Shown here: positions 1-64,000 of the stretch, in pieces | Position numbering within the stretch: the first letter of the stretch is position 1 | Layout of the letters: each line of letters starts with the position of its first letter | DNA from: Mesorhizobium loti | GTDB lineage: Bacteria > Pseudomonadota > Alphaproteobacteria > Rhizobiales > Rhizobiaceae | Length of the DNA: 64,000 nucleotides | Assembly: GCA_002356515.1 (NCBI GenBank) | Contig: AP017606.1 | Location: 1 to 64,000, forward strand | Reading direction: 5' to 3' | Notes under the pieces: model-generated | What the model saw: only the letters and a program-made list of their open reading frames with translations | The model's database searches: none | What the model was told of the DNA's origin: nothing | Made by a program: the position numbers and the translations under genes

Positions 1-1
1 G

Positions 2-895
2 TTCGGCGCGTGGGACCGCAATCTCATGACGGAATGGCATGCCCGCTATGGTGGGCGCGGCGTCATGATCTACTGGCACGTCGAGAAACGCGCGACCTGT
101 GTCTATTCCCAGCTCAAGCGGTGCTCGTCTTCGGAAGTCGCTTCCATGATCGAAGGCGTTCTCCGCCATTGTACCGATATGGAAATCCAGCGCCAGTATG
201 TCGACAGCCATGGTCAGAGCGCCGTCGGCTTCGCGTTTTGCCGCCTTCTCGGGTTCGAGCTCGCGCCGCGCCTGAAAGCAATTGCCCGCCAGAAGCTGGC
301 GGTCCCAGAAGCGACGATACGTGCGCGATTGCCGAACCTCCTGCCGATTCTTTCCGGAGCGATCAGTTGGGATGAGATCGAGCAGCAGTATGACGAGATG
401 GTCAAATACACCGCCGCGATGCAGACGAGAACGGCGGACCCGGAGGCGATCCTGCCCCGCTTTGCCCGTGCCGAAGTAATGCACCCGACCTACAAGGCGC
501 TGAGCGAGCTCGGCCGAGCGGTCAAGACCATATTCCTGTGCCGCTATCTTCGGCAGGAGACGTTCCGCCGGGAAATCCACGAGGGGCTGAATGTCGTTGA
601 GAACTGGAACAGTGCCAACGGTTTCGTGTTCTTCGGCAAGGGTGGCGAGATTGCCACCAACCGGCTCGACGAGCAGGAGATCTCCGCCCTCGCGCTGCAT
701 TTGCTGCAGGCGTCGCTTGTCTATGTGAACACCCGTATGCTTCAGACCGTTCTGGTGGAGCCGAAATGGGCGGGCCGGATGACGCCGGAAGATTATCGCG
801 GCCTCACGCCGCTGATCTACAGTCACGTCAATCCTTACGGTCGATTTGACCTCGACCTGAATAGTCGGATTGATTTTGGCCGGCTAGCGGCATGA
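2..895 (+). CDS. tnpA: Tn3-family transposase, C-terminal part (cut by window edge)
   Basis: The reading frame is already open at base 2, so the 5' part lies outside the window. The visible 297 residues match the C-terminal catalytic (DDE) half of Tn3-family transposases: a segment reading [20 protein letters not shown] near the start, and the late [19 protein letters not shown] stretch that carries the family's last acidic catalytic residue. Such transposases act on the 38-bp-type terminal inverted repeats of the transposon and form cointegrates. The next gene downstream is a co-oriented serine resolvase, as in Tn3 elements. A terminal inverted repeat could not be confirmed inside the window. 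The family call is firm; the exact subgroup is not. Confidence 0.9.
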
Positions 896-907
896 CCGAG
901 GCAATCC

Positions 908-1031
908 CACCCATCACATTTGGGTGCACCTCAGCGTGACGATCGAAAGTGACGTATGCTGCATGTCACAAAAGGGTGGATTCGTCAGCAATGTGACGAT
1001 ACAAGGAAGAAGCCACCCTAATGTGACGGAT
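908..1031. other. putative res (resolution) site of the Tn3-type element
   Basis: The 144 bases between transposase and resolvase hold three imperfect copies of a motif of the form CACCCWWWTGTGAY: minus strand about 910-926, minus strand about 963-979, and plus strand about 1014-1030. A further GTGACG occurs in between. Repeated, partly inverted sub-sites just upstream of a serine resolvase gene are the normal arrangement of a res site, where resolvase dimers bind. The assignment rests on position and repeat structure. Confidence 0.55.
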
Positions 1032-1039
1032 TCGCCCGT

Positions 1040-1909
1040 ATGACCCGCGTCGGATATGCCCGCGTCAGCACAACGGACCAGGATCTCGATATCCAAGTCG
1101 CCAGGTTGAAGGCCGCTGGCTGTGAGATCGTTCGTTCGGAAACGGGATCGGGCGCATCACGAACCGGGCGCACTGAGCTTGAGACGATCATGCAGTTCTT
1201 GCGCGACGGCGACGAGCTTGTCGTCTTGCGTCTCGATCGGCTCGGCCGCTCCACACGCGATGTTCTGAACCTGGTGCATGAACTCGAAGAAAGAGGAGCC
1301 TCGCTGCGGGTGCTTGAGCCCGAGGTCACAACGGCCGGAAGCATGGGAAGGATGGTGATCACCATCCTCGGCATGGTCGCCGACATGGAACTGAAGTTCA
1401 TCAAGGATCGCCAGCGCGCCGGGATCGCAGCGGCACGAGCCGACGGCGTCTACAAAGGCCGAAAGAAAAACGTCGATGATGACGAGATTCGACGCCGTGT
1501 TGCCGCCGGCGCCAGCAAGGCCAGCGTCGCGCGTGATCTGAAGGTCTCAAGAATGACCGTTTACCGGGCCCTCGACATTGTTCCGCAAAGGACAGCCTCA
1601 CTCCCCGAAAAGCCGCCTGCCGCCAGTATCTCCTTGCACCTGATCATCGAGAACTTCAACAAACACGGTCGCGGCAGGAAGCCCGCTCGCGAACGGATCG
1701 AGGAAATGCTGGAGCGCGAATACGCCATGGTGAAAACCGGCAATTGCGACTACAGGCTGACGGTTGTCTACGACCGCGATCCGGAAGGTTCTGATCTCGA
1801 TAGTGAAATCCAGCATCTTTATTCCGAAATGTTCAATATCGCCGAGAGCCACCGTTGCTCAATCGAGGCTGACATCCATGAGATCGGCGGAGAGGGGCGA
1901 AGCTGGTAG
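1040..1909 (+). CDS. tnpR: serine resolvase/recombinase with extended C-terminus
   Basis: A 289-residue serine recombinase. The N-terminal catalytic domain (about 1-140) begins GYARVSTTDQDLDIQ, whose Ser is the nucleophile, and has the RLDRLGRSTRD motif with the active-site arginines. A Hin-type helix-turn-helix follows at about 150-180 (AAGASKASVARDLKVSRMTVYRAL). Classical Tn3 resolvases stop there at about 185 residues; this one carries about 100 more residues, containing an ERIEEMLEREYAMV helix, for which I recognise no domain. It would resolve cointegrates at the upstream res-like repeats. The last codons lie next to a truncated ISL3 transposase on the other strand, so the natural C-terminus could have been altered by that junction. 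Confidence 0.88.
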   Translation: MTRVGYARVSTTDQDLDIQVARLKAAGCEIVRSETGSGASRTGRTELETIMQFLRDGDELVVLRLDRLGRSTRDVLNLVHELEERGASLRVLEPEVTTAGSMGRMVITILGMVADMELKFIKDRQRAGIAAARADGVYKGRKKNVDDDEIRRRVAAGASKASVARDLKVSRMTVYRALDIVPQRTASLPEKPPAASISLHLIIENFNKHGRGRKPARERIEEMLEREYAMVKTGNCDYRLTVVYDRDPEGSDLDSEIQHLYSEMFNIAESHRCSIEADIHEIGGEGRSW

Positions 1910-1914
1910 GGACG

Positions 1915-3092
1915 TTCGTTTTTTGTTCTTCACTTGGCCAAAATCGCAGCTTCGGGCCGACAGGGCCAAGTAGGCGCTCCAGGTTAGAAAAGCTGCCGGT
2001 ATATCCACGCTCCTTGACGTCATGAAACAGATGCCGGCCGCAGCGATTCCCGTCTTTCCAGCACTGGGCCAAGAATTTCTCGAAGTACCAGGGCGCTCTC
2101 GGATTCAATGCCGCTCGACGCCTGTCCGGCGGCGTCTCGAATTTGAGCCACTTTGCCACGGTCCGCCGCTTGTAGCCGGTCCGTCGCTCGATCTCGCAAT
2201 AAGATAGCCCTTCACTGTGCAATGAGTGGATCGTTGCGAACACCTCATCTCGGGATTGCCTGTGTGCCAGGCGCGCGCGACGCCGATGGAGCGCGGCATC
2301 GACGTTGTCTTCCTCGGACAGAATAGACCTTCCGGTCGATCGTCCGGATAGGCTCATCTGCTCTTCGACCGCCAGACGAAGATTTTGAACAAGGTGAAAC
2401 CGGTCAGCGATTTGTATTGCCTGCGGAGCCCCTTCCCGAACCGCCTGTGCATAAAGGCCGCAACGGTCGCGGCTTACCACCTCGACGGAAGGGTTCCTTC
2501 TCAGCCAGTGCGCGGCACTCTCGACGCTCCGGTCTTCCAGGATGTCAACGACAGAACGTCGCTCGAGATCGACGACAATGGTGCCGTAGCGCCATGTCTT
2601 CCGCCAGCTCCAATCATCAAGTCCAATGATCCTGGCTGGCGGAGCGGCGCCTGCAGCGTTGTGTTTGAGGTGGCGCAAAATCGTGTCGTCGCTGACCGGC
2701 ATTCCGAGACGCCGCATCAGACGCTCGGCAGGCCTTCCTCCAGTGGCATGGCCCAAGTGGCTGGCAATCTGCGCCGTCCGCGCTGTCCGACGGGCATGAG
2801 GAGCTGCAACAGAAACCTCATCGGAAAAGGTGCTGCGGCTACAGTCCTGAAATGTGCATCGCCAACGGCCGATGCGGAGTTCGACGGTTACTGTTTCCCC
2901 GTGCGCCGGGTAGTCCTGAAGGCGTCTAAGGCGCCAACCGTGGCGCCGGCGTGATCGTATCCCACAACCCGGACAGATCCCTTTTTCCGGTATCGAGGCA
3001 TATACCTTCCAACCGTCCTTGCCCATTCGCACAACGCGCAAGACCTTCACGCCGCTGCCCGGAGCCCAGTGCTTTTTCGAATGCATGATCAT
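1915..3092 (-). pseudogene. ISL3-family transposase, C-terminally truncated
   Basis: The product begins with the zinc-ribbon region typical of ISL3 transposases (PEKGICPGCGIRSRRRHGW) and has the catalytic segments GLDDWSWRKTWRYGTIVVDL and VSRDRCGLYAQAVREGAPQA followed by QIADRFHLVQNL. Intact relatives continue well past 500 residues with a final DDE glutamate region. Here the frame stays open only to base 1833, and its last stretch, after about LERLLGPVGPK, is unrelated and runs into the 3' end of the resolvase gene on the opposite strand. I read this as an element whose transposase lost its C-terminal part at a junction near 1915-1975. No terminal repeats were identified, so the element is probably immobile. 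Confidence 0.75.
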
Positions 3093-3502
3093 CCTTCATG
3101 AGTTTTGATCTCACAGGATAATCCCACCACACAAAGTGAGGCAGAACCTTAAGTGATTGGATTTGCGTAGAATATAGCCGCCCTTGTTGGTCAACCCGCT
3201 CACGGTCGACAACGGATTGGTCAACCCAAGACGACAAGATTGGTAAACCGGAGCAGCCCTATCGACCAAGGTTCAACTCTGCGCTTTCACTGTCAATATC
3301 GAGCGACAATCGGGACCAGTGTGCGACGCCGCCTGGCATCAGACACGTCGGCCACGCCGCGACTCGACACGGTTTGACCAGCGCGCCAATAACGCACACG
3401 ATCTTCTAAGCCCGGCATAATTCCGGACAGAAACAGATAATTCTGGACGGCACACTGACTATGCCAGTCGTCATTCGGCGTAGAAATGCCGTAGGCCACC
3501 CG
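3093..3502. other. intergenic region without recognised gene
   Basis: This stretch between the ISL3 relic and the GntR gene has only short overlapping open frames on both strands without plausible ribosome binding sites. It presumably includes the outer end of the ISL3 element, but I could not find its inverted repeat. Confidence 0.4.
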
Positions 3503-4192
3503 CTATGTGGATGGCCTGAATGCGTCCGCACTGGCGATTGCGTTGCCGGCTTCCTCCAAGTCCGCGACCAGGCTCTTGATGGCGGAGTCTTTGTCACCCT
3601 CCCGAACCGCATCAATTATCTCAGCATGGTGCCGATGCCCTGAGAAAGATATTGGTGTGGTCTTTAGCAGGCTGAGCAGCGGACCGTAGCGCATCCACAA
3701 AAGTTCAATGAGGTTTACGAGCTCCGGGTTGCCGCAACGCTCGTAAAGGGCAAAATGGAATCGGTGATTGAGCTGAAGATAGGTCCTTGTCCCCAGAGCG
3801 CCGCGGGCTGCTTCCACATCCATTCTGGCGTTGATTTGCGCCAAAATGTCCGCGAGGTTCGGAAGTCTCTGTGCGACTGTCATCCCAACGGCCTTGCCCT
3901 CAAGATCCGTGCGCAACGTCAAAAGGTTCCGAAGTCGCTCGACACTGGCGTCCGGGATGAACATTGAACGGCGCGGCGCTGACTCGAGCGCGCGTGCCAT
4001 TACAAGGCGGTTGAGCGCTTCACGAACCGGCATGTGGCTCGTCCCAAAAGCGTTCGCAAGTTCCTCCAATTTTAGCTTCTGGCCCGGTGAAAACTCCGCC
4101 ATCATTATCGACCGCTTCAGCTCCTCGTAGACGTGCTCGAGGTCCGAATTGGTCTGGCGCGGCTTCAGCGATGGTAAAGTGGTGGCAGGCAT
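3503..4192 (-). CDS. GntR/FCD-family transcriptional regulator of the catabolic operon
   Basis: A 229-residue FadR-type GntR regulator. The winged HTH spans about 12-80 (EHVYEELKRSIMMAEFSPGQ, then ELANAFGTSHMPVREALNRL), and an all-helical FCD ligand-binding domain follows, with the metal/ligand-site pattern including NHRFHFALYERCG and GHRHHAEIIDAV. I chose the ATG at 4192 because GGAG lies six bases upstream; an in-frame ATG at 4213 lacks a ribosome binding site. The gene is divergent from hyuA, and two identical palindromes lie in the shared promoter region, so it is most likely a ligand-released repressor of both directions. A second FCD regulator at 20380-21105 has nearly the same recognition-helix sequence, GTSHMPIRESLNRL. 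Confidence 0.9.
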   Translation of the reverse strand: MPATTLPSLKPRQTNSDLEHVYEELKRSIMMAEFSPGQKLKLEELANAFGTSHMPVREALNRLVMARALESAPRRSMFIPDASVERLRNLLTLRTDLEGKAVGMTVAQRLPNLADILAQINARMDVEAARGALGTRTYLQLNHRFHFALYERCGNPELVNLIELLWMRYGPLLSLLKTTPISFSGHRHHAEIIDAVREGDKDSAIKSLVADLEEAGNAIASADAFRPST

Positions 4193-4243
4193 TGTGACTC
4201 CAGGAGAAGACAAGGCCAGTCACACATATCGCGAACGCATTGC

Positions 4244-4258
4244 TTGATCAACGATCAA
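4244..4258. promoter_or_regulatory. operator copy 1 (GntR/FCD palindrome)
   Basis: TTGATCAACGATCAA is a perfect inverted repeat, TTGATC-AAC-GATCAA. It lies 52 bases upstream of the GntR start codon. An identical copy occurs at 4333-4347, with 89 bases between centres. Repressor binding is inferred from symmetry, duplication and position. Confidence 0.8.
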
Positions 4259-4301
4259 AGAGAGTTTTCTTGACGCTAGCGGACAATCGCGAAAATTGGG
4301 A

Positions 4302-4347
4302 TTGACAGGCGCCATATTTTGACGGCAAATCCTTGATCAACGATCAA
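4302..4347 (+). promoter_or_regulatory. hyuA promoter with operator copy 2
   Basis: A TTGACA (4302-4307) is followed after 17 bases by a weak -10 at about 4325-4330. The second palindrome TTGATCAACGATCAA occupies 4333-4347, over the predicted transcription start and just ahead of the hyuA ribosome binding site. A bound repressor there would block initiation. The -10 is poor, so the promoter call is weaker than the operator call. Confidence 0.6.
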
Positions 4348-4359
4348 AGGGGAACGTCA

Positions 4360-6369
4360 ATGTGGAAGGTTGGAGTTGATGTCGGAGGCACCTTTACCGA
4401 TCTGTTCGCGGTTAACACTTTTACGGGAGAGGAGCGAACCGGCAAGGTTCTGACAACGCCCGAAGAGCGGTCTAAGGGCGTGCTCAACGCGATCGCCAAT
4501 GCTGAGCTTAAGCCAAACGAGATTTCTCTACTCGTTCACGGAACCACGACTGCAACAAACGCACTTATCGAGCGTAGCTTCCCTGATGCCGCGATGATTA
4601 CGACCGAAGGTTTCCGGGACGTCCTGGAAATCGGCCGGATGCATCGCGAGCACCTTTATCGGCCGTATCAAACGAAGCCGGCTCCACTGATCAGAAGGCG
4701 CTATCGATACGCGATAGCCGAACGAACCAATGCAAAGGGCGAGGTCGAAGAGGACATCGACGCCGCACAGCTCAAGCCGATCATCGCCTCGATCTCTGAA
4801 GCAGGCATTGGTTCGGTAGCCGTCTGTCTCATCAATTCGTACGCCAATCCGGCAAATGAGCGGAAGGTTGCGAAGATCCTATCGGAGGCGCTCCCGAATA
4901 TTCGTGTGACGACTTCTGCTGACGTAAAGCCCGTCTTCCGGGAGCACACGCGTTTCACGCTAGCTTCAATCCGCGCAACCATTCTACCAGTAATGGCCGA
5001 TTACTTCGAGCGGCTACAGGCTCGCCTACTTGAGGGTGGGTTCTCCGGCAACCTCATGATCCTCAAGAGCAACGGCGGGATGATGGGTGTCGACCAAGCC
5101 CGGCTGCGCGTTGAGGAGCTTGTGGAATCCGGTCCTGCTGGTGGTGTCGGGTACGCCACCGAGATAGCGCGCACGGCTGGTTTCCCGAACATTATTCACA
5201 CCGACATGGGCGGAACCAGTTTCGACGCGTCCATCATCGAGGACGGCCAGGGCCTCATCACTCGGGAGTACGAGATCGAATTCGATATGCCCGTCGCGGT
5301 TCCAATGCTGGACATTCGATCGATTGGTGCCGGTGGCGGTTCTGTCGGATGGGTTGATAGTGGCGGTTCGCTCAGGGTCGGCCCCATGTCGGCAGGTTCT
5401 GTGCCAGGTCCAGCTTGCTATGGACGCGGAGGTACGAGACCTGCGATTACCGACGCCAACCTAGTCCTTGGCCGGATCAGTCCAGATCTCTCAGGAAAGT
5501 TCAAGCTGGACGTTCAAGCTGCCCGCGACGCGATTGAAACGATCGCAACCAAGCTCAATCTTACTATCGAGCAGTGTGCTGAGGGTATGATCCGGATCGC
5601 GACAGAAGCGATGGCGCAGGCCGTGAAGCTCGTGTTGGCGTCGCGTGGTCGCGATCCGCGTGACTATTGCTTTGCCAGCTTTGGTGGGGCTGGCCCCTTG
5701 CACGCTTGCGCAGTTGCGGAAGCGCTCGGCACGCCCACTGTCATTGTTCCACGGTATTCCGGCGTAGCATCCGCATACGGGGCTCTGCGTCTCGCGATCA
5801 AACACGACGAAGAGGTGTTTCACTACGCGCCGCTGACGGCAGAGGAACTCGATCGGGTTGGTGTGAAACTGCAGTCGCTTGGCGAAGCCGCCGTCGATGC
5901 GCTGGTCGCCCAGGGCGCGAAGGCCGAGGATTTAAGGGTCAGTTTCGTGATGCGGATGCGGTACGCGGGGCAGACATTCGAGGTCGACGTTGTTCAAGAT
6001 CGCGGCGCAATAGACGATCGCGATGTTCAACAGCTGGCCTCGGCATTTCACGAAGCGCACATGCGCGAATTCGGCGTGAGATCTGACGATTTTCCGGTAG
6101 AGATTGTGGCCTTGGCAGTAACTGCCGAAGCGCCTTCGCCCGCCGGCCCCCTGGAATCCGAGCAGAATTCGCAACTTGCTCCTTTACAGCAGAAAGGTCG
6201 CAAGGTGTGGTTTGGCGATTGGACCGAAGCTCTCGTCCATGATGTCGCAGGTGCTCAGTTCGTGAGCGGTCCCGCTCTCATTGAGGATCCGCATACCAGC
6301 ATTGTCATTCCTCCGGGTTGGGCCGCTCGGTTTGACTCAGCTCGAAACTGCATTCTGGAGAGGGCATGA
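4360..6369 (+). CDS. hyuA: hydantoinase/5-oxoprolinase-type subunit A (HyuA-like)
   Basis: A 669-residue HyuA-family protein. It opens with VGVDVGGTFTDLFAV, the phosphate-binding loop of the ASKHA-like fold, and contains LVHGTTTATNALIER, NIIHTDMGGTSFDAS and the late FASFGGAGPLHACAVAEAL typical of N-methylhydantoinase A / 5-oxoprolinase / acetone carboxylase beta-type subunits. The ATG at 4360 follows AAAGGGGAA; an in-frame TTG at 4333 lies inside the operator and is rejected. The partner subunit HyuB starts in a four-base overlap. The family couples ATP hydrolysis to opening of cyclic amides (hydantoins, 5-oxoproline) or to carboxylation of ketones. The substrate cannot be read from the sequence, but the operon context suggests a lactam- or imide-type compound leading to a beta-hydroxy acid. 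Confidence 0.9.
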   Translation: MWKVGVDVGGTFTDLFAVNTFTGEERTGKVLTTPEERSKGVLNAIANAELKPNEISLLVHGTTTATNALIERSFPDAAMITTEGFRDVLEIGRMHREHLYRPYQTKPAPLIRRRYRYAIAERTNAKGEVEEDIDAAQLKPIIASISEAGIGSVAVCLINSYANPANERKVAKILSEALPNIRVTTSADVKPVFREHTRFTLASIRATILPVMADYFERLQARLLEGGFSGNLMILKSNGGMMGVDQARLRVEELVESGPAGGVGYATEIARTAGFPNIIHTDMGGTSFDASIIEDGQGLITREYEIEFDMPVAVPMLDIRSIGAGGGSVGWVDSGGSLRVGPMSAGSVPGPACYGRGGTRPAITDANLVLGRISPDLSGKFKLDVQAARDAIETIATKLNLTIEQCAEGMIRIATEAMAQAVKLVLASRGRDPRDYCFASFGGAGPLHACAVAEALGTPTVIVPRYSGVASAYGALRLAIKHDEEVFHYAPLTAEELDRVGVKLQSLGEAAVDALVAQGAKAEDLRVSFVMRMRYAGQTFEVDVVQDRGAIDDRDVQQLASAFHEAHMREFGVRSDDFPVEIVALAVTAEAPSPAGPLESEQNSQLAPLQQKGRKVWFGDWTEALVHDVAGAQFVSGPALIEDPHTSIVIPPGWAARFDSARNCILERA

Positions 6370-8123
6370 TGGCTAATCCAATCGATCCTATCACGTTTGA
6401 AGTTCTGCGTAACACGTTTGAACACGTCTGCCGCCGGATGACGGTTATCCTCCAAAAGTCCTCCTTCTCGCCGATCCTGTCTGAGAACCTGGACTTCTCC
6501 AACGCTATCTACGATCCGACGTTGCGCTTGGTTGGACAGACGGCCAACTGCCCGGTGCACCTCGCCGCGATGCATTTCAGCGTCCAGGCGGTGGCCAGGA
6601 AGTTCGGCATCGAGACTTTGCGTCCTGGGGACGTGGTGATCCTCAACGACCCGTACGACGGCGGTACGCACATCAACGACGTGACGCTGACGATGCCTGT
6701 CTTCTACGAAAATGAGCTGATCGGCTTCGCGGTAAGTCGTGGCCACTGGATGGATCTTGGCGGAGGTGGCCCGGGCGGGCAGGGCTTTGGTACGCATGTC
6801 GCAGGCGAAGGTCTTCGACTGCCTCCTTTGAAATTGTATCGCGACTACAAAGTCGATCAGGATCTGCTCGAAATCCTCCTTCGGAACACGCGAACGCCTC
6901 ATTACGTCAAAGGCGACCTTCAGGCTCACATGGGCGCGCTACTTGCCGCTGAGGACGAGCTCCGCGCGACAGCTCGTAAGTACGGTCGGGCAACTCTTAT
7001 CCAAGGAATGGGTGACATGATCGGTTACACCGAGCGCATCGTCCGGGCGGAGATCGAAAAAATTCCGGACGGCGTGTACGAAGGAGCCGATTACGCCGAT
7101 TCCGATGGCATCACCGACCAGAAGGTTTGGGTTCGCGTCAAGCTCACGGTTTCAGGGTCCAACCTACATGTCGATTTCGCCGGCAGCGACCCACAGGTCG
7201 CGGGCGCGATCAACTCACCATTCGCGAACACAACTGCAGCGGTGTACACCGCTTTACAGTTCTTCCTCGCGCCCGATGCTCCGCCCAATGCTGGGATGTT
7301 CGCTCCGATTTCGTTGAGCCTGCCGGACGATTGTTGGCTGAATGCTCGTTGGCCTGCTCCGGTAGTCGGTTGCACGACCGTCACATCGGGCAAAGTGCAG
7401 AGCGCCATCTGGCAAGCTGTCGCCAAAGCAATCCCGAGTCTGGCGATCGCTCCAACCTGCGCAGACGCAAATTGGTTCGTCGCCGCTGTCCGTGGCCCAG
7501 GAAACCGTATCGATGTGTTCTCAGACATCCCTGCCGGCGGCTGGGGCGGCACGCCATACAACGACGGGCTAAACGTCACGCTGGATCCTCTGGGCAACTG
7601 CACAAATATGCCGGCGGAGGCAGCCGAGCTCCTCTACCCGGTGAGAGTCGAGGCATTCGACTTGCGCCAGGATTCTGGCGGTCCGGGAGAGAACCGCGGA
7701 GGGTTGGGCGCAAGGTTCAAGTTCCGGTTCCTGAACGGTGGCGAACTCTCGATCGAAACATCCCGTACCATTGAGGGTAGCCCGGGCGTCAACGGCGGCG
7801 GTATAAGCCCCGTCCAGCTTCTCGTTCAAGAATACCAAGACGGTCGCCGGGAGATTATCGGCGGACCTCGTCCCGACGGAACGTGGCGCAGCCCGCTTCT
7901 GTCCTCGCACAAATTTGGACCCGGTGAGGCCTTCGAGTTTCTGTCGACCGGAGGTGGTGGCTGGGGCGTGGCTCAATCCCGGGACCCAGAGAGAGTTCGG
8001 CAGGACGTGATCGACGGCTATGTCTCGCTCCAAGCTGCCCGTCGCGATTATGGGGTCGCGCTGGATCCCAACACGTTCGAACTCCTTCACGATCAAACCT
8101 CAAAGTTGAGAAACCTGGCATGA
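6366..8123 (+). CDS. hyuB: hydantoinase/5-oxoprolinase-type subunit B (HyuB-like)
   Basis: A 585-residue HyuB-family protein (hydantoinase B / 5-oxoprolinase second half). Family features include PIDPITFEVLRNTFEHVCRR at the N-terminus, DVVILNDPYDGGTHINDVTL with its conserved Asp/His cluster, GRAGHW-like SRGHWMDLGG, and the C-terminal GGPGENRGGLG and SGGGG-like glycine-rich segments. It overlaps hyuA as ATGA, so translation is probably coupled and the two subunits form one complex. An ATG three bases later is an equivalent start. The complex should act in the cytosol on the solute delivered by the ABC importer encoded downstream. Confidence 0.9.
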   Translation: MMANPIDPITFEVLRNTFEHVCRRMTVILQKSSFSPILSENLDFSNAIYDPTLRLVGQTANCPVHLAAMHFSVQAVARKFGIETLRPGDVVILNDPYDGGTHINDVTLTMPVFYENELIGFAVSRGHWMDLGGGGPGGQGFGTHVAGEGLRLPPLKLYRDYKVDQDLLEILLRNTRTPHYVKGDLQAHMGALLAAEDELRATARKYGRATLIQGMGDMIGYTERIVRAEIEKIPDGVYEGADYADSDGITDQKVWVRVKLTVSGSNLHVDFAGSDPQVAGAINSPFANTTAAVYTALQFFLAPDAPPNAGMFAPISLSLPDDCWLNARWPAPVVGCTTVTSGKVQSAIWQAVAKAIPSLAIAPTCADANWFVAAVRGPGNRIDVFSDIPAGGWGGTPYNDGLNVTLDPLGNCTNMPAEAAELLYPVRVEAFDLRQDSGGPGENRGGLGARFKFRFLNGGELSIETSRTIEGSPGVNGGGISPVQLLVQEYQDGRREIIGGPRPDGTWRSPLLSSHKFGPGEAFEFLSTGGGGWGVAQSRDPERVRQDVIDGYVSLQAARRDYGVALDPNTFELLHDQTSKLRNLA

Positions 8124-9010
8124 ACAACGAGATATTTATCACTTGCGCCGTAACCGGCGCTGGGCCGGGGCCGCGAAAGAACTCGAACGTTCCGGTCACT
8201 CCTGCGCAGATCGCCGAAGACGTGCTTGCCGTTGCTGAGGCTGGCGCCGCTATCGCCCACGTCCATGTTCGCGATCCGGAAACGACCGAGGGATCTCGCG
8301 ATGTGAAGCTGTACGCGGAAGTACTCGAGCGCGTTCGCGACAGAAACAACGATATCATCATGAACATGACCGCAGGTATGGGAGGCGATTTGGTCCTCGG
8401 CTCCAATGACCCGACCCAGCCGCAACCTGGCACCGATCTGGTCAACCAGAAGACGCGCCTCCTTCATGTCGAAGCGTTGCGGCCAGATATCTGCACGCTT
8501 GATTGCGGTTCCTACAATGTAGGCGAGGGAAACCTCGTCTACATCTCCACGCCGGAACAAATCCGCGAAGGTGCGCAGACCATTCGCGGGCTCGGCGTGA
8601 AGCCTGAACTTGAGGTCTTTGACCTTGGCCATCTAGACTTTGTGATGAAACTGATCGGGGAAGGCGCATTTGCCGGTCCGGCAATGATTCAGTTCTGCCT
8701 TGGGGTGAACTACGGAGCTCCTCCCACCACCACAGCGATGAAAGCGATGGCGGACGCGGTTCGAGGGTCGGACGTCGTCTGGTCGGCGTTCGGCGTCGGT
8801 CGGATGCAAATGCCGATGGTAGCGCAGGCAGTTCTTCTCGGCGGTAATGTACGGGTTGGTCTCGAAGACAATATCTGGCTCGACCGCGGCGTACCAGCGA
8901 CCAATGTTTCGCTGGTGAAGCGGGCGCGTGAGATCGTGGAGCGGATGGGCGTGCGGATTATGTCCTCATCCGCAACGCGTGATCGCCTCGGCCTAGGTGC
9001 AGCCGCATGA
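8120..9010 (+). CDS. beta-keto acid cleavage enzyme (BKACE, DUF849 family)
   Basis: A 296-residue BKACE protein, homologous to 3-keto-5-aminohexanoate cleavage enzyme (Kce) and dehydrocarnitine cleavage enzyme. The signature ITCAVTGAG opens the TIM barrel, AHVHVRDP (His47, His49) supplies zinc ligands and NVRVGLEDN (Glu249) the third conserved site. Characterised members condense a beta-keto acid with acetyl-CoA to give acetoacetate and a new CoA ester. It overlaps hyuB by four bases and the following dehydrogenase gene by four, and a thioesterase closes the operon. That trio is the same as in carnitine degradation (dehydrogenase, BKACE, thioesterase). The particular keto acid is unknown. Confidence 0.92.
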   Translation: MNNEIFITCAVTGAGPGPRKNSNVPVTPAQIAEDVLAVAEAGAAIAHVHVRDPETTEGSRDVKLYAEVLERVRDRNNDIIMNMTAGMGGDLVLGSNDPTQPQPGTDLVNQKTRLLHVEALRPDICTLDCGSYNVGEGNLVYISTPEQIREGAQTIRGLGVKPELEVFDLGHLDFVMKLIGEGAFAGPAMIQFCLGVNYGAPPTTTAMKAMADAVRGSDVVWSAFGVGRMQMPMVAQAVLLGGNVRVGLEDNIWLDRGVPATNVSLVKRAREIVERMGVRIMSSSATRDRLGLGAAA

Positions 9011-9783
9011 CTGCCCTTAAAGACAAGCGCGCGATCATAACAGCCGGCGCGAGTGGAATCGGTCGCGTAGTTACCAAGAAAATGATTGCAGCCGGCGCCA
9101 AGGTCGCCGTCTGCGACGTCGACGAAGATGCCGTCAACTCCTTCGCCGCCGAAAACCCTGACTCGACCGCGGTTGTATGCGATGTGGCCGATCCGACGAA
9201 GGTTCCAGAAGCAATCGAGACGATGTTGAAAGGCCTCGGCGGGGGTACTGACATCCTTTTCAACAACGCTGGAATCGCGGGACCGACGGCTGCTATCGAG
9301 GATATCTCTCCAGAAGAATGGGGCAGGACCCTCGATGTAAATCTTACGGCCCAGTACCTGTTCATTCGAGGCGTTATGGCTGGGATGAAGGCTCAGCGTT
9401 CAGGGGTCATACTGAACATGTCTTCGGCAGCTGGTCGTCTCGGCATGCCGATGCGCACGCCATACGCAGCGGCAAAATGGGCCGTGATCGGATTGACGCA
9501 ATCCCTGGCGATGGAAGTCGGCAAGTTCGGAATACGGGTCAACGCCATTCTTCCAGGGTCTGTCCGCGGGCCACGGATGGAGCGCGTAATGGCGGCCAGA
9601 GCCAAGTTGACCGGACGGCCACTCGCGGAAATCGAGGCTGAAGAAGTGGCAACGATGTCTTTGGGACGAATGATCGAGCCAGAGGAAATCGCTGACCTAG
9701 CGATCTTCGTCTCGTCTGATGCCGGTCGATCGATCTCCGGGCAATCGCTGGGGGTGTGCGGCAACACCGAAATACTCAGATAG
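9007..9783 (+). CDS. short-chain dehydrogenase/reductase (probable beta-hydroxy acid dehydrogenase)
   Basis: A 258-residue classical SDR. The nucleotide motif ITAGASGIG (11-19) has Ala where TGxxxGIG usually has a leading Thr-Gly pair shifted by one; NNAGIAG, MSSAAG (Ser139/140) and YAAAK (Tyr153, Lys157) give the catalytic tetrad. An Asp at the end of strand 2 (VAVCDVDED) favours NAD(H). Sitting next to the BKACE gene, it most plausibly oxidises a beta-hydroxy acid to the beta-keto acid that BKACE cleaves, as L-carnitine dehydrogenase does in the carnitine route, although that enzyme belongs to another family. Overlap with the upstream gene is ATGA. The substrate is inferred only. Confidence 0.9.
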   Translation: MTALKDKRAIITAGASGIGRVVTKKMIAAGAKVAVCDVDEDAVNSFAAENPDSTAVVCDVADPTKVPEAIETMLKGLGGGTDILFNNAGIAGPTAAIEDISPEEWGRTLDVNLTAQYLFIRGVMAGMKAQRSGVILNMSSAAGRLGMPMRTPYAAAKWAVIGLTQSLAMEVGKFGIRVNAILPGSVRGPRMERVMAARAKLTGRPLAEIEAEEVATMSLGRMIEPEEIADLAIFVSSDAGRSISGQSLGVCGNTEILR

Positions 9784-9818
9784 CTCATCTTGGGGAATCC
9801 AAAACTAGGGAGAATAAA

Positions 9819-11081
9819 ATGAACTTGATGACAAACGTAATTGTCGCTGGCGTTTTCGCTTGCGGGCTCACGGGATACGCGACTGCACAAGAAACCATTA
9901 ATGTCGGCGTCGTCCAGCCTCAGGCCGGTGAATGCGCTCAATGGGGCGTGCCGATCACCCGCGGAGTGCAGATCTGGGCCGAAGAATTCAACGCAAATGG
10001 CGGCATTGCTGACTCAACAGGTAAGAAACACCAGATCAAGGTAACTGCGTACGACAATAACTGCTACACGGCCGGCGATGAACTGACTGCCTTCCGGCGC
10101 GCAATCCTGGACGATAAGGTCAACTTCATTCTGCAAACCTTTACGCCGGCTTCTCGGCAAGCCGTTGCGCAGATCGCGACGGAAAACAAGGTTCTGACGA
10201 CAAGTTACGGTGCTGGCTATCTCAATGCCAAGTATCCCTTCCTGATCGGGACGGTGACTGGTTCGCCGGCCTCGTATATGTTGTTGGTCAGCCACCTTCT
10301 TGAGACCCGGCCCGACATCAAGAAAGTCGCCATCGTGACGGCGGATCATTCGTTCGGCCAGGCTGCGCTAGCCTATTACAAGGCAGGTATCACTCCCTAC
10401 GCGAAGCGCGTCGAGATCGTCTACTCCCAGCCATATGATCCAGCAGCGACATCCGACATGCTCGGGCTTGCAACGCCGATTTTTGCGTCCAGCCCAGACC
10501 TGATCGTCGAACTCGGGTTCACGCCGGGACAGCAGGCGCTGTTTATCGAAGCGATGGAGCAGCTTGGATACAAGGGGCTCTATGGTAGCGAGGGTTGGAC
10601 AATGGGCTTGGTTACCGAGCGTGTTCCTGCCGCCCAGCTCGCGGGTCGCGTTTTCAGCGCATACGTGGTTGACGCCTCTGAGCCGAGCTTCAGCCCTCGC
10701 GTCTCGAATTTCTACAAGTCGTATGTCGAAAGGTACGGTCAGAAAGAATGGTCAGTGCTGGCCTCTGTGGCCTACGCGGCAATGACTACGGTGGAAGCGG
10801 GCATTCAGAAGGCATCTGCTCCCACTGGAGATGCAGTCAGACAGGCGCTGTTCGCGACCGATACGGTTGACCAGCCTCTGTTCGGCAAGTCTCGCTGGGG
10901 TGGTGCAGAAATGTATGGTGCCAACAATTGGCTGCTCACGCCGCTACCAGTCTACGTGACTGACGACAAAGGTGGCGTGAAAGTGGATGCGGTCGTCGAC
11001 GTTGCCAAATGGTGGAACGCGAACAAGGACGCGGCGCTCCCGGTCCTCGCACAGGGCGGTCAGGTTCCGGCCAACAAGTAG
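9819..11081 (+). CDS. ABC transporter substrate-binding protein, branched-chain-amino-acid type
   Basis: A 420-residue periplasmic binding protein of the Leu/Ile/Val (type I fold) class. The ATG at 9819 follows AGGGAG and gives a clean signal peptide (NVIVAGVFACGLTGYATA, cleaved before QETINVG). The mature protein shows GVPITRGVQIWAEEFNANGG, the usual strand and helix pattern at the start of this fold, and later KVAIVTADHSFGQAALAYYK. It precedes two permease and two ATPase genes in the same orientation, so it delivers the operon's substrate. Binding proteins of this class recognise amino acids, but also amides, urea and aromatic acids, so the ligand stays open. Confidence 0.92.
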   Translation: MNLMTNVIVAGVFACGLTGYATAQETINVGVVQPQAGECAQWGVPITRGVQIWAEEFNANGGIADSTGKKHQIKVTAYDNNCYTAGDELTAFRRAILDDKVNFILQTFTPASRQAVAQIATENKVLTTSYGAGYLNAKYPFLIGTVTGSPASYMLLVSHLLETRPDIKKVAIVTADHSFGQAALAYYKAGITPYAKRVEIVYSQPYDPAATSDMLGLATPIFASSPDLIVELGFTPGQQALFIEAMEQLGYKGLYGSEGWTMGLVTERVPAAQLAGRVFSAYVVDASEPSFSPRVSNFYKSYVERYGQKEWSVLASVAYAAMTTVEAGIQKASAPTGDAVRQALFATDTVDQPLFGKSRWGGAEMYGANNWLLTPLPVYVTDDKGGVKVDAVVDVAKWWNANKDAALPVLAQGGQVPANK

Positions 11082-11148
11082 AAACCCCAGCAAGCGAAGT
11101 GGTCGCGCTGATGCGACCACTTCTACGCCGCAGAGGTGGTCGACGCTC

Positions 11149-12012
11149 ATGCAAATCGTCCTGAATTGTCTCTCGCTCACGTCGTTCTACCTTTGCTTCG
11201 CCCTGGGCCTGGCATTGGTGTTCGGAGTGATGCGGATCATCAACTTCGCTCACGGCGAGTTCTTCATGATCGGCGCCTACGCGACGTATTTGTGCGTCGC
11301 CACGCTTGCACCCCAAATCGGAGGACCAAGCGCCTGGCTCGTCGGCGCAATCGTGGCAGCAGGGATAACCGGGCTGCTAGGTGCCGTGCTTTACAGGACG
11401 GTGGTCGTTCCATTGGCTGACAAGCCGCTTGCGATTTTCATTGCGACGCTCGCGCTCTCGTACGTTCTGCAGACGATTGTCGTCCAGATATTCGGTCCGG
11501 TTGGCCTCTCCATCTCGCCCCCACTGCGCGGCGTCGTGAGCGTGGGAGGGGCAATCCTCCCAGCCTCGCGGGCAATGGTCATTGTAGCCGCGGCCGCCCT
11601 TTCAATAGGTTTATGGATCTACCTCATGAGAACTGAATCAGGTCGTCGCATCCGCGCGGTCGCTCAGAATCCTCGAGGCGCATTGCTGCAGGGCATTAAG
11701 ACGCGGAATGTTGGCAATCTGACGCTGATTATCGGATCGGGGATCGCAGGCATCTGCGGGGCAGCGATGGGACCGATAAGCCAGATATCGCCCTACATGG
11801 GTGGTCCTGCTCTCTGGAAAGCGTTCATCATCATAATTGTGGGCGGGATCGGCAATGTCTGGGGAGCGGTGGCGGCGGCGGCAATCTTTGGGGTGCTTGA
11901 TACACTTATGTCGCAGTTCGGCGGCGGGCGCTTTCTTGCTCTGACGAGTGCGGCCATCATGCTGTTCGTCCTTAGCGTAAAACCCTCCGGTCTATTCGGG
12001 GAAAAAGAATGA
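11149..12012 (+). CDS. ABC transporter permease, LivH type
   Basis: A 287-residue inner-membrane permease. The N-terminal signature LGLALVFGVMRIINFAHGEFFMIGAYATY is characteristic of LivH subunits, and the C-terminal part has the ATPase-contacting loop around MGPISQISPYMGGPALWKAFIIIIVGGIG. About eight hydrophobic segments are visible. I chose the ATG at 11149; upstream in-frame codons read an Arg/Ser/Thr-rich stretch that belongs to the 3' end of the preceding gene in another frame. It pairs with the LivM-type permease that starts four bases before its stop codon. Confidence 0.92.
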   Translation: MQIVLNCLSLTSFYLCFALGLALVFGVMRIINFAHGEFFMIGAYATYLCVATLAPQIGGPSAWLVGAIVAAGITGLLGAVLYRTVVVPLADKPLAIFIATLALSYVLQTIVVQIFGPVGLSISPPLRGVVSVGGAILPASRAMVIVAAAALSIGLWIYLMRTESGRRIRAVAQNPRGALLQGIKTRNVGNLTLIIGSGIAGICGAAMGPISQISPYMGGPALWKAFIIIIVGGIGNVWGAVAAAAIFGVLDTLMSQFGGGRFLALTSAAIMLFVLSVKPSGLFGEKE

Positions 12013-12944
12013 TGGGCGCTCTGCATCGGGACATCGCAACCATCATCGTTGTTGGGCTTGCACTTGTCGTCGGCGGGCTCGTCGGCACCCCATACATTCT
12101 GGCAGTCTTGGTCATCTTCGGCATGGTCTCAATTCTGGTCTTGTCCTATCGGACTATCACCACGATGGGTGGCTGGTCGTTCGCCCACGTCGCCCTCATG
12201 GGCATAGGGGGCTACTCAGTAGCTATCTTCTCCAAAGCGCCTTTTGAAATTCCAGTCCTCGCAGCGGTGGCGCTTGGCGGGGTGTTTGCTGCGTTCTTCG
12301 CCGCAATATTGTCTTGGCCTGTTCTTCGCACCCGCCAGTACTACTTCTTCTTATCGACGTTCGCTGCGGGTGAAGCGCTGCGCCAGTGCTACATCCAAAT
12401 CAAGGAAGTGACCGGCGGTACGGCGGGAATTGCTTTCATAGCCCGCCCTGGAGTCCTTCCTGATCCGTCATCAGCGTTTCAGTTTCTATGCCTTGTCGCG
12501 GTCATCCTCGTATTGCTGGGCCTGTTCTACGCAGCTCTGGACGCGTCCGACACCGGCAAAAAGATCAAGGCCGTCGGCGAGGACGAGGCCCTGTCGTCTT
12601 CGCTCGGTATAGACGCCTGGGCGCTTCGTGCACTCGCCTTCATTCTCGGCTCGTTTGGGGCTGGCATCGCTGGTGGGCTTTTTGCGTCTTACAACGGCAT
12701 CATGTCTCCCTCCGACATCAACGCCATGTTGATGTTCAAGATCGTGGCCGCGTGTGTGATTGGTGGCACCACCCGATTTTCAGGGCCGCTGCTCGGTTTG
12801 CTCTTTCTAACCCTGATTGAAGAGATATTCCGGTTTGTGCCTGAGTTCGTGCCGATGATCTGGGGCATGCTCGTCATCGCCGCCGTCATTTTCAGCCAGC
12901 GCACCGGCGGAGGCTTCAGGCTTCGTAAGGTGACAAATGCTTGA
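12009..12944 (+). CDS. ABC transporter permease, LivM type
   Basis: A 311-residue permease with multiple membrane segments. SYRTITTMGGWSFAHVALMGIGGYSVAI and the ILSWPVLRTRQYYFFLSTFAAGEALRQ region match the LivM conserved core (usually LRLRGDYFAIVTLG-like). It heterodimerises with the LivH-type subunit. The gene overlaps both neighbours by a few bases, which indicates a single translationally coupled transporter unit. Confidence 0.9.
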   Translation: MMGALHRDIATIIVVGLALVVGGLVGTPYILAVLVIFGMVSILVLSYRTITTMGGWSFAHVALMGIGGYSVAIFSKAPFEIPVLAAVALGGVFAAFFAAILSWPVLRTRQYYFFLSTFAAGEALRQCYIQIKEVTGGTAGIAFIARPGVLPDPSSAFQFLCLVAVILVLLGLFYAALDASDTGKKIKAVGEDEALSSSLGIDAWALRALAFILGSFGAGIAGGLFASYNGIMSPSDINAMLMFKIVAACVIGGTTRFSGPLLGLLFLTLIEEIFRFVPEFVPMIWGMLVIAAVIFSQRTGGGFRLRKVTNA

Positions 12945-13695
12945 GGTAAGGGAAATCAGCCGTGCCTTCGGACGCCTCAAGGCAGTTGATGGGGTTACAC
13001 TTTCGGTAACGAAGAACCAAATCCGCGGTCTTATCGGCCCCAACGGATCGGGCAAGTCGACGACGATGAACCTAATCAGCGGCAGTCTTAAGCTTTCCGC
13101 TGGAAAAATCGAGCTCGAGGGGCAGCGAATCGAAGGCAAGGAGCCGCACCGAATCGCGCGGCTCGGCCTCATCCGAACCTTCCAACTGACCAGGGTATTC
13201 ACGTCAGGTACTCTCCTAGACGCGGTCGCTCTCGGAGTCCGTGCCGCCAGTGGATCGCCGTGGAGTCCGGCCCGTTGGATCCCAGCGGGCGATCAGGCCG
13301 AAGTCAATCAAGCCGCGTTAGTTGCTTTGGAACGAATGGGGTTGGCACATCGCGCCAACGAACTCGCGGGCAATCTTCCTGGCGGTCTGCGACGGATCCT
13401 CAGCATCGCGACAGCGTTGGCAGCCAGGCCAAAGATCATGCTTTTGGACGAGCCGCTGGCTGGGCTGAACGCGACGGAAAAAGCGGAAGTTGCAAACAGA
13501 ATCGAGAAGCTCAGGGCTGACGATGTTTCCATTCTGCTGGTCGAGCATGACATGAGGTCCGTCATGCGTTTGTGCGACCGAATTACAGTGCTGAACTTCG
13601 GCCAAGTCATTGCAGAAGGTACACCGGCCGAAATCGGAAGGCACCCGGACGTGATCAAGGCCTACTTGGGTCAGAAGAGGGATCGCGATGCTTGA
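12937..13695 (+). CDS. ABC transporter ATP-binding protein, LivG type
   Basis: A 252-residue ATPase. Walker A is GPNGSGKST, the signature motif is the divergent LAGNLPGGLRRILSIATAL (where the usual LSGGQ reads LPGGL), and Walker B is KIMLLDEPLAGLN followed by EHDMRSVM with the switch histidine. The NLISGSLKLSAGKIELEGQRI and IARLGLIRTFQLTRVF segments identify the LivG subgroup. It energises uptake together with the LivF-type ATPase, whose start codon overlaps its end. Confidence 0.92.
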   Translation: MLEVREISRAFGRLKAVDGVTLSVTKNQIRGLIGPNGSGKSTTMNLISGSLKLSAGKIELEGQRIEGKEPHRIARLGLIRTFQLTRVFTSGTLLDAVALGVRAASGSPWSPARWIPAGDQAEVNQAALVALERMGLAHRANELAGNLPGGLRRILSIATALAARPKIMLLDEPLAGLNATEKAEVANRIEKLRADDVSILLVEHDMRSVMRLCDRITVLNFGQVIAEGTPAEIGRHPDVIKAYLGQKRDRDA

Positions 13696-14392
13696 AGCGC
13701 AAAATATCGTGGTCGAGTATGGCGGCGTGCGCGCGCTGGATGAGCTGAGCTTCTCGGCTCAAATTGGGGACGTCACCGCTGTTGTGGGCAGCAATGGTGC
13801 TGGCAAGACCAGCCTAATGAACACCATCTGCGGCTTGATAAAACCTGTATCAGGTGAGATCCGGCTGGATGGGGAGCGGATAGATAGTCTTGCTCCGGAT
13901 GAAATCGTGCGCCGCGGCATTTCCTTGGTACCCGAGGGCCGAGAACTTTTTCCGCGTCTTTCGGTGCTCGAGAATCTGTTGCTTGGAGCGACAGTACGAC
14001 CGGACCCCGCTACGAGGCGAACGACGCTGGGGCGGATATACGAACTATTTCCAGTGCTAGCGAACCGACAGAACCAGAAGGCTGGCCAGTTGAGTGGCGG
14101 CGAGCAGCAAATGCTAGCGTTTGGCAGGGCGCTGATGTCGTTACCGAAGTTGCTCCTGTTGGACGAGCCATCGATTGGCCTTGCGCCCATGGTCGAAGAG
14201 CAGCTCATCTTGGCGATAAGGGACTACTCGCTTGAACACGGGATCGGCGTCTTAATTGTGGAGCAGAACGCGATGCTCGCGTTGGAATACGCGCAACACG
14301 CGTTCGTGGTCGAGCAGGGCAGGGTTGCACTCTCAGGACCAGCGGCAACCGTCAGAGACGATCCGGCAGTCATCGCAGCGTATCTCGGCTAG
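13688..14392 (+). CDS. ABC transporter ATP-binding protein, LivF type
   Basis: A 234-residue ATPase with Walker A GSNGAGKTS, signature LSGGEQQMLAFGRALM, Walker B KLLLLDEPSIGLAP and switch EQNAMLALE. The GISLVPEGRELFPRLSVLENL segment is typical of LivF. Its start overlaps the preceding gene by eight bases, completing a five-gene importer, and the thioesterase gene follows closely. Confidence 0.92.
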   Translation: MLEAQNIVVEYGGVRALDELSFSAQIGDVTAVVGSNGAGKTSLMNTICGLIKPVSGEIRLDGERIDSLAPDEIVRRGISLVPEGRELFPRLSVLENLLLGATVRPDPATRRTTLGRIYELFPVLANRQNQKAGQLSGGEQQMLAFGRALMSLPKLLLLDEPSIGLAPMVEEQLILAIRDYSLEHGIGVLIVEQNAMLALEYAQHAFVVEQGRVALSGPAATVRDDPAVIAAYLG

Positions 14393-14421
14393 CACCATTG
14401 CTGGCGGTCGTCCAAAACCGC

Positions 14422-14898
14422 ATGGAGTTCCGATTGAACACTCACCACGCAAATCTGCTTCGGCAACCCAACCTGACCGCCGGTGTAGTGCATCCATGGC
14501 ATTTGGACCAGTTCGGTCACATGAATGTTCGCGGCTATGCGCCCTTCTTCGATGACGCTTCCTTCTTGTTTTGGCATCAGTTGCAGCTGAGCCAGCAGAA
14601 GATGATCGATGAGTTCGGCGTTCATTCCGTGACACTCCGAGCTTCCACGGAATTCAAAGCCGAGCTGAAAAAGGGCGACTGCTTCTCAATCGTTGGCTGC
14701 GTTCAAAAGGTTGGCAATAAGAGCGTCATGCTCCAATTCTCTATGGTGGATCAGAAGAGTGAAACACTTTTCGCTGTCTATGAGACCATCGAGGTATTCG
14801 TCGAGGCGGAAGGCGGATCGTCGGTCACAATTCCGCAGCCAATACGTGACCGGTTATTGAAGTTCCACAAGGAGGCCGGCGTCGCTGGCACAATTTGA
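14422..14898 (+). CDS. hotdog-fold acyl-CoA thioesterase
   Basis: A 158-residue 4HBT/hotdog thioesterase. The key motif is PWHLDQFGHMNVRGYAPFFDDAS, with the family Asp and the GHMN pattern of YbgC/4-hydroxybenzoyl-CoA thioesterases, followed by the central strand LRASTEFKAELKKGD. An in-frame TTG at 14398 would add eight residues; neither start has a strong ribosome binding site. As last gene of the operon it most likely hydrolyses the CoA ester released by the BKACE enzyme, which is the job of the betainyl-CoA thioesterase in carnitine catabolism. The acyl group is unknown. Confidence 0.88.
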   Translation: MEFRLNTHHANLLRQPNLTAGVVHPWHLDQFGHMNVRGYAPFFDDASFLFWHQLQLSQQKMIDEFGVHSVTLRASTEFKAELKKGDCFSIVGCVQKVGNKSVMLQFSMVDQKSETLFAVYETIEVFVEAEGGSSVTIPQPIRDRLLKFHKEAGVAGTI

Positions 14899-15540
14899 CT
14901 ATGAGCAGCGGCACGGAAGAAAATCGGGTGAAGAATGCGCCTCACGCCGTCATGGGTGGCGCGTTCTCCTGGATTGACGTTGCGGCTGGTCACTCAGATC
15001 CAGATAGCTCTTGGATCGAGATTCTAGGTTCTCTCCTATCGAAGATCTGGCTCCGCCGTCGTCAGTCAGTCGATGAACTGGAGGGCAAGCCTTCGATAGC
15101 TGCTTGCGCCCATCCTATCCTAGCAGTCGCGCCCGATTGCATCGTTTGCGTAGACCGTCCTGGGCCGGGTTGAAAAGCCCGATCGTTTTACAAAACTCGA
15201 TTCTCGGAGAGCTCGCCCGTGACGTGACTCTCGCGCTAGCTTCGTTGCGTGCCTGTGAACTGGAGGGCTCCGTGTAGTCGCGGGCGCCATTGCGCGGGCG
15301 CGCGCGGGTCGCGACTACATTGAAGCCTGATTGAACTGAACTGCGGAATCCTGGCGGGGCCATGGGGTTTTGGGCTCGGCTGTATGCCCGAGGCGCCGGA
15401 GCGGCCTCGCTGATCGCTCTTGGGCGGTCGCCCGTCGTCGCGACGCGGGATGATGGCGACGCGAGAGTCGGCGCCATTGGGTCATTGATGCTGAGGTGCA
15501 GCGTTTATGGCGATGGCATTGGCTGGCGGCGCGCAAAGTT
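14899..15540. other. intergenic region after the catabolic operon
   Basis: Open frames here are short, lack ribosome binding sites and show no family resemblance. The composition becomes more GC-rich after about 15200, where insertion-sequence debris starts. No terminator hairpin with a clear T-run was seen. Confidence 0.4.
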
Positions 15541-15544
15541 CGGG

Positions 15545-15690
15545 GCAGCAAGAGGATTTGTGGGCGCGCTCGCACGAAGTATGTCGTCACCGTTGAATTT
15601 TGACGGGGCCGGGCGGATGTGAAAAGGGCACGAGCTGCGACGAATCTGCCGGAGACGCGGCAGCCTCGGAGTGCGCATTTCGCACAAGCC
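15545..15690 (+). repeat. diverged copy of the left end of the deleted element at 33.9 kb
   Basis: About 145 bases align, with scattered mismatches and one small gap, to 33880-34003. Shared blocks include GAGGATTTGTGGG, TATGTCGTCACC, TTGAATTT and the stretch encoding CGGCAGCCTCGGAG. The matching copy at 33.9 kb is bounded by an inverted repeat, so this is the end of the same kind of mobile element. The copy breaks off just before the IS1111-like element that begins near 15700. Confidence 0.7.
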
Positions 15691-15709
15691 GGACAACGAT
15701 GGAGTGATG

Positions 15710-16816
15710 ATGTGGACGCCTCCACCACCGGCGTCAGCAAGCATGATATGTGTTTTGCTGTTGCCTCCCGGGAAAGCGTAAGACCTTATGTCCTTCCTCG
15801 CAACAAAAATGATATGGCCGATGCCGAAGCCATCTGCGAAGCGGTGACGAGGCCGAACATGCGCTTCGTTGCCGTGAAGACAGCAGCCCAACAATCGGTT
15901 CTGATGCTGCATCGCTGTCGAGCTCTTTTGGTCCGGCAACGAACCATGCTGGCGAACGCAATTCGCGCGCACCTGGCAGAATTCGGCATCGTCATGCCGC
16001 AAGGAATTCGTACTTTGCTGACGGCCCTAATCGCGCCGAAAGATGAAGTAAACGACCTTCCCCATCTCGTCCGGGTTGCACTCGCTCCCATGGCAGCAAA
16101 CCTCATCGAGCTGGGTCAGCGCATCAAAGGACTGGAAATCGAGATTGCGCGCGAACATCGCGGCAACGAGACCAGTCGTCGATTGGAAACTATTCCCGGA
16201 TTTGGTGTCATGACATCAACAGCGATGGCAGCGACAGTGGCAGACCCGACAGCCTTCAAATCGGGCCGTGAATTCGCCGCCTGGCTCGGCCTGACGCCAA
16301 GAGAGAGTTCATCGGGCGGCAAGCAACGGCTCGGAGGCATCACCAAGATGGGCGACGGATATCTTCGAACATTGCTTGTTGTCGGAGCGACGGCGGTGAT
16401 CCGCTTCGCCCGCGAGGAAGGATCCGCCAAGACGGCGTGGATCCGCAAGCTCATGGAGAAAAAGCCTGCGAAAGTCGTGGCGGTTGCGCTTGCCAACAAG
16501 ATGGCGCGCATAGCCTGGCCGCTGATGACGAGAGGAGAGGTTTACCGTGTCATCCCCGCTTGAATTCGCGTGGGCTTGAACGCGACAACGAGTTGGTGAG
16601 GACGAAAGACACTTGACGAGAACCGGTCAGGGGCCGGGGGTTGGAAAGCCCGAGGGGTGCAGCGACTTTGAGCGCGCTGGAGTGTTTAAGGATCCAATCC
16701 GCGGAGATTCATCAGGGCCAGCGGATCAACATACCGCATCGAAGGCCGAACATATGGCTGCAACCGACCGATCTGAGAATGGTGCCGCTTTCGTCTTGCC
16801 AAGGAGGCGTCCACAT
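15710..16816 (+). mobile_element. IS1111-type (IS110 family) element, internally deleted
   Basis: ATGTGGACGCCTCC at 15710-15723 recurs as a perfect 14-bp inverted copy at 16803-16816, on either side of an IS1111-type transposase frame. IS1111 elements are known for sub-terminal rather than terminal inverted repeats, which fits. The 1.1-kb span is shorter than typical members, in agreement with the missing part of the transposase. The exact outer ends cannot be fixed from sequence alone. Confidence 0.6.
15712..16563 (+). pseudogene. IS1111-type transposase lacking its N-terminal catalytic part
   Basis: From about 15776 the frame encodes the well-conserved IS1111/IS110 transposase body: VRPYV then KNDMADAEAICEAVTRPNMRF, LMLHRCRALLVRQRTMLANAI, and the C-terminal transposase_20 region with IPGFGVMTSTAMAATVADP, LGLTPRESSSGGKQRLGGI and MGDGYLRTLLVVGA. 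About 70 residues normally placed before VRPYV, which include the first catalytic Asp of the DEDD site, are missing; the frame joins directly to a short unrelated start (STTGVSKHDMCFAVASRES). The protein should be inactive. Confidence 0.8.
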
Positions 16817-16989
16817 ATGCACCCCCAGACTGAGACAAGGAAAATCGCGGACAGTTTTACGGTGTCGGTTCTCGGGTGCCTTGTGCCTTGTTGCGTTCAT
16901 GGATGATTGATTTCGCCGTTTTCGACGCCGGTCAAGTTTCTCGGCATTGCGGTGCACCCGCAGACTTGCCTGGACGATCACCGCTCATA
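16564..16989. other. insertion-sequence debris, no intact gene
   Basis: This stretch contains the right sub-terminal repeat of the IS1111-type element and then the degenerate upstream part of an IS66 transposase gene. No frame longer than about 90 codons carries recognisable similarity. Confidence 0.4.
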
Positions 16990-17529
16990 GCGATGAGCGA
17001 CGGCTATTCCGAGATGGCAGGCCGGGACAGGCGCTCCGGTTCTTCGAACAGCTCTACCGGGTTGAAAGGCAGGCCCGGAACGAAATCCCCGCCGACGGGG
17101 AAACGCGAGATCACAGCATCGCCGCTTCCGCCAGCAACATGGTGTCCCCATCCTCAATGCTCTCAAGGTATGGCTCGGCGACATCGTCGCAAGTGTCTTG
17201 CCGGACAGCAAGCTCGGCAACGCCGTCTCCTACACCTGAACCAATGGGAATATCTGACGCGTTACACCGAGGACGGCAGCATGCTGATCGACAACAACCT
17301 CCTGGAGCGCGACATCAGGATTTTCGCCACTGGCCGGAAATTCAGCGATACCGCCGACAGAGTCAGGGCCAGCGCCATCGTCTACAGCTTGGTGCTGACC
17401 TGACGCGCCTCATCCGTCGAGCAGCTCGCATGGTTGCGCCACGTTCTCACCGAACTGCCTCATCGCGCTTTCGATACTGATATCGACGATCTGCTGCCCT
17501 TCAACTTCGCCAAAACCGCTGCAGCCTGA
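16990..17529 (+). pseudogene. IS66-family transposase (tnpC) remnant, frameshifted and with a nonsense codon
   Basis: Three reading frames must be combined to follow the IS66 transposase C-terminus: FFEQLYRVERQARNEIPADG near 17035, then VPILNALKVWLGDIVASVLP and KLGNAVSYT near 17140-17235, then QWEYLTRYTEDGSMLIDNN with RDIRIFATGRKFS to 17400. A TGA at 17401-17403 interrupts the last part, after which the same frame continues with AWLRHVLTELPHRAFDTDID and DLLPFNF to a stop at 17527-17529. At least two frameshifts and one nonsense mutation make it a dead copy. Confidence 0.85.
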
Positions 17530-17863
17530 TCTGCCGGACGCGTCCGTCTGAAAGCGACCGTCGTTGACAAGGGCGGTGTCAGCGTGCGGGGAAATGGGCG
17601 CTTACGTTGTTGGCGATGAGCAGCCGTCCTTAGTTCATCCGGTTGTTCGCGCCCCCCGCAAACCCTAACCAGCCGAACCGGCGCTTGGAACACATCACCA
17701 GGCTCACATCATGGCGCGGGGCCAATGGCACAAGCCACTGCTTCGGACTAACCGTAAAAAGTCGAGCGTAATAAATCCGTAACATAAATTAACAAATTTA
17801 TAATATTTGCTAAAAAAGTATCATGATAGAAATGCGCCATAGGTATAGAATAGAGGCGAGAGG
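17530..17863. other. AT-rich upstream region of the biosynthetic cluster
   Basis: No gene seen. From about 17750 to 17860 the sequence is strikingly AT-rich (ATAAATTAACAAATTTATAA, TAAAAAAGTATCATGATAG), unlike its surroundings, and probably holds the promoter of the phosphopantetheinyl transferase gene. The palindrome found upstream of hyuA does not occur here. Confidence 0.5.
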
Positions 17864-18619
17864 ATGGCTGCTATTTCCGACCCCGAACTAGCGACTCTTT
17901 CTGCTCGTTCACGTGGATTTTTCACGCACGCTGAGTTATTTGCTCCCGGGTTCTCCGATGCGATCTTGGTGCGCGGCAGGTTTGATCACGAAAGCTATAC
18001 AGATGACCTATTTAACCTGCTAGCGTTACACTGCCCCGCCAGTCTGTCTGCAGCGGTGTCCATGCGCCGTGCTGAGTTCTTAGCCGGGCGAGCGATGGCA
18101 TACGCGGCATTGCGGGCGCTGGGTCAAGCCGCTGCTGAGATTCCAATCGGCCCAGGCGGGGCTCCACTCTGGCCCCCGTCTTCCGCTGGTTCAATAACCC
18201 ATACGCGTGGGCATTGCGCTTGTTTCGCCATCGCCGGTGGGAATTGGCGGGTAGGTGTCGACGTTGAGGCGCTGGCCAGCGGTGATGCTCTGGATGCGAT
18301 TCTAAACATGACCACCAATGAGGATGAACGTGCCTTGATCGCTAGACAAGTGGTCCTCGCTCCAGACTGGCTGGCGAGCCTGGTTTTTTCGGCCAAAGAA
18401 ACACTCTTCAAAGCGCTCTATCCTGTGGCAAGGCGCTTTTTCGGATTCGACTGTGCAGAGTTACGAACGACGCCCAGAAACGGGCAACTCCGACTGCATC
18501 TAACACAAACTATCTGTCCCGAATTGATCGAGGGTCAGCACTATGACATTCGTTTTAGCATCGCTGCTGGCCATGTGTTGACCTGGTTGGCAGTAACACA
18601 CCAGCATGTGTCAATGTAG
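17864..18619 (+). CDS. 4'-phosphopantetheinyl transferase (EntD/Sfp type)
   Basis: A 251-residue PPTase that would convert apo carrier proteins to the holo form using coenzyme A. All hallmarks are visible: RRAEFLAGR (Arg76), the WPPSSAGSITHT substrate loop with the conserved His, VGVDVE (Asp133, Glu135) and FSAKETLFKALYP (Glu179, Lys182), which give the Mg2+ and CoA sites. The order of motifs and the length fit the EntD-like subgroup. It is the first gene of the biosynthetic block and the obvious activator of the NRPS and PKS carrier domains 4-10 kb downstream. An IS110 element now separates it from the rest of the cluster. Confidence 0.92.
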   Translation: MAAISDPELATLSARSRGFFTHAELFAPGFSDAILVRGRFDHESYTDDLFNLLALHCPASLSAAVSMRRAEFLAGRAMAYAALRALGQAAAEIPIGPGGAPLWPPSSAGSITHTRGHCACFAIAGGNWRVGVDVEALASGDALDAILNMTTNEDERALIARQVVLAPDWLASLVFSAKETLFKALYPVARRFFGFDCAELRTTPRNGQLRLHLTQTICPELIEGQHYDIRFSIAAGHVLTWLAVTHQHVSM

Positions 18620-18772
18620 CGGACTCCGGCTGATACATTGTTAAGACTCCAGAAGCTTCGGAACCAGGGCCCTAGGCGGCTGCCGTCCGCCGCCGCGCCC
18701 GTCGATCAGGATAGCGCGTCTCCAGCAATACCACGCGGTGGTATGAGATACCTTGTGTCCAGCCTTTTTTTT

Positions 18773-19975
18773 TCACGCCGTGATTTTGATGGCCGCGCGA
18801 CGCTGTTGAGGGTCGTAGAGCGCCTTGTTGCGCCACGCCCTCCAGAGGACTTGAAGCCATGCTCGGGCGAGAATTCGAACAGCGTGCGGGTGCTTGCAGC
18901 CACGGTCACGGGCTTTGCGATAGACGGCCGCGGCCCAAGCGGAGGCGTGACGGGAGTTGTCGGCAAAGCAGGTGAACGCCAATCTCAGGTTCTTGTTGCA
19001 GGCCCATCGGAACACAACGCCTCGGCTTTTGCCGGAGGCGTGGGTCACGGGACAGACGCCGGCCTCGGCGGCAAGTTGGTCCTGCATCAGGAAGCGCTCG
19101 CGCACGTCGCCGAGCTCAGCGAGGATCTGGGCGGCGCAAATGCGGCCTGCGCGCGGGAACGACATGACGATCTTGCCGTCGGGCAATTGGGCGACGGCGT
19201 GCTCGATGTGCGAGGACAGCTTGGCGATCTCGCAGACGAGGCGTTCGGGAATGGCGACCAATGCGCCGGCCAGCTCGCCTTTGGCGCCGGCCTCGGCGTC
19301 ACCGGCCAGCCCTGTCGGCGCGGCTCGCAGTCGGGCCAGCAGGTCGGCCGGCGAACGGCGCCCACGGTCGGCGTGTTGCGCCATGAAGCTAGCCAGACGT
19401 TTCTCGCCCAGGCGGCTGGCGCTGTCGGGAGTGGGATAGCGACCGACGAAGGCGAGCGCGATCGGGCTGTCGATGGCGGCGAAAATGGCGACTGCCCCTG
19501 GCCAGAAGCCTTCGAGCAGATTGCGGAGCTGGTTTGCCAATGCGACACGCTGGGCCACCAGGTCGTCGCGGCCGCGGACCAGGGCGCGCAACGCCAGGAA
19601 GTCATCGGAGACCGGCACAAGAGGCCGGAAGCGATGTCCGTCGGTGCGCAAGATGTCGGCCAACATGAAGGCATCGCCCGGATCGCTTTTGCCACCGGCG
19701 GCGTGGTACCGCGGCCTGCAGGCCTTGACGACGTTCGGATGGACCGGGATCACGGGATACCCGGCCTCTACCAAGGTATCGACGCCCAGACCGGGTCGCT
19801 CGATGGCAATACGCAGTTCGGCTGGCGCCGCCACGCGCTTGGGCCGGCCTACCATGTCAGCCAGCCCAGCCGAATCGTGGCGGACATCGAGACGCACGAG
19901 GACCGGGTCGACGCCGTCAATAACGCACATGGCATGGCTTACGCCGCCCCAGTCCAAACCTGCGTGAAATGGCAT
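18773..19975 (-). CDS. IS110-family transposase (intact)
   Basis: A 400-residue DEDD transposase: FHAGLDWGGVSHAMCVID with the first Asp, the second acidic segment KSDPGDAFMLADILRTDGHR and a C-terminal transposase_20 domain with MSFPRAGRICAAQILAELG, AGVCPVTHASGKSRGVVFRW and the catalytic Ser region. It is full length for the family and has no frameshift. The gene is antiparallel to the biosynthetic genes and separates the PPTase from the GntR regulator. In IS110 elements the 5' non-coding end encodes the bridge RNA; the corresponding interval here is about 19976-20250. Element ends were not determined, since IS110 lacks clear terminal repeats. Confidence 0.9.
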   Translation of the reverse strand: MPFHAGLDWGGVSHAMCVIDGVDPVLVRLDVRHDSAGLADMVGRPKRVAAPAELRIAIERPGLGVDTLVEAGYPVIPVHPNVVKACRPRYHAAGGKSDPGDAFMLADILRTDGHRFRPLVPVSDDFLALRALVRGRDDLVAQRVALANQLRNLLEGFWPGAVAIFAAIDSPIALAFVGRYPTPDSASRLGEKRLASFMAQHADRGRRSPADLLARLRAAPTGLAGDAEAGAKGELAGALVAIPERLVCEIAKLSSHIEHAVAQLPDGKIVMSFPRAGRICAAQILAELGDVRERFLMQDQLAAEAGVCPVTHASGKSRGVVFRWACNKNLRLAFTCFADNSRHASAWAAAVYRKARDRGCKHPHAVRILARAWLQVLWRAWRNKALYDPQQRRAAIKITA

Positions 19976-20379
19976 ATGACCTTCTCGGATTGCTTAAAAC
20001 TCACCCGAGCTGGGAGATCGTACGGATCGCTCACTGACAGGCGCTCTGCTGGCCAGCACTGGCGCTTCACCCTGTGGTCCCTCGCGGTCTCCCGGCACCT
20101 GCCGCGCGGCGGTCTCACACGGGCCGTCAACCGGCAAGCGCGCTTGGCCGTCACTGCAGATGCTCGGGCTGGCGGATGCTACGCCACTTGATCGCTTCGC
20201 ACCCGCCAGCCCTGCTGTGCCACGCGTTTGCGATGCGGCCGCACTTCGTGCGTGGACCAGCGGACCAGGGTTCGGGTGGGCTGGTGCCCCGCCGTTTTGA
20301 TGCAGCGTGAAACGTGTTCACAGAGGCTTTCGAAGCACCCATTCCTGATGTCATCCCCAGTATTTGGAGATCATGCCAA

Positions 20380-21105
20380 ATGGCGACAAAAACCTTGAAG
20401 TACCAGATACCACCATTGAACGCTTCCCCGAGTTCGGCGATTGAGCATGTCTATGCCGAACTGAAGAACGCTTTGATGTCCGGGGAATTTTCGCCCGGGC
20501 AGCCGATGCGTCTCGGAGAACTGGCTGTCGCATTCGGCACAAGCCACATGCCGATCCGCGAGTCGCTCAACCGGCTCAGCGGCATCGACATCCTCGAACG
20601 GGCGCCGCGTCAGTCCGCGCGCGTTCCAATAATCACTGCTAAAGGCCTACGCGATCTTCTGGAAGTGCGCCTTCTGAACGAAAGGCAGGCCATCATCTGG
20701 GGGGCAAAGAAATCTACCGGGAAGAGCCTGAACTATATCAGAGAAATCAATGTCAAGATGGATCAACTCAATCTGGGGAAGAACGCTGAAGTGAAGAAGT
20801 ATCTGAAACTGAACCAACTGTTCCATTTTGCCGTTTACAACCTCTCTCAGAACAAAGTCTTGATGAACACGATCGAGACGCATTGGCTTCATGCGGGCCC
20901 GATCCTCAGCCTGAGGCGAAAGGAACCAAATTTTGCTCCGGGCCACCATAATCATCGCGAAATCATCGACCAGTTGGAGAAGGGCAACGGCTTGGCAGCC
21001 GCCGACGCCCTCGAGCGCAACATCATAGAAGCGCATGAGCAGATTTTTGCGATTCTTGACAAGTCCGACCTGAAGGATCGTGCGGGAAATAGGGTCGGTG
21101 CCTAG
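20380..21105 (+). CDS. GntR/FCD-family transcriptional regulator of the NRPS-PKS cluster
   Basis: A 241-residue FadR-type regulator. The winged HTH (about 20-85) reads EHVYAELKNALMSGEFSPGQ and ELAVAFGTSHMPIRESLNRL; the FCD domain follows with LNQLFHFAVYNLS and GHHNHREIIDQL as metal/ligand segments. It is clearly paralogous to the regulator at 3503-4192: the two share almost the whole recognition helix. The ATG at 20380 (ATGGCGACAAAAACC) is preferred to a further upstream GTG. It lies directly ahead of the NRPS gene. No TTGATC-N3-GATCAA palindrome is visible near it, so its own operator is not identified. Confidence 0.88.
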   Translation: MATKTLKYQIPPLNASPSSAIEHVYAELKNALMSGEFSPGQPMRLGELAVAFGTSHMPIRESLNRLSGIDILERAPRQSARVPIITAKGLRDLLEVRLLNERQAIIWGAKKSTGKSLNYIREINVKMDQLNLGKNAEVKKYLKLNQLFHFAVYNLSQNKVLMNTIETHWLHAGPILSLRRKEPNFAPGHHNHREIIDQLEKGNGLAAADALERNIIEAHEQIFAILDKSDLKDRAGNRVGA

Positions 21106-21584
21106 CTTAGGTAGGAACGCGGAAGCGTGCCTCGGGATGGTAACAGCTAGTATCCCTTGCTCGTCGAAGGCCATGCACGCAATTGCGGCTGTCGAATGCG
21201 GCCGGCATGGGGGAACCGATATTTCGGCGAAATCCAGCCGCCGCACGTCAGGCTGATCGCAACGTCATCGCCGCACCACCCCCTCTGGAAATGCGGTCGT
21301 TTGAAGCCTGCATCTGCATACCCATGGGACGGGCGGCCACCTGATAGACAAGTCTTCACCGAGTGGTTGTGGCGTAGCCACAAATACGGATGCGTCTTTC
21401 TTATGCCTTCGAGACCGGCAGCGAGCTGCCCCGAGGAAGGACTACTGCATCCGGCGAAACTCGCACGCCTCGACCAAGATGTTAAACAAATGTGAAGTTT
21501 TGTTGAAAGGATTGACTGTGTAACTTGTCACGCATACACCGAAGCAAAGCCGTTTGGCAGTGTCCTCGCATTCTGAGTGAAAAG
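21106..21584. other. intergenic region before the NRPS gene
   Basis: No convincing gene. A TTGACT near 21510 could be a -35 element of the NRPS promoter. I searched for the hyuA-type palindrome and for other perfect inverted repeats over 7 bp here and saw none. Confidence 0.4.
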
Positions 21585-23522
21585 ATGCAGAGTTTAACAA
21601 GGGCCGCAGGTCCGTCAGATCGGACCATTGCAGCTTCCGTGCTTTGGTATGCATCCGAATTTCCTCGTCGTCCTGCTGTCATTTTCGGAACAGAGGCGAT
21701 CAACTACATGGATTTGTGGCTGCGAGCCTGTGAGATAGCTCGTGCCCTAAAAACTGGACGTGAAGCGGGTTTGGACCGCGTGGCCCTTTATTTTCCCATC
21801 GGTATTGACCGGATCGCGGCGATCCTCTGCTGTCAAATCCTAGGTGTTTCCTACGTTCCTGTGGAACCAAATCTTCCAGCGAGTCGCATTCGCGAGATGC
21901 TTGCGCAAGCGGATCCGAGCGTGCTCCTCAGTTCATCGGCCATCTGTTCGGCGATCCTCAAGGAGGTCTCGTCGTGCCCGACAGTGATGGTCGAGGAAGT
22001 TGGAGTGGGCGCCGCTGATCGTGGATCGTTGAGCCGAGATTTGGCGCTGCCGCCGAAGTCCGGTGGCTACGTTATCTTTACCTCGGGTTCGACTGGCAAG
22101 CCGAAGGCAGTCAACATGGGAGGAGCAGCACTTCAAAACCTCGTGGACTGGCAGATCGAACTTTCGACGCTGTCAGACAATGCGGCAACGGCTCAGTTCG
22201 CCCCCATTTCGTTCGATGTATCGTTTCAGGAGATATTCTCCACGCTCTGTTCTGGTGGGAGTATCGTCCTCCTAGCGAATGAACAGCGGATCGACCCCGA
22301 TTTGCTTTCGGACGAGATACTGCGTGCCCGGGTGGAGCGATTGTTTCTGCCATTTATCGCTCTCCAACAATTGGCGTCGAATTGTGTGGAGCGCAATTTG
22401 TTTCCCGACAGTCTACGGGAGATCCACACCGCCGGCGAACAACTCGTGGTCTCTTCCGCTTTGCGCGAGTTTTTCATCAAGCTCCCCCAGTGTCGGCTCT
22501 TCAATCAATATGGTCCCTCCGAGACACACGTCGTCACCTGTCACGAGCTTGATAGCAATCCAGCGGAATGGCCTAGGTTACCGCCTATCGGTCGGCCTCT
22601 ACCGAATGTCGTACTGTTCATTTTAGGTGAAGATGGCCGACCGGTGAGGTTAGGAGAGGTGGGAGAGTTGTATATTGGTGGCGTCTGCCTCGCGCAGGGG
22701 TATTTCCAGGACAAGGAGCGAACAGACGAACGGTTCATGACTATAGATATTAACGGCACGCTAACGAGATTGTATCGGACCGGCGACTTTGCGACATCAG
22801 ATGAAAGTGGTTGTTTTTTCTTCTGTGGTCGCCGAGACCACCAAATCAAGATCGATGGCTACAGGGTTGAACTTGGGGAAATTGAGAGCGTTATAGCGGA
22901 TCACCCAGACGTAGCCGAAGTCGCCGTGGTTTTCGATCGTGATGCAAATGGAACGGGACGACTGATCGCCTGCCTGACGAGCAAAGATGGGGCGCCAACC
23001 GACTGTCTCGAGACAGTAGTTCGCGCCCATGTCCGTGAGAAGCTCCCTGGCTACATGGCGCCAGACCGTGTCCAGATCATCGGCGCGATGCCTAAAACTG
23101 CGAGTGGCAAGGTCGATCGGAAATCAATCGCGGAAAGGCTGTGTGCCGAAAAGGTCAACCCCTCGGCACCGCCTGTCGAGAAGCCAGCCTGTGCCACTAC
23201 GAGCGGATCGGTGAAGAACAGCGATCTGTGCGGCGCGATCACCTCTTACTGGCGGGAGCTCCTGGACCACCCCTTGCTCTCGGACTCGGATAATGTGTTC
23301 GATTTTGGCGCGCGTTCGATCATGGTCCCGGAGCTTCAACGCCGCCTTCGCCGTCAATTCGGGATTAGCATGCCCGCGATCTTGGTCTTCCGGCATCCTT
23401 CGCCGAGGGAGCTTGCAGACTTTTTATCGCGAAGATCGGTGAAGGGCGATGCATTGAACACTACGTTGGCTGGTCTCGCAAACCGGCGTGTGTCGACCAA
23501 AAGACGCGCTTCTCCGCGCTGA
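21585..23522 (+). CDS. nonribosomal peptide synthetase, A-PCP loading protein
   Basis: A 645-residue NRPS protein with an adenylation domain (about 1-515) and one carrier domain (about 548-615). It has no condensation domain. Core motifs: A3 YVIFTSGSTGKPKAV, A4 FDVSF, A5 NQYGPSET, A7 YRTGDF, A8 GRRDHQIKIDGYRVELGEIE, A10 PKTASGKVDR with Lys509. The carrier motif is DFGARSI with Ser578. Pocket residues readable from GrsA-type alignment start Asp-Val-Gln; I cannot name the amino acid. ATG 21585 is chosen over an in-frame TTG at 21525. The Arg-rich tail may dock to the PKS. Base composition is visibly less GC-rich than the PKS gene 88 bases downstream. It should load one amino acid for extension by the PKS. 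Confidence 0.92.
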   Translation: MQSLTRAAGPSDRTIAASVLWYASEFPRRPAVIFGTEAINYMDLWLRACEIARALKTGREAGLDRVALYFPIGIDRIAAILCCQILGVSYVPVEPNLPASRIREMLAQADPSVLLSSSAICSAILKEVSSCPTVMVEEVGVGAADRGSLSRDLALPPKSGGYVIFTSGSTGKPKAVNMGGAALQNLVDWQIELSTLSDNAATAQFAPISFDVSFQEIFSTLCSGGSIVLLANEQRIDPDLLSDEILRARVERLFLPFIALQQLASNCVERNLFPDSLREIHTAGEQLVVSSALREFFIKLPQCRLFNQYGPSETHVVTCHELDSNPAEWPRLPPIGRPLPNVVLFILGEDGRPVRLGEVGELYIGGVCLAQGYFQDKERTDERFMTIDINGTLTRLYRTGDFATSDESGCFFFCGRRDHQIKIDGYRVELGEIESVIADHPDVAEVAVVFDRDANGTGRLIACLTSKDGAPTDCLETVVRAHVREKLPGYMAPDRVQIIGAMPKTASGKVDRKSIAERLCAEKVNPSAPPVEKPACATTSGSVKNSDLCGAITSYWRELLDHPLLSDSDNVFDFGARSIMVPELQRRLRRQFGISMPAILVFRHPSPRELADFLSRRSVKGDALNTTLAGLANRRVSTKRRASPR

Positions 23523-23610
23523 TCCTGGGCAGCGATGACCCCTCCAGCAGATCAGATTAGCGCGCTCCGGAAGCCAAAAAGCAGATAAACGGACCAGCGA
23601 CGAGGCAAAA

Positions 23611-26600
23611 ATGAACGGCCCCATTCACAGAGCTACCCCCATCGCGATTATTGGAATGGCCTGCCGGTTCCCCAATGCTGATACGCCCAAGGCATTCTGG
23701 GAAAACATTGTTGCCGGGCGCGAGAGCGTTCGTGAGTTGTCGGATGTTGAACTCGCCGGCGCGGGCGTCGAGCCCGAGGAGTGGGAAGCGGACGATTATA
23801 TCCGCCGCGGCGCCCCTCTTACGGGCCTCGGCTACTTCGACGCTGACTTCTTCAGCATCACGCCTCGTGAGGCGGCTCTCCTCGATCCGCAGCACCGACT
23901 ATTCCTGGAAAACATTTGGCACGCCATCGAAGATGCTGGCTACGCCGTCCGTTCGACCGAGATGACGACGGGCATCTATGCTGGCTCCGGCCCGAGCAGC
24001 TATTTCGCCAGATGCGTAGCCGGCTTGCATGATTTCCGCAAGGAAGGCATGCTCGACTCCATGTCCGGCTTCCAGGCCATGCTGGGAAACGACAAGGATT
24101 ACCTGGCGACTCGGGCGGCCCATCGCCTCAACCTCATCGGTCCCGCCATCAACGTCCAAACAGCTTGTTCAACCTCACTCGTAAGTCTCCATCTAGCCTG
24201 CAGCGGTCTTCAGAACGGCGAATGCGACCTGGCGCTGGCGGGCGGTGTCACGGCAATCGTTCCCGACGGTGCTGGCTATCGCTATCAAGAGGGCATGATC
24301 TTGTCCCGCGACGGGCACTGCCGTCCGTTCGATGCCGATGCCAGCGGCACGGTGTTTTCGAGTGGCGTCGGTGTGCTTGCGCTTCGAAGACTCGATGACG
24401 CGCTTGCCGATGGTGATACCATTCACGCTGTTATTCGCGGTTCGGCGATCAACAATGATGGAAACGACAAGATCAGCTTCTCGGCGCCGAGCATCGAGGG
24501 CCAATCGAGCGTCGTCGCAAGAGCACTGATGAACAGTTCAATCGCGCCGGAAACGATTTCCTACATGGAGACTCACGGAACGGGCACGAAACTGGGTGAT
24601 CCGATCGAGATCGAAGCCCTCCGCGAAGTCTTCGCCGGCTTTCCGGCGGACGTCGCACCGATCACCCTTGGTTCGGTGAAGGCCAATATCGGCCATACGA
24701 TCGCCGCTTCCGGCGTCGCGGGTGTTATCAAGACCGTCATGGCACTGAAGTCGCGAACCTTGCCGCCAGCGGTCAATTTCAAGACGCCCAATCCGGAAAT
24801 CGACTTCGATCGCCTTCCCTTCGCCGTGCCGGCGAGCGCTGTGCCCTGGAAGTCCGAGGGTCCGCGACGCGCGGGCATCAGTTCGTTCGGCGTGGGCGGA
24901 ACGAATGCCCATGTCATTTTGGAGGAAGCACCGGGCCAGACGAACGGTTCATCTCAGCCGGACGATACGCCGCACCCCCCCGACGTACCTCGTACGCTGA
25001 ACATTTCGGCACGCACGCCACAGGCCCTGGCCACCGTGGCCAAGAGTTTTGCCTTGCGACTCGATATGGCACAGCCCGACGAGCGCGACACCATCTGCTT
25101 CACCGCGAACACCGCCCGCCGCGCTTTTGAGTATCGGCGTTTCGCGACCGGTCGGACAACTAGGGAGTTGGCCGAGAGTCTTCGCGCAAGCGATCATGCC
25201 CGCGTCGATGTCTCCAAACACGTGGTTCCCGCCGCCCTGTTCACCGGACAGGGCGGCCAGGGCGAAGCTATGGGGCGCGGGCTCTACGAGAGCGATCCGA
25301 TCTTCCGCAAAGTCTTCGACGCCTGTGACGCGGTGGTCGCACCGCTTCGCAAACACGGATTGGGCGACATCCTTTACGGCGACGGGACGCTCGCCCATTT
25401 CGTTCACGACACCGAATATACCCAGCCCGCCCTGTTCGCGATCGAACTCGCACTCGCCCGAGTTCTCGAGGCTAGGGGCTTCGTCCCAGAGATCGTCATG
25501 GGACACAGCATTGGAGAATACGTGGCGGCCCATCTTGCCGGCGTGTTCTCACTCGAGGACGGGCTAAAGCTGATCACCAAGCGCGGCGAACTGATGGGTC
25601 GGCTTCCTCGCAATGGCGGCATGGTCGTCCTGACGGCTGATCCGGACACAGCCACTCAGATGATCCGGGACAGCGAAGTCGAGCTCGCCATCGCGGCCGA
25701 GAACGGACCAACCAGTACGGTGGTCGCGGGCGAGACTGACGCACTTGAAACGCTGATCAAGGTCGCCAAGGAAAAAGGCGTCCGCACGGCGCAGTTGAAG
25801 GTCTCGCACGCCTTTCATTCGCATCTCATGGATCCAATCCTCGAACAGTTTGAGGCGTTCGCGAGCACCCTCGATTTTTCCAAGCCCGACGGCCGACTGA
25901 TAAGCGCGAAGACTGGCAAGGTCGCCGGCGAGGAAGTCGCCGATGCGCGCTATTGGACCGACCACGTTCGCCAGCCCGTCCTGTTCCATCAGGGCATGAT
26001 GACTGCGCAGGAAATTGGGGCGAATCTCTTCCTCGAAATCGGACCGCACCCGGTCCTCACGCCGATGGCGCAGGCGGCCCTAGATGGCATTGCCTCGCAG
26101 TCGCAATTCGTCTCGAGCCTCAATCGCACCCGCAACGACGAAGAGGTTCTCGCCGAGACGGCGGGCCGCCTTTTCCTCGCCGGCCTTACGATCAATACGC
26201 TCATCGATCTGCCGGATAATGAACGCCGGCTCGTCGATCTTCCGCTCTATCCCTTCGAACGTCAGCATCACTGGATCGAAACGAGAGCGAGCGACCGGCT
26301 GGCATGGCACTGCCGCCGCGAATGGCACGCGGAAAAGCAGTCAGCGCCGCAACCGCCGAAAGACAAGGCCCTCTGGATTATCCTGGGCAATGCCCTTGGT
26401 CTCGCCGGACGCTTAGCTCAGGCGATCGAGAAGCGGGAAGGGCCGGAACAGACAGCGGTCGTTCTTTCGAATGTCGACACAGGTCTCACAGGCGGTGTGC
26501 TCGACGCGCATGTCGCGGGGATCATCGTCACCCCTGAGAGCGCGGAAGGCGCGTCAAGTGGACAGATCGGCGAGGCGGCGCACAGCCACGCCGCCACCCT

Positions 26601-28953
26601 CATGCAGTTCGTCCAGACGGTTCAGGCAGCCACTAAGAATGGCAATCTGGCGAAGGCGAAGATTTGGGTCGTCGGCCAGTCCGGCCGTGCCGTGCCGCAA
26701 ACAGACACACCAATTCCGTACGCCGCTCGTCCAGCCTCACTGGTCAGCGCCTCACTGCATGGCATGGCGATGGTGCTCGCGAGCGAACATCCCGATCTGT
26801 GGGGGGGCGACATCGATCTCGGCGCGGAGCCGAGCGACGCAGAAATCGCGGTCGCGATCGGCATTCTCGTCGGTGGCTCTGGGTCGGAGACCGCCTACGC
26901 CGTGCGCGGCGAGGAACGCTACGTCCTGCGCCTCAGCGAAAGCGGCGATGTCGGTACGGATTGCCCGGTCGATCCGCAGAAGATCTATCTCGTCACCGGC
27001 GGGCTTGGCGCTCTCGGATCGCTAATGGTCGAATGGCTGATCAATCGCGGTGCGCGCCGCCTCGTGCTTCTCAACAGGGACGTCGCGGACGGGGCCAAAC
27101 AGGAACGGCTTGAAGCCCTGCGCCGTTTAGGCGCTGAGATCGCGGCGCATGCGGTTGACATCGCCGACCAAGTCGGAGTCGAGCGAATCCTGGGCGATCT
27201 CTCGGAGGCGGGCCATCAACTCGGCGGGATCATCCACACCGCCGGCGTCGTTCAGGACGCCACGCTCGGATCGATCAAGGAGGCGAGCGAACTCGAACAT
27301 GCACTCCGGGCTAAGCTCCAGGGTACACTCATTCTCGACAATGCGAGCCGTCGCTTCTCACCCGACTTCTTCGTCTGCTTCTCCTCGGTTAGCGCGCTTC
27401 TCGGTATGAAGGGCCAGGCGGCTTACGTGGCGGCCAATGCCGCCATGAACCGCATCGTCGAGGGCCGCAACGCCGAGGGGCTGCCAGGTGTCAGCATCGA
27501 ATGGGGCCCGTGGGCGGAAACCGGTATGGCATCCGGACTCGACGAGCGTCTGCGCAAGCGCCTAACCGATTTCGGCCTGCTCGCGATCCGCAACCGGGAG
27601 GCGCTCGAGCGGCTGGAGAGCCTGTGCGCCTCAACTGGGACGCTCACCGCAGCGCCGATCCTGTGGCGACGTTTCTGCAAGAAGCAGTACGGGCAGACGC
27701 CGGCTTGGCTCACGCCTCTGTCGAATGTGCAGAAGAATCCCCAGGCGGCCAATGACGACGAGGCGACAGATCCACTTGCGCGGCTCTTCGGCCCGGTCGC
27801 ACCGAGCGATCGCAGTCAGGCGATCGAAAGCTTCCTACGCGGAGAGGTCGCCCGTGTGCTCGGCATCGCCGATCCGGACTGCCTGCCGATGGACGAAGCG
27901 CTCAACCAGATGGGATTCGACTCCTTGGCTACAATTGAGTTCCGCAACGAACTTGCCAAGACCGGCATCAAGGTCTCGCTCCAGAAGCTCGTGATGGGTG
28001 CCTCAATCGCGGAGATCGCGGCCGATACTGAGACGCAGGTGACCGCCGCTGTCGGGGGCGATGCGGATGGCGAGGCGGTACCAACCGCGCCGTTCTTGGC
28101 CGACAGTGCCCAGGGCTACGACAAGAGCGCGGTGATCATTCCGCGTCCGAAGCCCGACGCGCCGATCCGCCTGATCGGCTTTCCCTATGCCGGCGGCGGC
28201 CCGCTCGTATTCCAGCGCTGGATCGACAGGATGCCGGATCACATAGAGTTCGGCATCCTGCAGATGCCAGGCCGCAGCGCGCGCCTGGAAGAGGGCTTCT
28301 GGATGCGGATGGAGGACATGGTCGACGGCATCGTGCCGGAGATGCTGCCCTTCCTTAAGGAAAAACCCTTCGCCTTCCTCGGGTTTTGCTATGGCGGCGT
28401 CCAGGCCTTCGAGATTGCCCAGCGGGTGCGCCGCGATCACGGGCTGGAGCCGGAACACTTCTTCGTGGCCGGTGGTCGCTCGCCACAGATTTACAATAAC
28501 GACCAGTTCGCCATCGACGTCCAGCAGTTCAATCACGAGACCGGCAAATCCGAACACGAACTCGACGAGAGCGCGTTCGTCGAGATGCTGAAGGAGGTAA
28601 ATTTCGCCAACAACAAGGCGCTGTTCGAAGATCCCGAATTGCGCGCGATGATGCTTCCGATTATCCGAGCGGACTACGAGATAAACAACGCCTATCGCTA
28701 CGGTTTCCATCCTCCGCTCGACGCCCCAATCACAGCGATAGGAGGCCGCATCGACCCCTATGTTACGGGCGACCACATTATCGGCTGGAAAGAGCATACC
28801 ACGAAGCAGTTCAAGGCGCATTTTTGCGCCGGCGGTCACTTTTTCATGGAACCCCAGATCGAACTCCTTACGCGCATCGCGATCGAAGACCTCGAGCCAG
28901 TCGTCCAGCGTCTGGCCGCAGATGGCGAGCGCCAGCTGGCTGTGATGAGCTGA
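23611..28953 (+). CDS. type I polyketide synthase, KS-AT-KR-ACP-TE
   Basis: A 1780-residue single-module PKS. KS 8-437 has the triad Cys186 (TACSTSL), His322 (ETHGTGT) and His362 (NIGHT). AT about 540-860 has GHSIGEY (Ser633) and HAFH (733-736), the pattern for malonyl-CoA. A linker with KR-like structural fold leads to the KR (about 1123-1310): VTGGLGALG, Ser1259, Tyr1272, Asn1276, with VQD at the LDD position, suggesting a B-type stereochemical outcome. ACP has GFDSL (Ser1438). The TE (about 1515-1765) resembles type II-like thioesterases but the nucleophile motif is GFCYGG, with Cys1593 instead of Ser, plus Asp1715 and His1743. There is no DH or ER. Predicted product: the loaded amino acid extended by two carbons with a beta-hydroxyl, released as acid or lactam. 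Confidence 0.93.
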   Translation: MNGPIHRATPIAIIGMACRFPNADTPKAFWENIVAGRESVRELSDVELAGAGVEPEEWEADDYIRRGAPLTGLGYFDADFFSITPREAALLDPQHRLFLENIWHAIEDAGYAVRSTEMTTGIYAGSGPSSYFARCVAGLHDFRKEGMLDSMSGFQAMLGNDKDYLATRAAHRLNLIGPAINVQTACSTSLVSLHLACSGLQNGECDLALAGGVTAIVPDGAGYRYQEGMILSRDGHCRPFDADASGTVFSSGVGVLALRRLDDALADGDTIHAVIRGSAINNDGNDKISFSAPSIEGQSSVVARALMNSSIAPETISYMETHGTGTKLGDPIEIEALREVFAGFPADVAPITLGSVKANIGHTIAASGVAGVIKTVMALKSRTLPPAVNFKTPNPEIDFDRLPFAVPASAVPWKSEGPRRAGISSFGVGGTNAHVILEEAPGQTNGSSQPDDTPHPPDVPRTLNISARTPQALATVAKSFALRLDMAQPDERDTICFTANTARRAFEYRRFATGRTTRELAESLRASDHARVDVSKHVVPAALFTGQGGQGEAMGRGLYESDPIFRKVFDACDAVVAPLRKHGLGDILYGDGTLAHFVHDTEYTQPALFAIELALARVLEARGFVPEIVMGHSIGEYVAAHLAGVFSLEDGLKLITKRGELMGRLPRNGGMVVLTADPDTATQMIRDSEVELAIAAENGPTSTVVAGETDALETLIKVAKEKGVRTAQLKVSHAFHSHLMDPILEQFEAFASTLDFSKPDGRLISAKTGKVAGEEVADARYWTDHVRQPVLFHQGMMTAQEIGANLFLEIGPHPVLTPMAQAALDGIASQSQFVSSLNRTRNDEEVLAETAGRLFLAGLTINTLIDLPDNERRLVDLPLYPFERQHHWIETRASDRLAWHCRREWHAEKQSAPQPPKDKALWIILGNALGLAGRLAQAIEKREGPEQTAVVLSNVDTGLTGGVLDAHVAGIIVTPESAEGASSGQIGEAAHSHAATLMQFVQTVQAATKNGNLAKAKIWVVGQSGRAVPQTDTPIPYAARPASLVSASLHGMAMVLASEHPDLWGGDIDLGAEPSDAEIAVAIGILVGGSGSETAYAVRGEERYVLRLSESGDVGTDCPVDPQKIYLVTGGLGALGSLMVEWLINRGARRLVLLNRDVADGAKQERLEALRRLGAEIAAHAVDIADQVGVERILGDLSEAGHQLGGIIHTAGVVQDATLGSIKEASELEHALRAKLQGTLILDNASRRFSPDFFVCFSSVSALLGMKGQAAYVAANAAMNRIVEGRNAEGLPGVSIEWGPWAETGMASGLDERLRKRLTDFGLLAIRNREALERLESLCASTGTLTAAPILWRRFCKKQYGQTPAWLTPLSNVQKNPQAANDDEATDPLARLFGPVAPSDRSQAIESFLRGEVARVLGIADPDCLPMDEALNQMGFDSLATIEFRNELAKTGIKVSLQKLVMGASIAEIAADTETQVTAAVGGDADGEAVPTAPFLADSAQGYDKSAVIIPRPKPDAPIRLIGFPYAGGGPLVFQRWIDRMPDHIEFGILQMPGRSARLEEGFWMRMEDMVDGIVPEMLPFLKEKPFAFLGFCYGGVQAFEIAQRVRRDHGLEPEHFFVAGGRSPQIYNNDQFAIDVQQFNHETGKSEHELDESAFVEMLKEVNFANNKALFEDPELRAMMLPIIRADYEINNAYRYGFHPPLDAPITAIGGRIDPYVTGDHIIGWKEHTTKQFKAHFCAGGHFFMEPQIELLTRIAIEDLEPVVQRLAADGERQLAVMS

Positions 28954-29297
28954 CCACGACCACCGGCTTCAGTCCCGCTCGGCAAGCCATGTCCGCGGCG
29001 CCGGCCTGGCACTCCCAGGGGCGAACTCGGGTCAACTGGATTGTTTACCGCTCACTGCTTCATGGAGAGACCGGTCCTTCCATCGCTCGCCGCCATTGCC
29101 TCCGCATTGGGGATGTTTCATCATTCTGGATCGCAGGGCGCTCGCCGATCGCACACCGCGAGGCATCTTGCTCGGCCTGAGTGACGAGCCCGGGCTTTAG
29201 TGAGCGAGCTCCCTCGGCCGTAGTCGCTACGGCTTCTCGGGTTGGGCAAAGGTGCCAGTAACCGGGGCAGATTACCGGGCGGTGGGGGTTTGCAGGC
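28954..29297. other. intergenic region after the PKS
   Basis: No gene or clear terminator recognised; only short frames without ribosome binding sites. It ends at the left inverted repeat of an IS6-type element. Confidence 0.4.
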
Positions 29298-30105
29298 GGC
29301 GCTGTCACGTTATCTAAGGTTGGACGTGAAGGGACCGCTGACAGGGATATCAGGCGCGGGCTCGGGTCACGGCTTTCCATTCCGCCATAGCGTTGAGGCG
29401 ATGGAGATGGAGCTGAAATGCGGAGCGTTTTTAGCGGGCTGGGACGAAGAGATTGCGGAAGGCTGAGAAGATCGAGACGAAGCGCTGCAGGCTTCCTGGC
29501 GAACGGAAGCCCTGCATCGTCCGCTCCCGCTTTCGCAGCGGCACGTGGGAATTCTCGGTCCTGTTGTTGAGGCCCTTGTGCGCGCGGTGCTCGACATCCG
29601 GCATGACCTGCCGTTTCGCCGCTCCATAGGAACGCAGCTTGTCCGTGATCATGCGCTTTGGTGCGAGGCCCTGTTTCGTCAGCAGCCTGGTGAGCAGGCG
29701 CTTGGCGGCCTTATTATTGCGGCGGTTCTGGACGATCTCATCGAGAACATATCCATTCTGGACGACAGCCCGCCACAACCAATGTTTCTTGCCGGCGATG
29801 GTGATGAGGACTTCGTCCAGGTGCCAAACATCATTGGGGCTGGGCCGCTTCCTGCGCAGTCGGCGAACATACTCCGGGCCGAACTTCTTCCCCCAACGCC
29901 GGATCGTTTCGTAGGAGACGACGATGCCGCGCTCCAGCAGCATTTCCTCGACCAGGCGCAGGCTCAAGGGAACCGGTAATATAGCCACACCGCATGGGCG
30001 ATCATCTCGGCAAGAAAGCGGTGGCGTTTGTAGCTGATGAGCGCGTCGTTCATGAGCCGGCGTCTACCCCAGCGCCTCCTCACAAGAAGTTACCGTGACA
30101 AAGCC
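29298..30105 (-). mobile_element. IS6-family element A (transposase frameshifted)
   Basis: Matching ends of the form GGCNNTGTCACGNTANCT are found at 29298-29315 (plus strand) and 30088-30105 (minus strand), 14 of 18 positions identical and inverted. They enclose an IS6-type transposase gene. The 0.8-kb length is normal for IS6. No 8-bp target duplication was evident beside the ends. Confidence 0.7.
29431..30053 (-). pseudogene. IS6-family transposase with frameshift
   Basis: From the ATG at 30053 the frame encodes MNDALISYKRHRFLAEMIAH then VWLYYRFP and ends in TGA; shifting by one base at that point (near 29970) continues as PLSLRLVEEMLLERGIVVSY followed by the IRRWGKKFG and the DDE core DVWHLDEVLITIAGKKHWLW, the TDKLRSYGAAKRQ segment and the NNRTENSHVPLRKRER glutamate region. 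Everything but the frameshift is conserved, so the inactivation looks recent, or it could be a sequencing error. Confidence 0.85.
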
Positions 30106-30238
30106 CTGCCAACTACGAACGGTGCCGGTCTCAGTGACCCCTGGGGCGGCAAGCTCAACCGCGACAAGGACGGAAGACCGTGTGAAAGTTCGTGCTGAAA
30201 CCTCGAGGACCGGCCAAACCCATTTTGATCTCGACTGT

Positions 30239-31963
30239 CTACAGCAACCCTTCAGAAAGCCCATGTTCCTTGGGGACTGCGGTCGGGTTGAAATGCACAA
30301 CCGCGTCCTTTCCGTCGCCGATAAAGCTGAATGGGAACTCAGGTGCGGTTGGGTCCGGACGCCTCGGTTTCTTGCTCTTTTCAGGTTTGGAAGATTGGCG
30401 GAAAAATTCCCGTGAGAGATGCCCAAGCGAAGGGATAGTTGGGCGCTCCCCATTGAACCAGCGCTCGATTGAAACGATCTGCAATCTGGGCAGGTGACCG
30501 TGGGCAGTATCGACAAAGCCGAAGGACGCGGCTTCCGAACGCATGTCGCGCGTGGGTTCTCGGAGGCAGATGAATAAGCCCATTTCCGCGCGTTCACGAT
30601 CGATCACAGCTTTGAACTCACGCACATCTTTGGTGCCGATATGCTGACCGCCTTTAACGGATGTCAGCACACGCCCCCAGCCGCGCGGCCCGTTCATGAA
30701 ATACATTTGACCGTCGATACCACGGTCCGGGCCTTTTCGAATTTCCTTTAGCGCTTGGACGCCAACCAGGTAGTTGGCCCACCATTGAAATTGGTATTTG
30801 TCCCGCTCGGCGAGACGGGCAGCACTGGCGAAGTCGCGGGGGATGCCGCCAAGATCATAGTCAATCTTACCAGGCATATCGGCCAAGCGGTCTTCGATCA
30901 CACGGATGGCATGATACGCCACATCAATACCGATCCATTGACGACCGGCCAACTGGGCAGCAGCAATGGTCGTTCCGCAGCCGCAGAATGGATCCAGCAC
31001 CACCTCGCCCACATTGGCGGAAGACCGGAGTATTCTATCTAACAGCGACACAGGTTTCTGAGTGGGGTAGTGCAATCGTTCCGCCGCTCGATTATGCAGC
31101 GGTTTGATGTCCGTCCAAATGTCCTGAAGCGCGACACCAGGCAGATCCTCGGGATACTGCCGGAGTCGCGGCATACCCCCCGCCTTCTTCGGCCAATGAA
31201 CCTTCCCAGCAAGATCAAGGGCGTCAAGTTGGTCAGGCGACGTCGACCAATGCCTTCCCTTGGCCGTAATGTCGATGCCGCGCCAAGGTTTACCAGTTTC
31301 GCCATTCCTCTTTCCCGCACCGGTAAGATCAGTGCGCTTCCAACGCCGGCCGTCAGCGTCCTCCTGATCAAAAAAAGTGTCCAAATATTCTGCGTCGTAA
31401 GGCTGATACTGAGCATTCCAGCAATGCCGTTCACCACGCGAATAGAACAGCAAAACGTCATGGATTGGCCCGTAACGTCGTGCGCTACTATGTGCGCTAG
31501 TTCTTTTCCAGATTACCTCGTTCAGAAAATTCGTCGGGCCGAAAATCGCGTCGAGAATGATCTTGAGGTAATGGCTCGCCGTTGGATCGCAATGCAAATA
31601 AAGGCTTCCTGTTGGCCTTAGAACGCGTCGTAACTCGTGCAACCGTTGCGCCATCATGACCAAATAGGCCATCATATCGCTGTCACCGAGCGCTGCATGC
31701 AGAGCATGCACAATCGGCGTGACACCACCGCCAGTATGCATAATCTCATCGAAAGCCCACTTGGCCTCTGGCCCCCAAGTCCACGTATCTCGGAATGCCT
31801 CTACTTGAGCGCTGGCGGCATCTTCATCGGGAGTTCGAAAGAGGACGTTGTAGTTGACTTGGCTGTTAAACGGCGGATCGAGATAGACGAGATCCACGCT
31901 TTCGTCTGCAATTTCTTCCCGGAGAATCGTCAAATTATCTCCGAACCAAAGCTGATTTTTCAT
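30239..31963 (-). CDS. site-specific DNA methyltransferase with C-terminal nuclease-like domain
   Basis: A 574-residue protein. Motif IV DPPF (29-32) comes first, then a target-recognition region (about 150-290) and motif I DPFCGCGTT (324-332) near the end of the catalytic part: this is the beta-class order of N6-adenine/N4-cytosine methyltransferases. After about residue 400 a second domain carries GIDG (Asp417) and TSVKGG (Lys437), followed by a long helix, resembling the PD-(D/E)xK/Mrr-like region found fused to a family of such enzymes; the acidic residue before the lysine reads Ser here. I start at the ATG at 31963; the longer frame to 32083 lacks family similarity. No separate restriction gene is adjacent, so it may be a self-contained modification or restriction-modification enzyme. 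GC content is lower than neighbours, hinting at transfer. Confidence 0.88.
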   Translation of the reverse strand: MKNQLWFGDNLTILREEIADESVDLVYLDPPFNSQVNYNVLFRTPDEDAASAQVEAFRDTWTWGPEAKWAFDEIMHTGGGVTPIVHALHAALGDSDMMAYLVMMAQRLHELRRVLRPTGSLYLHCDPTASHYLKIILDAIFGPTNFLNEVIWKRTSAHSSARRYGPIHDVLLFYSRGERHCWNAQYQPYDAEYLDTFFDQEDADGRRWKRTDLTGAGKRNGETGKPWRGIDITAKGRHWSTSPDQLDALDLAGKVHWPKKAGGMPRLRQYPEDLPGVALQDIWTDIKPLHNRAAERLHYPTQKPVSLLDRILRSSANVGEVVLDPFCGCGTTIAAAQLAGRQWIGIDVAYHAIRVIEDRLADMPGKIDYDLGGIPRDFASAARLAERDKYQFQWWANYLVGVQALKEIRKGPDRGIDGQMYFMNGPRGWGRVLTSVKGGQHIGTKDVREFKAVIDRERAEMGLFICLREPTRDMRSEAASFGFVDTAHGHLPRLQIVSIERWFNGERPTIPSLGHLSREFFRQSSKPEKSKKPRRPDPTAPEFPFSFIGDGKDAVVHFNPTAVPKEHGLSEGLL

Positions 31964-32155
31964 CTCGGGCCCCACTGCTGCGAATGATACTTTGCAGGAA
32001 CTTCGCTGATAAGCGGTTAACCATTGCCCGGGCCACCTGCCGCCCTGGTCGGCCGCTCCCGCCGCAATGCGTGCACGGCTCATCGATACGCGGACTCAAC
32101 AAGCCTCTGGACTTCCGTACAGAATTTGCGCAAGTATTTTTCCGGGGGGAAATCA

Positions 32156-32623
32156 ATGAAAATGATAGCGTTTCTTGCGAGCGGAGCAATCTTCGTCAGC
32201 GGCTGCAGCACGAGTGCCAGTGTCTCAGACAGCGACCTGACCGCCATGAACACCATAAATCTCTGCCACGCCCTCGCGAGCAGCACTGACGAACAATATC
32301 GAAGCCGAGTGGCGGCCCTCCTGGTACGCCGCCGTGCAACGGCGGAGAAGTGCACTAGGCTCATACAAACCGACAACGCCGTAGCGACTGGAATTGCTGT
32401 AGCGGCGGTAGGTGGCGCAGCGGTCGCGGTTGCCGCCAACAATGGTGGTGGTGGATATTACCGTCCTCCTCCAGCGTACGGTGTCGCGTGGGACGAGTTC
32501 TACGGACAGAACTATGCTCTAATATGGCGGTGCCGCGACAAGGCCACAGGGCGGTTCGTCGACGACTACTACTGCAACGGCGAGCCCCTGATCGACAGCA
32601 CATGGCCAGGTTGGTCGGCCTAG
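32156..32623 (+). CDS. small putative lipoprotein, function unknown
   Basis: A 155-residue protein with a lipoprotein signal (MKMIAFLASGAIFVSGCST; lipobox VSGC). The middle has a hydrophobic Ala/Val/Gly stretch (AVATGIAVAAVGGAAVAVAA) that could insert in the membrane, then a Gly/Tyr/Pro-rich linker and a C-terminal part with paired cysteines (WRCRDKATGRFVDDYYCNGE). The start follows a GGGGGGAA ribosome binding site. The gene diverges from the methyltransferase gene. I do not recognise a named family. Confidence 0.75.
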   Translation: MKMIAFLASGAIFVSGCSTSASVSDSDLTAMNTINLCHALASSTDEQYRSRVAALLVRRRATAEKCTRLIQTDNAVATGIAVAAVGGAAVAVAANNGGGGYYRPPPAYGVAWDEFYGQNYALIWRCRDKATGRFVDDYYCNGEPLIDSTWPGWSA

Positions 32624-32673
32624 GATGGCCGAACTGGCCGCCTTGCGGTGGCGCCTATCAATAGGAGGGGAGA

Positions 32674-32868
32674 ATGTTCGAAGTCGGAAGAGACTACCGG
32701 ATCACCATGATCGTCGCGGTTCCGGGCGCCTGGAGCGATGAAACCAGCACTTGGACCGTGGCGGCAGTTGACGCGACGCTGGTGAAACTCACCAACCCAT
32801 ACAACCCCGACATGATCCTTAACACAGCTTCCTGGCATTTCGTACGCGCTGAGCTAGTGAAGGTGTGA
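32674..32868 (+). CDS. small conserved-looking protein, function unknown
   Basis: A 64-residue protein (MFEVGRDYRITMIVAVPGAW, ending ASWHFVRAELVKV) with a strong ribosome binding site, AGGAGGGGAGA, right before the ATG. It looks like a single small beta-rich domain of the sort found in phage and mobile-element cargo. It overlaps the next gene by GTGTGA, so the two are probably co-translated. No family recognised. Confidence 0.65.
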   Translation: MFEVGRDYRITMIVAVPGAWSDETSTWTVAAVDATLVKLTNPYNPDMILNTASWHFVRAELVKV

Positions 32869-33212
32869 AGCTCGCGCGCGCTGCGATCGGCCTCGTGCTC
32901 TTGTCGGCCTGCTCGGAAAGCAAGCCGGTGCAGCCAATGGTGATATTCTGCGAGAACGCGATCCGGGAAGTCATAGCTGCCCCATCCTCATATATGCAAC
33001 TCGAAGCCGAGGAAGATTGGAACACCCAGAAGGCCCTAGTCGAATTCGACGCCCAGAACCCTTACGGAGCAACCGTCAGATCGATAGCTGCCTGTGGGTT
33101 TGATCGGGAGCTTGGCATCACGGCGATGGTGATCGATGGGCGTTCCGTTGAGGTTCCGCAACACCTTCGATCAACAGAGTGGAAGCCCGGTCCGCTGCCG
33201 AGTTTCGATTGA
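32865..33212 (+). CDS. small putative lipoprotein, function unknown
   Basis: A 115-residue protein beginning at GTG 32865 inside the stop codon region of the previous gene. The N-terminus MKLARAAIGLVLLSACSES is a lipoprotein signal with lipobox LSAC. The rest (FCENAIREVIAAPSSYMQLE, then an EFDAQNPYGATVRSIAACGF segment) resembles small periplasmic proteins of unknown function. Translational coupling to the 64-residue protein suggests a two-gene unit. Confidence 0.65.
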   Translation: MKLARAAIGLVLLSACSESKPVQPMVIFCENAIREVIAAPSSYMQLEAEEDWNTQKALVEFDAQNPYGATVRSIAACGFDRELGITAMVIDGRSVEVPQHLRSTEWKPGPLPSFD

Positions 33213-33225
33213 AAACCGACCCGCG

Positions 33226-33717
33226 TCCGGTATCGGTGTGTCGGCCGCTGCTCCTGGTCAAGCCGGCCAAGGGCATCATCCAATACAGTGAGCACGTTGA
33301 GTGTGGCGGCGTCGACTTCTACACTGGCGTCGAGAAGTTGGGCCTAGAGGGCTTGGTCTCGAAGCGTCGGAACAGTCCCTATCGCAGCGGCCGTCCGACA
33401 TCTGGGTCAAGACCAAATGCTGGGAGATCAGCGATTTCGAATTAGTTGGTCTGAAACGGGAGACCGGGCAGCAGACCGTTGGGCTCATGCCACGGGAGGG
33501 CAAATATGCCGGTCCCGCTACCATTGCGCTGACCAAACAGATGCGTGAACGGCTGATGGAGCGCGTTCGCAAGGGTAGACCACCAGAGGGTCTTCCGGAG
33601 GCGATCACGGGGCCAGAGGTGGAATAGCTCAAGCCTGCTATCAAAGCGCGGGTGCGCTATCTGCGTGGCGAGAACAAGCTGCGCCACGCTACGCTGCATG
33701 GGCTGCTGGACGACTAG
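33226..33717 (+). pseudogene. ligD: ATP-dependent DNA ligase D (LigD) fragment
   Basis: Two frames must be joined. The first reads IIQYSEHVECGGVDFYTGVE and KLGLEGLVSKRRNSPYRSGR, the ligase core KxDG-proximal region of LigD-type ligases; from about 33390 the other frame continues SDIWVKTKCWEISDFELVGL and the OB-fold part ending ARVRYLRGENKLRHATLHG. A TAG at 33625-33627 stands where intact ligases have Trp, and the same frame runs on to a final stop at 33715-33717. Only the middle-to-end of the ligase domain remains; the polymerase and nuclease domains are absent. It is a dead remnant of an NHEJ gene. Confidence 0.85.
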
Positions 33718-33847
33718 TCGTGAGCTCTCAACGGAACCTAAAGTCTGTCAGCATCTTATGGCGTCATGAGCACTCGTGGCACCAACTTCCTGTATCAGTG
33801 GATCTCGGCAATATGCCCGAGACGGTCGGCGCAGATATCATCTCGGG

Positions 33848-33868
33848 TGACCGTGACGCCGCTTGGAG
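33848..33868 (+). repeat. 21-bp direct repeat, copy 1
   Basis: The 21 bases beginning TGACCGTGACG and ending CGCTTGGAG are identical to 39467-39487. The copy here sits immediately before the left inverted repeat of the deleted element at 33869. In both places one frame reads TVTPLG. Confidence 0.75.
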
Positions 33869-34312
33869 GGGAGCATGAGGATTTGTGGGGCGGGCTGGAA
33901 CGACGTATGTCGTCACCATTGAATTTCGACGGGACCGGCGGATTTGAAAAGGGCAAAACGGGCAGCGACGAAAACTGCCGGAGAGGCGGCAGCCTCGGAG
34001 GATGAGATTTTCATCCTGCAATTCCGCATCTGGCTGCACGACGTGAGCCCGATGGTGTGGCGTATCCTCGGCCTTCGTCGAGGCAACCGTCAATGCCGTC
34101 ATCAGCAAGCGGTTCGCGAAAAAGCAGCAGATGCAGTGGAGCAGGATCGGTGCGCATCTTCTGCTGCAAACCCGGACGCAGACCCTCGACGGCTCCCTGC
34201 GCTCGACCTTCCAGCAATGGTATCCCGGAATGGCGAACGACAATCACGAACCAGACGAAACAGCTCTCGCCGCATAACCGCCCCACAGTTCCTCATGCTC
34301 CCCAGCAGGCTT
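33869..34312. mobile_element. internally deleted insertion element (MITE-like)
   Basis: The left end GGGAGCATGAGGATTTGTGGGGCGG and the right end, read on the minus strand as GGGAGCATGAGGAACTGTGGGGCGG (34287-34312), form an almost perfect inverted repeat 440 bp apart. Inside, the left part (about 33950-34060) encodes the start of a pRiA4b ORF-3-like protein (EDEIFILQFRIWLHDVSPMV) and the right part (34063-34277) the C-terminus of a transposase, VEATVNAVISKRFAKKQQMQ to WYPGMANDN, resembling ISKra4-type enzymes. The middle has been deleted, leaving a non-autonomous unit. A related left end occurs at 15545-15690. Confidence 0.7.
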
Positions 34313-34479
34313 ACACTCCTTCTCACCAACCTTTTCTTGACGTGGTCGCGCCGGCCGATGACCTGTCACGCTGGGGTGTCCTGTTTCGCGGAGTCCCATG
34401 GGCGAAATTCGGTCGTATTCTGGTCTCCGCGCTGGTGCGCCCATGTGTTGCCAATCATTGCAGAACAACTGTCTGCATC

Positions 34480-34950
34480 ATGGGGGACATTGCCGTTCGA
34501 ACTCTCGGGATTGCCATGTCGTGCGACGGTCCTGTCGGCGCCCGACATGTTCTTCTTCACAATGCGGAGCATACTCTCCAGCTCGCCGTCTCTGGCGCCG
34601 ATATCTTGCACCCTGTTTACCTCCGTACCGAGGCGATCTGGCCCGCCACGCTTTCCAAGCACCGCCTGAGGGCGCTCGAGTGCCCTAATGCTCTAAGTCT
34701 GGGTCAACATCTGCCCGCCCGCTTGTTTCCGCCGGAAAAACGCGGTCCCCGTCTAACCTTCGTTCTTCGTGCGCTCGACGGCGCACTTGCTGGGGCGTCA
34801 CATCGCGAGCTCGCCGATGCTCTGGTTGGTCAACGGCGCGTCAATGCCGACTGGGGGGATCCTCGCGATCATCTGCGCGACCGCATTCGCCGCGCCGTCT
34901 CTCGTGGCCGCGCCCTCATGAATGGAGGCTACAAAGATTTCCTTCTTTAG
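34480..34950 (+). CDS. DUF2285-family protein
   Basis: A 156-residue protein whose second half is a DUF2285 domain: RLTFVLRALDGALAGASHRE, LADALVGQRRVNADWGDPRD and RRAVSRGRALMNGGYKDFLL. In Mesorhizobium symbiosis islands DUF2285 proteins (the FseA activator and QseM antiactivator) control excision, and here the gene lies in a region full of mobile debris. The start is uncertain: ATG 34480 or 34516, neither with a good ribosome binding site; the open frame continues upstream into the deleted IS element but without similarity. It may be an intact regulator or the remains of a longer one. Confidence 0.7.
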   Translation: MGDIAVRTLGIAMSCDGPVGARHVLLHNAEHTLQLAVSGADILHPVYLRTEAIWPATLSKHRLRALECPNALSLGQHLPARLFPPEKRGPRLTFVLRALDGALAGASHRELADALVGQRRVNADWGDPRDHLRDRIRRAVSRGRALMNGGYKDFLL

Positions 34951-35775
34951 TGACAGGCCGCTCTGCACGTCAGCCGGCGAACGGTCCGGAGCCAAATCCG
35001 GTCACCACCAGTTTGCGCTCGATGCCGGGAGGCACGGTCGGCATTGTCCTATGGCCGACAATGTCAAGTACGCGACGTAGAGCAAGGCGACCCTCGGTTG
35101 TTTTTGGCTTGGCACGGGACATGCAAGCTATTGCGCAAAACGCACGGACTGAGTGGTCCCACGGCCACGAAAGTCGCTGACATACGCCACCTCCCAAGGC
35201 GTACCCCGGCCCGGCAGCGAGCTCAGTCTCCCTGCCGGGCATGCCTTTCAGACATACTCGCGGCCGGAACTTCAAATTAGGCGCCGTAATGTCCGGCTGC
35301 AGAGGATTGCGAATGGAATATGAAGCCCGTTTCGAGAGCTCTCCGATGGCACCTGGCGGGAGCGCGCTGGGAGCGTTCCTGTGCGCAAATGGTTTCACGC
35401 TCAGCTTGCTCGACGACATCCGACAATTGTGTCGACTTTGTCGGCTTTACGACACGGCTTGGTTGGCCGGTGTCTTGAACGTTTTTTTCTAAGCCGCTGA
35501 AAGCAAACATACAATGGCTTTCCCCGGCGCCGTATCTAGATTGGCATGAATTTTGTTTTGTTCCGTTGAGAGAGCCGGAGCTGCTCGCCAGGGAATAGCG
35601 AAGCTGGCTCGGCAAAATTGAGGATCACTGATTTGTTGCGAATGAACACGTTGCCCGTCGGGTGCCATGCGTCTGCGGCGAGGGCCCCCAGAGGATTTGA
35701 AGATGCGGCGAGGGACTGCAGTACTCAATTCGACCGCAAATGATTTGCTGGCGGGTCAAAGAATGGACGTTGCAG
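34951..35775. other. long region without a recognised gene
   Basis: Only frames under about 150 codons, none with both a ribosome binding site and recognisable similarity. A minus-strand stretch at about 34970-35120 (reading MSRAKPKTTEGRLALRRVLD) has coding-like composition and may be a gene fragment. The part from 35480 to 35620 is comparatively AT-rich. Confidence 0.4.
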
Positions 35776-36339
35776 ATGCGCATTGGCACGACGGCGGGTT
35801 TCGTCCTGTTCGTGATGGCATTCTTCGTCAGCGCGATGACTGCGAACGGACAGGAGACCAGCCTTGTCGGCATTTACCAGGGTTCGGAGCTAACCGCCGC
35901 CGCCAACCATCTGGGACGAGGCGGATACGAGCTGTCGGATGGAACCCAAGTGTCTTTCGACAAGTGGTACCATAGCAGCTGGGTCGATATGCGATTTGAA
36001 ATGTTGACTCAGCTATCGGACGATTTCGGTATCCTGTGGGGCGCGAGCACCGGTCAGCGTGCCGAAAAGGTCCGAATCGAGCCGGGTGTGAAAGTCGGCT
36101 TTATTTTGCAAAAGCGACCGACAGCATCCACGACGCTTTCTCTCACCATCAGTTCAATTTTGGGCGGGAACCTGACGGAACGACCTTGCACAGCTGACTA
36201 TGGCGCCATCGGCGGTGTGCAGATGGTGAATTGCCGGCTGGCCGCGTCGCAACTGCGGCCCTCGGACAGTTTGAAATATCTGACAAACCTCGAGCCAAGC
36301 CGATGGAAATTCGACCTTCGGTTCAGGGGTGAATTCTAG
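35776..36339 (+). CDS. exported protein of unknown function, possibly outer-membrane
   Basis: A 187-residue protein with a Sec signal peptide (MRIGTTAGFVLFVMAFFVSA, cleavage probably after MTANG). The mature part alternates polar and hydrophobic residues in strand-like runs (VKVGFILQKRPTASTTLSLT, WKFDLRFRGEF) and ends in Phe, the usual last residue of outer-membrane beta barrels. A pair of cysteines lies in the middle. The subtilase gene 36402-37328 follows 62 bases downstream on the same strand, so the two may be one exported system. No family recognised; barrel topology is a guess from pattern. Confidence 0.7.
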   Translation: MRIGTTAGFVLFVMAFFVSAMTANGQETSLVGIYQGSELTAAANHLGRGGYELSDGTQVSFDKWYHSSWVDMRFEMLTQLSDDFGILWGASTGQRAEKVRIEPGVKVGFILQKRPTASTTLSLTISSILGGNLTERPCTADYGAIGGVQMVNCRLAASQLRPSDSLKYLTNLEPSRWKFDLRFRGEF

Positions 36340-36401
36340 CGATGGTGCAAGGAAGGCCGTAGATTTCGTTGATGAAGAACAATCAGATAGGGAAGTTTAT
36401 T

Positions 36402-37328
36402 ATGCACAAAACACAATTGTTCCCGACCGGTTTCGTTGCCGGTCTTGTAGCGTGCCTGTTGGCGGCCCCCGGTTTCGCGGATGATCTCGATGCCGGCGTC
36501 AGCGGCAAAGGAACGACCGTTACTCCAGCCGCGGAAAGCAGTAGCTCGGGCTGTCCACAAAATGCCGACGGCACATTCTGCTGGATGAGCCCGGATATTG
36601 GTGAAGCATGGACATCAGGCTTTATCGGTTCCGGCGTATCGATAAATGTCATAGATGACTTCAAGGAACAGCCATTTGATGCAGACCTCGGTCGCGGTAG
36701 GCAGACGCAGCGACATGGAGATTGGGTCGCTGAAATTGCCGGCATGGTCGCCCCTGGCGCAAACATATTCAAGTATGACTATCTCGAGGGGTCTTCGATC
36801 GGGCTGCAGGACGGCCTCAATATCATCAATGCGAGCTACCGCATTATAGAGCCACTGAGCCAGCATCCGCGCGAGCAGGCGATCGTCGATGCCGCCTGGG
36901 CGGGCACTGCCATCGTCACAAAGAGTGCCGACAACCGCAGCAACGAGGTAGGTAGGCCGCACGAAGGGGATTTCGATGAGCTAACCCTCGGGCTGATCGG
37001 GGCGCCATCGGCAATCTTTGTGGGTGCGCTCGACCATAATGGCACTCCCGGGAACAAGACACGGCTGGCCCGATACTCCAATTATCCCGGCTCAAATCCC
37101 GAAGTGCGGAACCAGTTCCTCACGGTGGGGGTCGAGAGTGACAAGACTGGGCTAACCGGCACGTCTTTTGCGGCGCCTGTAGTTGCAGGTTATGCCGCCA
37201 TCCTTGGCAGCAAGTTCACGTCCGCAACTCCGACACAGATCACCAATCAGCTGCTGGATACAGCCAGGACCGACACGCTCGTCAACTATGATCCGGCGAC
37301 TTATGGACGCGGGGAGGCCAGCCTTTAG
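36402..37328 (+). CDS. secreted subtilisin-like serine protease (S8 family)
   Basis: A 308-residue protease with signal peptide (FVAGLVACLLAAPGFA) and the catalytic triad in order: Asp in SINVIDDF, His in QRHGDWVAEIAG, Ser in GTSFAAPVVAGYAA. The Asn of the oxyanion hole lies in INASYRIIEP. It ends right after YDPATYGRGEASL, the point where larger autotransporter subtilases continue into a passenger and beta-domain, so it is a minimal catalytic unit lacking a prodomain of usual length and any C-terminal translocator. ATG 36402 has GGGAAG upstream; an earlier in-frame ATG at 36369 is possible. Its export route and target are unknown; the preceding exported protein is the natural partner candidate. 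Confidence 0.85.
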   Translation: MHKTQLFPTGFVAGLVACLLAAPGFADDLDAGVSGKGTTVTPAAESSSSGCPQNADGTFCWMSPDIGEAWTSGFIGSGVSINVIDDFKEQPFDADLGRGRQTQRHGDWVAEIAGMVAPGANIFKYDYLEGSSIGLQDGLNIINASYRIIEPLSQHPREQAIVDAAWAGTAIVTKSADNRSNEVGRPHEGDFDELTLGLIGAPSAIFVGALDHNGTPGNKTRLARYSNYPGSNPEVRNQFLTVGVESDKTGLTGTSFAAPVVAGYAAILGSKFTSATPTQITNQLLDTARTDTLVNYDPATYGRGEASL

Positions 37329-37521
37329 AGGGCACTGGCACCCGTTTCGATCAGGTAGACGAACAGTTCGATCGAGCAGCTGAATTTCTGGGAGGCGTTC
37401 AGAGCCACAAAATCACCTCCCAGAATTCGCCTCAGCAACTGTGCGGTTCCCGCGGATCCAATCGCAAACAAGGGGCCATTTCTGGCGACGTATCTGTTGC
37501 CGGCAAACAAGGCCGTATAGA

Positions 37522-38348
37522 GGTTCCGTTGCAAATTTTCATACCGGCACAGAAACTGAGGGGGCGGCAAGAGCTTCACGCTGCGGCGATGATTTCAAAC
37601 TGTTCAGCAATCGACGGATTTGGATTGTAGGCGTACCTCGCCTGCCGTTTGCGCATCATGTGGATCATCTCGACTCCAGCCAGTGTTGCAGTCGCGCTTG
37701 CGAATGACTTGAAACCGAGCATCGGCCGCACCCGGCGCTTGATACGCCGATGGTCCTGCTCGATGCGGTTGTTGAGATATCGGCTCTGGCGGATGCCAAT
37801 CCGTTTGGGAGCGCGCCGGGAGGGACGGCGCAGTCGGTTTTCGGCATCGCACGAGACGAGCGCCTCGCGGTTGGTCTGGCTGCCGTCGATGACCACACGC
37901 GCGGGCCGCCCATGGCGTTCAAGCGCTTTTCGGAAAAACCGTTTGGCCGCCAGCAGGTCCCGGTGTTCGCTGAACCAGAACTCGACGGTGTCGCCGGCGC
38001 TGTCGATCGCGCGATAGAGATACATCCACTTTCCGCGAACCTTGATATAGGTCTCCTCGACATGCCATTTTCTGGTCACCGCGCGCTTGCGTCGATTGAA
38101 ACGCTCCAGCAGCCGAGGCGAGAAGTGAACGACCCAGCGGTGGATCGTCGAATGGTCGACGCCGATGCCACGCTCCGCCATCATTTCCTTCAGGTCGCGC
38201 AGGCTCAGGCCATAGGCCAGATACCAGCGCACGCACAGCAGGATTACGGACTGGTCGAAATGGCGGCCCTTGAACATGAACAACTCTCCGGCAAAATGCC
38301 GGTCACCTATGACACGCCGGCCGTAAGCGAAAAGTTTGCAACGGAACC
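37522..38348 (-). mobile_element. IS6-family element B (intact)
   Basis: Terminal inverted repeats GGTTCCGTTGCAAATTTTC (37522-37540) and, on the minus strand, GGTTCCGTTGCAAACTTTTC (38348-38329) enclose a complete transposase. The TTGCAAA core is typical of IS26/IS6 ends, and 827 bp is the usual size. The 8 bases outside each end do not match, so no target duplication remains, suggesting recombination after insertion. Confidence 0.88.
37576..38277 (-). CDS. IS6-family transposase
   Basis: A 233-residue transposase with RHFDQSVILLCVRWYLAYGL at the N-terminus, an HTH-like segment, and the DDE core: WHVEETYIKVRGKWMYLYRA (Asp of the family replaced here by Glu-Glu-Thr pattern in WHVEETY), VVIDGSQTNREAL (second Asp) and NNRIEQDHRRIKRRVRPMLG (Glu). 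Length and motif order match functional IS26-like enzymes. I start at the internal ATG at 38277, after the terminal repeat; the frame open to 38394 runs through the repeat and is not needed. No frameshift. Confidence 0.9.
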   Translation of the reverse strand: MFKGRHFDQSVILLCVRWYLAYGLSLRDLKEMMAERGIGVDHSTIHRWVVHFSPRLLERFNRRKRAVTRKWHVEETYIKVRGKWMYLYRAIDSAGDTVEFWFSEHRDLLAAKRFFRKALERHGRPARVVIDGSQTNREALVSCDAENRLRRPSRRAPKRIGIRQSRYLNNRIEQDHRRIKRRVRPMLGFKSFASATATLAGVEMIHMMRKRQARYAYNPNPSIAEQFEIIAAA

Positions 38349-38652
38349 CATCTCGCCAGCCGGCGGGAAGCATTAGGATCCGCCAAAGAAGCAAGATGGA
38401 CTCTAACCAGAGTTTAGCGGCCGAGAGCCGCCTTAAACAGACCGGGCCGGTTCATCTTGCTTCAACCACATCATCCGAGGTGCATAGTTTTGGGAGCCCG
38501 GATTCTCGCTTGTCGTTTCACTCATTATGCTTCATCAAAGGGCACTTTGCTGAGCGATGCCTTTCGCGAGACGCGGCCATGTTCTTTCGTTGGAAACTCA
38601 CTCACCAGCGGCGTTGGATGCGCTGAGGATGTCTTGGGGAGAGTGACGACGC
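38349..38652. other. intergenic region right of IS6 element B
   Basis: No gene recognised in this stretch; several overlapping short frames only. Confidence 0.35.
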
Positions 38653-38925
38653 TTGCAGATCTTCGACAGGATTGACTCGCTGATTGACGCAGAAGATTTC
38701 GGGGCCGCGATCGAAGAGACGCGCGTCCTGCTGCTTCAATTCGAACAAAGGTCTGATGCGCTCACACATGCGATCGACGACTTTCTGCTCGATCTGATGA
38801 CGCTGGCGTTCATTGGTGAATGTTACGGACGCGGCTTTGAACTTTTGGCGCGAACGCTTGCCCGTAGAAGACTGGCAAAGGTCAGGCTTCTGTCGGGAGG
38901 GGTCGACTCAGCCAGGGCGAAATGA
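38653..38925 (+). CDS. hypothetical protein
   Basis: A 90-residue frame starting at TTG with GGGGAGAG about ten bases upstream. It encodes a mostly helical acidic protein (MQIFDRIDSLIDAEDFGAAI, LLLQFEQRSDALTHAIDDFL). The composition is coding-like, but I recognise no family, and the non-ATG start weakens the call. Confidence 0.4.
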   Translation: MQIFDRIDSLIDAEDFGAAIEETRVLLLQFEQRSDALTHAIDDFLLDLMTLAFIGECYGRGFELLARTLARRRLAKVRLLSGGVDSARAK

Positions 38926-39662
38926 CCCCAAAAGCCTGATGGCTGAAGCGGCGGTCGCCCGGCGTTGCGCACAGTGACGAAGGTAATGGTACCGCCAAAA
39001 AACAGGGCCATCGGAAAACCGAGGCCCTTTAGGTGTGAAGGTCAAAACCTTCGGAGGGGAACAGCTGATACGATGGAATGGGAGGAAACCATCGCGTGCA
39101 TCAGCTGCAGGCTTAATGGCTAAAAGTTGCGCAATGCGCAAACACATTTTGTGCAGTGCAGCTATGCAAGAACGGAGAGGCTCCCTCCTTCCCCCAAATT
39201 TTCGCCTGGAATGTTCGTGCTGGTCCCCTGTGTGCGTGCCCGGTGCAATGCGGAGGTTACCTGAAAAGCGTGATCCCGGCAGGGAGGCTTTGCCTCGTGC
39301 CGCTCGCAAGATTTGTCTACATAGGCGCTCGTCCAGCTCTAACAACAGGGTGAACCATCATCGCTCGATCGGCTTTTTCGATCTCGAATATTTCGGTCAT
39401 CGCTTGGGTATCGCTACAGCACTATCCGGATGCGGACCGGCGCGGATAACGAGATCGAGCTCCGCATGACCGTGACGCCGCTTGGAGCCGTCTCCCCGCC
39501 TCGACACGCCTCTCGACGATCTCGAGGTGAGGGGAGCGCTTGCGGTCGTCAGCGCCGAGGTGGAGGCAGCGCTAGCGACCGACATCGGTCGCAGCGACGA
39601 AGCCAAGATCACTTGAACGTAGGGCGACTCCGATCGGGCAGATGAGGGGATCGTGTTGCCCA
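38926..39662. other. region of gene debris without an intact gene
   Basis: Contains copy 2 of the 21-bp repeat and a short coding-like piece at about 39506-39600 (LEVRGALAVVSAEVEAALAT) that ends in a stop codon and has no start. No intact gene recognised. Confidence 0.4.
39467..39487 (+). repeat. 21-bp direct repeat, copy 2
   Basis: Identical to 33848-33868 over 21 bases. Flanking sequences differ, except that both continue the same TVTPLG reading frame at the protein level. Confidence 0.75.
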
Positions 39663-40010
39663 TCAATGCACTGCCGGCTTGGACAAGGGCAGCTCCCTGA
39701 GGATCTTGTTGATGATCTTGCGGAGCTGCCGCCAAGTGGAGAGGTTTCGTTCGTCCACCCGCTCCTCAATGGCCGTCAGCGTCCAACCGACGCAGGCAAT
39801 ATCGTCCACCGCCATATAGGTATCAGACCGCTTGATGCAGGCCGCGATGCGCGGGCGGGCATCGCCACTATCCTTCGGGATGCTGGCAACCAGGGTTTGC
39901 GCTTCTTGATAGGCGAGCGCGATACGCTGCCGATCCTCGGGACCGCTTTCCAGGATCATGCGGCAAGTCCACGCGAGGGTGTTCGATATTTCCTCGGATT
40001 CATCCCTCAT
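39663..40010 (-). CDS. hypothetical protein
   Basis: A 115-residue frame starting MRDESEEISNTLAWTCRMIL, with helical composition (RIALAYQEAQTLVASIPKDS, IACIKRSDTYMAVDDIACVG reading in part). The open frame extends upstream but the added part is low-complexity. There is no clear ribosome binding site, and I recognise no family. Confidence 0.4.
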   Translation of the reverse strand: MRDESEEISNTLAWTCRMILESGPEDRQRIALAYQEAQTLVASIPKDSGDARPRIAACIKRSDTYMAVDDIACVGWTLTAIEERVDERNLSTWRQLRKIINKILRELPLSKPAVH

Positions 40011-40498
40011 TTCGGATCGGATTCCAATGAAAAGTCCCAAAATGTGGAGGAGGGCAGGGGGCGAGCTCGAACTGCCGGGCCATGCCGCGCCCCATCGCGT
40101 TCTTTCCCATGTCTCGATCAAAAGCTCCTCGTTCTACAAGTGGGCCGATTACCTGAAGAACGCCGCTCCTGGCAAGGCAGCTGATTTCGGTTAGATGGAT
40201 CAAAGATGATTGGCAGATTATCGCTATGCAGGTTGCCGGATCCCGGCCATGAGGTCGACTTGCTTGAGGCGAGCAGCCGGTGTTTCCCCCTTCGAGCGGA
40301 TTCGCAGGATCTGGTTGGCAGCCATGGTCAAAACCCCGCTCAAACCGCATCGAACGCCCTGAACTTCGGATCCGCATAGTGGCGGAGCTTGCTGCGTGTC
40401 GGTTGTAATCGCGTTCTTCCGACATGATCTCGTCGTCTCGTCGGAGAGGGACCGATAACGGCGCCCCCGCAAAGTTCATGCGCGAGCAAGATGCGCCC
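40011..40498. other. intergenic region
   Basis: Nothing recognised; overlapping short frames on both strands without ribosome binding sites. Confidence 0.35.
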
Positions 40499-40753
40499 TC
40501 AGGCGGCGCCGTTATCGCGATATCCACGTCGGCGCTTCGAGCGTTCAAGTCGCTTCGACGCGGAATCGGCGTCGTCGCGGCTGTCGAATGTCTCCATCAT
40601 CGATTGGCCATTCTTGCCGATCCGGCCCCAGTTGCGGATCATGGAGGCACCGCCAAACAGGGTAGGCTGGATCGCGAGCGTATAGAAGCGACGCATGTTC
40701 TGCGCCGGATCGATGCGGCGAAGATGAACCGAGCCTGTCTCCTCTTTCTCCAT
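40499..40753 (-). CDS. WGR-domain protein
   Basis: An 84-residue protein that is essentially one WGR domain: VHLRRIDPAQNMRRFYTLAI, then QPTLFGGASMIRNWGRIGKN with the WGR triplet, and a C-terminal helix ending in KRLERSKRRRGYRD. WGR domains occur in PARPs and in small stand-alone bacterial proteins often carried on rhizobial plasmids and islands; they are thought to bind nucleic acid. I start at the ATG at 40753 rather than 40789. It is a single-gene unit with no operon partner. Confidence 0.85.
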   Translation of the reverse strand: MEKEETGSVHLRRIDPAQNMRRFYTLAIQPTLFGGASMIRNWGRIGKNGQSMMETFDSRDDADSASKRLERSKRRRGYRDNGAA

Positions 40754-41273
40754 GGCCGGATTCTCGCTTCCTTCGGAAGCGGCGTCCAACGACTTTCATG
40801 AATCGGTCCGTCGCCACGGATTCATCATCTTGATGGATCAGTGGCACCAGCGTCAGCGCTCACGCCCTTACCGCCATTCGCGGATGATGCGTTTCATGAT
40901 CGCTTTGAACATCTCGCGGTCTTCGCCGCGACAGCGAACGCCGACATGCCCCATTTCGAGTGTATCCAATCGAAAACCGGGGCTTGAACTCTTGCATTGA
41001 TACCGGCGTCAGGCTCCCTCCAGACAATAAGCAAGGGTTGCTTAAGTCGCATGTGCCGCCGTCAACGCCGAAGCTCGCCGACAGGAGTGGGCTTGTAGGT
41101 GCTGCGCTGGCCAGGACACTGCACTCGTCAGCGGCAATTTCGACATGATTGTCATTGTCGTGTTTTCGGCTTGGCCGATTGCTGATGGCGACTGAGCGCA
41201 CGGCGTGACAGCAAAAATGACAGGGTAGCCGTTGGCGATCGGTTCGCGTCGGAGCAGGGCTTGCACGGCGCAC
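40754..41273. other. intergenic region upstream of the toxin-antitoxin pair
   Basis: No gene recognised. Contains only short overlapping frames; the last bases lead into the palindromic operator of the antitoxin gene. Confidence 0.4.
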
Positions 41274-41301
41274 CATGTGAGGCTATATCGTGCCTCACAT
41301 G
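41274..41301. promoter_or_regulatory. palindromic operator of the RES/Xre toxin-antitoxin operon
   Basis: CATGTGAGGC, eight bases (TATATCGT), then GCCTCACATG: a perfect 10-bp inverted repeat ending 14 bases before the antitoxin ATG. The TATAT spacer could be part of the -10 box. Autorepression by the Xre-type antitoxin is the usual arrangement in this family; the site itself is read directly from sequence. Confidence 0.8.
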
Positions 41302-41315
41302 GGATGGAGAGTGAT

Positions 41316-41747
41316 ATGCTAGCGTTCGGCAATGTCGCAGACGTGTTGGGGTTGCCCGTTAAAGAGGTGGCGGCGCGGTCGCCTTTCGGGCTGATCTCGC
41401 GGATCGAGGATGGACTTCCCATTGGGGCGCTAGAGCGCGTTGCGCATCTTCTGGCGCCTGGCGATGCCCAGTTCAAGTACCGGCTGATCCCTAAGGCGAC
41501 CTATGAGCGGCGCAAGATGGCACATCGCCTCTCCTCGGACGAAGGCACACGATTGGCCCGCGTGGCGCGCGTCTGGGGGCTTGCTGTCGATGTCTGGCAG
41601 AACGAAGAGGAAGCACGCGATTTCTTGTTTCGGCCGCACCCGATGATTGAGGACAAGCGACCGATCGACGTCGTTATCCTGAGCGAGTTCGGCGCCGAAA
41701 TAGCGGTCGATATCCTCGGAAGTCTGAAGTATGGCAGTGCTGCGTGA
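41316..41747 (+). CDS. Xre/MbcA/ParS-type antitoxin (DUF2384)
   Basis: A 143-residue antitoxin. The N-terminal part (LAFGNVADVLGLPVKEVAAR, ERVAHLL) is the degenerate Xre-like HTH, and the C-terminal part is the toxin-binding domain, with RVARVWGLAVDVWQNEEEAR and the PHPMIEDKRPIDVVI segment close to the LG-rich end of DUF2384. GGAGAG lies five bases before the ATG at 41316; another ATG at 41304 is in frame. It overlaps the toxin gene by four bases (GTGACG) and should both neutralise the toxin and repress from the palindrome upstream. Confidence 0.9.
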   Translation: MLAFGNVADVLGLPVKEVAARSPFGLISRIEDGLPIGALERVAHLLAPGDAQFKYRLIPKATYERRKMAHRLSSDEGTRLARVARVWGLAVDVWQNEEEARDFLFRPHPMIEDKRPIDVVILSEFGAEIAVDILGSLKYGSAA

Positions 41748-42226
41748 CGGCGCAGACTCTTGATCGCACGCTATCGTCCTTTCGCATCGGCGATCCGGCC
41801 GGCACCTACCCGATCTTCGATGCGACCGGCTCGACAATTGCGCCAGGGCGATGGAATACGCCTGGAAGTCCTGTCATCTACACCAGCGAGCACTATTCGA
41901 CGGCCCTGTTGGAAAAGCTGGCGCATGGCAGCGGCCGACTGCCGCCCAACCAGCACTACATCGAAATCTCAATCCCGCGCGGACTGAGCTACGAGGTCTT
42001 TTCCCAGCCGTCACTGCCCGGCTGGGACACGATGCCGCCGACGGTGAGCAAGGGATTTGGCGAGGCTTGGTGTTCAGAACGGCGCAGCGTCATCCTGCTG
42101 GTGCCGAGTGTCGTGGCGCGTCTCGATTGCAATGTGCTGATCAATCCAGCGCATCCGGAGTTTTCAAGGATCCAGACAAGTCTGCACCAGCCCGTCTACT
42201 GGGACCGGCGGCTGTTTGGGGCGTAA
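41744..42226 (+). CDS. RES-domain toxin
   Basis: A 160-residue RES-family toxin. The domain name residues are visible as R (FRIGDPA), E (TSEHYSTALLE) and S (NPAHPEFSRIQ), with GRWNTPGSPVIYTSEHYSTA as the classical core. RES toxins adopt an ADP-ribosyltransferase-like fold and, in characterised cases, degrade NAD+ by NADase or phosphorylase activity, stalling growth. Starting as GTG in overlap with the antitoxin, it is cotranslated with it. Full length with no frameshift, so it is presumably active and may stabilise the accessory region. Confidence 0.92.
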   Translation: MTAQTLDRTLSSFRIGDPAGTYPIFDATGSTIAPGRWNTPGSPVIYTSEHYSTALLEKLAHGSGRLPPNQHYIEISIPRGLSYEVFSQPSLPGWDTMPPTVSKGFGEAWCSERRSVILLVPSVVARLDCNVLINPAHPEFSRIQTSLHQPVYWDRRLFGA

Positions 42227-42298
42227 GGGGGAGATTGGGTTCTCTGATCGCGGCTGGCAGGTGGAACCCTATCTTCTCTGGAGGTCCGCGCTATGCGA

Positions 42299-42475
42299 TT
42301 ACAGAGGGAGCGAGTGAGGCCGCGGTGCAACCGGCGCTCTGCTGAGCGGCCCGAGACGGGCAGCTGCGGGTCGATAGTATCCGGGCACGTCCTCGACCAA
42401 CTTCTTGGTACAGCGGTAGACGACATAGGCCAGAGTGCCGATGACGAGCAGACAGAATATGGTTGCAGGCTGCAT
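42299..42475 (-). CDS. small membrane protein
   Basis: A 58-residue protein beginning MQPATIFCLLVIGTLAYVVY, a single membrane helix, followed by a basic cytosolic-type segment (RCTKKLVEDVP) and a Pro/Arg-rich tail. GGAGGGGA stands eight bases before the ATG. It follows another small gene 58 bases upstream on the same strand. No named family. Confidence 0.6.
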   Translation of the reverse strand: MQPATIFCLLVIGTLAYVVYRCTKKLVEDVPGYYRPAAARLGPLSRAPVAPRPHSLPL

Positions 42476-42532
42476 TTGGCTTCCCCTCCGACCCAGTCGC
42501 ACCAGGGCAGATTGAGAGCGGCGAAGCTTCCG

Positions 42533-42745
42533 CTAACGCGCGCCTTTCTCCGATATTCTGGCGATGCATTCCTCCAGGCATTCGAGGCGGAACTTCGCAT
42601 TGCGGAGTTCATGTCCGGCTTCGAAACGTCGATGGCGCCCTTGTGGTGTGGTCGCCATGAGGTCGCGCTCCAGTTCCGCAATGCGCGCACGCACCTGCCG
42701 AGCGTCGTCCTGACGCAACGCCTTGATCCAATCCCGCCCGCGCAT
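42533..42745 (-). CDS. small coiled-coil protein
   Basis: A 70-residue protein rich in charged helix (RQVRARIAELERDLMATTPQ, FRLECLEECIARI), preceded by AGGAAG six bases ahead of the ATG. Heptad-like spacing suggests a short coiled coil. It forms an apparent two-gene unit with the small membrane protein downstream. Function unknown. Confidence 0.6.
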   Translation of the reverse strand: MRGRDWIKALRQDDARQVRARIAELERDLMATTPQGRHRRFEAGHELRNAKFRLECLEECIARISEKGAR

Positions 42746-43095
42746 CAATCTTCCTGCCAGCACCCACCCAAAAAAGCCATGCGGGTTTATCCATCGAGAC
42801 CCTAATTTCCGGCAAGCCGAAACGCTCGTAATTTAACTTTGGCTATTTTAGCGAAGACAAAGAGGTTCTTGGGAAAAGGGCGGCGGCGCTTGGGACGACG
42901 AACGAAGTGATATCAGAAGGACGTCCGTCCTATCTGCCATCTTCGGCTCTGATGTCCGCGCAATCTGTTTGAGGAGCGATGCAACGGCTTTGGGCATCCC
43001 GCGGACAAGCGAAGTAGCGCCGATCAAGCGCAGTTGCGATGTAGGCATCGGGAGCGGGGTTGGTGTGTGGATAGTCAGCCCTGGCCTATTGTCCA
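42746..43095. other. intergenic region
   Basis: No gene recognised in either strand; a minus-strand frame here is rich in Pro/Thr/Ser and has no ribosome binding site. Confidence 0.35.
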
Positions 43096-43512
43096 TTGAG
43101 CCAACCGGCGCGCATTTTCGCAGCCATGGTGGCGGAGCATGTTGAATTGGCGCTGTTTGAGCAGTCACTCGGCAATATCGAAGGCCTGCATCGACCGTTC
43201 TGTGATCGTGTGGCTGACGCTGCCGAGAAAACCGCCGGCTCGGTTCTTTTCGATGTCCGTGTCGACGGCGATATCTGCGTTCAGCGCATGGCTGCGATTG
43301 GATATGGCGTCACCGGCACGGCAATAATCGTAATGGAGAAGAATGGACAACTTAGATGCGCATCGGTAAACGGCGACACCGCTCTTTTGGTGGCAGAGTT
43401 GGCTGCCTGGGATGCGTCTCCGCTGCGTGAGCGAGCGAAGATTGACCCCTGCGGAACGGCCATCATCCTGCTAGCGAAGCTTCGAAGCTCAGGTCACTTC
43501 GCCGTTCTCTAA
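43096..43512 (+). CDS. hypothetical protein
   Basis: A 138-residue frame from TTG 43096, or 128 residues from the ATG at 43126. The middle has alternating strands (GSVLFDVRVDGDICVQRMAA, GVTGTAIIVMEKNGQLRCAS) followed by helices, which looks like a real small alpha/beta domain. No ribosome binding site is obvious and no family is recognised. Confidence 0.45.
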   Translation: MSQPARIFAAMVAEHVELALFEQSLGNIEGLHRPFCDRVADAAEKTAGSVLFDVRVDGDICVQRMAAIGYGVTGTAIIVMEKNGQLRCASVNGDTALLVAELAAWDASPLRERAKIDPCGTAIILLAKLRSSGHFAVL

Positions 43513-43857
43513 CCGGCTAAGCGCCGCTTCCTACCTTGCGGGCAAAGCAGCGGCGAGACAATGTCCGGGTGCAAGTGTGCCTGGCGTCCAACTCGTCAAT
43601 TTCACCGGCTATCGAAAACACTCTAAGCAGATGGCGCGGCGGCGATGAGGCAGCAGGCGCGCGAACGGCCGCCAGCAGCAGCCTCTCGGCAGTGAGACCC
43701 GGCTTCGTCGCCGTCCTCAAACTGCTCACGGTGAACGCGGGCGCGACTGGCTCCGGCGGGATCGATCCGAACCACCCTGGCATCACCTTCGGCCCCCGCG
43801 ACCCGGGCTTGCTGCTCGCAGAGCAGCATCGGTCTTCGGTGCGTGAGTAGTCGGGCT
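43513..43857. other. intergenic region
   Basis: Frames on both strands overlap completely and neither shows a domain or a start signal; nothing else recognised. Confidence 0.35.
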
Positions 43858-44169
43858 TCAAGACGGTGCCTTCGATCCATCCGGCACCGGCTCTTCCTCA
43901 GCCGTCGGCGGCTGCGGAAGCGACGCGTCCAACATGTTCATATACTCGGGGTCGGAACCAGCGTCACCGGTGATGAGCACAGGCGGAGAACGAACATCTT
44001 CAAGGAAAATCGGCCGGCGCGTCGCCTCAGAGATCACACCGTCCGCCTTCGCTTTCGCAATATCGCTCGTGATGGCGACCAGGTCGATGCCGCCCCAGAT
44101 CGACTGTGGCCGCTTCACGAGCCCACGCTTCTGTTTGATCTCGACGACAAAGGGCCGCTGCTGCCTCAT
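43858..44169 (-). CDS. hypothetical protein
   Basis: A 103-residue frame (MRQQRPFVVEIKQKRGLVKR, then QSIWGGIDLVAITSDIAKAK and a Pro/Glu-rich end). The basic N-terminal half looks ordered, the end looks disordered. A weak ribosome binding site only. The mirrored long frame on the other strand is Arg-rich and typical of a shadow, which favours this strand. Confidence 0.45.
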   Translation of the reverse strand: MRQQRPFVVEIKQKRGLVKRPQSIWGGIDLVAITSDIAKAKADGVISEATRRPIFLEDVRSPPVLITGDAGSDPEYMNMLDASLPQPPTAEEEPVPDGSKAPS

Positions 44170-44909
44170 AGTGTTCTCGGCGGGTTTCAGGGAAGTTGCG
44201 AACGTCGTCTAGGCTGGACGCAGGCCTTCGCCCACCCGCCCCAGCGCGTTCTCCAACGGTTTTCGAAGACGTTGCTGTCGTCCAAGCCACGACTGAAGTG
44301 GCTCACCGCCGGCGCCTGGGCCCAAGCTCCCGATCTCTTGTCCTGCTGTCAGCATGACCGCCATGACGATCATATCGCCCACGCAGCCGCCTTTATTGGG
44401 CCCATCGCGAAGTCGCAAAATATGCAGAATACAATGAAGATGGTCACCACCCTGGTCCATACTCCCATGTTCCCGAGTATGTCAGATGCGTCCAACACAT
44501 TTTTGGAATCGGTGACGGGCGACCGATTCATGCTGCTGATGGACTAGAGCGTCAGCATGGCGGCCACAGCGGCCGATCGGCCACCCTTCGAGCTGCCGCT
44601 CGATCATATTGATCAACTGTCGGGCGGCCGGAAGTCACGGATGGGTTGCGGCCCGGCAACCGATCGCCGACTCGGTCGATCCGGAAGCCGAGCTTGGCGC
44701 CCATGCAGATTGCGAAGGAGGTAAGAAACCTGCCGTGACCTGAGACCCTGGCGCGTCCTAATTGCAAAGGTTTACGGTCACTCGAGGAAGGACTGACTGA
44801 TGGCCGCTCGATAGGAGCGGGCGAGAACAAGGCTCAACCGGAACGCTGGAGTAAGCAGATTGCTGCAAGCCGGCGCGAACCCTGGGGGAAACCAAGCTGT
44901 TTGAAAGGG
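44170..44909. other. long region without a convincing gene
   Basis: Short frames only. One minus-strand frame at 44209-44460 encodes a possible small protein without a good start signal. Nothing else recognised. Confidence 0.35.
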
Positions 44910-44933
44910 AAGGCGGGGTTGGTTCCCCGCCTT
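44910..44933 (+). terminator. hairpin, probable terminator
   Basis: AAGGCGGGG, six bases, CCCCGCCTT: a perfect 9-bp stem followed on the plus strand by TT then CAT. The T-run is short. No plus-strand gene directly precedes it, while mucR (minus strand) ends 60 bases away, so it may serve mucR, an unannotated small RNA, or both. Confidence 0.5.
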
Positions 44934-44993
44934 TTCATATTCCGCGCAGACTTTGTCTGTTGCGCGCGCCACAACGAACCTCGAGAGATAAAG

Positions 44994-45455
44994 TCAGGCT
45001 GCGGCTTTCTTGCGGGTCCGCTTGGCCAGCTCCGTTTCCGGCTCTTTCGGTTTGCGGCCGAGCCCCATCGTCTTGGCCAACGCCGAGCGCTCTGCGGCGT
45101 AATTCGGCGCGACCATCGGATAATCTCCCGATAGACCCCATTTGGCGCGATATTCGTCCGGCGTCAGCCCAAAATCGGTCGACAGATGGCGCTTTAGCGA
45201 TTTGAATTTCTTTCCGTCCTCAAGGCAGATGATGTAGTCCGGGGTCACCGACTTCTTGATCGGGACTGCAGGGTTAAGGACCACCGGCTCTTTTGCGGAG
45301 ACGCTGCCGGCCGTGCCTTTCAGTGCTGTGTGCACTTGGCCGATCAGGGCAGGGAGTTCACCTACCGGGACCGGATTGTTGGAGACATAGGCTGAGACGA
45401 CATCGGCGGTGAGCTCGATGAGAACGTCGATGTTGTTGTCGGCTTCTTCTGTCAT
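44994..45455 (-). CDS. mucR: MucR/Ros-family transcriptional regulator
   Basis: A 153-residue Ros/MucR regulator. The N-terminus ([20 protein letters not shown] and [11 protein letters not shown]) is the family oligomerisation region; the DNA-binding zinc-finger-like part is [20 protein letters not shown] then [15 protein letters not shown]. Ros binds zinc through Cys-x2-Cys and His-x4-His; here the second Cys position is Asp and the second His position is Phe (with Asp before it), so only one Cys and one His of the four remain. Zinc-independent MucR homologues are known in Mesorhizobium loti. GGAGAG precedes the ATG. MucR proteins control exopolysaccharide and symbiosis genes. Confidence 0.92.
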
Positions 45456-46015
45456 GGAACTCTCCGGGTGGCTTGAAAGACAGCTGGCGAAGTGTCGCTA
45501 CATAGTGGCGGTTGCTGTTGAAAGCAATAAAGCCCCGGCAAGACGTTTGCCATGCTCGTCCTGCACCGTGGTCAATAGCGACGCATCCCGTCGTCTTGCT
45601 CGTGCTGATCCGACCGCGGTTGGAGCATCCATGCTCGATGTGATGAGGAGGCGATCCTGAAACGCTGCCAAGCCCGTTCTAGGATCTCTTCTATGCTGAA
45701 GATCGGAATAGTTCATTCGGGAGAATTCATGTCCGGCGCGCTCGACAATGGCTGCCCCGAGAGCAGAGCTGGCCGCCTGTAAAGCAGCAGGATCGAACTC
45801 ACAATGATCTGGGATCTGGTCGAGACGATTGAACAAGCATGTCGGGCGCCAAGGCGCGTGCTCACGGGGAGAGGCCCGGTGCCCAGCATCTGGAAGAGCC
45901 GGCGGCTGGCGCGTTCAGCTTCATCCTCGACCAGGCTTCGCCCCGACGACCTGCACCGCGACATTGACGGAAAGGGGAGGGGGAAGACGCCTCTGGCCAA
46001 TCGTCGCCAAAAAAA
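45456..46015. other. intergenic region between mucR and ald
   Basis: The mucR promoter should lie at the left end. Remaining frames start at TTG, lack ribosome binding sites and show no domain. Confidence 0.4.
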
Positions 46016-46039
46016 GCCCGCCGGAATGAACCGGCGGGC
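46016..46039 (-). terminator. rho-independent terminator of ald
   Basis: GCCCGCCGG, six bases, CCGGCGGGC: a perfect 9-bp stem. On the minus strand it is followed directly by a run of T (the plus-strand AAAAAA at 46010-46015 and before). It lies 28 bases beyond the ald stop codon. Confidence 0.88.
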
Positions 46040-46066
46040 GACGGGAGGAAACTCTTTTTGTTGAAA

Positions 46067-47182
46067 TCAGGCGGCCAGAACCGCCTTGGGTTCGACCAAC
46101 TCGTAGCCGAGCGCTTCGGCGACAGCGCGATTGGTGATCTTGCCCCTGTGGACGTTGAGACCGTTGCGCAGGTGGTGGTCGTCGACCAGCGCCTTCAGGC
46201 CCTTGTCGGCAAGCTGCAGGCCGTAGTGCAGCGTCGCGTTGTTGAGCGCGTGGGCCGACGTGACCGGCACCGCGCCGGGCATGTTGGCGACACAGTAGTG
46301 GATGACACCGTCAACTTCATAGGTCGGCTCGGCGTGGGTGGTGGCATGCGAGGTCTCGAAGCAGCCGCCCTGGTCGATGGCGACATCGACCAGCACGGAA
46401 CCCTTCTTCATGCCGGACAGCATTTCGCGCGTGACGAGCTTCGGCGCCGCGGCGCCGGGGATCAGCACCGCGCCGACGACGATGTCGGCCGAAAAGCACT
46501 CTTCCTCGAGCGCCTCGACGGTCGAGTAGCGGGTGTGGACGCGACCGGCGAAAAGGTCGTCGAGCTGGCGCAGGCGGGGAATGGAGCGGTCGATGATGGT
46601 GACGTCGGCACCAAGGCCGGCGGCCATGCGGGCCGCGTGCAGGCCGACGACGCCGCCGCCGAGCACGGTGACCTTGCCGGGCAGCACGCCGGGCACGCCG
46701 CCGAGCAGCACGCCGCGGCCGCCATTGGCCTTCTGCAGCGCCGTGGCGCCGGCCTGGATCGACAGCCGGCCGGCGACTTCCGACATCGGTGCGAGCAGCG
46801 GCAGGCCGCCGCGATCGTCGGTGACGGTTTCGTAGGCGATCGCCGTGACGCCCGAAGCGAGCAGGCCCTTGGTCTGTTCCGGATCCGGAGCCAGATGAAG
46901 GTAGGTGTACAGGATCTGGCCGTCGCGCAGTTGAACCCACTCATTGGGCTGCGGCTCCTTGACCTTGACGATCATGTCCGACTTGGCGAACACGTCGGCG
47001 GCCGTCTTGGCGATGGTGGCGCCGGCGGCGCGATAGGCGTTGTCATCGGCGCCGATGCCGGCGCCGGCGCCGGCCTCGACCAGCACTTCGTGGCCGTGCG
47101 CCACATATTCGCGGACCGCGCCTGGCGTGAGGCCGACGCGATATTCGTGGTTCTTGATTTCCTTGGGGCAGCCGACGCGCAT
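46067..47182 (-). CDS. ald: alanine dehydrogenase
   Basis: A 371-residue NAD-dependent L-alanine dehydrogenase, full length. Signatures: [20 protein letters not shown], the active-site Lys and His regions ([11 protein letters not shown] and YLHLAPDP), the nucleotide-binding [20 protein letters not shown], and the C-terminal [19 protein letters not shown]. It interconverts alanine with pyruvate and ammonia in the cytosol; in rhizobia this affects the form in which fixed nitrogen leaves bacteroids. AGGAGAAGAC precedes the ATG. The divergent neighbour is a truncated Lrp-type regulator, which is the usual activator of ald, so local regulation may have been lost. Confidence 0.96.
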
Positions 47183-47299
47183 TGTCTTCTCCTGATCCGG
47201 CCCTTTTTGGCTCGCTCCTTGTATTGCTGGAGTGAACCATGAATCGCGGCGAAGGTGTTTGCGAATGCGCTTGCGCGAACAGGCTTGTTTCGATAATCG

Positions 47300-47458
47300 T
47301 TGCGCGAACGAGTAAGCAATTCGCAGGATTCACGAAAACTGCCGCTCGACACGATTGATATCGCCATTCTTGAGACTTTGCAGAAGGATGGCAGGATATC
47401 GAAACGATGCTCGCCGGATCCAGTCCGGCTTGAACCATTGCTCTGCATGACGGCTTGA
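47300..47458 (+). pseudogene. Lrp/AsnC-family regulator remnant
   Basis: From a possible TTG start the frame reads LPLDTIDIAILETLQKDGRI, the first helices of an Lrp/AsnC HTH domain, then departs into unrelated sequence (SKRCSPDPVRLEP) and stops at 47456-47458 after 52 codons. Intact members have about 150 residues. Its position, divergent from ald, is where the ald activator normally sits. The remaining gene ends and a strong terminator 180 bases downstream suggest an internal deletion. Confidence 0.75.
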
Positions 47459-47638
47459 CAAGACGAGCGGGGCGATCGTGACGCGCTGCTGAAAAAACGC
47501 GGGTTGCCGACGATGTCTTGTTGCCCACTGGTCGCGATCTGTTTGCGCCGCCGCGATTAGATTGACTGAAGGACCGCCACTGTCGTCCGGCCGCATCCAT
47601 CTGCAGCCCCTCTGCGCCAGCGTTTCACAGACGAAAAA

Positions 47639-47668
47639 CCCGCCGCTCCTGAGGGCAAGAGCGGCGGG
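47639..47668 (+). terminator. rho-independent terminator
   Basis: CCCGCCGCTC, ten-base loop, GAGCGGCGGG, followed by CTTTTT; the preceding AAAAA gives potential activity in both directions. It probably belonged to the now truncated lrp-type gene upstream. Confidence 0.85.
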
Positions 47669-47947
47669 CTTTTTGCAGAGCTACTCGAACTGAATACGCG
47701 TTCCCATTCACATTAGCTGCGGATAATTAAGGCCGCATTAACATGCAAAATTCGGGCATCTAAATCGATCCGAATGCCAAGTTGCTGCGGGCTCGGAGGT
47801 TCCGAGCCGAAATCGCTGTTCCCGTCCAATCCATAAAGCGTCAACTAACAGAAAATCCGCGCTTGACGTTACGTAAGCTGTCGTGTTTTTCGCTGTGCGG
47901 GGAACGACTTCCAGTCTCGGTCCGGGCGACGAAAATGAGGGGCAGCA

Positions 47948-48133
47948 ATGGTGGCTGGCGAACCAAACGACGTGCGCGTCAAGTGTTGCGGTGGGGGATG
48001 GGCCGTCCATATTGTTGAGGACGGCAAACTGACAGTTCTTCGGTTCAAGACACAGCCTCCCGCCGAGAATTTCGCCGATGAGCAACGAGCCAGGCTCGGC
48101 CTCGCTAGCAGGCCACCGATTGACGAACGCTGA
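47948..48133 (+). CDS. small hypothetical protein
   Basis: A 61-residue protein (MVAGEPNDVRVKCCGGGWAV, HIVEDGKLTVLRFKTQPPAE) with GAGGGGCAGC before the ATG. The N-terminal half looks like a small beta sheet with a Cys-Cys pair. No family recognised. The gene ends 29 bases before the next small gene. Confidence 0.5.
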   Translation: MVAGEPNDVRVKCCGGGWAVHIVEDGKLTVLRFKTQPPAENFADEQRARLGLASRPPIDER

Positions 48134-48162
48134 TATCTTCATCGGATTTAGGGAGACGTCGG

Positions 48163-48411
48163 ATGGCTAGTGAGCCTTTGGCGCCGGCGGGAGAAACACA
48201 TCGCCGAAGGGCCATTTCAATGCTGCTTGCGGCCGTTTGGCCGGCCATATTTGCGATGATGGTTGGCACCGCTGCCGACGCGGAAGACGACTATGTGGCC
48301 TGCTTGATCGACCCGGCGGCAAAAATCATGAAGAGCCAGGTCGTCAAGGACCCGGCCGCAGCGCTGGAAAAAGCAGCAAGAATTTGCAAGCCGCCACCGC
48401 AGGTAACCTGA
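48163..48411 (+). CDS. small exported protein, function unknown
   Basis: An 82-residue protein with an N-terminal export signal (SMLLAAVWPAIFAMMVGTAA followed by DAEDDY). The mature part has two cysteines (VACLIDP, ARICKPP) and a Lys-rich helix between them, so it may be a small disulfide-bonded periplasmic protein. AGGGAGAC precedes the ATG. No family recognised. Confidence 0.55.
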   Translation: MASEPLAPAGETHRRRAISMLLAAVWPAIFAMMVGTAADAEDDYVACLIDPAAKIMKSQVVKDPAAALEKAARICKPPPQVT

Positions 48412-48632
48412 AACAGGGGTCGAACACGCAAAATACATTGAGTCGCGTCGCTGTTCGAGCATCATGGAGATGCGAGACATTGCGCCATCTCATGAAAGCC
48501 CGCCGTGCCGAAAGGCTACCGGACTCCTTTCGAAGCCGGAGTGTCAGCGGCTACGGCAGGTTTTAGATCCCCTCTTCAGCGCCGAACAAGTTGCAACGGG
48601 GGAGAGGCCGTCACACATATGCGGAGCGCAAG

Positions 48633-49085
48633 TCACGCGCCAGAGACCAGGGCGGGAATGGCCAAAGCCTCATCCGCCTCATCAAGGATGGAGAAACAGT
48701 ATCGGCCATCTGGGTCGAGATCGACCGAGTAGCTCAGGCGGTCGAGTATGTTGTTATCCTGGTCGAACGTGACGATCCGCGGCTTCAGCGAGGTAATGTG
48801 CGCTTCGTCCAGATAGATGGAGTTGCAGACAATGATCTGGTCGCCGGGCTGGCAGGTGCGGGCAGCTGCTCCGTTTAGAATACAGCATCGTGAGCCGCGC
48901 TCGCCGAGGATGACATAGGTCGAAATCCGCGCACCGGAATTCTTGTTCCAAATCTCCACGAATTCCATGGGCAGGATCCCTGCTTCTTCGCAGTGGTCTG
49001 GGTCGAGCGTTATCGAACCATGGTAATCGAGGTTTGCTTCGGTGACGTGGATGCCGTGCAGCTTGCCGGCGACTATTTTGCGCAT
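48633..49085 (-). CDS. panD: aspartate 1-decarboxylase
   Basis: A 150-residue PanD proenzyme. The self-cleavage site is DYHGSI, between Gly23 and Ser24, giving the pyruvoyl cofactor; family segments KLHGIHVTEANLDYHGSI, FVEIWNKNSGARISTYV, GERGSRCCILNGAAA and QPGDQIIVC are all present. It converts aspartate to beta-alanine for pantothenate. Known PanD proteins end near residue 120-140; here about 25-30 residues follow the barrel. It is the last gene of the nad-bio run, 57 bases after bioZ, so biotin, NAD and beta-alanine synthesis share one transcript. panBC are 10 kb away on the other strand. Confidence 0.93.
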   Translation of the reverse strand: MRKIVAGKLHGIHVTEANLDYHGSITLDPDHCEEAGILPMEFVEIWNKNSGARISTYVILGERGSRCCILNGAAARTCQPGDQIIVCNSIYLDEAHITSLKPRIVTFDQDNNILDRLSYSVDLDPDGRYCFSILDEADEALAIPALVSGA

Positions 49086-49142
49086 TGGTTTTGTTGTCCC
49101 TATTCATCATGCAAGGTTAATCTTGGCAGCGGGTCGCCCCCG

Positions 49143-50126
49143 CTAGATTCCGACGACGAGAGCGCCGCCGCTGAGACCGGCACCCGCGGCTGCCAGAAGA
49201 ATCTTCTCGCCAGACCGGAACGGTTCCGTCTGGTTGGCCAGCGAGAGCGACAGCGGGATCGTCGCGGCGGAAGAGTTGCCATAGTTGGCGATCGTCTTGA
49301 CGATTGCCTGATCCGCTATGCCCAGGCTCCTGCCGACCGCATCGAAAATGCGGCTATTCGCCTGATGCGGCACGAACCGATCGATGTCTTGCGGCCGCAT
49401 TCGCGCTGCGGCGAGCGCGTCCTGCGAGCAGGCGGTCATCATCTCAACAGCCTTGCTGAACACTTCGCGGCCGTCAGTGATCGTCATCCTGGTCTGCGCG
49501 AGGTCGAGGTCGCTATGAAACGGCGTGTTGCTTCCTCCAGCGGGTATCTGGATAAGCCCGTAGCGCGAGCCGTCGGAATCCACCGATGCGCCGAGGATGC
49601 CCCGCTCGGGATCCTCGCAAGGACCAATCACCAGGGCGCCGGCAGCGTCGGCAAACAGAACCGCGCTGGCTCGCTCGGCCGGGTTGATGCGGCGGCTGAG
49701 GATGTTGGCGGCAATGACCAACGCTGGTTTGCCGTGCAGGCGGGTGAACCCGTCGGCAAACATCAGCGCATAGATGAAGCCAGCGCAGGCGGCGGTCAGA
49801 TCGACCGCCCCTGCGCGACCAACGCCGAGATTGTGCGCGACCAGGGGTGCACTGGGCGGCAGAAGGTGGTCGGGTGTCGAGGTGGCAAGCAACAGCAGAC
49901 CGATGTCGCTTTGGTCAATACCGGCGTTCGCCAGCGCCATGTCGCCGGCTTGCGCGGCAAGGCCCGACAGCGTGTCTTCGTCCGTTGCCCAGAAGCGCGA
50001 ACGAATTCCGGTACGCCGCTCGATCCAGCCCGGCTCGAGGCCGAGATTGTTCTCGATCTCGGCATTCTCCACTTTGCGCCCGGGCGCATGATGGCCGAAC
50101 CCGAGAATGCGCGACGACTTGCTCAT
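49143..50126 (-). CDS. bioZ: BioZ, FabH-like ketosynthase for the biotin pimelate arm
   Basis: A 327-residue KAS III homologue with Cys114 (TAACAGF), His254 (VPHQANSR) and Asn284 (NYGNSSA) as catalytic triad. In Mesorhizobium and Agrobacterium BioZ supplies the pimeloyl chain by condensing glutaryl thioester with malonyl-ACP, replacing BioC/BioH. Its position at the end of bioBFDA matches the R7A symbiosis-island bio operon. The start codon overlaps the bioA stop as ATGA. Full length, intact. Confidence 0.96.
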
Positions 50127-51382
50127 GGCCTAGACCCGAAGCGTTCGGCGGCCTCCTCGATGGCGTCATAGAGTCCGTCGAGTTCGTCGCCGGTGATGCA
50201 ATAGGGCGGCATGAGATCGAGCACGTTGCCGAGCGGACGCACGAGCAGTCCGCGCTCAAGGAAAAAAGCGCGCAGCTTCGGCCCGATGTCGGCCAGATAG
50301 CCGGCGGAGCTCGTGCGCAGATCGAGGGCTGCGATCGTGCCGGTAACCCGGCTGTCGGTGAAGCGAGGGTTGTCGCCAAAGCGCCGAAGCCCGGCGGCCT
50401 GCATCGCACTCAACGCCGCGATCCGCTCGGCCACCGGCTCGTCCCGCCAGATCTCGACATTGGCAAGTGCTGCCCCGCAGGCAATCGGATTGGCGGTGTA
50501 GGAACTCGAGTGGAAAAATGTCTTCTTCCGGTCCTCGGAATAATGAGCCTGGAAGATCGCATCGGTGGCAAGCGTTGCGGCCAGCGGGATGGTGCCGCCG
50601 GTCAAGCCTTTCGAGGTGCACAGGATATCTGGAGAAATCGATGCCTGCTCGCAGGCGAACATGGTTCCGGTGCGCCCCCAGCCGGTCATCACCTCGTCGG
50701 TGATCAGCAACGTGCCAGAGGCCTCAGTGATTTTCTTCAATTCGGCCAGAACCCAGGCCGGATACATCTGCATGCCTCCGGCGCCAAGCACGAGCGGCTC
50801 GACGATCAGCGCGGCGGCACGCCGGTCGCGGGAGACTGCCTCGAACCGATCCAGCGTCTCCTGCTCTTGCCCGGCGGCAGGGAAGGGGATGGTGTCGACC
50901 TCGAACAGCAAGGGTTCGTAGGCGGCGTTGAACACACCGCGGGCGCCGACGCTCATCGTGCCGATGGTGTCGCCATGATAGCTGTGCTCCATGACGACGA
51001 TGCGCGAGCGCGGCGCGCCGATGTTGCGGAAATAGCCGAGCGCCATCTTCAGCGCGACCTCGACGGAGGTCGAGCCGCTGTCTGAATAGAACACCCAGTC
51101 AAGGCCGGCGGGAGCGAGGCCGACAAGTGCCCTGGCCAGACGTTCCGCCGGCTCGTGCGTGAAGCCGGCGAAGATGATCTGGTCGAGGCTCGCCGCGGTC
51201 GTCTCGATGGCCTTGATGATGCGGGGATGGCGGTGGCAGTGGGTAACGACCCACCAGGAGGAGATGGCATCCAGGATGCGCGTGCCGTCGGCCTTGTGGA
51301 GGTAGGCGCCTTCCGTCCGGGCGATTTCAGGGATGGCGAGCTCGAGCGCGTGCTGGGTGAAGGGATGCCAGACGGGGGACAT
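50123..51382 (-). CDS. bioA: adenosylmethionine-8-amino-7-oxononanoate aminotransferase
   Basis: A 419-residue PLP aminotransferase of class [22 protein letters not shown] at the start is the BioA signature; [30 protein letters not shown] and the lysine site [17 protein letters not shown] follow. It transfers the amino group of SAM to KAPA, forming DAPA. The ATG at 51382 shares one base with the bioD stop (TGATG); an upstream in-frame start at 51400 is possible but not coupled. Confidence 0.96.
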
Positions 51383-52017
51383 CAGTGATCTCCCGGACAC
51401 GAGGCGAAGGCAAATCCGGCAATCATTGCCGCTCTTAACGTTTTGTCCGTCAGCGGATCGAGATAGGGCAACCTGCCAAGCTGCGGTACCCCACCCATTT
51501 CCACGATTGTCCGTTGCGTATCGACCATCTCATCACCGATGAAAGCGATTCCTGCCAGGGGGATGGAGCGAGCGCGCAGGGCCTCGATCGACAGCAGGGT
51601 GTGGTTGATTGTGCCGAGGGTGGTGCGGGCGCACAGAATGACCGGCAGCTGCCACTCAGCGAAGATGTCGATGAACCTTGTCTTTCGATTGAGCGGCACC
51701 ATCAGGCCGCCCGCGCCTTCGATGACGAGTGGTGTTGGCAGGAGGGGAAAAGAAAGATCGGCAGCTTTGATCGCAACACCGTCGATCTCGGCCGAACGAT
51801 GCGGCGAAAGCGGGCTCTGCAAGCGGTAGGCTTCCGGCAGCACGCGCCCGGCGGGCAAGCCGGAAAGCCGGGCAACGACCTCGCTGTCGGTTTCCTCGTC
51901 GAGGCCCGATTGCACCGGCTTCCAGTAGAAGCCGTCGAGCAGGCCGGCCAATCCCGCCGAAAACACCGTTTTGCCGATGCCGGTATCGGTTCCGGCGACG
52001 ACAACGCGCTTGGTCAT
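51382..52017 (-). CDS. bioD: dethiobiotin synthetase
   Basis: A 211-residue BioD: P-loop [11 protein letters not shown], substrate loop WKPVQSG, and [13 protein letters not shown]. It closes the ureido ring of dethiobiotin with CO2 and ATP. I start at the ATG at 52017, which has GGAGG four bases ahead; another ATG at 52032 overlaps the bioF stop as ATGA and is also possible. Confidence 0.95.
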
Positions 52018-52028
52018 GTCGCCTCCGG

Positions 52029-53168
52029 TCATGTTTGGGCCAACACTTCGACGAGCGCCTCGATCATGGCCGATATGGCGGCTTCGTCGACGTTGAGCGT
52101 CAGCGAGATGCGCAGGCGCGAGGAGCCTTCCGGCACGGTCGGCGGACGAATGCCGCGTATGTCGAAGCCGCGCGCCTGCAGTGCGGCCGCCAGCGCCATG
52201 GTGCGCCTGTTGTCGCCAACGATGACCGGGAGAATCTGCGAACCGCTGGCCGCAACGCCGCAGCGTTTCATCAGTTCCTGGGCGGCAAAGCTCACCAGGT
52301 CGGCCAGACGGTCGCGGCGATCAGGCTCCTCCTGCAGGACAGCGAGCGCTTCCTGGGCCGCGACGGCCATTAACGGCGATGGCGCCGTTGCATAGATAAA
52401 TGGCCGGCATCGGTTGACAAGATAGTCGCACAGCGTTCGCGGTCCGGTTACGAGCGCGCCGGACGCTCCAAGAGCCTTGCCGCATGTATGCAGCGTCACC
52501 ACATTCTCGCGTCCCTCGAACGCGGCGGCAAGGCCGCGCCCATTCGGCCCGTAGACGCCGGTGGCATGCGCTTCATCGATGAGCAAGAACCCGTCATGGC
52601 GATCGGCCAGCACCATGAGGTCTTTGAGCGGTGCGCGGTCGCCATCCATACTGTACAGGCTTTCGACACCGATCCACACGTGCCCAACACCGCCGGATTG
52701 GCGCCACTCCTCGATGACGCTTGCAAAAGCGTCCGCATCATTGTGAGCCGCGACGGCAATTTGCGCCCGGCCAGCACGGGCGCCTTCATGGGCGCTGGCA
52801 TGCACAAGTTCGTCGAGGACGAGAAGATCGCCTTTCTGCGGCAGTGTTGTGAGAAGAGCGAAATTGGCGATATAACCGCCGCCGAAAAACAGGGCGCGCT
52901 CGGCACGGAAGAACGCCGCTGCGTTTGCCTCAAGCGCCTCATGTTCGGGCGCATTGCCTCGGAGCAGTCGCGAACCGCTTGCTCCGACTGGCGTGCCACG
53001 AGCAAGCGCTGCGCTGATGGCATTGGCTAGCCTCTGTGATCTGGCAAGCCCGAGATAGTCGTTCGACGAGAAGTCGAGGCCGGCGCGCGGCGACAGCGTC
53101 CGCAGCCGGTCGTTGCGCGCCAGTCCGCGCAAGGTCGCGTCATAGCGGGCGAGGGGCCTTGCGCTCAT
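52029..53168 (-). CDS. bioF: 8-amino-7-oxononanoate synthase
   Basis: A 379-residue PLP enzyme of the alpha-oxoamine synthase family. [39 protein letters not shown] and the cofactor lysine in [11 protein letters not shown] are all present. It joins alanine to the pimeloyl thioester that BioZ initiates. The start codon overlaps the bioB stop (TAATG). Confidence 0.96.
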
Positions 53169-54163
53169 TATGTTTCACGTTCCATGCGCTGGATGCCGAG
53201 ACGCCGGAACAGCGCGGTATCTTCGTCCTCGCCGGGATTGTCCGCCGTCAGCAGCGTGTCGCCGACGAAGATCGAGTTGGCGCCGGCAAAGAAGCACAGC
53301 GCCTGCATCTCGTCGGTCATGGCGGTGCGGCCGGCCGAAAGGCGCACATGCGATTTCGGCATCATGATGCGTGCCAGCGCGATCACGCGCACGAATTCGA
53401 TCGGCTCGATCGGCCTGGTTTCGGCAAGCGGGGTGCCTTCGATCGGGATCAGCATGTTGATCGGAACGCTTTGCGGATGCTCCGGCAGATTGGCCAGTGT
53501 CACCAGCATGTCGATCCGGTCCACCGGCTCTTCGCCCATGCCGACAATGCCGCCGCAACAGACCTTGATGCCGGATTGGCGAACCTGTTCGAGCGTATCG
53601 AGCCGGTCGGCAAAGCTGCGCGTGCTGATGATCTCGCTATAGTAGCGTTCCGACGTATCGATGTTGTGGTTGTAATAATCGAGACCAGCCTGTTTCAGTT
53701 GCTGCGCCTGGCCGAGATCGAGCATGCCGAGTGTCATGCAGGTTTCCATGCCCAGCGCCTTGACGCCTTCGACCATCGCCACGACCGCATCCATGTCGCG
53801 CGGCTTGGGATTTCGCCAGGCAGCACCCATGCAATAGCGGGTGGCGCCGGCATCGCGCGCCTTGGTTGCCTCGGCGATGACGCGCCTGACCTCCATCAGC
53901 TTCGACGCCTTCAGGCCGGTTTCGTGATGCGCCGACTGGCTGCAATAGCCGCAATCCTCCGGACATCCGCCTGTCTTGATGCTCAAGAGCCGGCTGAGCT
54001 GGACCTTGTTGGGATCGAAATTCTGGCGGTGCACGGTGTGCGCCAGGAACAGCAGATTGTTGAAGGGAGCGTCGTGAAGCGCCTGAGCCTTCTCCAGGGT
54101 CCACATCACACCATCGTCGCATTGCGCCTGTGGCATTGTCTTCGTCGAATTCGATACGTGCAT
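53168..54163 (-). CDS. bioB: biotin synthase
   Basis: A 331-residue radical SAM enzyme. CPEDCGYC is the [4Fe-4S] motif with spacing Cys-x3-Cys-x2-Cys, and KTGG precedes it; later [24 protein letters not shown] and the RLSAGRTAM arginine region match the substrate and [2Fe-2S] sites. It inserts sulfur into dethiobiotin. It follows nadC after a 101-base gap, the largest break in the operon, which might hold an internal promoter although I see no clear box. Confidence 0.96.
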
Positions 54164-54264
54164 CCCTGTCCTGTTCCCTGGGGTTCCGGCGTTACGGCTT
54201 CTTTTCTGGCGGGTTCACGGCGACTGGAAAGGTGTCGACGCGCTGCCGTGCGTTCGTCAGGCGA

Positions 54265-55119
54265 TCATGTGTCCCGATAATCAAGGCCGATATCCAGGAT
54301 CGGCGCGCTGTGGGTCAGCCAGCCGATGGAGATCAGATCGACGCCGGTCGCGGCGATGGCCGGCGCCGTTGCGGCGGTGATCCTGCCCGATGCTTCGGTG
54401 ATGCATCGACCGGCGACCAACGATACCGCATGGCGCAATTCGTCGAGCGACATGTTGTCGAGCAGCACGGCGTCCGGGGCGAGCGCCAGGGCCTCTTCCA
54501 GCTGGGCTAGCGTATCGACCTCGACCTCGATCTTGATGAGATGGCCGACACTTGCACGCGTTCGCTCGATGGCCGGGCGGATTCCGCCGGCCATGGCGAT
54601 ATGGTTGTCCTTGATCAGGATGGCATCGTCGAGGCCGAAACGGTGATTGCCGCCGCCACCGGCGCGCACAGCGTATTTTTCGACGGCCCGCAAGCCGGGC
54701 GTCGTCTTGCGCGTGCAGACGATCTTCGCCTTGTGGTCGCGGATCGCATTGACGATCGACGCCGTCGCCGTGGCGATGCCGCTCAGATGGCTGAGAAAAT
54801 TAAGCGCGGTGCGTTCGGCGGTGAGAATGGCCCGGGCTGGCCCGCTTACCAACGCTATGGTCTGTCCTTGCGCCACCTCGCTGCCGTCCGGGCACACCGG
54901 CGTGCTCTCGATCCTCTCATCGATCAGCCTGAAAGCGAGAATCGCCAGATCGAGCCCCGCGACAACCCCAGTCTGCCGCGCCGAAAGGACGGTCGTTGCC
55001 CGAAGGTCCTTCGGCACGATGGCGTCGGTGGTCAGATCGCCCGCCCGGCCGAGATCTTCCAGAAGGGCTGCCCGGACCAGGGGCTCGAGCATGATTGCGG
55101 GCAGGGGCGCGAGGTTCAT
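54265..55119 (-). CDS. nadC: nicotinate-nucleotide pyrophosphorylase (QPRTase)
   Basis: A 284-residue NadC. Conserved segments are CTRKTTPGLRAVEKYAVRAG, GGNHRFGLDDAILIKDNHI and the EVEVDTLAQLEEAL strand-helix near the end of the barrel. It converts quinolinate and PRPP to nicotinate mononucleotide. The start overlaps the nadB stop as ATGA. Confidence 0.96.
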   Translation of the reverse strand: MNLAPLPAIMLEPLVRAALLEDLGRAGDLTTDAIVPKDLRATTVLSARQTGVVAGLDLAILAFRLIDERIESTPVCPDGSEVAQGQTIALVSGPARAILTAERTALNFLSHLSGIATATASIVNAIRDHKAKIVCTRKTTPGLRAVEKYAVRAGGGGNHRFGLDDAILIKDNHIAMAGGIRPAIERTRASVGHLIKIEVEVDTLAQLEEALALAPDAVLLDNMSLDELRHAVSLVAGRCITEASGRITAATAPAIAATGVDLISIGWLTHSAPILDIGLDYRDT

Positions 55120-56660
55120 GGCTCGACCTCTTCAAGCGTTGGCGAACATGCGAGTTCTTCGGCTGTCGCTAAGGCTTCATCAAGCCTGAGCCTGGAGCGG
55201 TGGGCGACGACCGCACGATCAGGAAAGTCCGTGCGGTAGTGAGCGCCGCGGCTTTCCTGGCGCTGCAAGGCGGCAACCGCGATCATCAGTCCCACCGCGG
55301 CGGGATCGGCCGTGGCATCGGGGCGTCTGGCCAGCGGAAGCAATGTCCGAATGGCCTCGCGCAACATCTCGCCATCACGGCTCACGCCAAGGGTGCGTGA
55401 GAGGAGAGGGCGCAAGGAAACTGGATCGGGCGCCGGTATGTCGCGTGCCGTCGATCGTGTCCTGACGCCGATCGCAGATCCCGCCACGCTTTCGGCGACC
55501 CAGCGCGCGCACACCACAGCCTCGGTCAGCGAGTTGCTGGCAAGCCTGTTGGCGCCGTGCAGTCCGGTCGAGGCGACTTCGCCGCAAGCCCACAGTCCGG
55601 CAACGGAGGTCCGTCCATCCTGGTCCACCGCGACGCCGCCCATGTGATAGTGCTGGGCCGGCCGGACGGGGATGGGATCGCGCGCGGGGTCGACACCTGC
55701 GCGCCTGCAGGCTGATGCAATCGTTGGAAACTGCCGCGCGAATGTCGGACCGGGCTTTTGTCGTCCATCGAGAAAGACGAGATGGCCGTTCGCAAGATGG
55801 GTCCAGATGGCGCGCGCCACCACGTCGCGCGGCGCGAGTTCCGCCCCATCCAGGTCTTCGAGAAAACGGCGGCCTGTCTCGTCGACGATCACAGCACCTT
55901 CGCCGCGGACCGCTTCGCTGATCAGCGGCATCGGGCGAGCCGGCCCGTCAAGCGCGGTCGGGTGGAACTGGATAAATTCGAGATCAGCAAGGACAGCACC
56001 GGCACGGGCCGCAAGCCCCAGGCCCTGTCCGCAACTCCCTGAAGGGTTGGTGCTGTCGAAGAACAGTCCGCCAATGCCGCCGGTGGCAAGGACCACCCGT
56101 CCCGTACCCAGGAACACGGGGCTCATCGAACAGCTTGCCCAGACGCCGCGGACCGTATTGTCCTCCACCGCCAGCCGCCGCGCCTCGACACCCTCGACGA
56201 CCACAATCGACGGAGCATTTCGTACGGCTTCGACCAGTGCGCGCATGATTTCCAGTCCGCTGCCGTCGCCGCCGGCATGAACGATGCGCCGGCGGCCATG
56301 CGCGGCCTCCAAGCCAAGGCGCAGCGCCCCTTCTGGCGTCCGATCGAAGCAGACCCCAAGGTTTGCCAGGGCTTCAATCGCGTTAGGGGCCGCATGGAGG
56401 ATACGGCTGGCGATGTCTGCGTCGCACAGGCCATCGCCGGCGGCAATCGTGTCGGCGAGGTGCAGCGCCGGATTATCGTCATGACCCACGCTCGCGGCCA
56501 GACCGCCCTGTGCCCACGCGCTCGATGCTTCAGATCCGAGTGGCGTCCTGGACAAAACAAGCACGGGTTCTGGCGCCAGATGAAGCGCGGTCAATAATCC
56601 GGCAATGCCGCCGCCAATGATGATGGGTCGGCCAAAGAAGCTGCGGACATCCGCACTCAT
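55116..56660 (-). CDS. nadB: L-aspartate oxidase
   Basis: A 514-residue flavoenzyme of the succinate-dehydrogenase flavoprotein family. FAD site [32 protein letters not shown] and the QFHPTAL segment are typical of NadB, as is the C-terminal [20 protein letters not shown]. It oxidises aspartate to iminoaspartate for NadA. The start ATG at 56660 overlaps nadA by four bases; the longer open frame upstream is Arg-rich and belongs to the shadow of nadA. Confidence 0.96.
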
Positions 56661-57631
56661 ACGGCGAGCATCCGTTCGACGGCCAGCCGCGCGCGCCCGG
56701 CGATCTCCGGCTCGATGGTCACGATGTGGCGGTTCTCTTCGAGTGCGGCGCGGATGTTGGCGAGCGTGATGCGCTTCATGTGCGGGCAGAGATTGCACGG
56801 CCGGATGAATTCGAGCTCCGGATGCTGGAGCGCGACATTGTCGCTCATCGAGCATTCCGTCAGCAGCACGACGCGAGGCGGTTTTTGCCGCGCGACATAG
56901 TCGGACATCGCCGCGGTCGAGCCTGAGAAGTCGGCTTCCGCGACCACTTCCGGCGGACATTCGGGATGGGCAAGCACGATCACACCGGGATGGTCCTCGC
57001 GCAGCTGGCGGATGTCGGCCGGCGTAAAGCGCTCATGCACCTCGCAATGCCCTTTCCAGGCGATGATCTCAACGTCGGTCTGAGCGGCGATGTTTTGGGC
57101 CAGATACTCATCCGGCAGCATGATCACCCTGGGAACACCAAGCGATTCCACGACAGCCTTGGCATTGCCGGAGGTACAGCAGATATCGGATTCAGCTTTG
57201 ACCTCGGCCGATGTATTGACGTAGGTCACGACAGGTACGCCGGGATAGCGTTGCCGCAGCAGGCGAATGTCCTGAGCGGTAATCGAGTCAGCCAGCGAAC
57301 AGCCTGCGCGCAGATCGGGAATGAGCACCGTCTTTTGTGGATTGAGCAGCTTTGCCGTCTCGGCCATGAAGTGGACGCCGGCGAGCACAATGACATCGGC
57401 TTCGGTCGACATCGCCTTGCGGGCCAGCGCCAGGCTGTCGCCGACGATATCGGCGACGCAGTGAAAAATCTCCGGTGTCTGGTAGTTGTGCGCCAGGATG
57501 ACGGCGTTGCGCTGCCGCTTCAGATCAAGGATGGCATCGATGTCGCAGGCGAAGGCTGGCCATTCGATCGGCGGGATCACGCGCCGGACGCGGTCATACA
57601 GGAAAGCGGCCGAAGGCTGGATGGTGCTCAT
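56657..57631 (-). CDS. nadA: quinolinate synthase
   Basis: A 324-residue NadA, with [32 protein letters not shown], the cysteines of the [4Fe-4S] cluster in [17 protein letters not shown] and [10 protein letters not shown], and AHPECPPEV. It condenses iminoaspartate and dihydroxyacetone phosphate. It is the first gene of the nadABC-bioBFDAZ-panD run; GGAGG stands just before the ATG, and two NrtR-type palindromes lie within 60 bases upstream. Confidence 0.97.
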
Positions 57632-57642
57632 CGAGCCTCCAA

Positions 57643-57663
57643 TTATAGTCTATACGATTATAA
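57643..57663. promoter_or_regulatory. NrtR operator box 1
   Basis: TTATAGTC, five bases, GATTATAA: a 21-bp near-perfect palindrome (one mismatch per half-site pair). It sits between the predicted transcription start and the nadA ribosome binding site. A second palindrome of the same form occurs 26 bases away. Assignment to NrtR is from the adjacent regulator gene and the known control of NAD genes by NrtR. Confidence 0.82.
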
Positions 57664-57668
57664 TGGCT

Positions 57669-57699
57669 TTATAATCTTTGTGACTATAAGAGATGTCAA
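57669..57699 (-). promoter_or_regulatory. nadA promoter with NrtR operator box 2
   Basis: Reading the minus strand, TTGACA (57699-57694) is followed after 17 bases by GATTAT (57676-57671). The palindrome TTATAATC, five bases, GACTATAA (57669-57689) covers the -10 and most of the spacer. The -35 overlaps the stop codon of nrtR. Binding here would exclude RNA polymerase. Confidence 0.78.
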
Positions 57700-58664
57700 C
57701 CCCGCGTCAGCGGCAATTTTGTCCCAGCCACCGGCCTCTCGTCGAGAATGTCGTGGCGAAAGCGGTAGAGCTGCGCCGGCCGGCCGCGGGTTTCGGCGGT
57801 CGTGCCCCCGGTCTTTTCAACCAGCTCCTGCTGTTCAACGAGCCGGCGGAAGTTTGGCTTGTTGATGAGCCTGCCGGAAAGCGCTTCCACGGTTCGCTGC
57901 AGCTGCAGAAGTGTAAAGAGCGGCGGCATCAGTTCGAACACGACCGGTCGGTATTTGATCTTGGAGCGCAGCCGCGCCAGAGCGGTTGCCAGGATGCGAC
58001 GATGATCGGCGATCATGGATTTGCCCGGCACCAAGGTGGGCGAGGCTGAAAGCCCGGCTCGCATCGCTTCCTCCACCAGCACTGCCTCGTAGAGAAGCTC
58101 ATAGCGCTGCAGAACGAACTCTTCGTTCCATGATCGGTCATCAAAGCCGAAGGCGACGGCCGCACGCCGCCAGCGATCGAGCCGGATGGCGGCGTCGTCA
58201 GCGCCATCGGCCCATTCCCTCAAGCGCGGCCGCAGAGCTTCCAGCACCACCGCCAGCGTGCCGGAGCGGTGATCCTCCCATGGAAAATAGTCGTACCAGC
58301 TGGCCCAGGAGCGCCTGGCTGAGGCGCTCGCATCTTCGGTCTGCGTAAGCGCGAGATAGCTGATTGAGATCACGCGCTCCTCGGCGCCGATCCGGTCGCG
58401 ATCGGCGAAAGTGTAGAGTTGTTCGATATAGCCGAGCGGCTGGCCGGTCTGTTGTTCCACCCATCCCCTGAGGCCCGCCTGCAGCGAACGGTGAGCGAGT
58501 TCGAACGGACCAGACGGCAGCGCGTTTGCCTGCGGGATGGTGAGAACGCAGGGGTCGCCGTTGTTCACGGCGACCACGACGGCGATCAGGTCCGCTTTGA
58601 CGGCGTCGTTCGCTTTGCCTCCAGCCCTGCCTGTCCTGGTTCCCTTCGCCGCCTGGTGACGCAT
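57696..58664 (-). CDS. nrtR: NrtR, Nudix-related transcriptional repressor of NAD synthesis
   Basis: A 322-residue protein with an N-terminal Nudix-like domain (about 20-170: VVVAVNNGDPCVLTIPQA, IEQLYTFADRDR, VISISYLALTQ) and a C-terminal winged helix (about 230-310: FELMPPLFTLLQLQRTVEAL, LINKPNFRRLVEQQELVEKT, GRPAQLYRFRHD). That architecture defines NrtR, which senses ADP-ribose or related NAD metabolites. It lies upstream of nadA on the same strand. I start at the ATG at 58664; a GTG at 58685 is also in frame. Confidence 0.93.
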   Translation of the reverse strand: MRHQAAKGTRTGRAGGKANDAVKADLIAVVVAVNNGDPCVLTIPQANALPSGPFELAHRSLQAGLRGWVEQQTGQPLGYIEQLYTFADRDRIGAEERVISISYLALTQTEDASASARRSWASWYDYFPWEDHRSGTLAVVLEALRPRLREWADGADDAAIRLDRWRRAAVAFGFDDRSWNEEFVLQRYELLYEAVLVEEAMRAGLSASPTLVPGKSMIADHRRILATALARLRSKIKYRPVVFELMPPLFTLLQLQRTVEALSGRLINKPNFRRLVEQQELVEKTGGTTAETRGRPAQLYRFRHDILDERPVAGTKLPLTRG

Positions 58665-58842
58665 GATCCCTGAGCTGGTTCGCACAACACTGCCCCAAAG
58701 CAGCTAAACCGATTTAATTGGTTTTCCACGATATTGTCGGCTCGTCAACACCACGACCGAAGGCGATTTTAGCTCTTCGCACCTGCACAAAAATGTGCCA
58801 AACGCAGCCCCCATGGTTGGTAACGTTGGGGAAGGAACCTCG

Positions 58843-59688
58843 TTGAGTGCGGTTGCTAACACCAGGGCGATCACACCGCCGGATATCCGTTCCCGGAAGG
58901 GTGGAACGCCGCTCGTCTGCCTGACGGCCTATACCACGCCGATCGCAAAGCTCGTTGATCGGCATTGTGACATTGTTCTCGTTGGCGACAGCGTCGGCAT
59001 GGTGCTCCACGGCTTGCCGTCGACGCTTGGCGTGACGCTTGAGATGATGATCATGCATGGTCAGGCGGTGCGACGCGGCCTGGAGCAGGCGCTGATGGTC
59101 GTCGACATGCCGTTCGGCTCCTACGAGGAAAGTCCCGAGCAGGCCTTCCGCAATGCCGCTCGTGTCATGGCGCAAACCGGGTGCGCGGCGGTCAAGCTCG
59201 AAGGTGGCGAGGCTATGACCGAGACGATCCGCTTCCTGGCTGCACGCGGCGTGCCGGTCATGGGCCATGTCGGCTTGACGCCGCAGGCAGTCAATAGCTT
59301 CGGCGGCTACCGCGTCCAGGGCAGGGGCGAGGACGGCGAGCGCGTCGGGGCCGACGCGCTCGCCGTGAGCGAAGCGGGGGCATTCGCGGCGGTGCTGGAG
59401 AAGGTCCCCGAGGCACTCGCCCGCCGGATCACGGCAGAGATAGCGATCCCGACCATCGGGATCGGCGCCTCGGCGGCCTGTGACGGGCAGATCCTCGTCG
59501 TCGACGACATGTTGGGCATCTTCGCCGACTTCCGGCCCAGATTCGTCAAGCGCTATGCCGAACTCGGTGAGATCGCCGATGCGGCGATCGCGACTTATGC
59601 GCAGGACGTGTGCGACCGCCGCTTCCCAGCGGATGAGCATGTCTTCGGCGATGCGCCAAGGACGGTCAATGGTGGAGAAACGGCATGA
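58843..59688 (+). CDS. panB: ketopantoate hydroxymethyltransferase
   Basis: A 281-residue Pan[64 protein letters not shown] and [21 protein letters not shown] cover the Mg2+ site (DS and E residues) and the folate/ketopantoate pocket. I favour the TTG at 58843, preceded by GAAGGAACC, over the in-frame ATG at 58813 and an earlier GTG, since the added residues are not typical of the family. It overlaps panC as ATGA. Divergent from nrtR; no NrtR-type palindrome is visible ahead of it. Confidence 0.95.
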
Positions 59689-60572
59689 GCGTTCCGATCG
59701 CACGAACCGTCGCCGAGTTGCGCATGGCTGTCGCGGCATGGCGTCAGAATGGCCTCAAGGTCGCTGTCGTGCCGACCATGGGCGCCTTGCATGAAGGCCA
59801 TCTGAGCTTGGTGCGCGCCGCACTCGCCAAGGCCGACCGGGTCATCGTGACGCTGTTCGTCAACCCGAAACAGTTCAACAGCGCGACCGACCTTGCGGCC
59901 TACCCGCGCACAGAGCATGACGATGCCGCCAGGCTCGCGCCGCTCGGCGCTCATCTGCTCTACGCGCCAAATGCAGCGGACATGTATCCGGAAGATTTCG
60001 CCACCACGATCTCGGTGGGTGGGGTGAGCGAGGGCCTGTGCGGCGCATTCCGTCCCGGCCATTTTGACGGCGTGGCAACCGTCGTCGCCAAGCTCTTTCT
60101 CCAGACGCGCGCCGATCTCGCCTTCTTCGGCGAGAAGGATTTCCAGCAACTGCACGTCGTTCGCCGGCTCGTGCGCGATCTCGACATTCCGATCGAGATT
60201 GTAGCCTGTCCAACGGTGCGTGAAGCCGACGGCCTGGCGATGTCGTCGCGCAATGTCAGGCTCTCGGCCCCACAGCGCTTGGCAGCGCCAAGGCTCGCCG
60301 AAGTCCTCTCGGCTTCGGCCGAGCGATTGTCGGCGGGATTGCCAGCCGAACTGCTCGCCGAGGCCAGGCAGGCGATCCTGGCTGCCGGTTACGACGAAGT
60401 CGAGTGTCTCGAGCTACGAGCAGACCATGACTTGTCGCCACTATCCGCCGCGGACCGACCGGCCCGCCTGATCGTCGCCGCCTGGCTCGGCGGAACGCGG
60501 CTTATCGACAACGTCGGAGTCCTGCCCGGGCGGCGCAAAGGCCAGGTGCTCACGGCAGCCAATGCCGCATGA
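59685..60572 (+). CDS. panC: pantothenate synthetase
   Basis: A 295-residue Pan[19 protein letters not shown] with the HxGH signature of this adenylating family, [34 protein letters not shown] and SSRNVRLS. It ligates pantoate and beta-alanine, the latter made by PanD encoded at 48.6 kb. Translationally coupled to panB. Confidence 0.96.
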
Positions 60573-60647
60573 TTGAACGGCGGCAAGGCTTGGGCAAACG
60601 TGCGTCGTCAAAATGACCCAGACAAATAGCCGTAGCAGGGAGTGGAT

Positions 60648-61244
60648 ATGGTCTTTCGATTGAAGGAGCGCCTGGGAAGGAAGTTCGAAGAAGAAGTGCA
60701 ATTCTTCAAGGGGTGGCAGAAGGACAGGAAGCGAGTGGGCGCGCTCATGCCAACCTCCGTTCATGCCGCGCGTCGTATGGCAAGCGTCATCAATCCGGCC
60801 TCCGGATTGCCAGTTATTGAGCTGGGCGCTGGAACTGGCGTCATCACCAAGGCAATCCTGGAAAGAGGCATCAAGCCGCATCAGCTGGTTTCGGTCGAAT
60901 ATTCCGAGGATTTCTATCAGCGCCTGACGCGAGCCTATCCGGGCGTCGATTTTCGGTTGGGCGATGCGTTCGCCCTGGAAGAAGTGCTTGCTGAGCGGAG
61001 CGGAGAACAGTTCGACTGTGTCATAAGCGCGGTGCCGTTGCTGAGCTTTCCGATGGGACAGCGTGTTGCCCTGCTCGAGGATTTGCTCGCCCGCATTCCT
61101 CGCGGGAGGCCTGTCATTCAGATCACCTACGGACCTTTGTCGCCGGTGATCAAAATGCCCGACCGCTATGTCGTGTCTCACTATGATTTCGTCGTCCGCA
61201 ACATTCCGCCCGCACAGCTGTGGACTTACCGACGAGCAGTCTGA
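60648..61244 (+). CDS. pmtA: phospholipid N-methyltransferase (PmtA-type)
   Basis: A 198-residue SAM-dependent methyltransferase of the Rhodobacter/Sinorhizobium PmtA class. It begins with a basic amphipathic segment (FRLKERLGRKFEEEVQFFKG), then VGALMPTSVHAARRMAS and the SAM motif PVIELGAGTGVITKAILERG; FDCVISAVPLLSFPMGQR and the QITYGPLSPV strand follow. Such enzymes methylate phosphatidylethanolamine stepwise to phosphatidylcholine at the inner membrane. AGGGAG precedes the ATG at 60648. It is 75 bases beyond panC; whether it is cotranscribed is unclear. Confidence 0.88.
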   Translation: MVFRLKERLGRKFEEEVQFFKGWQKDRKRVGALMPTSVHAARRMASVINPASGLPVIELGAGTGVITKAILERGIKPHQLVSVEYSEDFYQRLTRAYPGVDFRLGDAFALEEVLAERSGEQFDCVISAVPLLSFPMGQRVALLEDLLARIPRGRPVIQITYGPLSPVIKMPDRYVVSHYDFVVRNIPPAQLWTYRRAV

Positions 61245-61466
61245 CGGCGGGACGCGTGGAAGACGGCGGGCCGTTCGCAAAATCGTGCCGAAAAACCCTG
61301 GTCCAGCTGCTTAGGGCGGTATGAGAGCGGGAGGCCAAGGCCGCTTCAAGCCTGAAAACCGTGAGGACGATGCCCATCCGACAAAATGGAGAGGACCAGC
61401 ACGAGGTGCCGGCTTGCCTCTCGTGGGTTCGTCGACGAGGTAGGAACGTCCCGATTGCTGAAGCAC

Positions 61467-61931
61467 TCAGGCGGCGACCTTGAGGTCCTTCAAAGCCTTC
61501 TCAAAGCCATCCTTGATCGGCCTGGACACGTCTTCGGCAGCTCTCATCATCAATGCCTGGAGGGCCTTGGCCTGTTCGGCGGACTGTTCGATGTGCTTGT
61601 GCAGGAAGGCGGCCTGCAGTTCGAAGAACTCGGATGGCGACTTCACGGCAACAAGTGCTTCGAAGTGCGCGAAGCCGGCTTCGGCATTGGCTCGCAGAGC
61701 GGCAATCATCTTCAGGGCCACATCGTTGCCGGTGGTCTTGGCCGTTTCCAAAGTCGACTCGAAAGCCGTTTGAGCCGTTTCGGCGTTCGAACTCAATTTG
61801 GAAAATGCTTCCTTCGACCGTTCAATGCCCAGCTCAGCGACTGCGTGAACTTGCTCGGCAGCCTTGGACGGCTCGAAGGTAGGGGAGTCGGCGTTGTCGA
61901 TCGTTTCGGTCTTGCCGGGGAGCTTGGACAT
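61467..61931 (-). CDS. phasin (polyhydroxyalkanoate granule protein)
   Basis: A 154-residue helical protein of the phasin_2 family: AVAELGIERSKEAFSKLSSN, FESTLETAKTTGNDVALKMI, and FEALVAVKSPSEFFELQAAF with LHKHIEQSAEQAKAL. Ala- and Lys/Glu-rich amphipathic helices without membrane segments fit coating of PHB granules. AAGGATC lies five bases upstream of the ATG. Single-gene unit. Confidence 0.93.
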   Translation of the reverse strand: MSKLPGKTETIDNADSPTFEPSKAAEQVHAVAELGIERSKEAFSKLSSNAETAQTAFESTLETAKTTGNDVALKMIAALRANAEAGFAHFEALVAVKSPSEFFELQAAFLHKHIEQSAEQAKALQALMMRAAEDVSRPIKDGFEKALKDLKVAA

Positions 61932-62179
61932 TTTTTGATCCTTTTGCAGAGGAGAGGCAAAAACAAAGCTGCCTCCTTGATGTACGAAATCGTCGCAACG
62001 GATTTATGAAGCTGACAACAATTTGCGCCCACATGCTGCGCCCGGTGCTGCGCGAATTCGCCTCAGCGAAAGCACGACGGCAGGTTCGGATTTCTGTCGT
62101 GTCCTGGACGAGCATCCATTCCCGGAGCGGCCGGGCTCATGGCGCCGCCCGCAACAGGTCGCGAGTGCGAACAATGACT

Positions 62180-63826
62180 TCAATGCCGAGGAAGGTGAAG
62201 CTCTGGTTTGCGGGCCGAGCTTGTCGGCCGCTCAATCGAAATCGTCATTTGAGGGGCTTCCTCTCCCGCGTGTAGCTGGAAGACACGCCCGTCCAGTTCC
62301 TTGTCTACTTCCGTGAGACGATGGTTTAACCGAAGGTAGTCCGTCCAGGTCGGCGTCCGGAATGTCTCTGTCCATTGCATGGGCTTCTGAAGGTTGCGCT
62401 GGAGCGTCCAATTCCGAGCACCGACGCGGCTGTGGACATGACGCCGCTGCCGCATGAGGTCGAGGAAGGCTTCGAGATTTTTCTCGGCTATCAGATATTC
62501 GACTTTGACCACGATCGGGCCGCTTCTCGGCTTCAGATTGAGGGCAACAGCCGGGGCGTCGAATGCCTCCAAAGGATCGGGCTCGGACTCGCGGCGCTCG
62601 CGAAGTGGGAACAGGACCCCGGCGGCGGCGACGAGCAGCAGGGCTCCGGCGGAGCCCTCCAGAGCCCAGGTCAGGGAATAGTTCTGGGACACCGTGCCCC
62701 ACACCCAACTGCCGGCCGCGATGCCGCCGTCGATCAAGGCATAGTAGATCGAGATTGTGCGTCCTACGACCCAGCGCGGGCTGGCCAGCTGCACACTCAC
62801 GCCAACGCCGGACCAGGCGGTGACCCAGCCCGCGCCGCCCAAGGCGAGCGCAATTGCCGCCACTACGATGGACGAGGTCAGTGCCAGGGAGAGGGAGCAT
62901 GCCGCACAGGCGACGCAAGCGAGCCTCATCAACCGTTCCTGCGATAAGCTCCGCCTGAATGTGCTGTTGGAGAGGCCGGCGAAGACGGCGCCGGTCCCGA
63001 AGCCGGCCATGAGCGTGCCATAGGCCAGGGGTCCGCCCCCCAGCTGATCGCGGACAACCAGCGGCAGCAGCGCGAGAATGGCGATGCTCGCCAGGCCAAA
63101 GAGGGTTCCGCGTGCGATCGCAGCCTTGATTTCCGACGACATCGCCGTGAAGCGCAGCCCATCATAGATCGCCGTCCGCATCGACTCACGCGGCAGAGGC
63201 GAGGAGCGCACCTTCCACTTGCAGCGCCATATGGTCGCCAATGGGACCAGATAGGTGAGGGTGGTCACGGCAAAAGCGGTCAGAAGCCCGAACGAGGCAA
63301 CCACGATGCCGCCGAGCGCCGGACCCACGGTACGGACAGTGTTGAAGCCGACGGAAAGCAAAGTGACGGCAGCCGGAACATCGCGTCGTTCCACCATATC
63401 GCCAACCGAGGCCTGCCAGGCCGGATCGTTGAGGGCGCCGCCAGATGCGATCAAGAAGCTGAAGCCGAGGATCATCCACGGACTGACAAAGCCCAGCGCC
63501 ACAGACGCGGTCAGCATTGCAGAGGCGATCACCATAAGGCAGCGGCCGGCGAACATGACCCTGCGACGGCTGAAATTGTCGGCGAGCACCCCGGCGAAGA
63601 CAGATAAGATGAATGCGGGCAGGTTCGATGAAGCCTGCACCAGCGCCACCATCAGATCGGACGTTGAGATCGTCGCCATCAGCCAGCTGACGGCAACAGT
63701 CTGCATCAGCCAGCCGAGACTGGAAACCTGCGTGGCGAGCCAGATCGAACGAAAGGTCGGCTGCATGAGCGGCGCAAATGTCGTTGGTGCAGCCAAATCT
63801 TCATTTGATCCAGCCACCCCACTCAT
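62180..63826 (-). CDS. MFS transporter with C-terminal soluble domain
   Basis: A 548-residue MFS_3 (EntS-like) protein. The transporter half spans about 20-410 with 10-12 hydrophobic segments; LADNFSRRRVMFAGRCLMVI is the loop 2-3 motif, and NDPAWQASVGDMV and AAVTLLSVGFNTVRTVGPAL are hallmarks of this subfamily. After about residue 420 a soluble region follows (KVEYLIAEKNLEAFLDLMRQ, RNWTLQRNL, WTETFRTPTWTDYLRLNHRL) resembling a dimeric alpha/beta-barrel (antibiotic-monooxygenase-like) domain found fused to some members. I start at the ATG at 63826. Likely an efflux carrier; substrate unknown. Confidence 0.88.
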   Translation of the reverse strand: MSGVAGSNEDLAAPTTFAPLMQPTFRSIWLATQVSSLGWLMQTVAVSWLMATISTSDLMVALVQASSNLPAFILSVFAGVLADNFSRRRVMFAGRCLMVIASAMLTASVALGFVSPWMILGFSFLIASGGALNDPAWQASVGDMVERRDVPAAVTLLSVGFNTVRTVGPALGGIVVASFGLLTAFAVTTLTYLVPLATIWRCKWKVRSSPLPRESMRTAIYDGLRFTAMSSEIKAAIARGTLFGLASIAILALLPLVVRDQLGGGPLAYGTLMAGFGTGAVFAGLSNSTFRRSLSQERLMRLACVACAACSLSLALTSSIVVAAIALALGGAGWVTAWSGVGVSVQLASPRWVVGRTISIYYALIDGGIAAGSWVWGTVSQNYSLTWALEGSAGALLLVAAAGVLFPLRERRESEPDPLEAFDAPAVALNLKPRSGPIVVKVEYLIAEKNLEAFLDLMRQRRHVHSRVGARNWTLQRNLQKPMQWTETFRTPTWTDYLRLNHRLTEVDKELDGRVFQLHAGEEAPQMTISIERPTSSARKPELHLPRH

Positions 63827-63915
63827 TTTCTGCGAACCCTTGCTATCCGAATATTGGCAAGCGGTGTCTCGCATGTAATCCCGACTGAACCGTGGCGGCC
63901 GTGGGCTGAGAGATC

Positions 63916-64000
63916 ATGCCAATGGGAAATTATTTTGACGCGTCGACGCGCCTGTTCGATGTCGAGCGGAACATCAACCGTCGTGGCGCCGGCGAATGGC
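63916..64000 (+). CDS. possible start of a gene cut by the window end
   Basis: From ATG 63916 (or 63922) the frame is open to the window edge: MPMGNYFDASTRLFDVERNI and NRRGAGEW. TGAGAGATC before the ATG is a fair ribosome binding site. It diverges from the MFS gene. Too short to assign. Confidence 0.35.
   Translation, partial: MPMGNYFDASTRLFDVERNINRRGAGEW

Follow-up and report, generated by a model that had tools for sequence, protein, structure and literature searches.

An NRPS-PKS cluster and a nearby catabolic operon on plasmid DNA of Mesorhizobium loti as a possible make-and-consume module

Introduction

In the rhizopine (mos/moc) systems a rhizobium both makes and catabolizes its own compound, and the makers are described as 'typically' harbouring the catabolic genes too (PMC10107442). 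The locus described here is likened to these systems by description. Rhizopines are inositol derivatives whose mos genes are under NifA, whereas the synthesis genes here form an NRPS-PKS cluster with its own GntR regulator.

In carnitine catabolism carnitine 3-dehydrogenase acts first and is followed by a beta-keto acid cleavage enzyme (BKACE), and betainyl-CoA is converted to glycine betaine (PMC12482172). The likeness lies in oxidation of a gamma-amino-beta-hydroxy acid, cleavage by BKACE and release from a CoA ester. The carnitine clusters that we opened carry a 3-hydroxyacyl-CoA-type dehydrogenase and a GlxA-type regulator, whereas our locus has an SDR and a GntR protein and adds HyuAB and a BCAA-type importer; the thioesterases are weakly alike. 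A further parallel concerns N-methylpyrrolidone (NMP), whose degradation in Paracoccus is abolished by knock-out of nmpB (PMC12866759). The nmpABCDEF clusters resemble the surroundings of HyuA relatives (49-52% identity) on four plasmids that we opened, where these genes lie near FAD oxidases with varying SSADH, PucR and cupin genes. From this gene content, we take the opened loci to be probable nmp clusters. Our locus differs in having no oxidase or SSADH, and in it BKACE and SDR follow HyuAB.

On the biosynthetic side, the fungal swainsonine protein SwnK contains adenylation, thiolation, KS and AT domains as well as a reductase domain, and the proposal is that it combines a polyketide-type unit with the proline analogue pipecolic acid (PMC5473758). 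The likeness is one of domain description: SwnK is a single protein with a thioester reductase end and hydroxylases nearby, whereas our locus has a thioesterase (TE) and no tailoring genes were seen there.

Results and discussion

Layout of the locus

The region of the window, by which we mean the whole stretch of 64,000 nucleotides that was analysed, matches Mesorhizobium plasmid pMLa. The consumer half (3503-14898) comprises a GntR gene and then HyuA, HyuB, BKACE, SDR, ABC importer and thioesterase genes, and the producer half (17864-28953) comprises PPTase, GntR, A-PCP and KS-AT-KR-ACP-TE genes (Table 1). Pfam domains and coordinates bear out the first-pass annotation, which had placed the two gene sets 3 kb apart (14898 to 17864). 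The halves are separated and flanked by transposase genes. The transposase inserted inside the producer half has no match between PPTase and GntR2 of two other carriers (G009 and G089), and the 517-aa ORF antisense to it (18638-20191) is without a Pfam or NCBIfam match. No exporter was found among the producer-half ORFs scanned with Pfam. The HyuA start was taken as the ATG at 4360, the TTG at 4333 being the first letters of a predicted operator palindrome; the A-PCP ATG at 21585 is invariant across six aligned upstream regions. Two carriers have damaged copies: G017 has broken frames in PKS and HyuB, and in the draft genome G051 the PKS lies in pieces over two contigs and the GntR2 and HyuB frames look broken.

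Table 1. Features of the two halves and of the DNA between them.
Feature	Position	Strand	Basis
GntR1, GntR-FCD regulator, divergent from consumer operon	3503..4213	-	Pfam GntR + FCD
Operator copy 1, TTGATCAACGATCAA, predicted	4244..4258		Perfect palindrome
Operator copy 2, TTGATCAACGATCAA, predicted, just 5' of hyuA ATG	4333..4347		Palindrome
HyuA, ATP-dependent lactamase large subunit	4360..6369	+	Pfam; ORF listing began 4333
HyuB, lactamase small subunit	6366..8123	+	Pfam Hydantoinase_B
BKACE, beta-keto acid cleavage enzyme family	8120..9010	+	Pfam
SDR, presumed beta-hydroxy acid dehydrogenase	9007..9783	+	Pfam; NCBIfam
BCAA-type ABC importer: binding protein, two permeases, two ATPases	9756..14392	+	Pfam
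4HBT thioesterase	14398..14898	+	Pfam
IS110-family transposase, between the halves	15619..16563	+	Pfam
PPTase for carrier domains	17864..18619	+	Pfam 4PPT_N + ACPS
IS110-family transposase, inside producer half	18773..19975	-	Annotation at matching pMLa place
GntR2, GntR-FCD, producer-side paralogue of GntR1	20314..21105	+	Pfam
A-PCP loading protein	21525..23522	+	Pfam; conserved ATG at 21585
KS-AT-KR-ACP-TE polyketide synthase	23611..28953	+	Pfam

Joint occurrence of the two halves

Matches to the PKS (at least 91% identity) and to HyuA (at least 82%) fall in the same six of 146 genomes of the genus, an overlap expected by random placement once in 12 billion if relatedness is ignored. All six PKS carriers have both BKACE and HyuA; beyond them, HyuA identity in the genus drops to 53% at best. 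A family sample of 394 genomes was searched for PKS and BKACE, with HyuA left out; each of the two (at least 60%) occurs only in the window's genome and in one genome of another genus. The clusters therefore do co-occur elsewhere, in the same six genomes of one sample and the same two of the other, and synthesis and catabolism genes travel together in both, as with rhizopines and opines. The type-1 halves show five different arrangements; in one, that of Sinorhizobium 8-89, the PKS cluster encloses hyuAB, and in another the halves lie on a contig of 5.7 Mb.

Every PKS strain examined (10 of 10) has a BKACE operon, as self-protection would predict, and the operon could accordingly be read as a means of immunity or turnover for a bioactive product (a toxin or a signal), with HyuAB the key enzyme and no nutritional role. 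In 8-89 the hyuAB genes within the PKS cluster match over nearly the whole length and the adjoining BKACE is reduced to remnants, which would suit such a role; however, the same strain has a second, type-2 operon on a separate contig, and the operon of the window has an ATP-driven importer. Type-2 operons also add CoA-transferase genes, which would serve carbon recovery. One subunit scores above the cut-off for 3-oxoacid CoA-transferase, and this fits the predicted acetoacetate. A glutamate-dehydrogenase-like gene near the type-2 operon of a Phyllobacterium plasmid, which is disrupted in BT03 and was not seen in the 8-89 stretch, likewise speaks against a purely protective function, which we regard as unlikely. 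The HyuA of BT03 is of a different lineage (33%).

The first-pass annotation had proposed a strain-private compound, and here the comparison went against it. Catabolic genes do not seem confined to producers: the Phyllobacterium plasmid carries a type-2 consumer operon with no PKS match of at least 60% listed for that plasmid, and putative HyuA/BKACE pairs, suggested by contigs of equal length, occur in environmental sets without a known producer. HyuA/BKACE genes of Roseovarius type were met as well, and a 6.86 Mb contig of M. ciceri has a HyuA of 95%. Consumer relatives of this kind make a strictly private compound improbable.

Ages of the halves

Of the five genome pairs compared, four have a dS of 0.12-0.35 in the producer half and of 1.3 to saturated in the consumer half, and this difference in age makes hitch-hiking of a single block unlikely; in the fifth pair (G009) both halves are of equal age. 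Clade tests for reassortment, in which the groups were named after the trees had been seen, gave p values of 0.0004 for the concatenated producer, 1.7e-5 for A-PCP alone and 1e-58 for HyuAB, and a non-significant 0.067 for the PKS alone; we put more weight on dS.

These ages bear on whether the halves are two independent accessory traits hitch-hiking on mobile DNA, the consumer eating some unrelated plant or environmental compound. We consider that improbable, since halves of different age recur together in the same six genomes and in five arrangements, even though transposases flank and split them, three of the four named PKS-bearing plasmids are typed conjugative (the exception is 131-2-5), joint inheritance would suit the G009 pair and some consumer relatives lack a known producer. 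Nor does a neighbouring gene follow: the adjacent DNA methyltransferase, the one informative neighbour control, occurs at 60% or more in two of the six carriers. G309, from another genus, was chosen by its BKACE and the PKS was found afterwards, the pair lying on the 5.7 Mb contig. The alanine dehydrogenase gene (46067-47182) was useless as a control because 140 of the 146 genomes have it. Taken together, the comparisons support a functional link between the two halves, which the differing ages in four of five pairs strengthen.

Predicted chemistry of the producer and consumer proteins

The A-domain pocket (D V Q F H A Q V V K) resembles those of GrsB/TycB by alignment and may be proline-like, its columns are invariant in 11 aligned sequences, the window's included, and in a search with the pocket segment only GrsB and TycB reach E<1e-10. 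It agrees with the code of the proline-activating GrsB1/TycB1 at seven of ten positions (Lys by anchor) and differs at 278, 299 and 322. The PKS motifs, read in the orthologues, are HAFH in AT, VQD without Trp in KR, and in TE a Cys as nucleophile, aligned with the Ser of RifR. Searches of open-licence papers, which are no proof of absence, gave nothing on point, judged by title and opening of the abstract, for a Mesorhizobium pMLa polyketide synthase; matches for pyrrolizidin-3-ones concern mostly synthesis, by title, with none on rhizobia among those listed.

HyuAB combines Hydant_A_N/Hydantoinase_A with Hydantoinase_B (Pfam), as expected of a two-subunit lactamase or hydantoinase. Caprolactamase was rejected as its identity: CapA, the nearest NCBIfam model to HyuA, scores 463.4 bits and CapB 296.5, both against a cut-off of 1000, so that the proteins are related without being caprolactamase. 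The nearest PDB entry for HyuA is an N-methylhydantoinase (7hk5). The SDR is above the cut-off for the FabG-like NCBIfam subfamily PRK12826.1-2. For the thioesterase, the match to PRK07531 (20.9 bits, well under the cut-off), at the thioesterase end of carnitine 3-dehydrogenase, is weak, as is that to carnitine-cluster thioesterases (BLASTP, best E 0.011).

The BKACE matches its Pfam family (PF05853) over the whole length with 308.5 bits against a cut-off of 24.8. A Tyr is reported to be present in all BKACEs, with Phe166 in the divergent BsfD (PMC12871164); the window protein has Phe at that place, in EVFDLGH, aligned with that of BsfD. The same Phe occurs in the four carnitine-cluster BKACEs that we read, and so may not set this branch apart. 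Those four are the neighbourhoods opened at 53-56% identity, a set without the Burkholderia matches (57-58%) and closer relatives (60-82%), and all were carnitine clusters, three beside an annotated carnitine dehydrogenase and one near a carnitinyl-CoA dehydratase. That HyuAB, SDR and BKACE might instead be post-PKS tailoring enzymes, both clusters making one larger product, draws on BsfD, which shares the Phe, is the second-best PDB match (9zsc/9zsn) and is described as a DUF849 enzyme whose chemistry is non-canonical and which works in a biosynthetic cluster (PMC12871164), but seems very improbable given the carnitine-cluster relatives with the same Phe, the importer in the operon and the presence of the operon, with no PKS, in the part of the Phyllobacterium plasmid that was read.

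Regulators and operator

GntR1 and GntR2 had been called paralogues from the outset, and the comparison agrees: within its own genome GntR2 is the best match of GntR1 (41%, 148.8 bits; runner-up 34%, 112.3 bits). GntR2 shares 48% identity with the regulator of the type-2 consumer operon in BT03 and 41% with GntR1. The traR gene beside that BT03 regulator was not found in the 12 other stretches searched, and a tie to opine-controlled conjugation was set aside on that ground.

Two copies of the palindrome before hyuA are also present in G009, G089, G051, G017 and G309, and 8-89 has a single copy there. The identical palindrome recurs between GntR and BKACE in the type-2 operons of BT03 and Phyllobacterium, and 8-89 has it at L166:4121; we infer that GntR1 binds it. 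A shared operator for both halves was rejected: upstream of PPTase (four genomes), GntR2 (five) and A-PCP (six) the palindrome is absent and the best sites have four or five mismatches. The exception is 8-89, where the hyuA operator sits between hyuA and A-PCP, roughly 1 kb away from the latter. A-PCP upstream regions have their own conserved block preceding TTGAC. Within the PPTase gene of G009 there is a single-mismatch site (L116:17818), without a counterpart at two or fewer mismatches around the corresponding position of the window, whose PPTase gene has two- and three-mismatch sites elsewhere.

A proposed pathway

On balance we favour, with some reserve, the reading of the window as a make-and-consume module for one compound. 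The producer genes would probably build a small proline-like compound, which the adjoining operon would probably take up and digest. The A domain would load proline or a close analogue onto the PCP, the PKS would add one malonyl unit and reduce the keto group, and the TE would free 3-hydroxy-3-(pyrrolidin-2-yl)propanoate or its gamma-lactam, a 1-hydroxypyrrolizidin-3-one. After import, HyuAB could open the lactam with ATP, the SDR oxidise the hydroxyl, BKACE with acetyl-CoA yield acetoacetate and an aminoacyl-CoA, and the thioesterase set the amino acid free, the operon being under predicted GntR1 control via TTGATCNNNGATCAA. The first-pass annotation had sketched such chemistry for a gamma-amino-beta-hydroxy acid or its hydroxypyrrolidinone lactam; the outline is consistent with the carnitine-cluster BKACE relatives, the nmp-like HyuA clusters and the GrsB/TycB-like pocket. 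Canonical BKACE chemistry is not borne out, the enzyme having Phe for Tyr.

The analysis shows the domains, the conserved palindrome, the co-occurrence and the age difference; substrates, product and nutrient or signal role are predictions. Counted against a make-and-consume module are the three of ten A-code positions that depart from GrsB/TycB, the Phe in BKACE, the lack of an exporter among the scanned ORFs, the broken G017 and G051 frames, the BT03 HyuA lineage (33%), the equal ages in G009, the lack of a producer-side operator and the consumers without a known producer.

Implications

The constant pairing of makers with digesters in the strains examined suggests a self-made nutrient or signal. 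A fuller version, which we advance tentatively and with slightly more doubt than belief, is that rhizobia carry a horizontally mobile NRPS-PKS cassette whose lactam product is dedicated to use as a nutrient-signal, and that this cassette is kept only in cells already owning one of several anciently diverged eating operons. The GntR paralogues of producer and consumer would then respond to one compound, and the whole would be the assembly-line equivalent of a rhizopine or opine system.

If the make-and-consume reading is correct, there would be a testable product and catabolic pathway, an explanation at plasmid level of why pMLa in the model strain MAFF303099 carries a PKS, and a general route to assigning orphan clusters, namely to find the operon that eats the product. 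Producer-consumer pairing would be under selection after horizontal transfer, and rhizobia would be using an NRPS-PKS to make neither an antibiotic nor a siderophore but a currency for their kin to consume or to sense.

Organization of the putative producer and consumer genes

The window (64 kb) starts contig C2 of the source genome, which comprises 8.45 Mb on four contigs. Both halves claimed in the first-pass annotation, a catabolic operon (the putative consumer) and an NRPS-PKS cluster (the putative producer), were recovered there by Pfam searches, with two IS110-family transposases placed between the halves or inside them. The PKS of the window matches those of three Mesorhizobium plasmids at 99-100%: pMLa (M. 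japonicum MAFF 303099), which has the same layout, the 131-2-5 plasmid, where extra mobile-element genes separate the halves of the same gene set, and p_2 (M. huakuii 583).

The halves are arranged in several ways across genomes (ARRANGEMENTS). In the source genome (G000) they share a strand and 3 kb separates them; G009 keeps this order, with ~4 kb in between. M. huakuii 583, where the frames of PKS and HyuB are broken, has both on a single circular plasmid at a distance of over 120 kb. In G089 they stand back to back inside 25 kb, and in G309 side by side in reversed order. The draft G051 has the parts on separate contigs, partly broken. Sinorhizobium sp. 8-89 carries hyuAB and a decayed BKACE gene between GntR2 and A-PCP, and on a separate contig a second operon type with BKACE (71%), HyuA of another lineage and CoA-transferases (type 2). 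In Rhizobium sp. BT03 the PKS (87%) and a type-2 operon share a single 128 kb plasmid. Another run of genes in the window looks like plasmid-borne genes for biotin and NAD synthesis.

Locations of the two halves and of neighbouring features
Feature	Location	Strand	Content
Consumer half	window 3503-14898		GntR1, then HyuA-HyuB-BKACE-SDR-ABC importer-thioesterase (Pfam)
Producer half	window 17864-28953		PPTase, GntR2, A-PCP, KS-AT-KR-ACP-TE (Pfam)
Biotin/NAD-like run	window 50123-56960	minus	class-III aminotransferase, AAA_26, class I/II aminotransferase, BATS radical SAM, QRPTase and FAD_binding_2 genes
Second NRPS cluster	L011:30619-42457 (M. huakuii 583 p_2)		~5 kb from PKS half; MATE exporter, 2OG-Fe dioxygenase, argininosuccinate synthase-like gene
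One-mismatch palindrome	L137:12486-12507 (BT03)		past type-2 operon
One-mismatch palindrome	L138:30843-30864		past type-2 operon
One-mismatch palindrome	L166:18938-18952 (8-89)		past type-2 operon
traR	L137:30364-31068 (BT03 plasmid)	same as type-2 consumer regulator	~440 bp behind that regulator

Co-occurrence of the two halves

Among 146 genomes of the genus, a PKS of at least 91% identity is present in six (G000, G009, M. huakuii 583 [G017], G019, G051 and G089), the next matches reaching 41% with partial coverage (E limit 1e-100, three candidates scored per genome). The same six carry HyuA at 82% or more (E limit 1e-200; next 53%) and BKACE at 89% or more. G045, which is without a close PKS, has a BKACE copy at 77% with an internal stop codon. 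Identical sets of six would be expected once in 1.2e10 under random placement, a figure that ignores relatedness; the G000 and G019 stretches are near-identical.

The family sample of 394 genomes was searched with PKS and BKACE. BKACE at 60% or more was confined to G000 and G309, which were also the only genomes with the PKS (E limit 1e-200, two candidates scored per genome); two further genomes have BKACE at 52-53%. G309, a member of another genus, was picked by its BKACE first, and its PKS was detected later on a 5.7 Mb contig. The linkage was to be abandoned if the clusters never co-occurred elsewhere; they co-occur in all six PKS carriers of the genus, and PKS and BKACE also in G309 of the family sample. 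The finding is real, and the central prediction is upheld by the genome survey.

Among the matches listed in a scan of species-representative contigs, the PKS reaches at least 91% in Sinorhizobium sp. 8-89, M. ciceri WSM4083, MAG N.Ca.IN.013.02.1 and LSJC280B00, all four of which have consumer genes; other matches are at most 48%. A-PCP protein clusters P0001 and P0002 may stand for further carriers. All ten PKS strains counted (our own, MAFF303099, 131-2-5, 583, WSM4083, N.Ca.IN, LSJC280B00, 8-89, BT03 and G309) carry a BKACE operon, and nine have HyuA at 82% or more, the exception being BT03 with HyuA of the other lineage (33%).

Different ages of the halves

Synonymous divergence from G000 was calculated for producer and consumer genes separately. 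The halves are alike in G009. Elsewhere, low producer against high consumer values point to a young mobile producer that joined, or was kept with, long-diverged consumers. Hitch-hiking of both halves as one block would make this gap in age hard to explain. Tree conflict agrees with different ages, the PKS by itself falling below significance.

Synonymous divergence from G000
Genome	Producer	Consumer
G009	0.18-0.20	0.11-0.19
G309	0.12-0.13	1.95-3.0 or saturated
G089	0.15-0.27	2.1-3.1 or saturated
8-89	0.17-0.24	1.3-1.8 (1.3 from 50 codons of the BKACE remnant)
BT03	0.27-0.35	2.9 (BKACE only)

Producer genes are constrained, less so than consumer genes (dN/dS 0.23-0.48 against 0.05-0.17, the latter from the G009 pair, the sole pair not near saturation). 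The gene for a DNA methyltransferase lies 1.3 kb past the PKS. Matches to it of 60% or more occur in G000, G019, G039 (one internal stop) and, as a fragment, G044, which include two of the six PKS carriers.

Predicted chemistry of production and consumption

The A-domain pocket segment has PDB matches below 1e-10 only to gramicidin S synthase 2 and tyrocidine synthase 2, whose first modules activate proline; the best scores of the whole A-PCP protein are with two-domain chains of linear gramicidin synthase A. The anchor-derived pocket code, D V Q F H A Q V V K, compares with D V Q S I A H V V K of GrsB/TycB, and its ten positions do not vary among 11 aligned sequences with identity down to 40%. 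Orthologues covering the motifs have HAFH in AT and VQD without Trp in KR (G051 lacks AT coverage), which we take to indicate malonyl specificity and a B-type KR, respectively. The TE has a Cys aligned with the Ser of RifR, and this Cys is present in eight of eight rows; the ring-forming TEs ObiF and SulM also have Cys nucleophiles (PMC11298585). The expected PKS product is a gamma-amino-beta-hydroxy acid or its gamma-lactam.

All four BKACE relatives of 53-56% whose surroundings were opened sit among carnitine genes. Carnitine breakdown runs via 3-dehydrocarnitine, BKACE and betainyl-CoA (PMC12482172), and 3-dehydrocarnitine, the intermediate at the BKACE stage, is a gamma-amino-beta-keto acid. 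Alignment with BsfD places Phe in the window BKACE at the site of the Tyr reported for canonical members, which counts against canonical BKACE chemistry; BsfD itself has Phe and a different chemistry (PMC12871164). Phe also occupies the site in carnitine-cluster BKACEs.

HyuA relatives (49-52%) on Phaeobacter, Paracoccus, Pseudomonas and Agrobacterium plasmids have FAD oxidases nearby and SSADH, PucR and cupin genes in varying sets; cupin and PucR genes occur in nmp-type clusters too. These neighbourhoods resemble nmpABCDEF for N-methylpyrrolidone degradation (PMC12866759). ATP coupling makes sense for the opening of lactams, a reaction that is endergonic with caprolactam (PMC8453981). CoA-transferase genes are present in the type-2 operons of BT03, 8-89 and Phyllobacterium, and subunit A of BT03 exceeds the 3-oxoacid CoA-transferase cut-off, as expected if BKACE yields acetoacetate.

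Regulatory elements

Two perfect copies of TTGATCAACGATCAA lie in the GntR1/hyuA gap. The palindrome TTGATCNNNGATCAA occurs twice at this gap in G009, G017, G089, G051 and G309; 8-89 has one copy ahead of hyuA, and the type-2 loci contain it as well. Upstream regions of the producer genes have no close copy, the best sites carrying 4 or 5 mismatches. GntR2 is 48% identical to the type-2 consumer regulator and 41% to GntR1. All three type-2 loci have a one-mismatch copy past the operon, which in BT03 precedes, by ~60 bp, the gene for the solute-binding protein of a different ABC transporter. Opines control conjugation of Ti plasmids, which the BT03 traR gene beside the type-2 regulator recalls; traR was not found in the 12 other stretches searched.

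Consumers beyond known producers

Relatives of the consumer genes also occur outside known producers, on a Phyllobacterium plasmid and in protein clusters of HyuA (60-71%) and BKACE (65-82%), some named members of which are from Roseovarius. Seven contigs are equal in size between these clusters, which suggests that the HyuA and BKACE relatives pair on one contig. One member of a 95% HyuA protein cluster is on an M. ciceri contig of 6.86 Mb. G045 holds a diverged, partly decayed consumer locus (L167) that keeps the palindrome, with GntR1 (77%), thioesterase (67%), SDR (66%) and BKACE fragments beside the interrupted copy; HyuA was not found in the 20 kb read.

As consumers extend beyond known producers, other makers of the compound may exist, and the description of it as strain-private was too strong. 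By genome evidence, the module is a candidate make-and-consume system that would work like those of rhizopines and opines, with a predicted compound at its centre.
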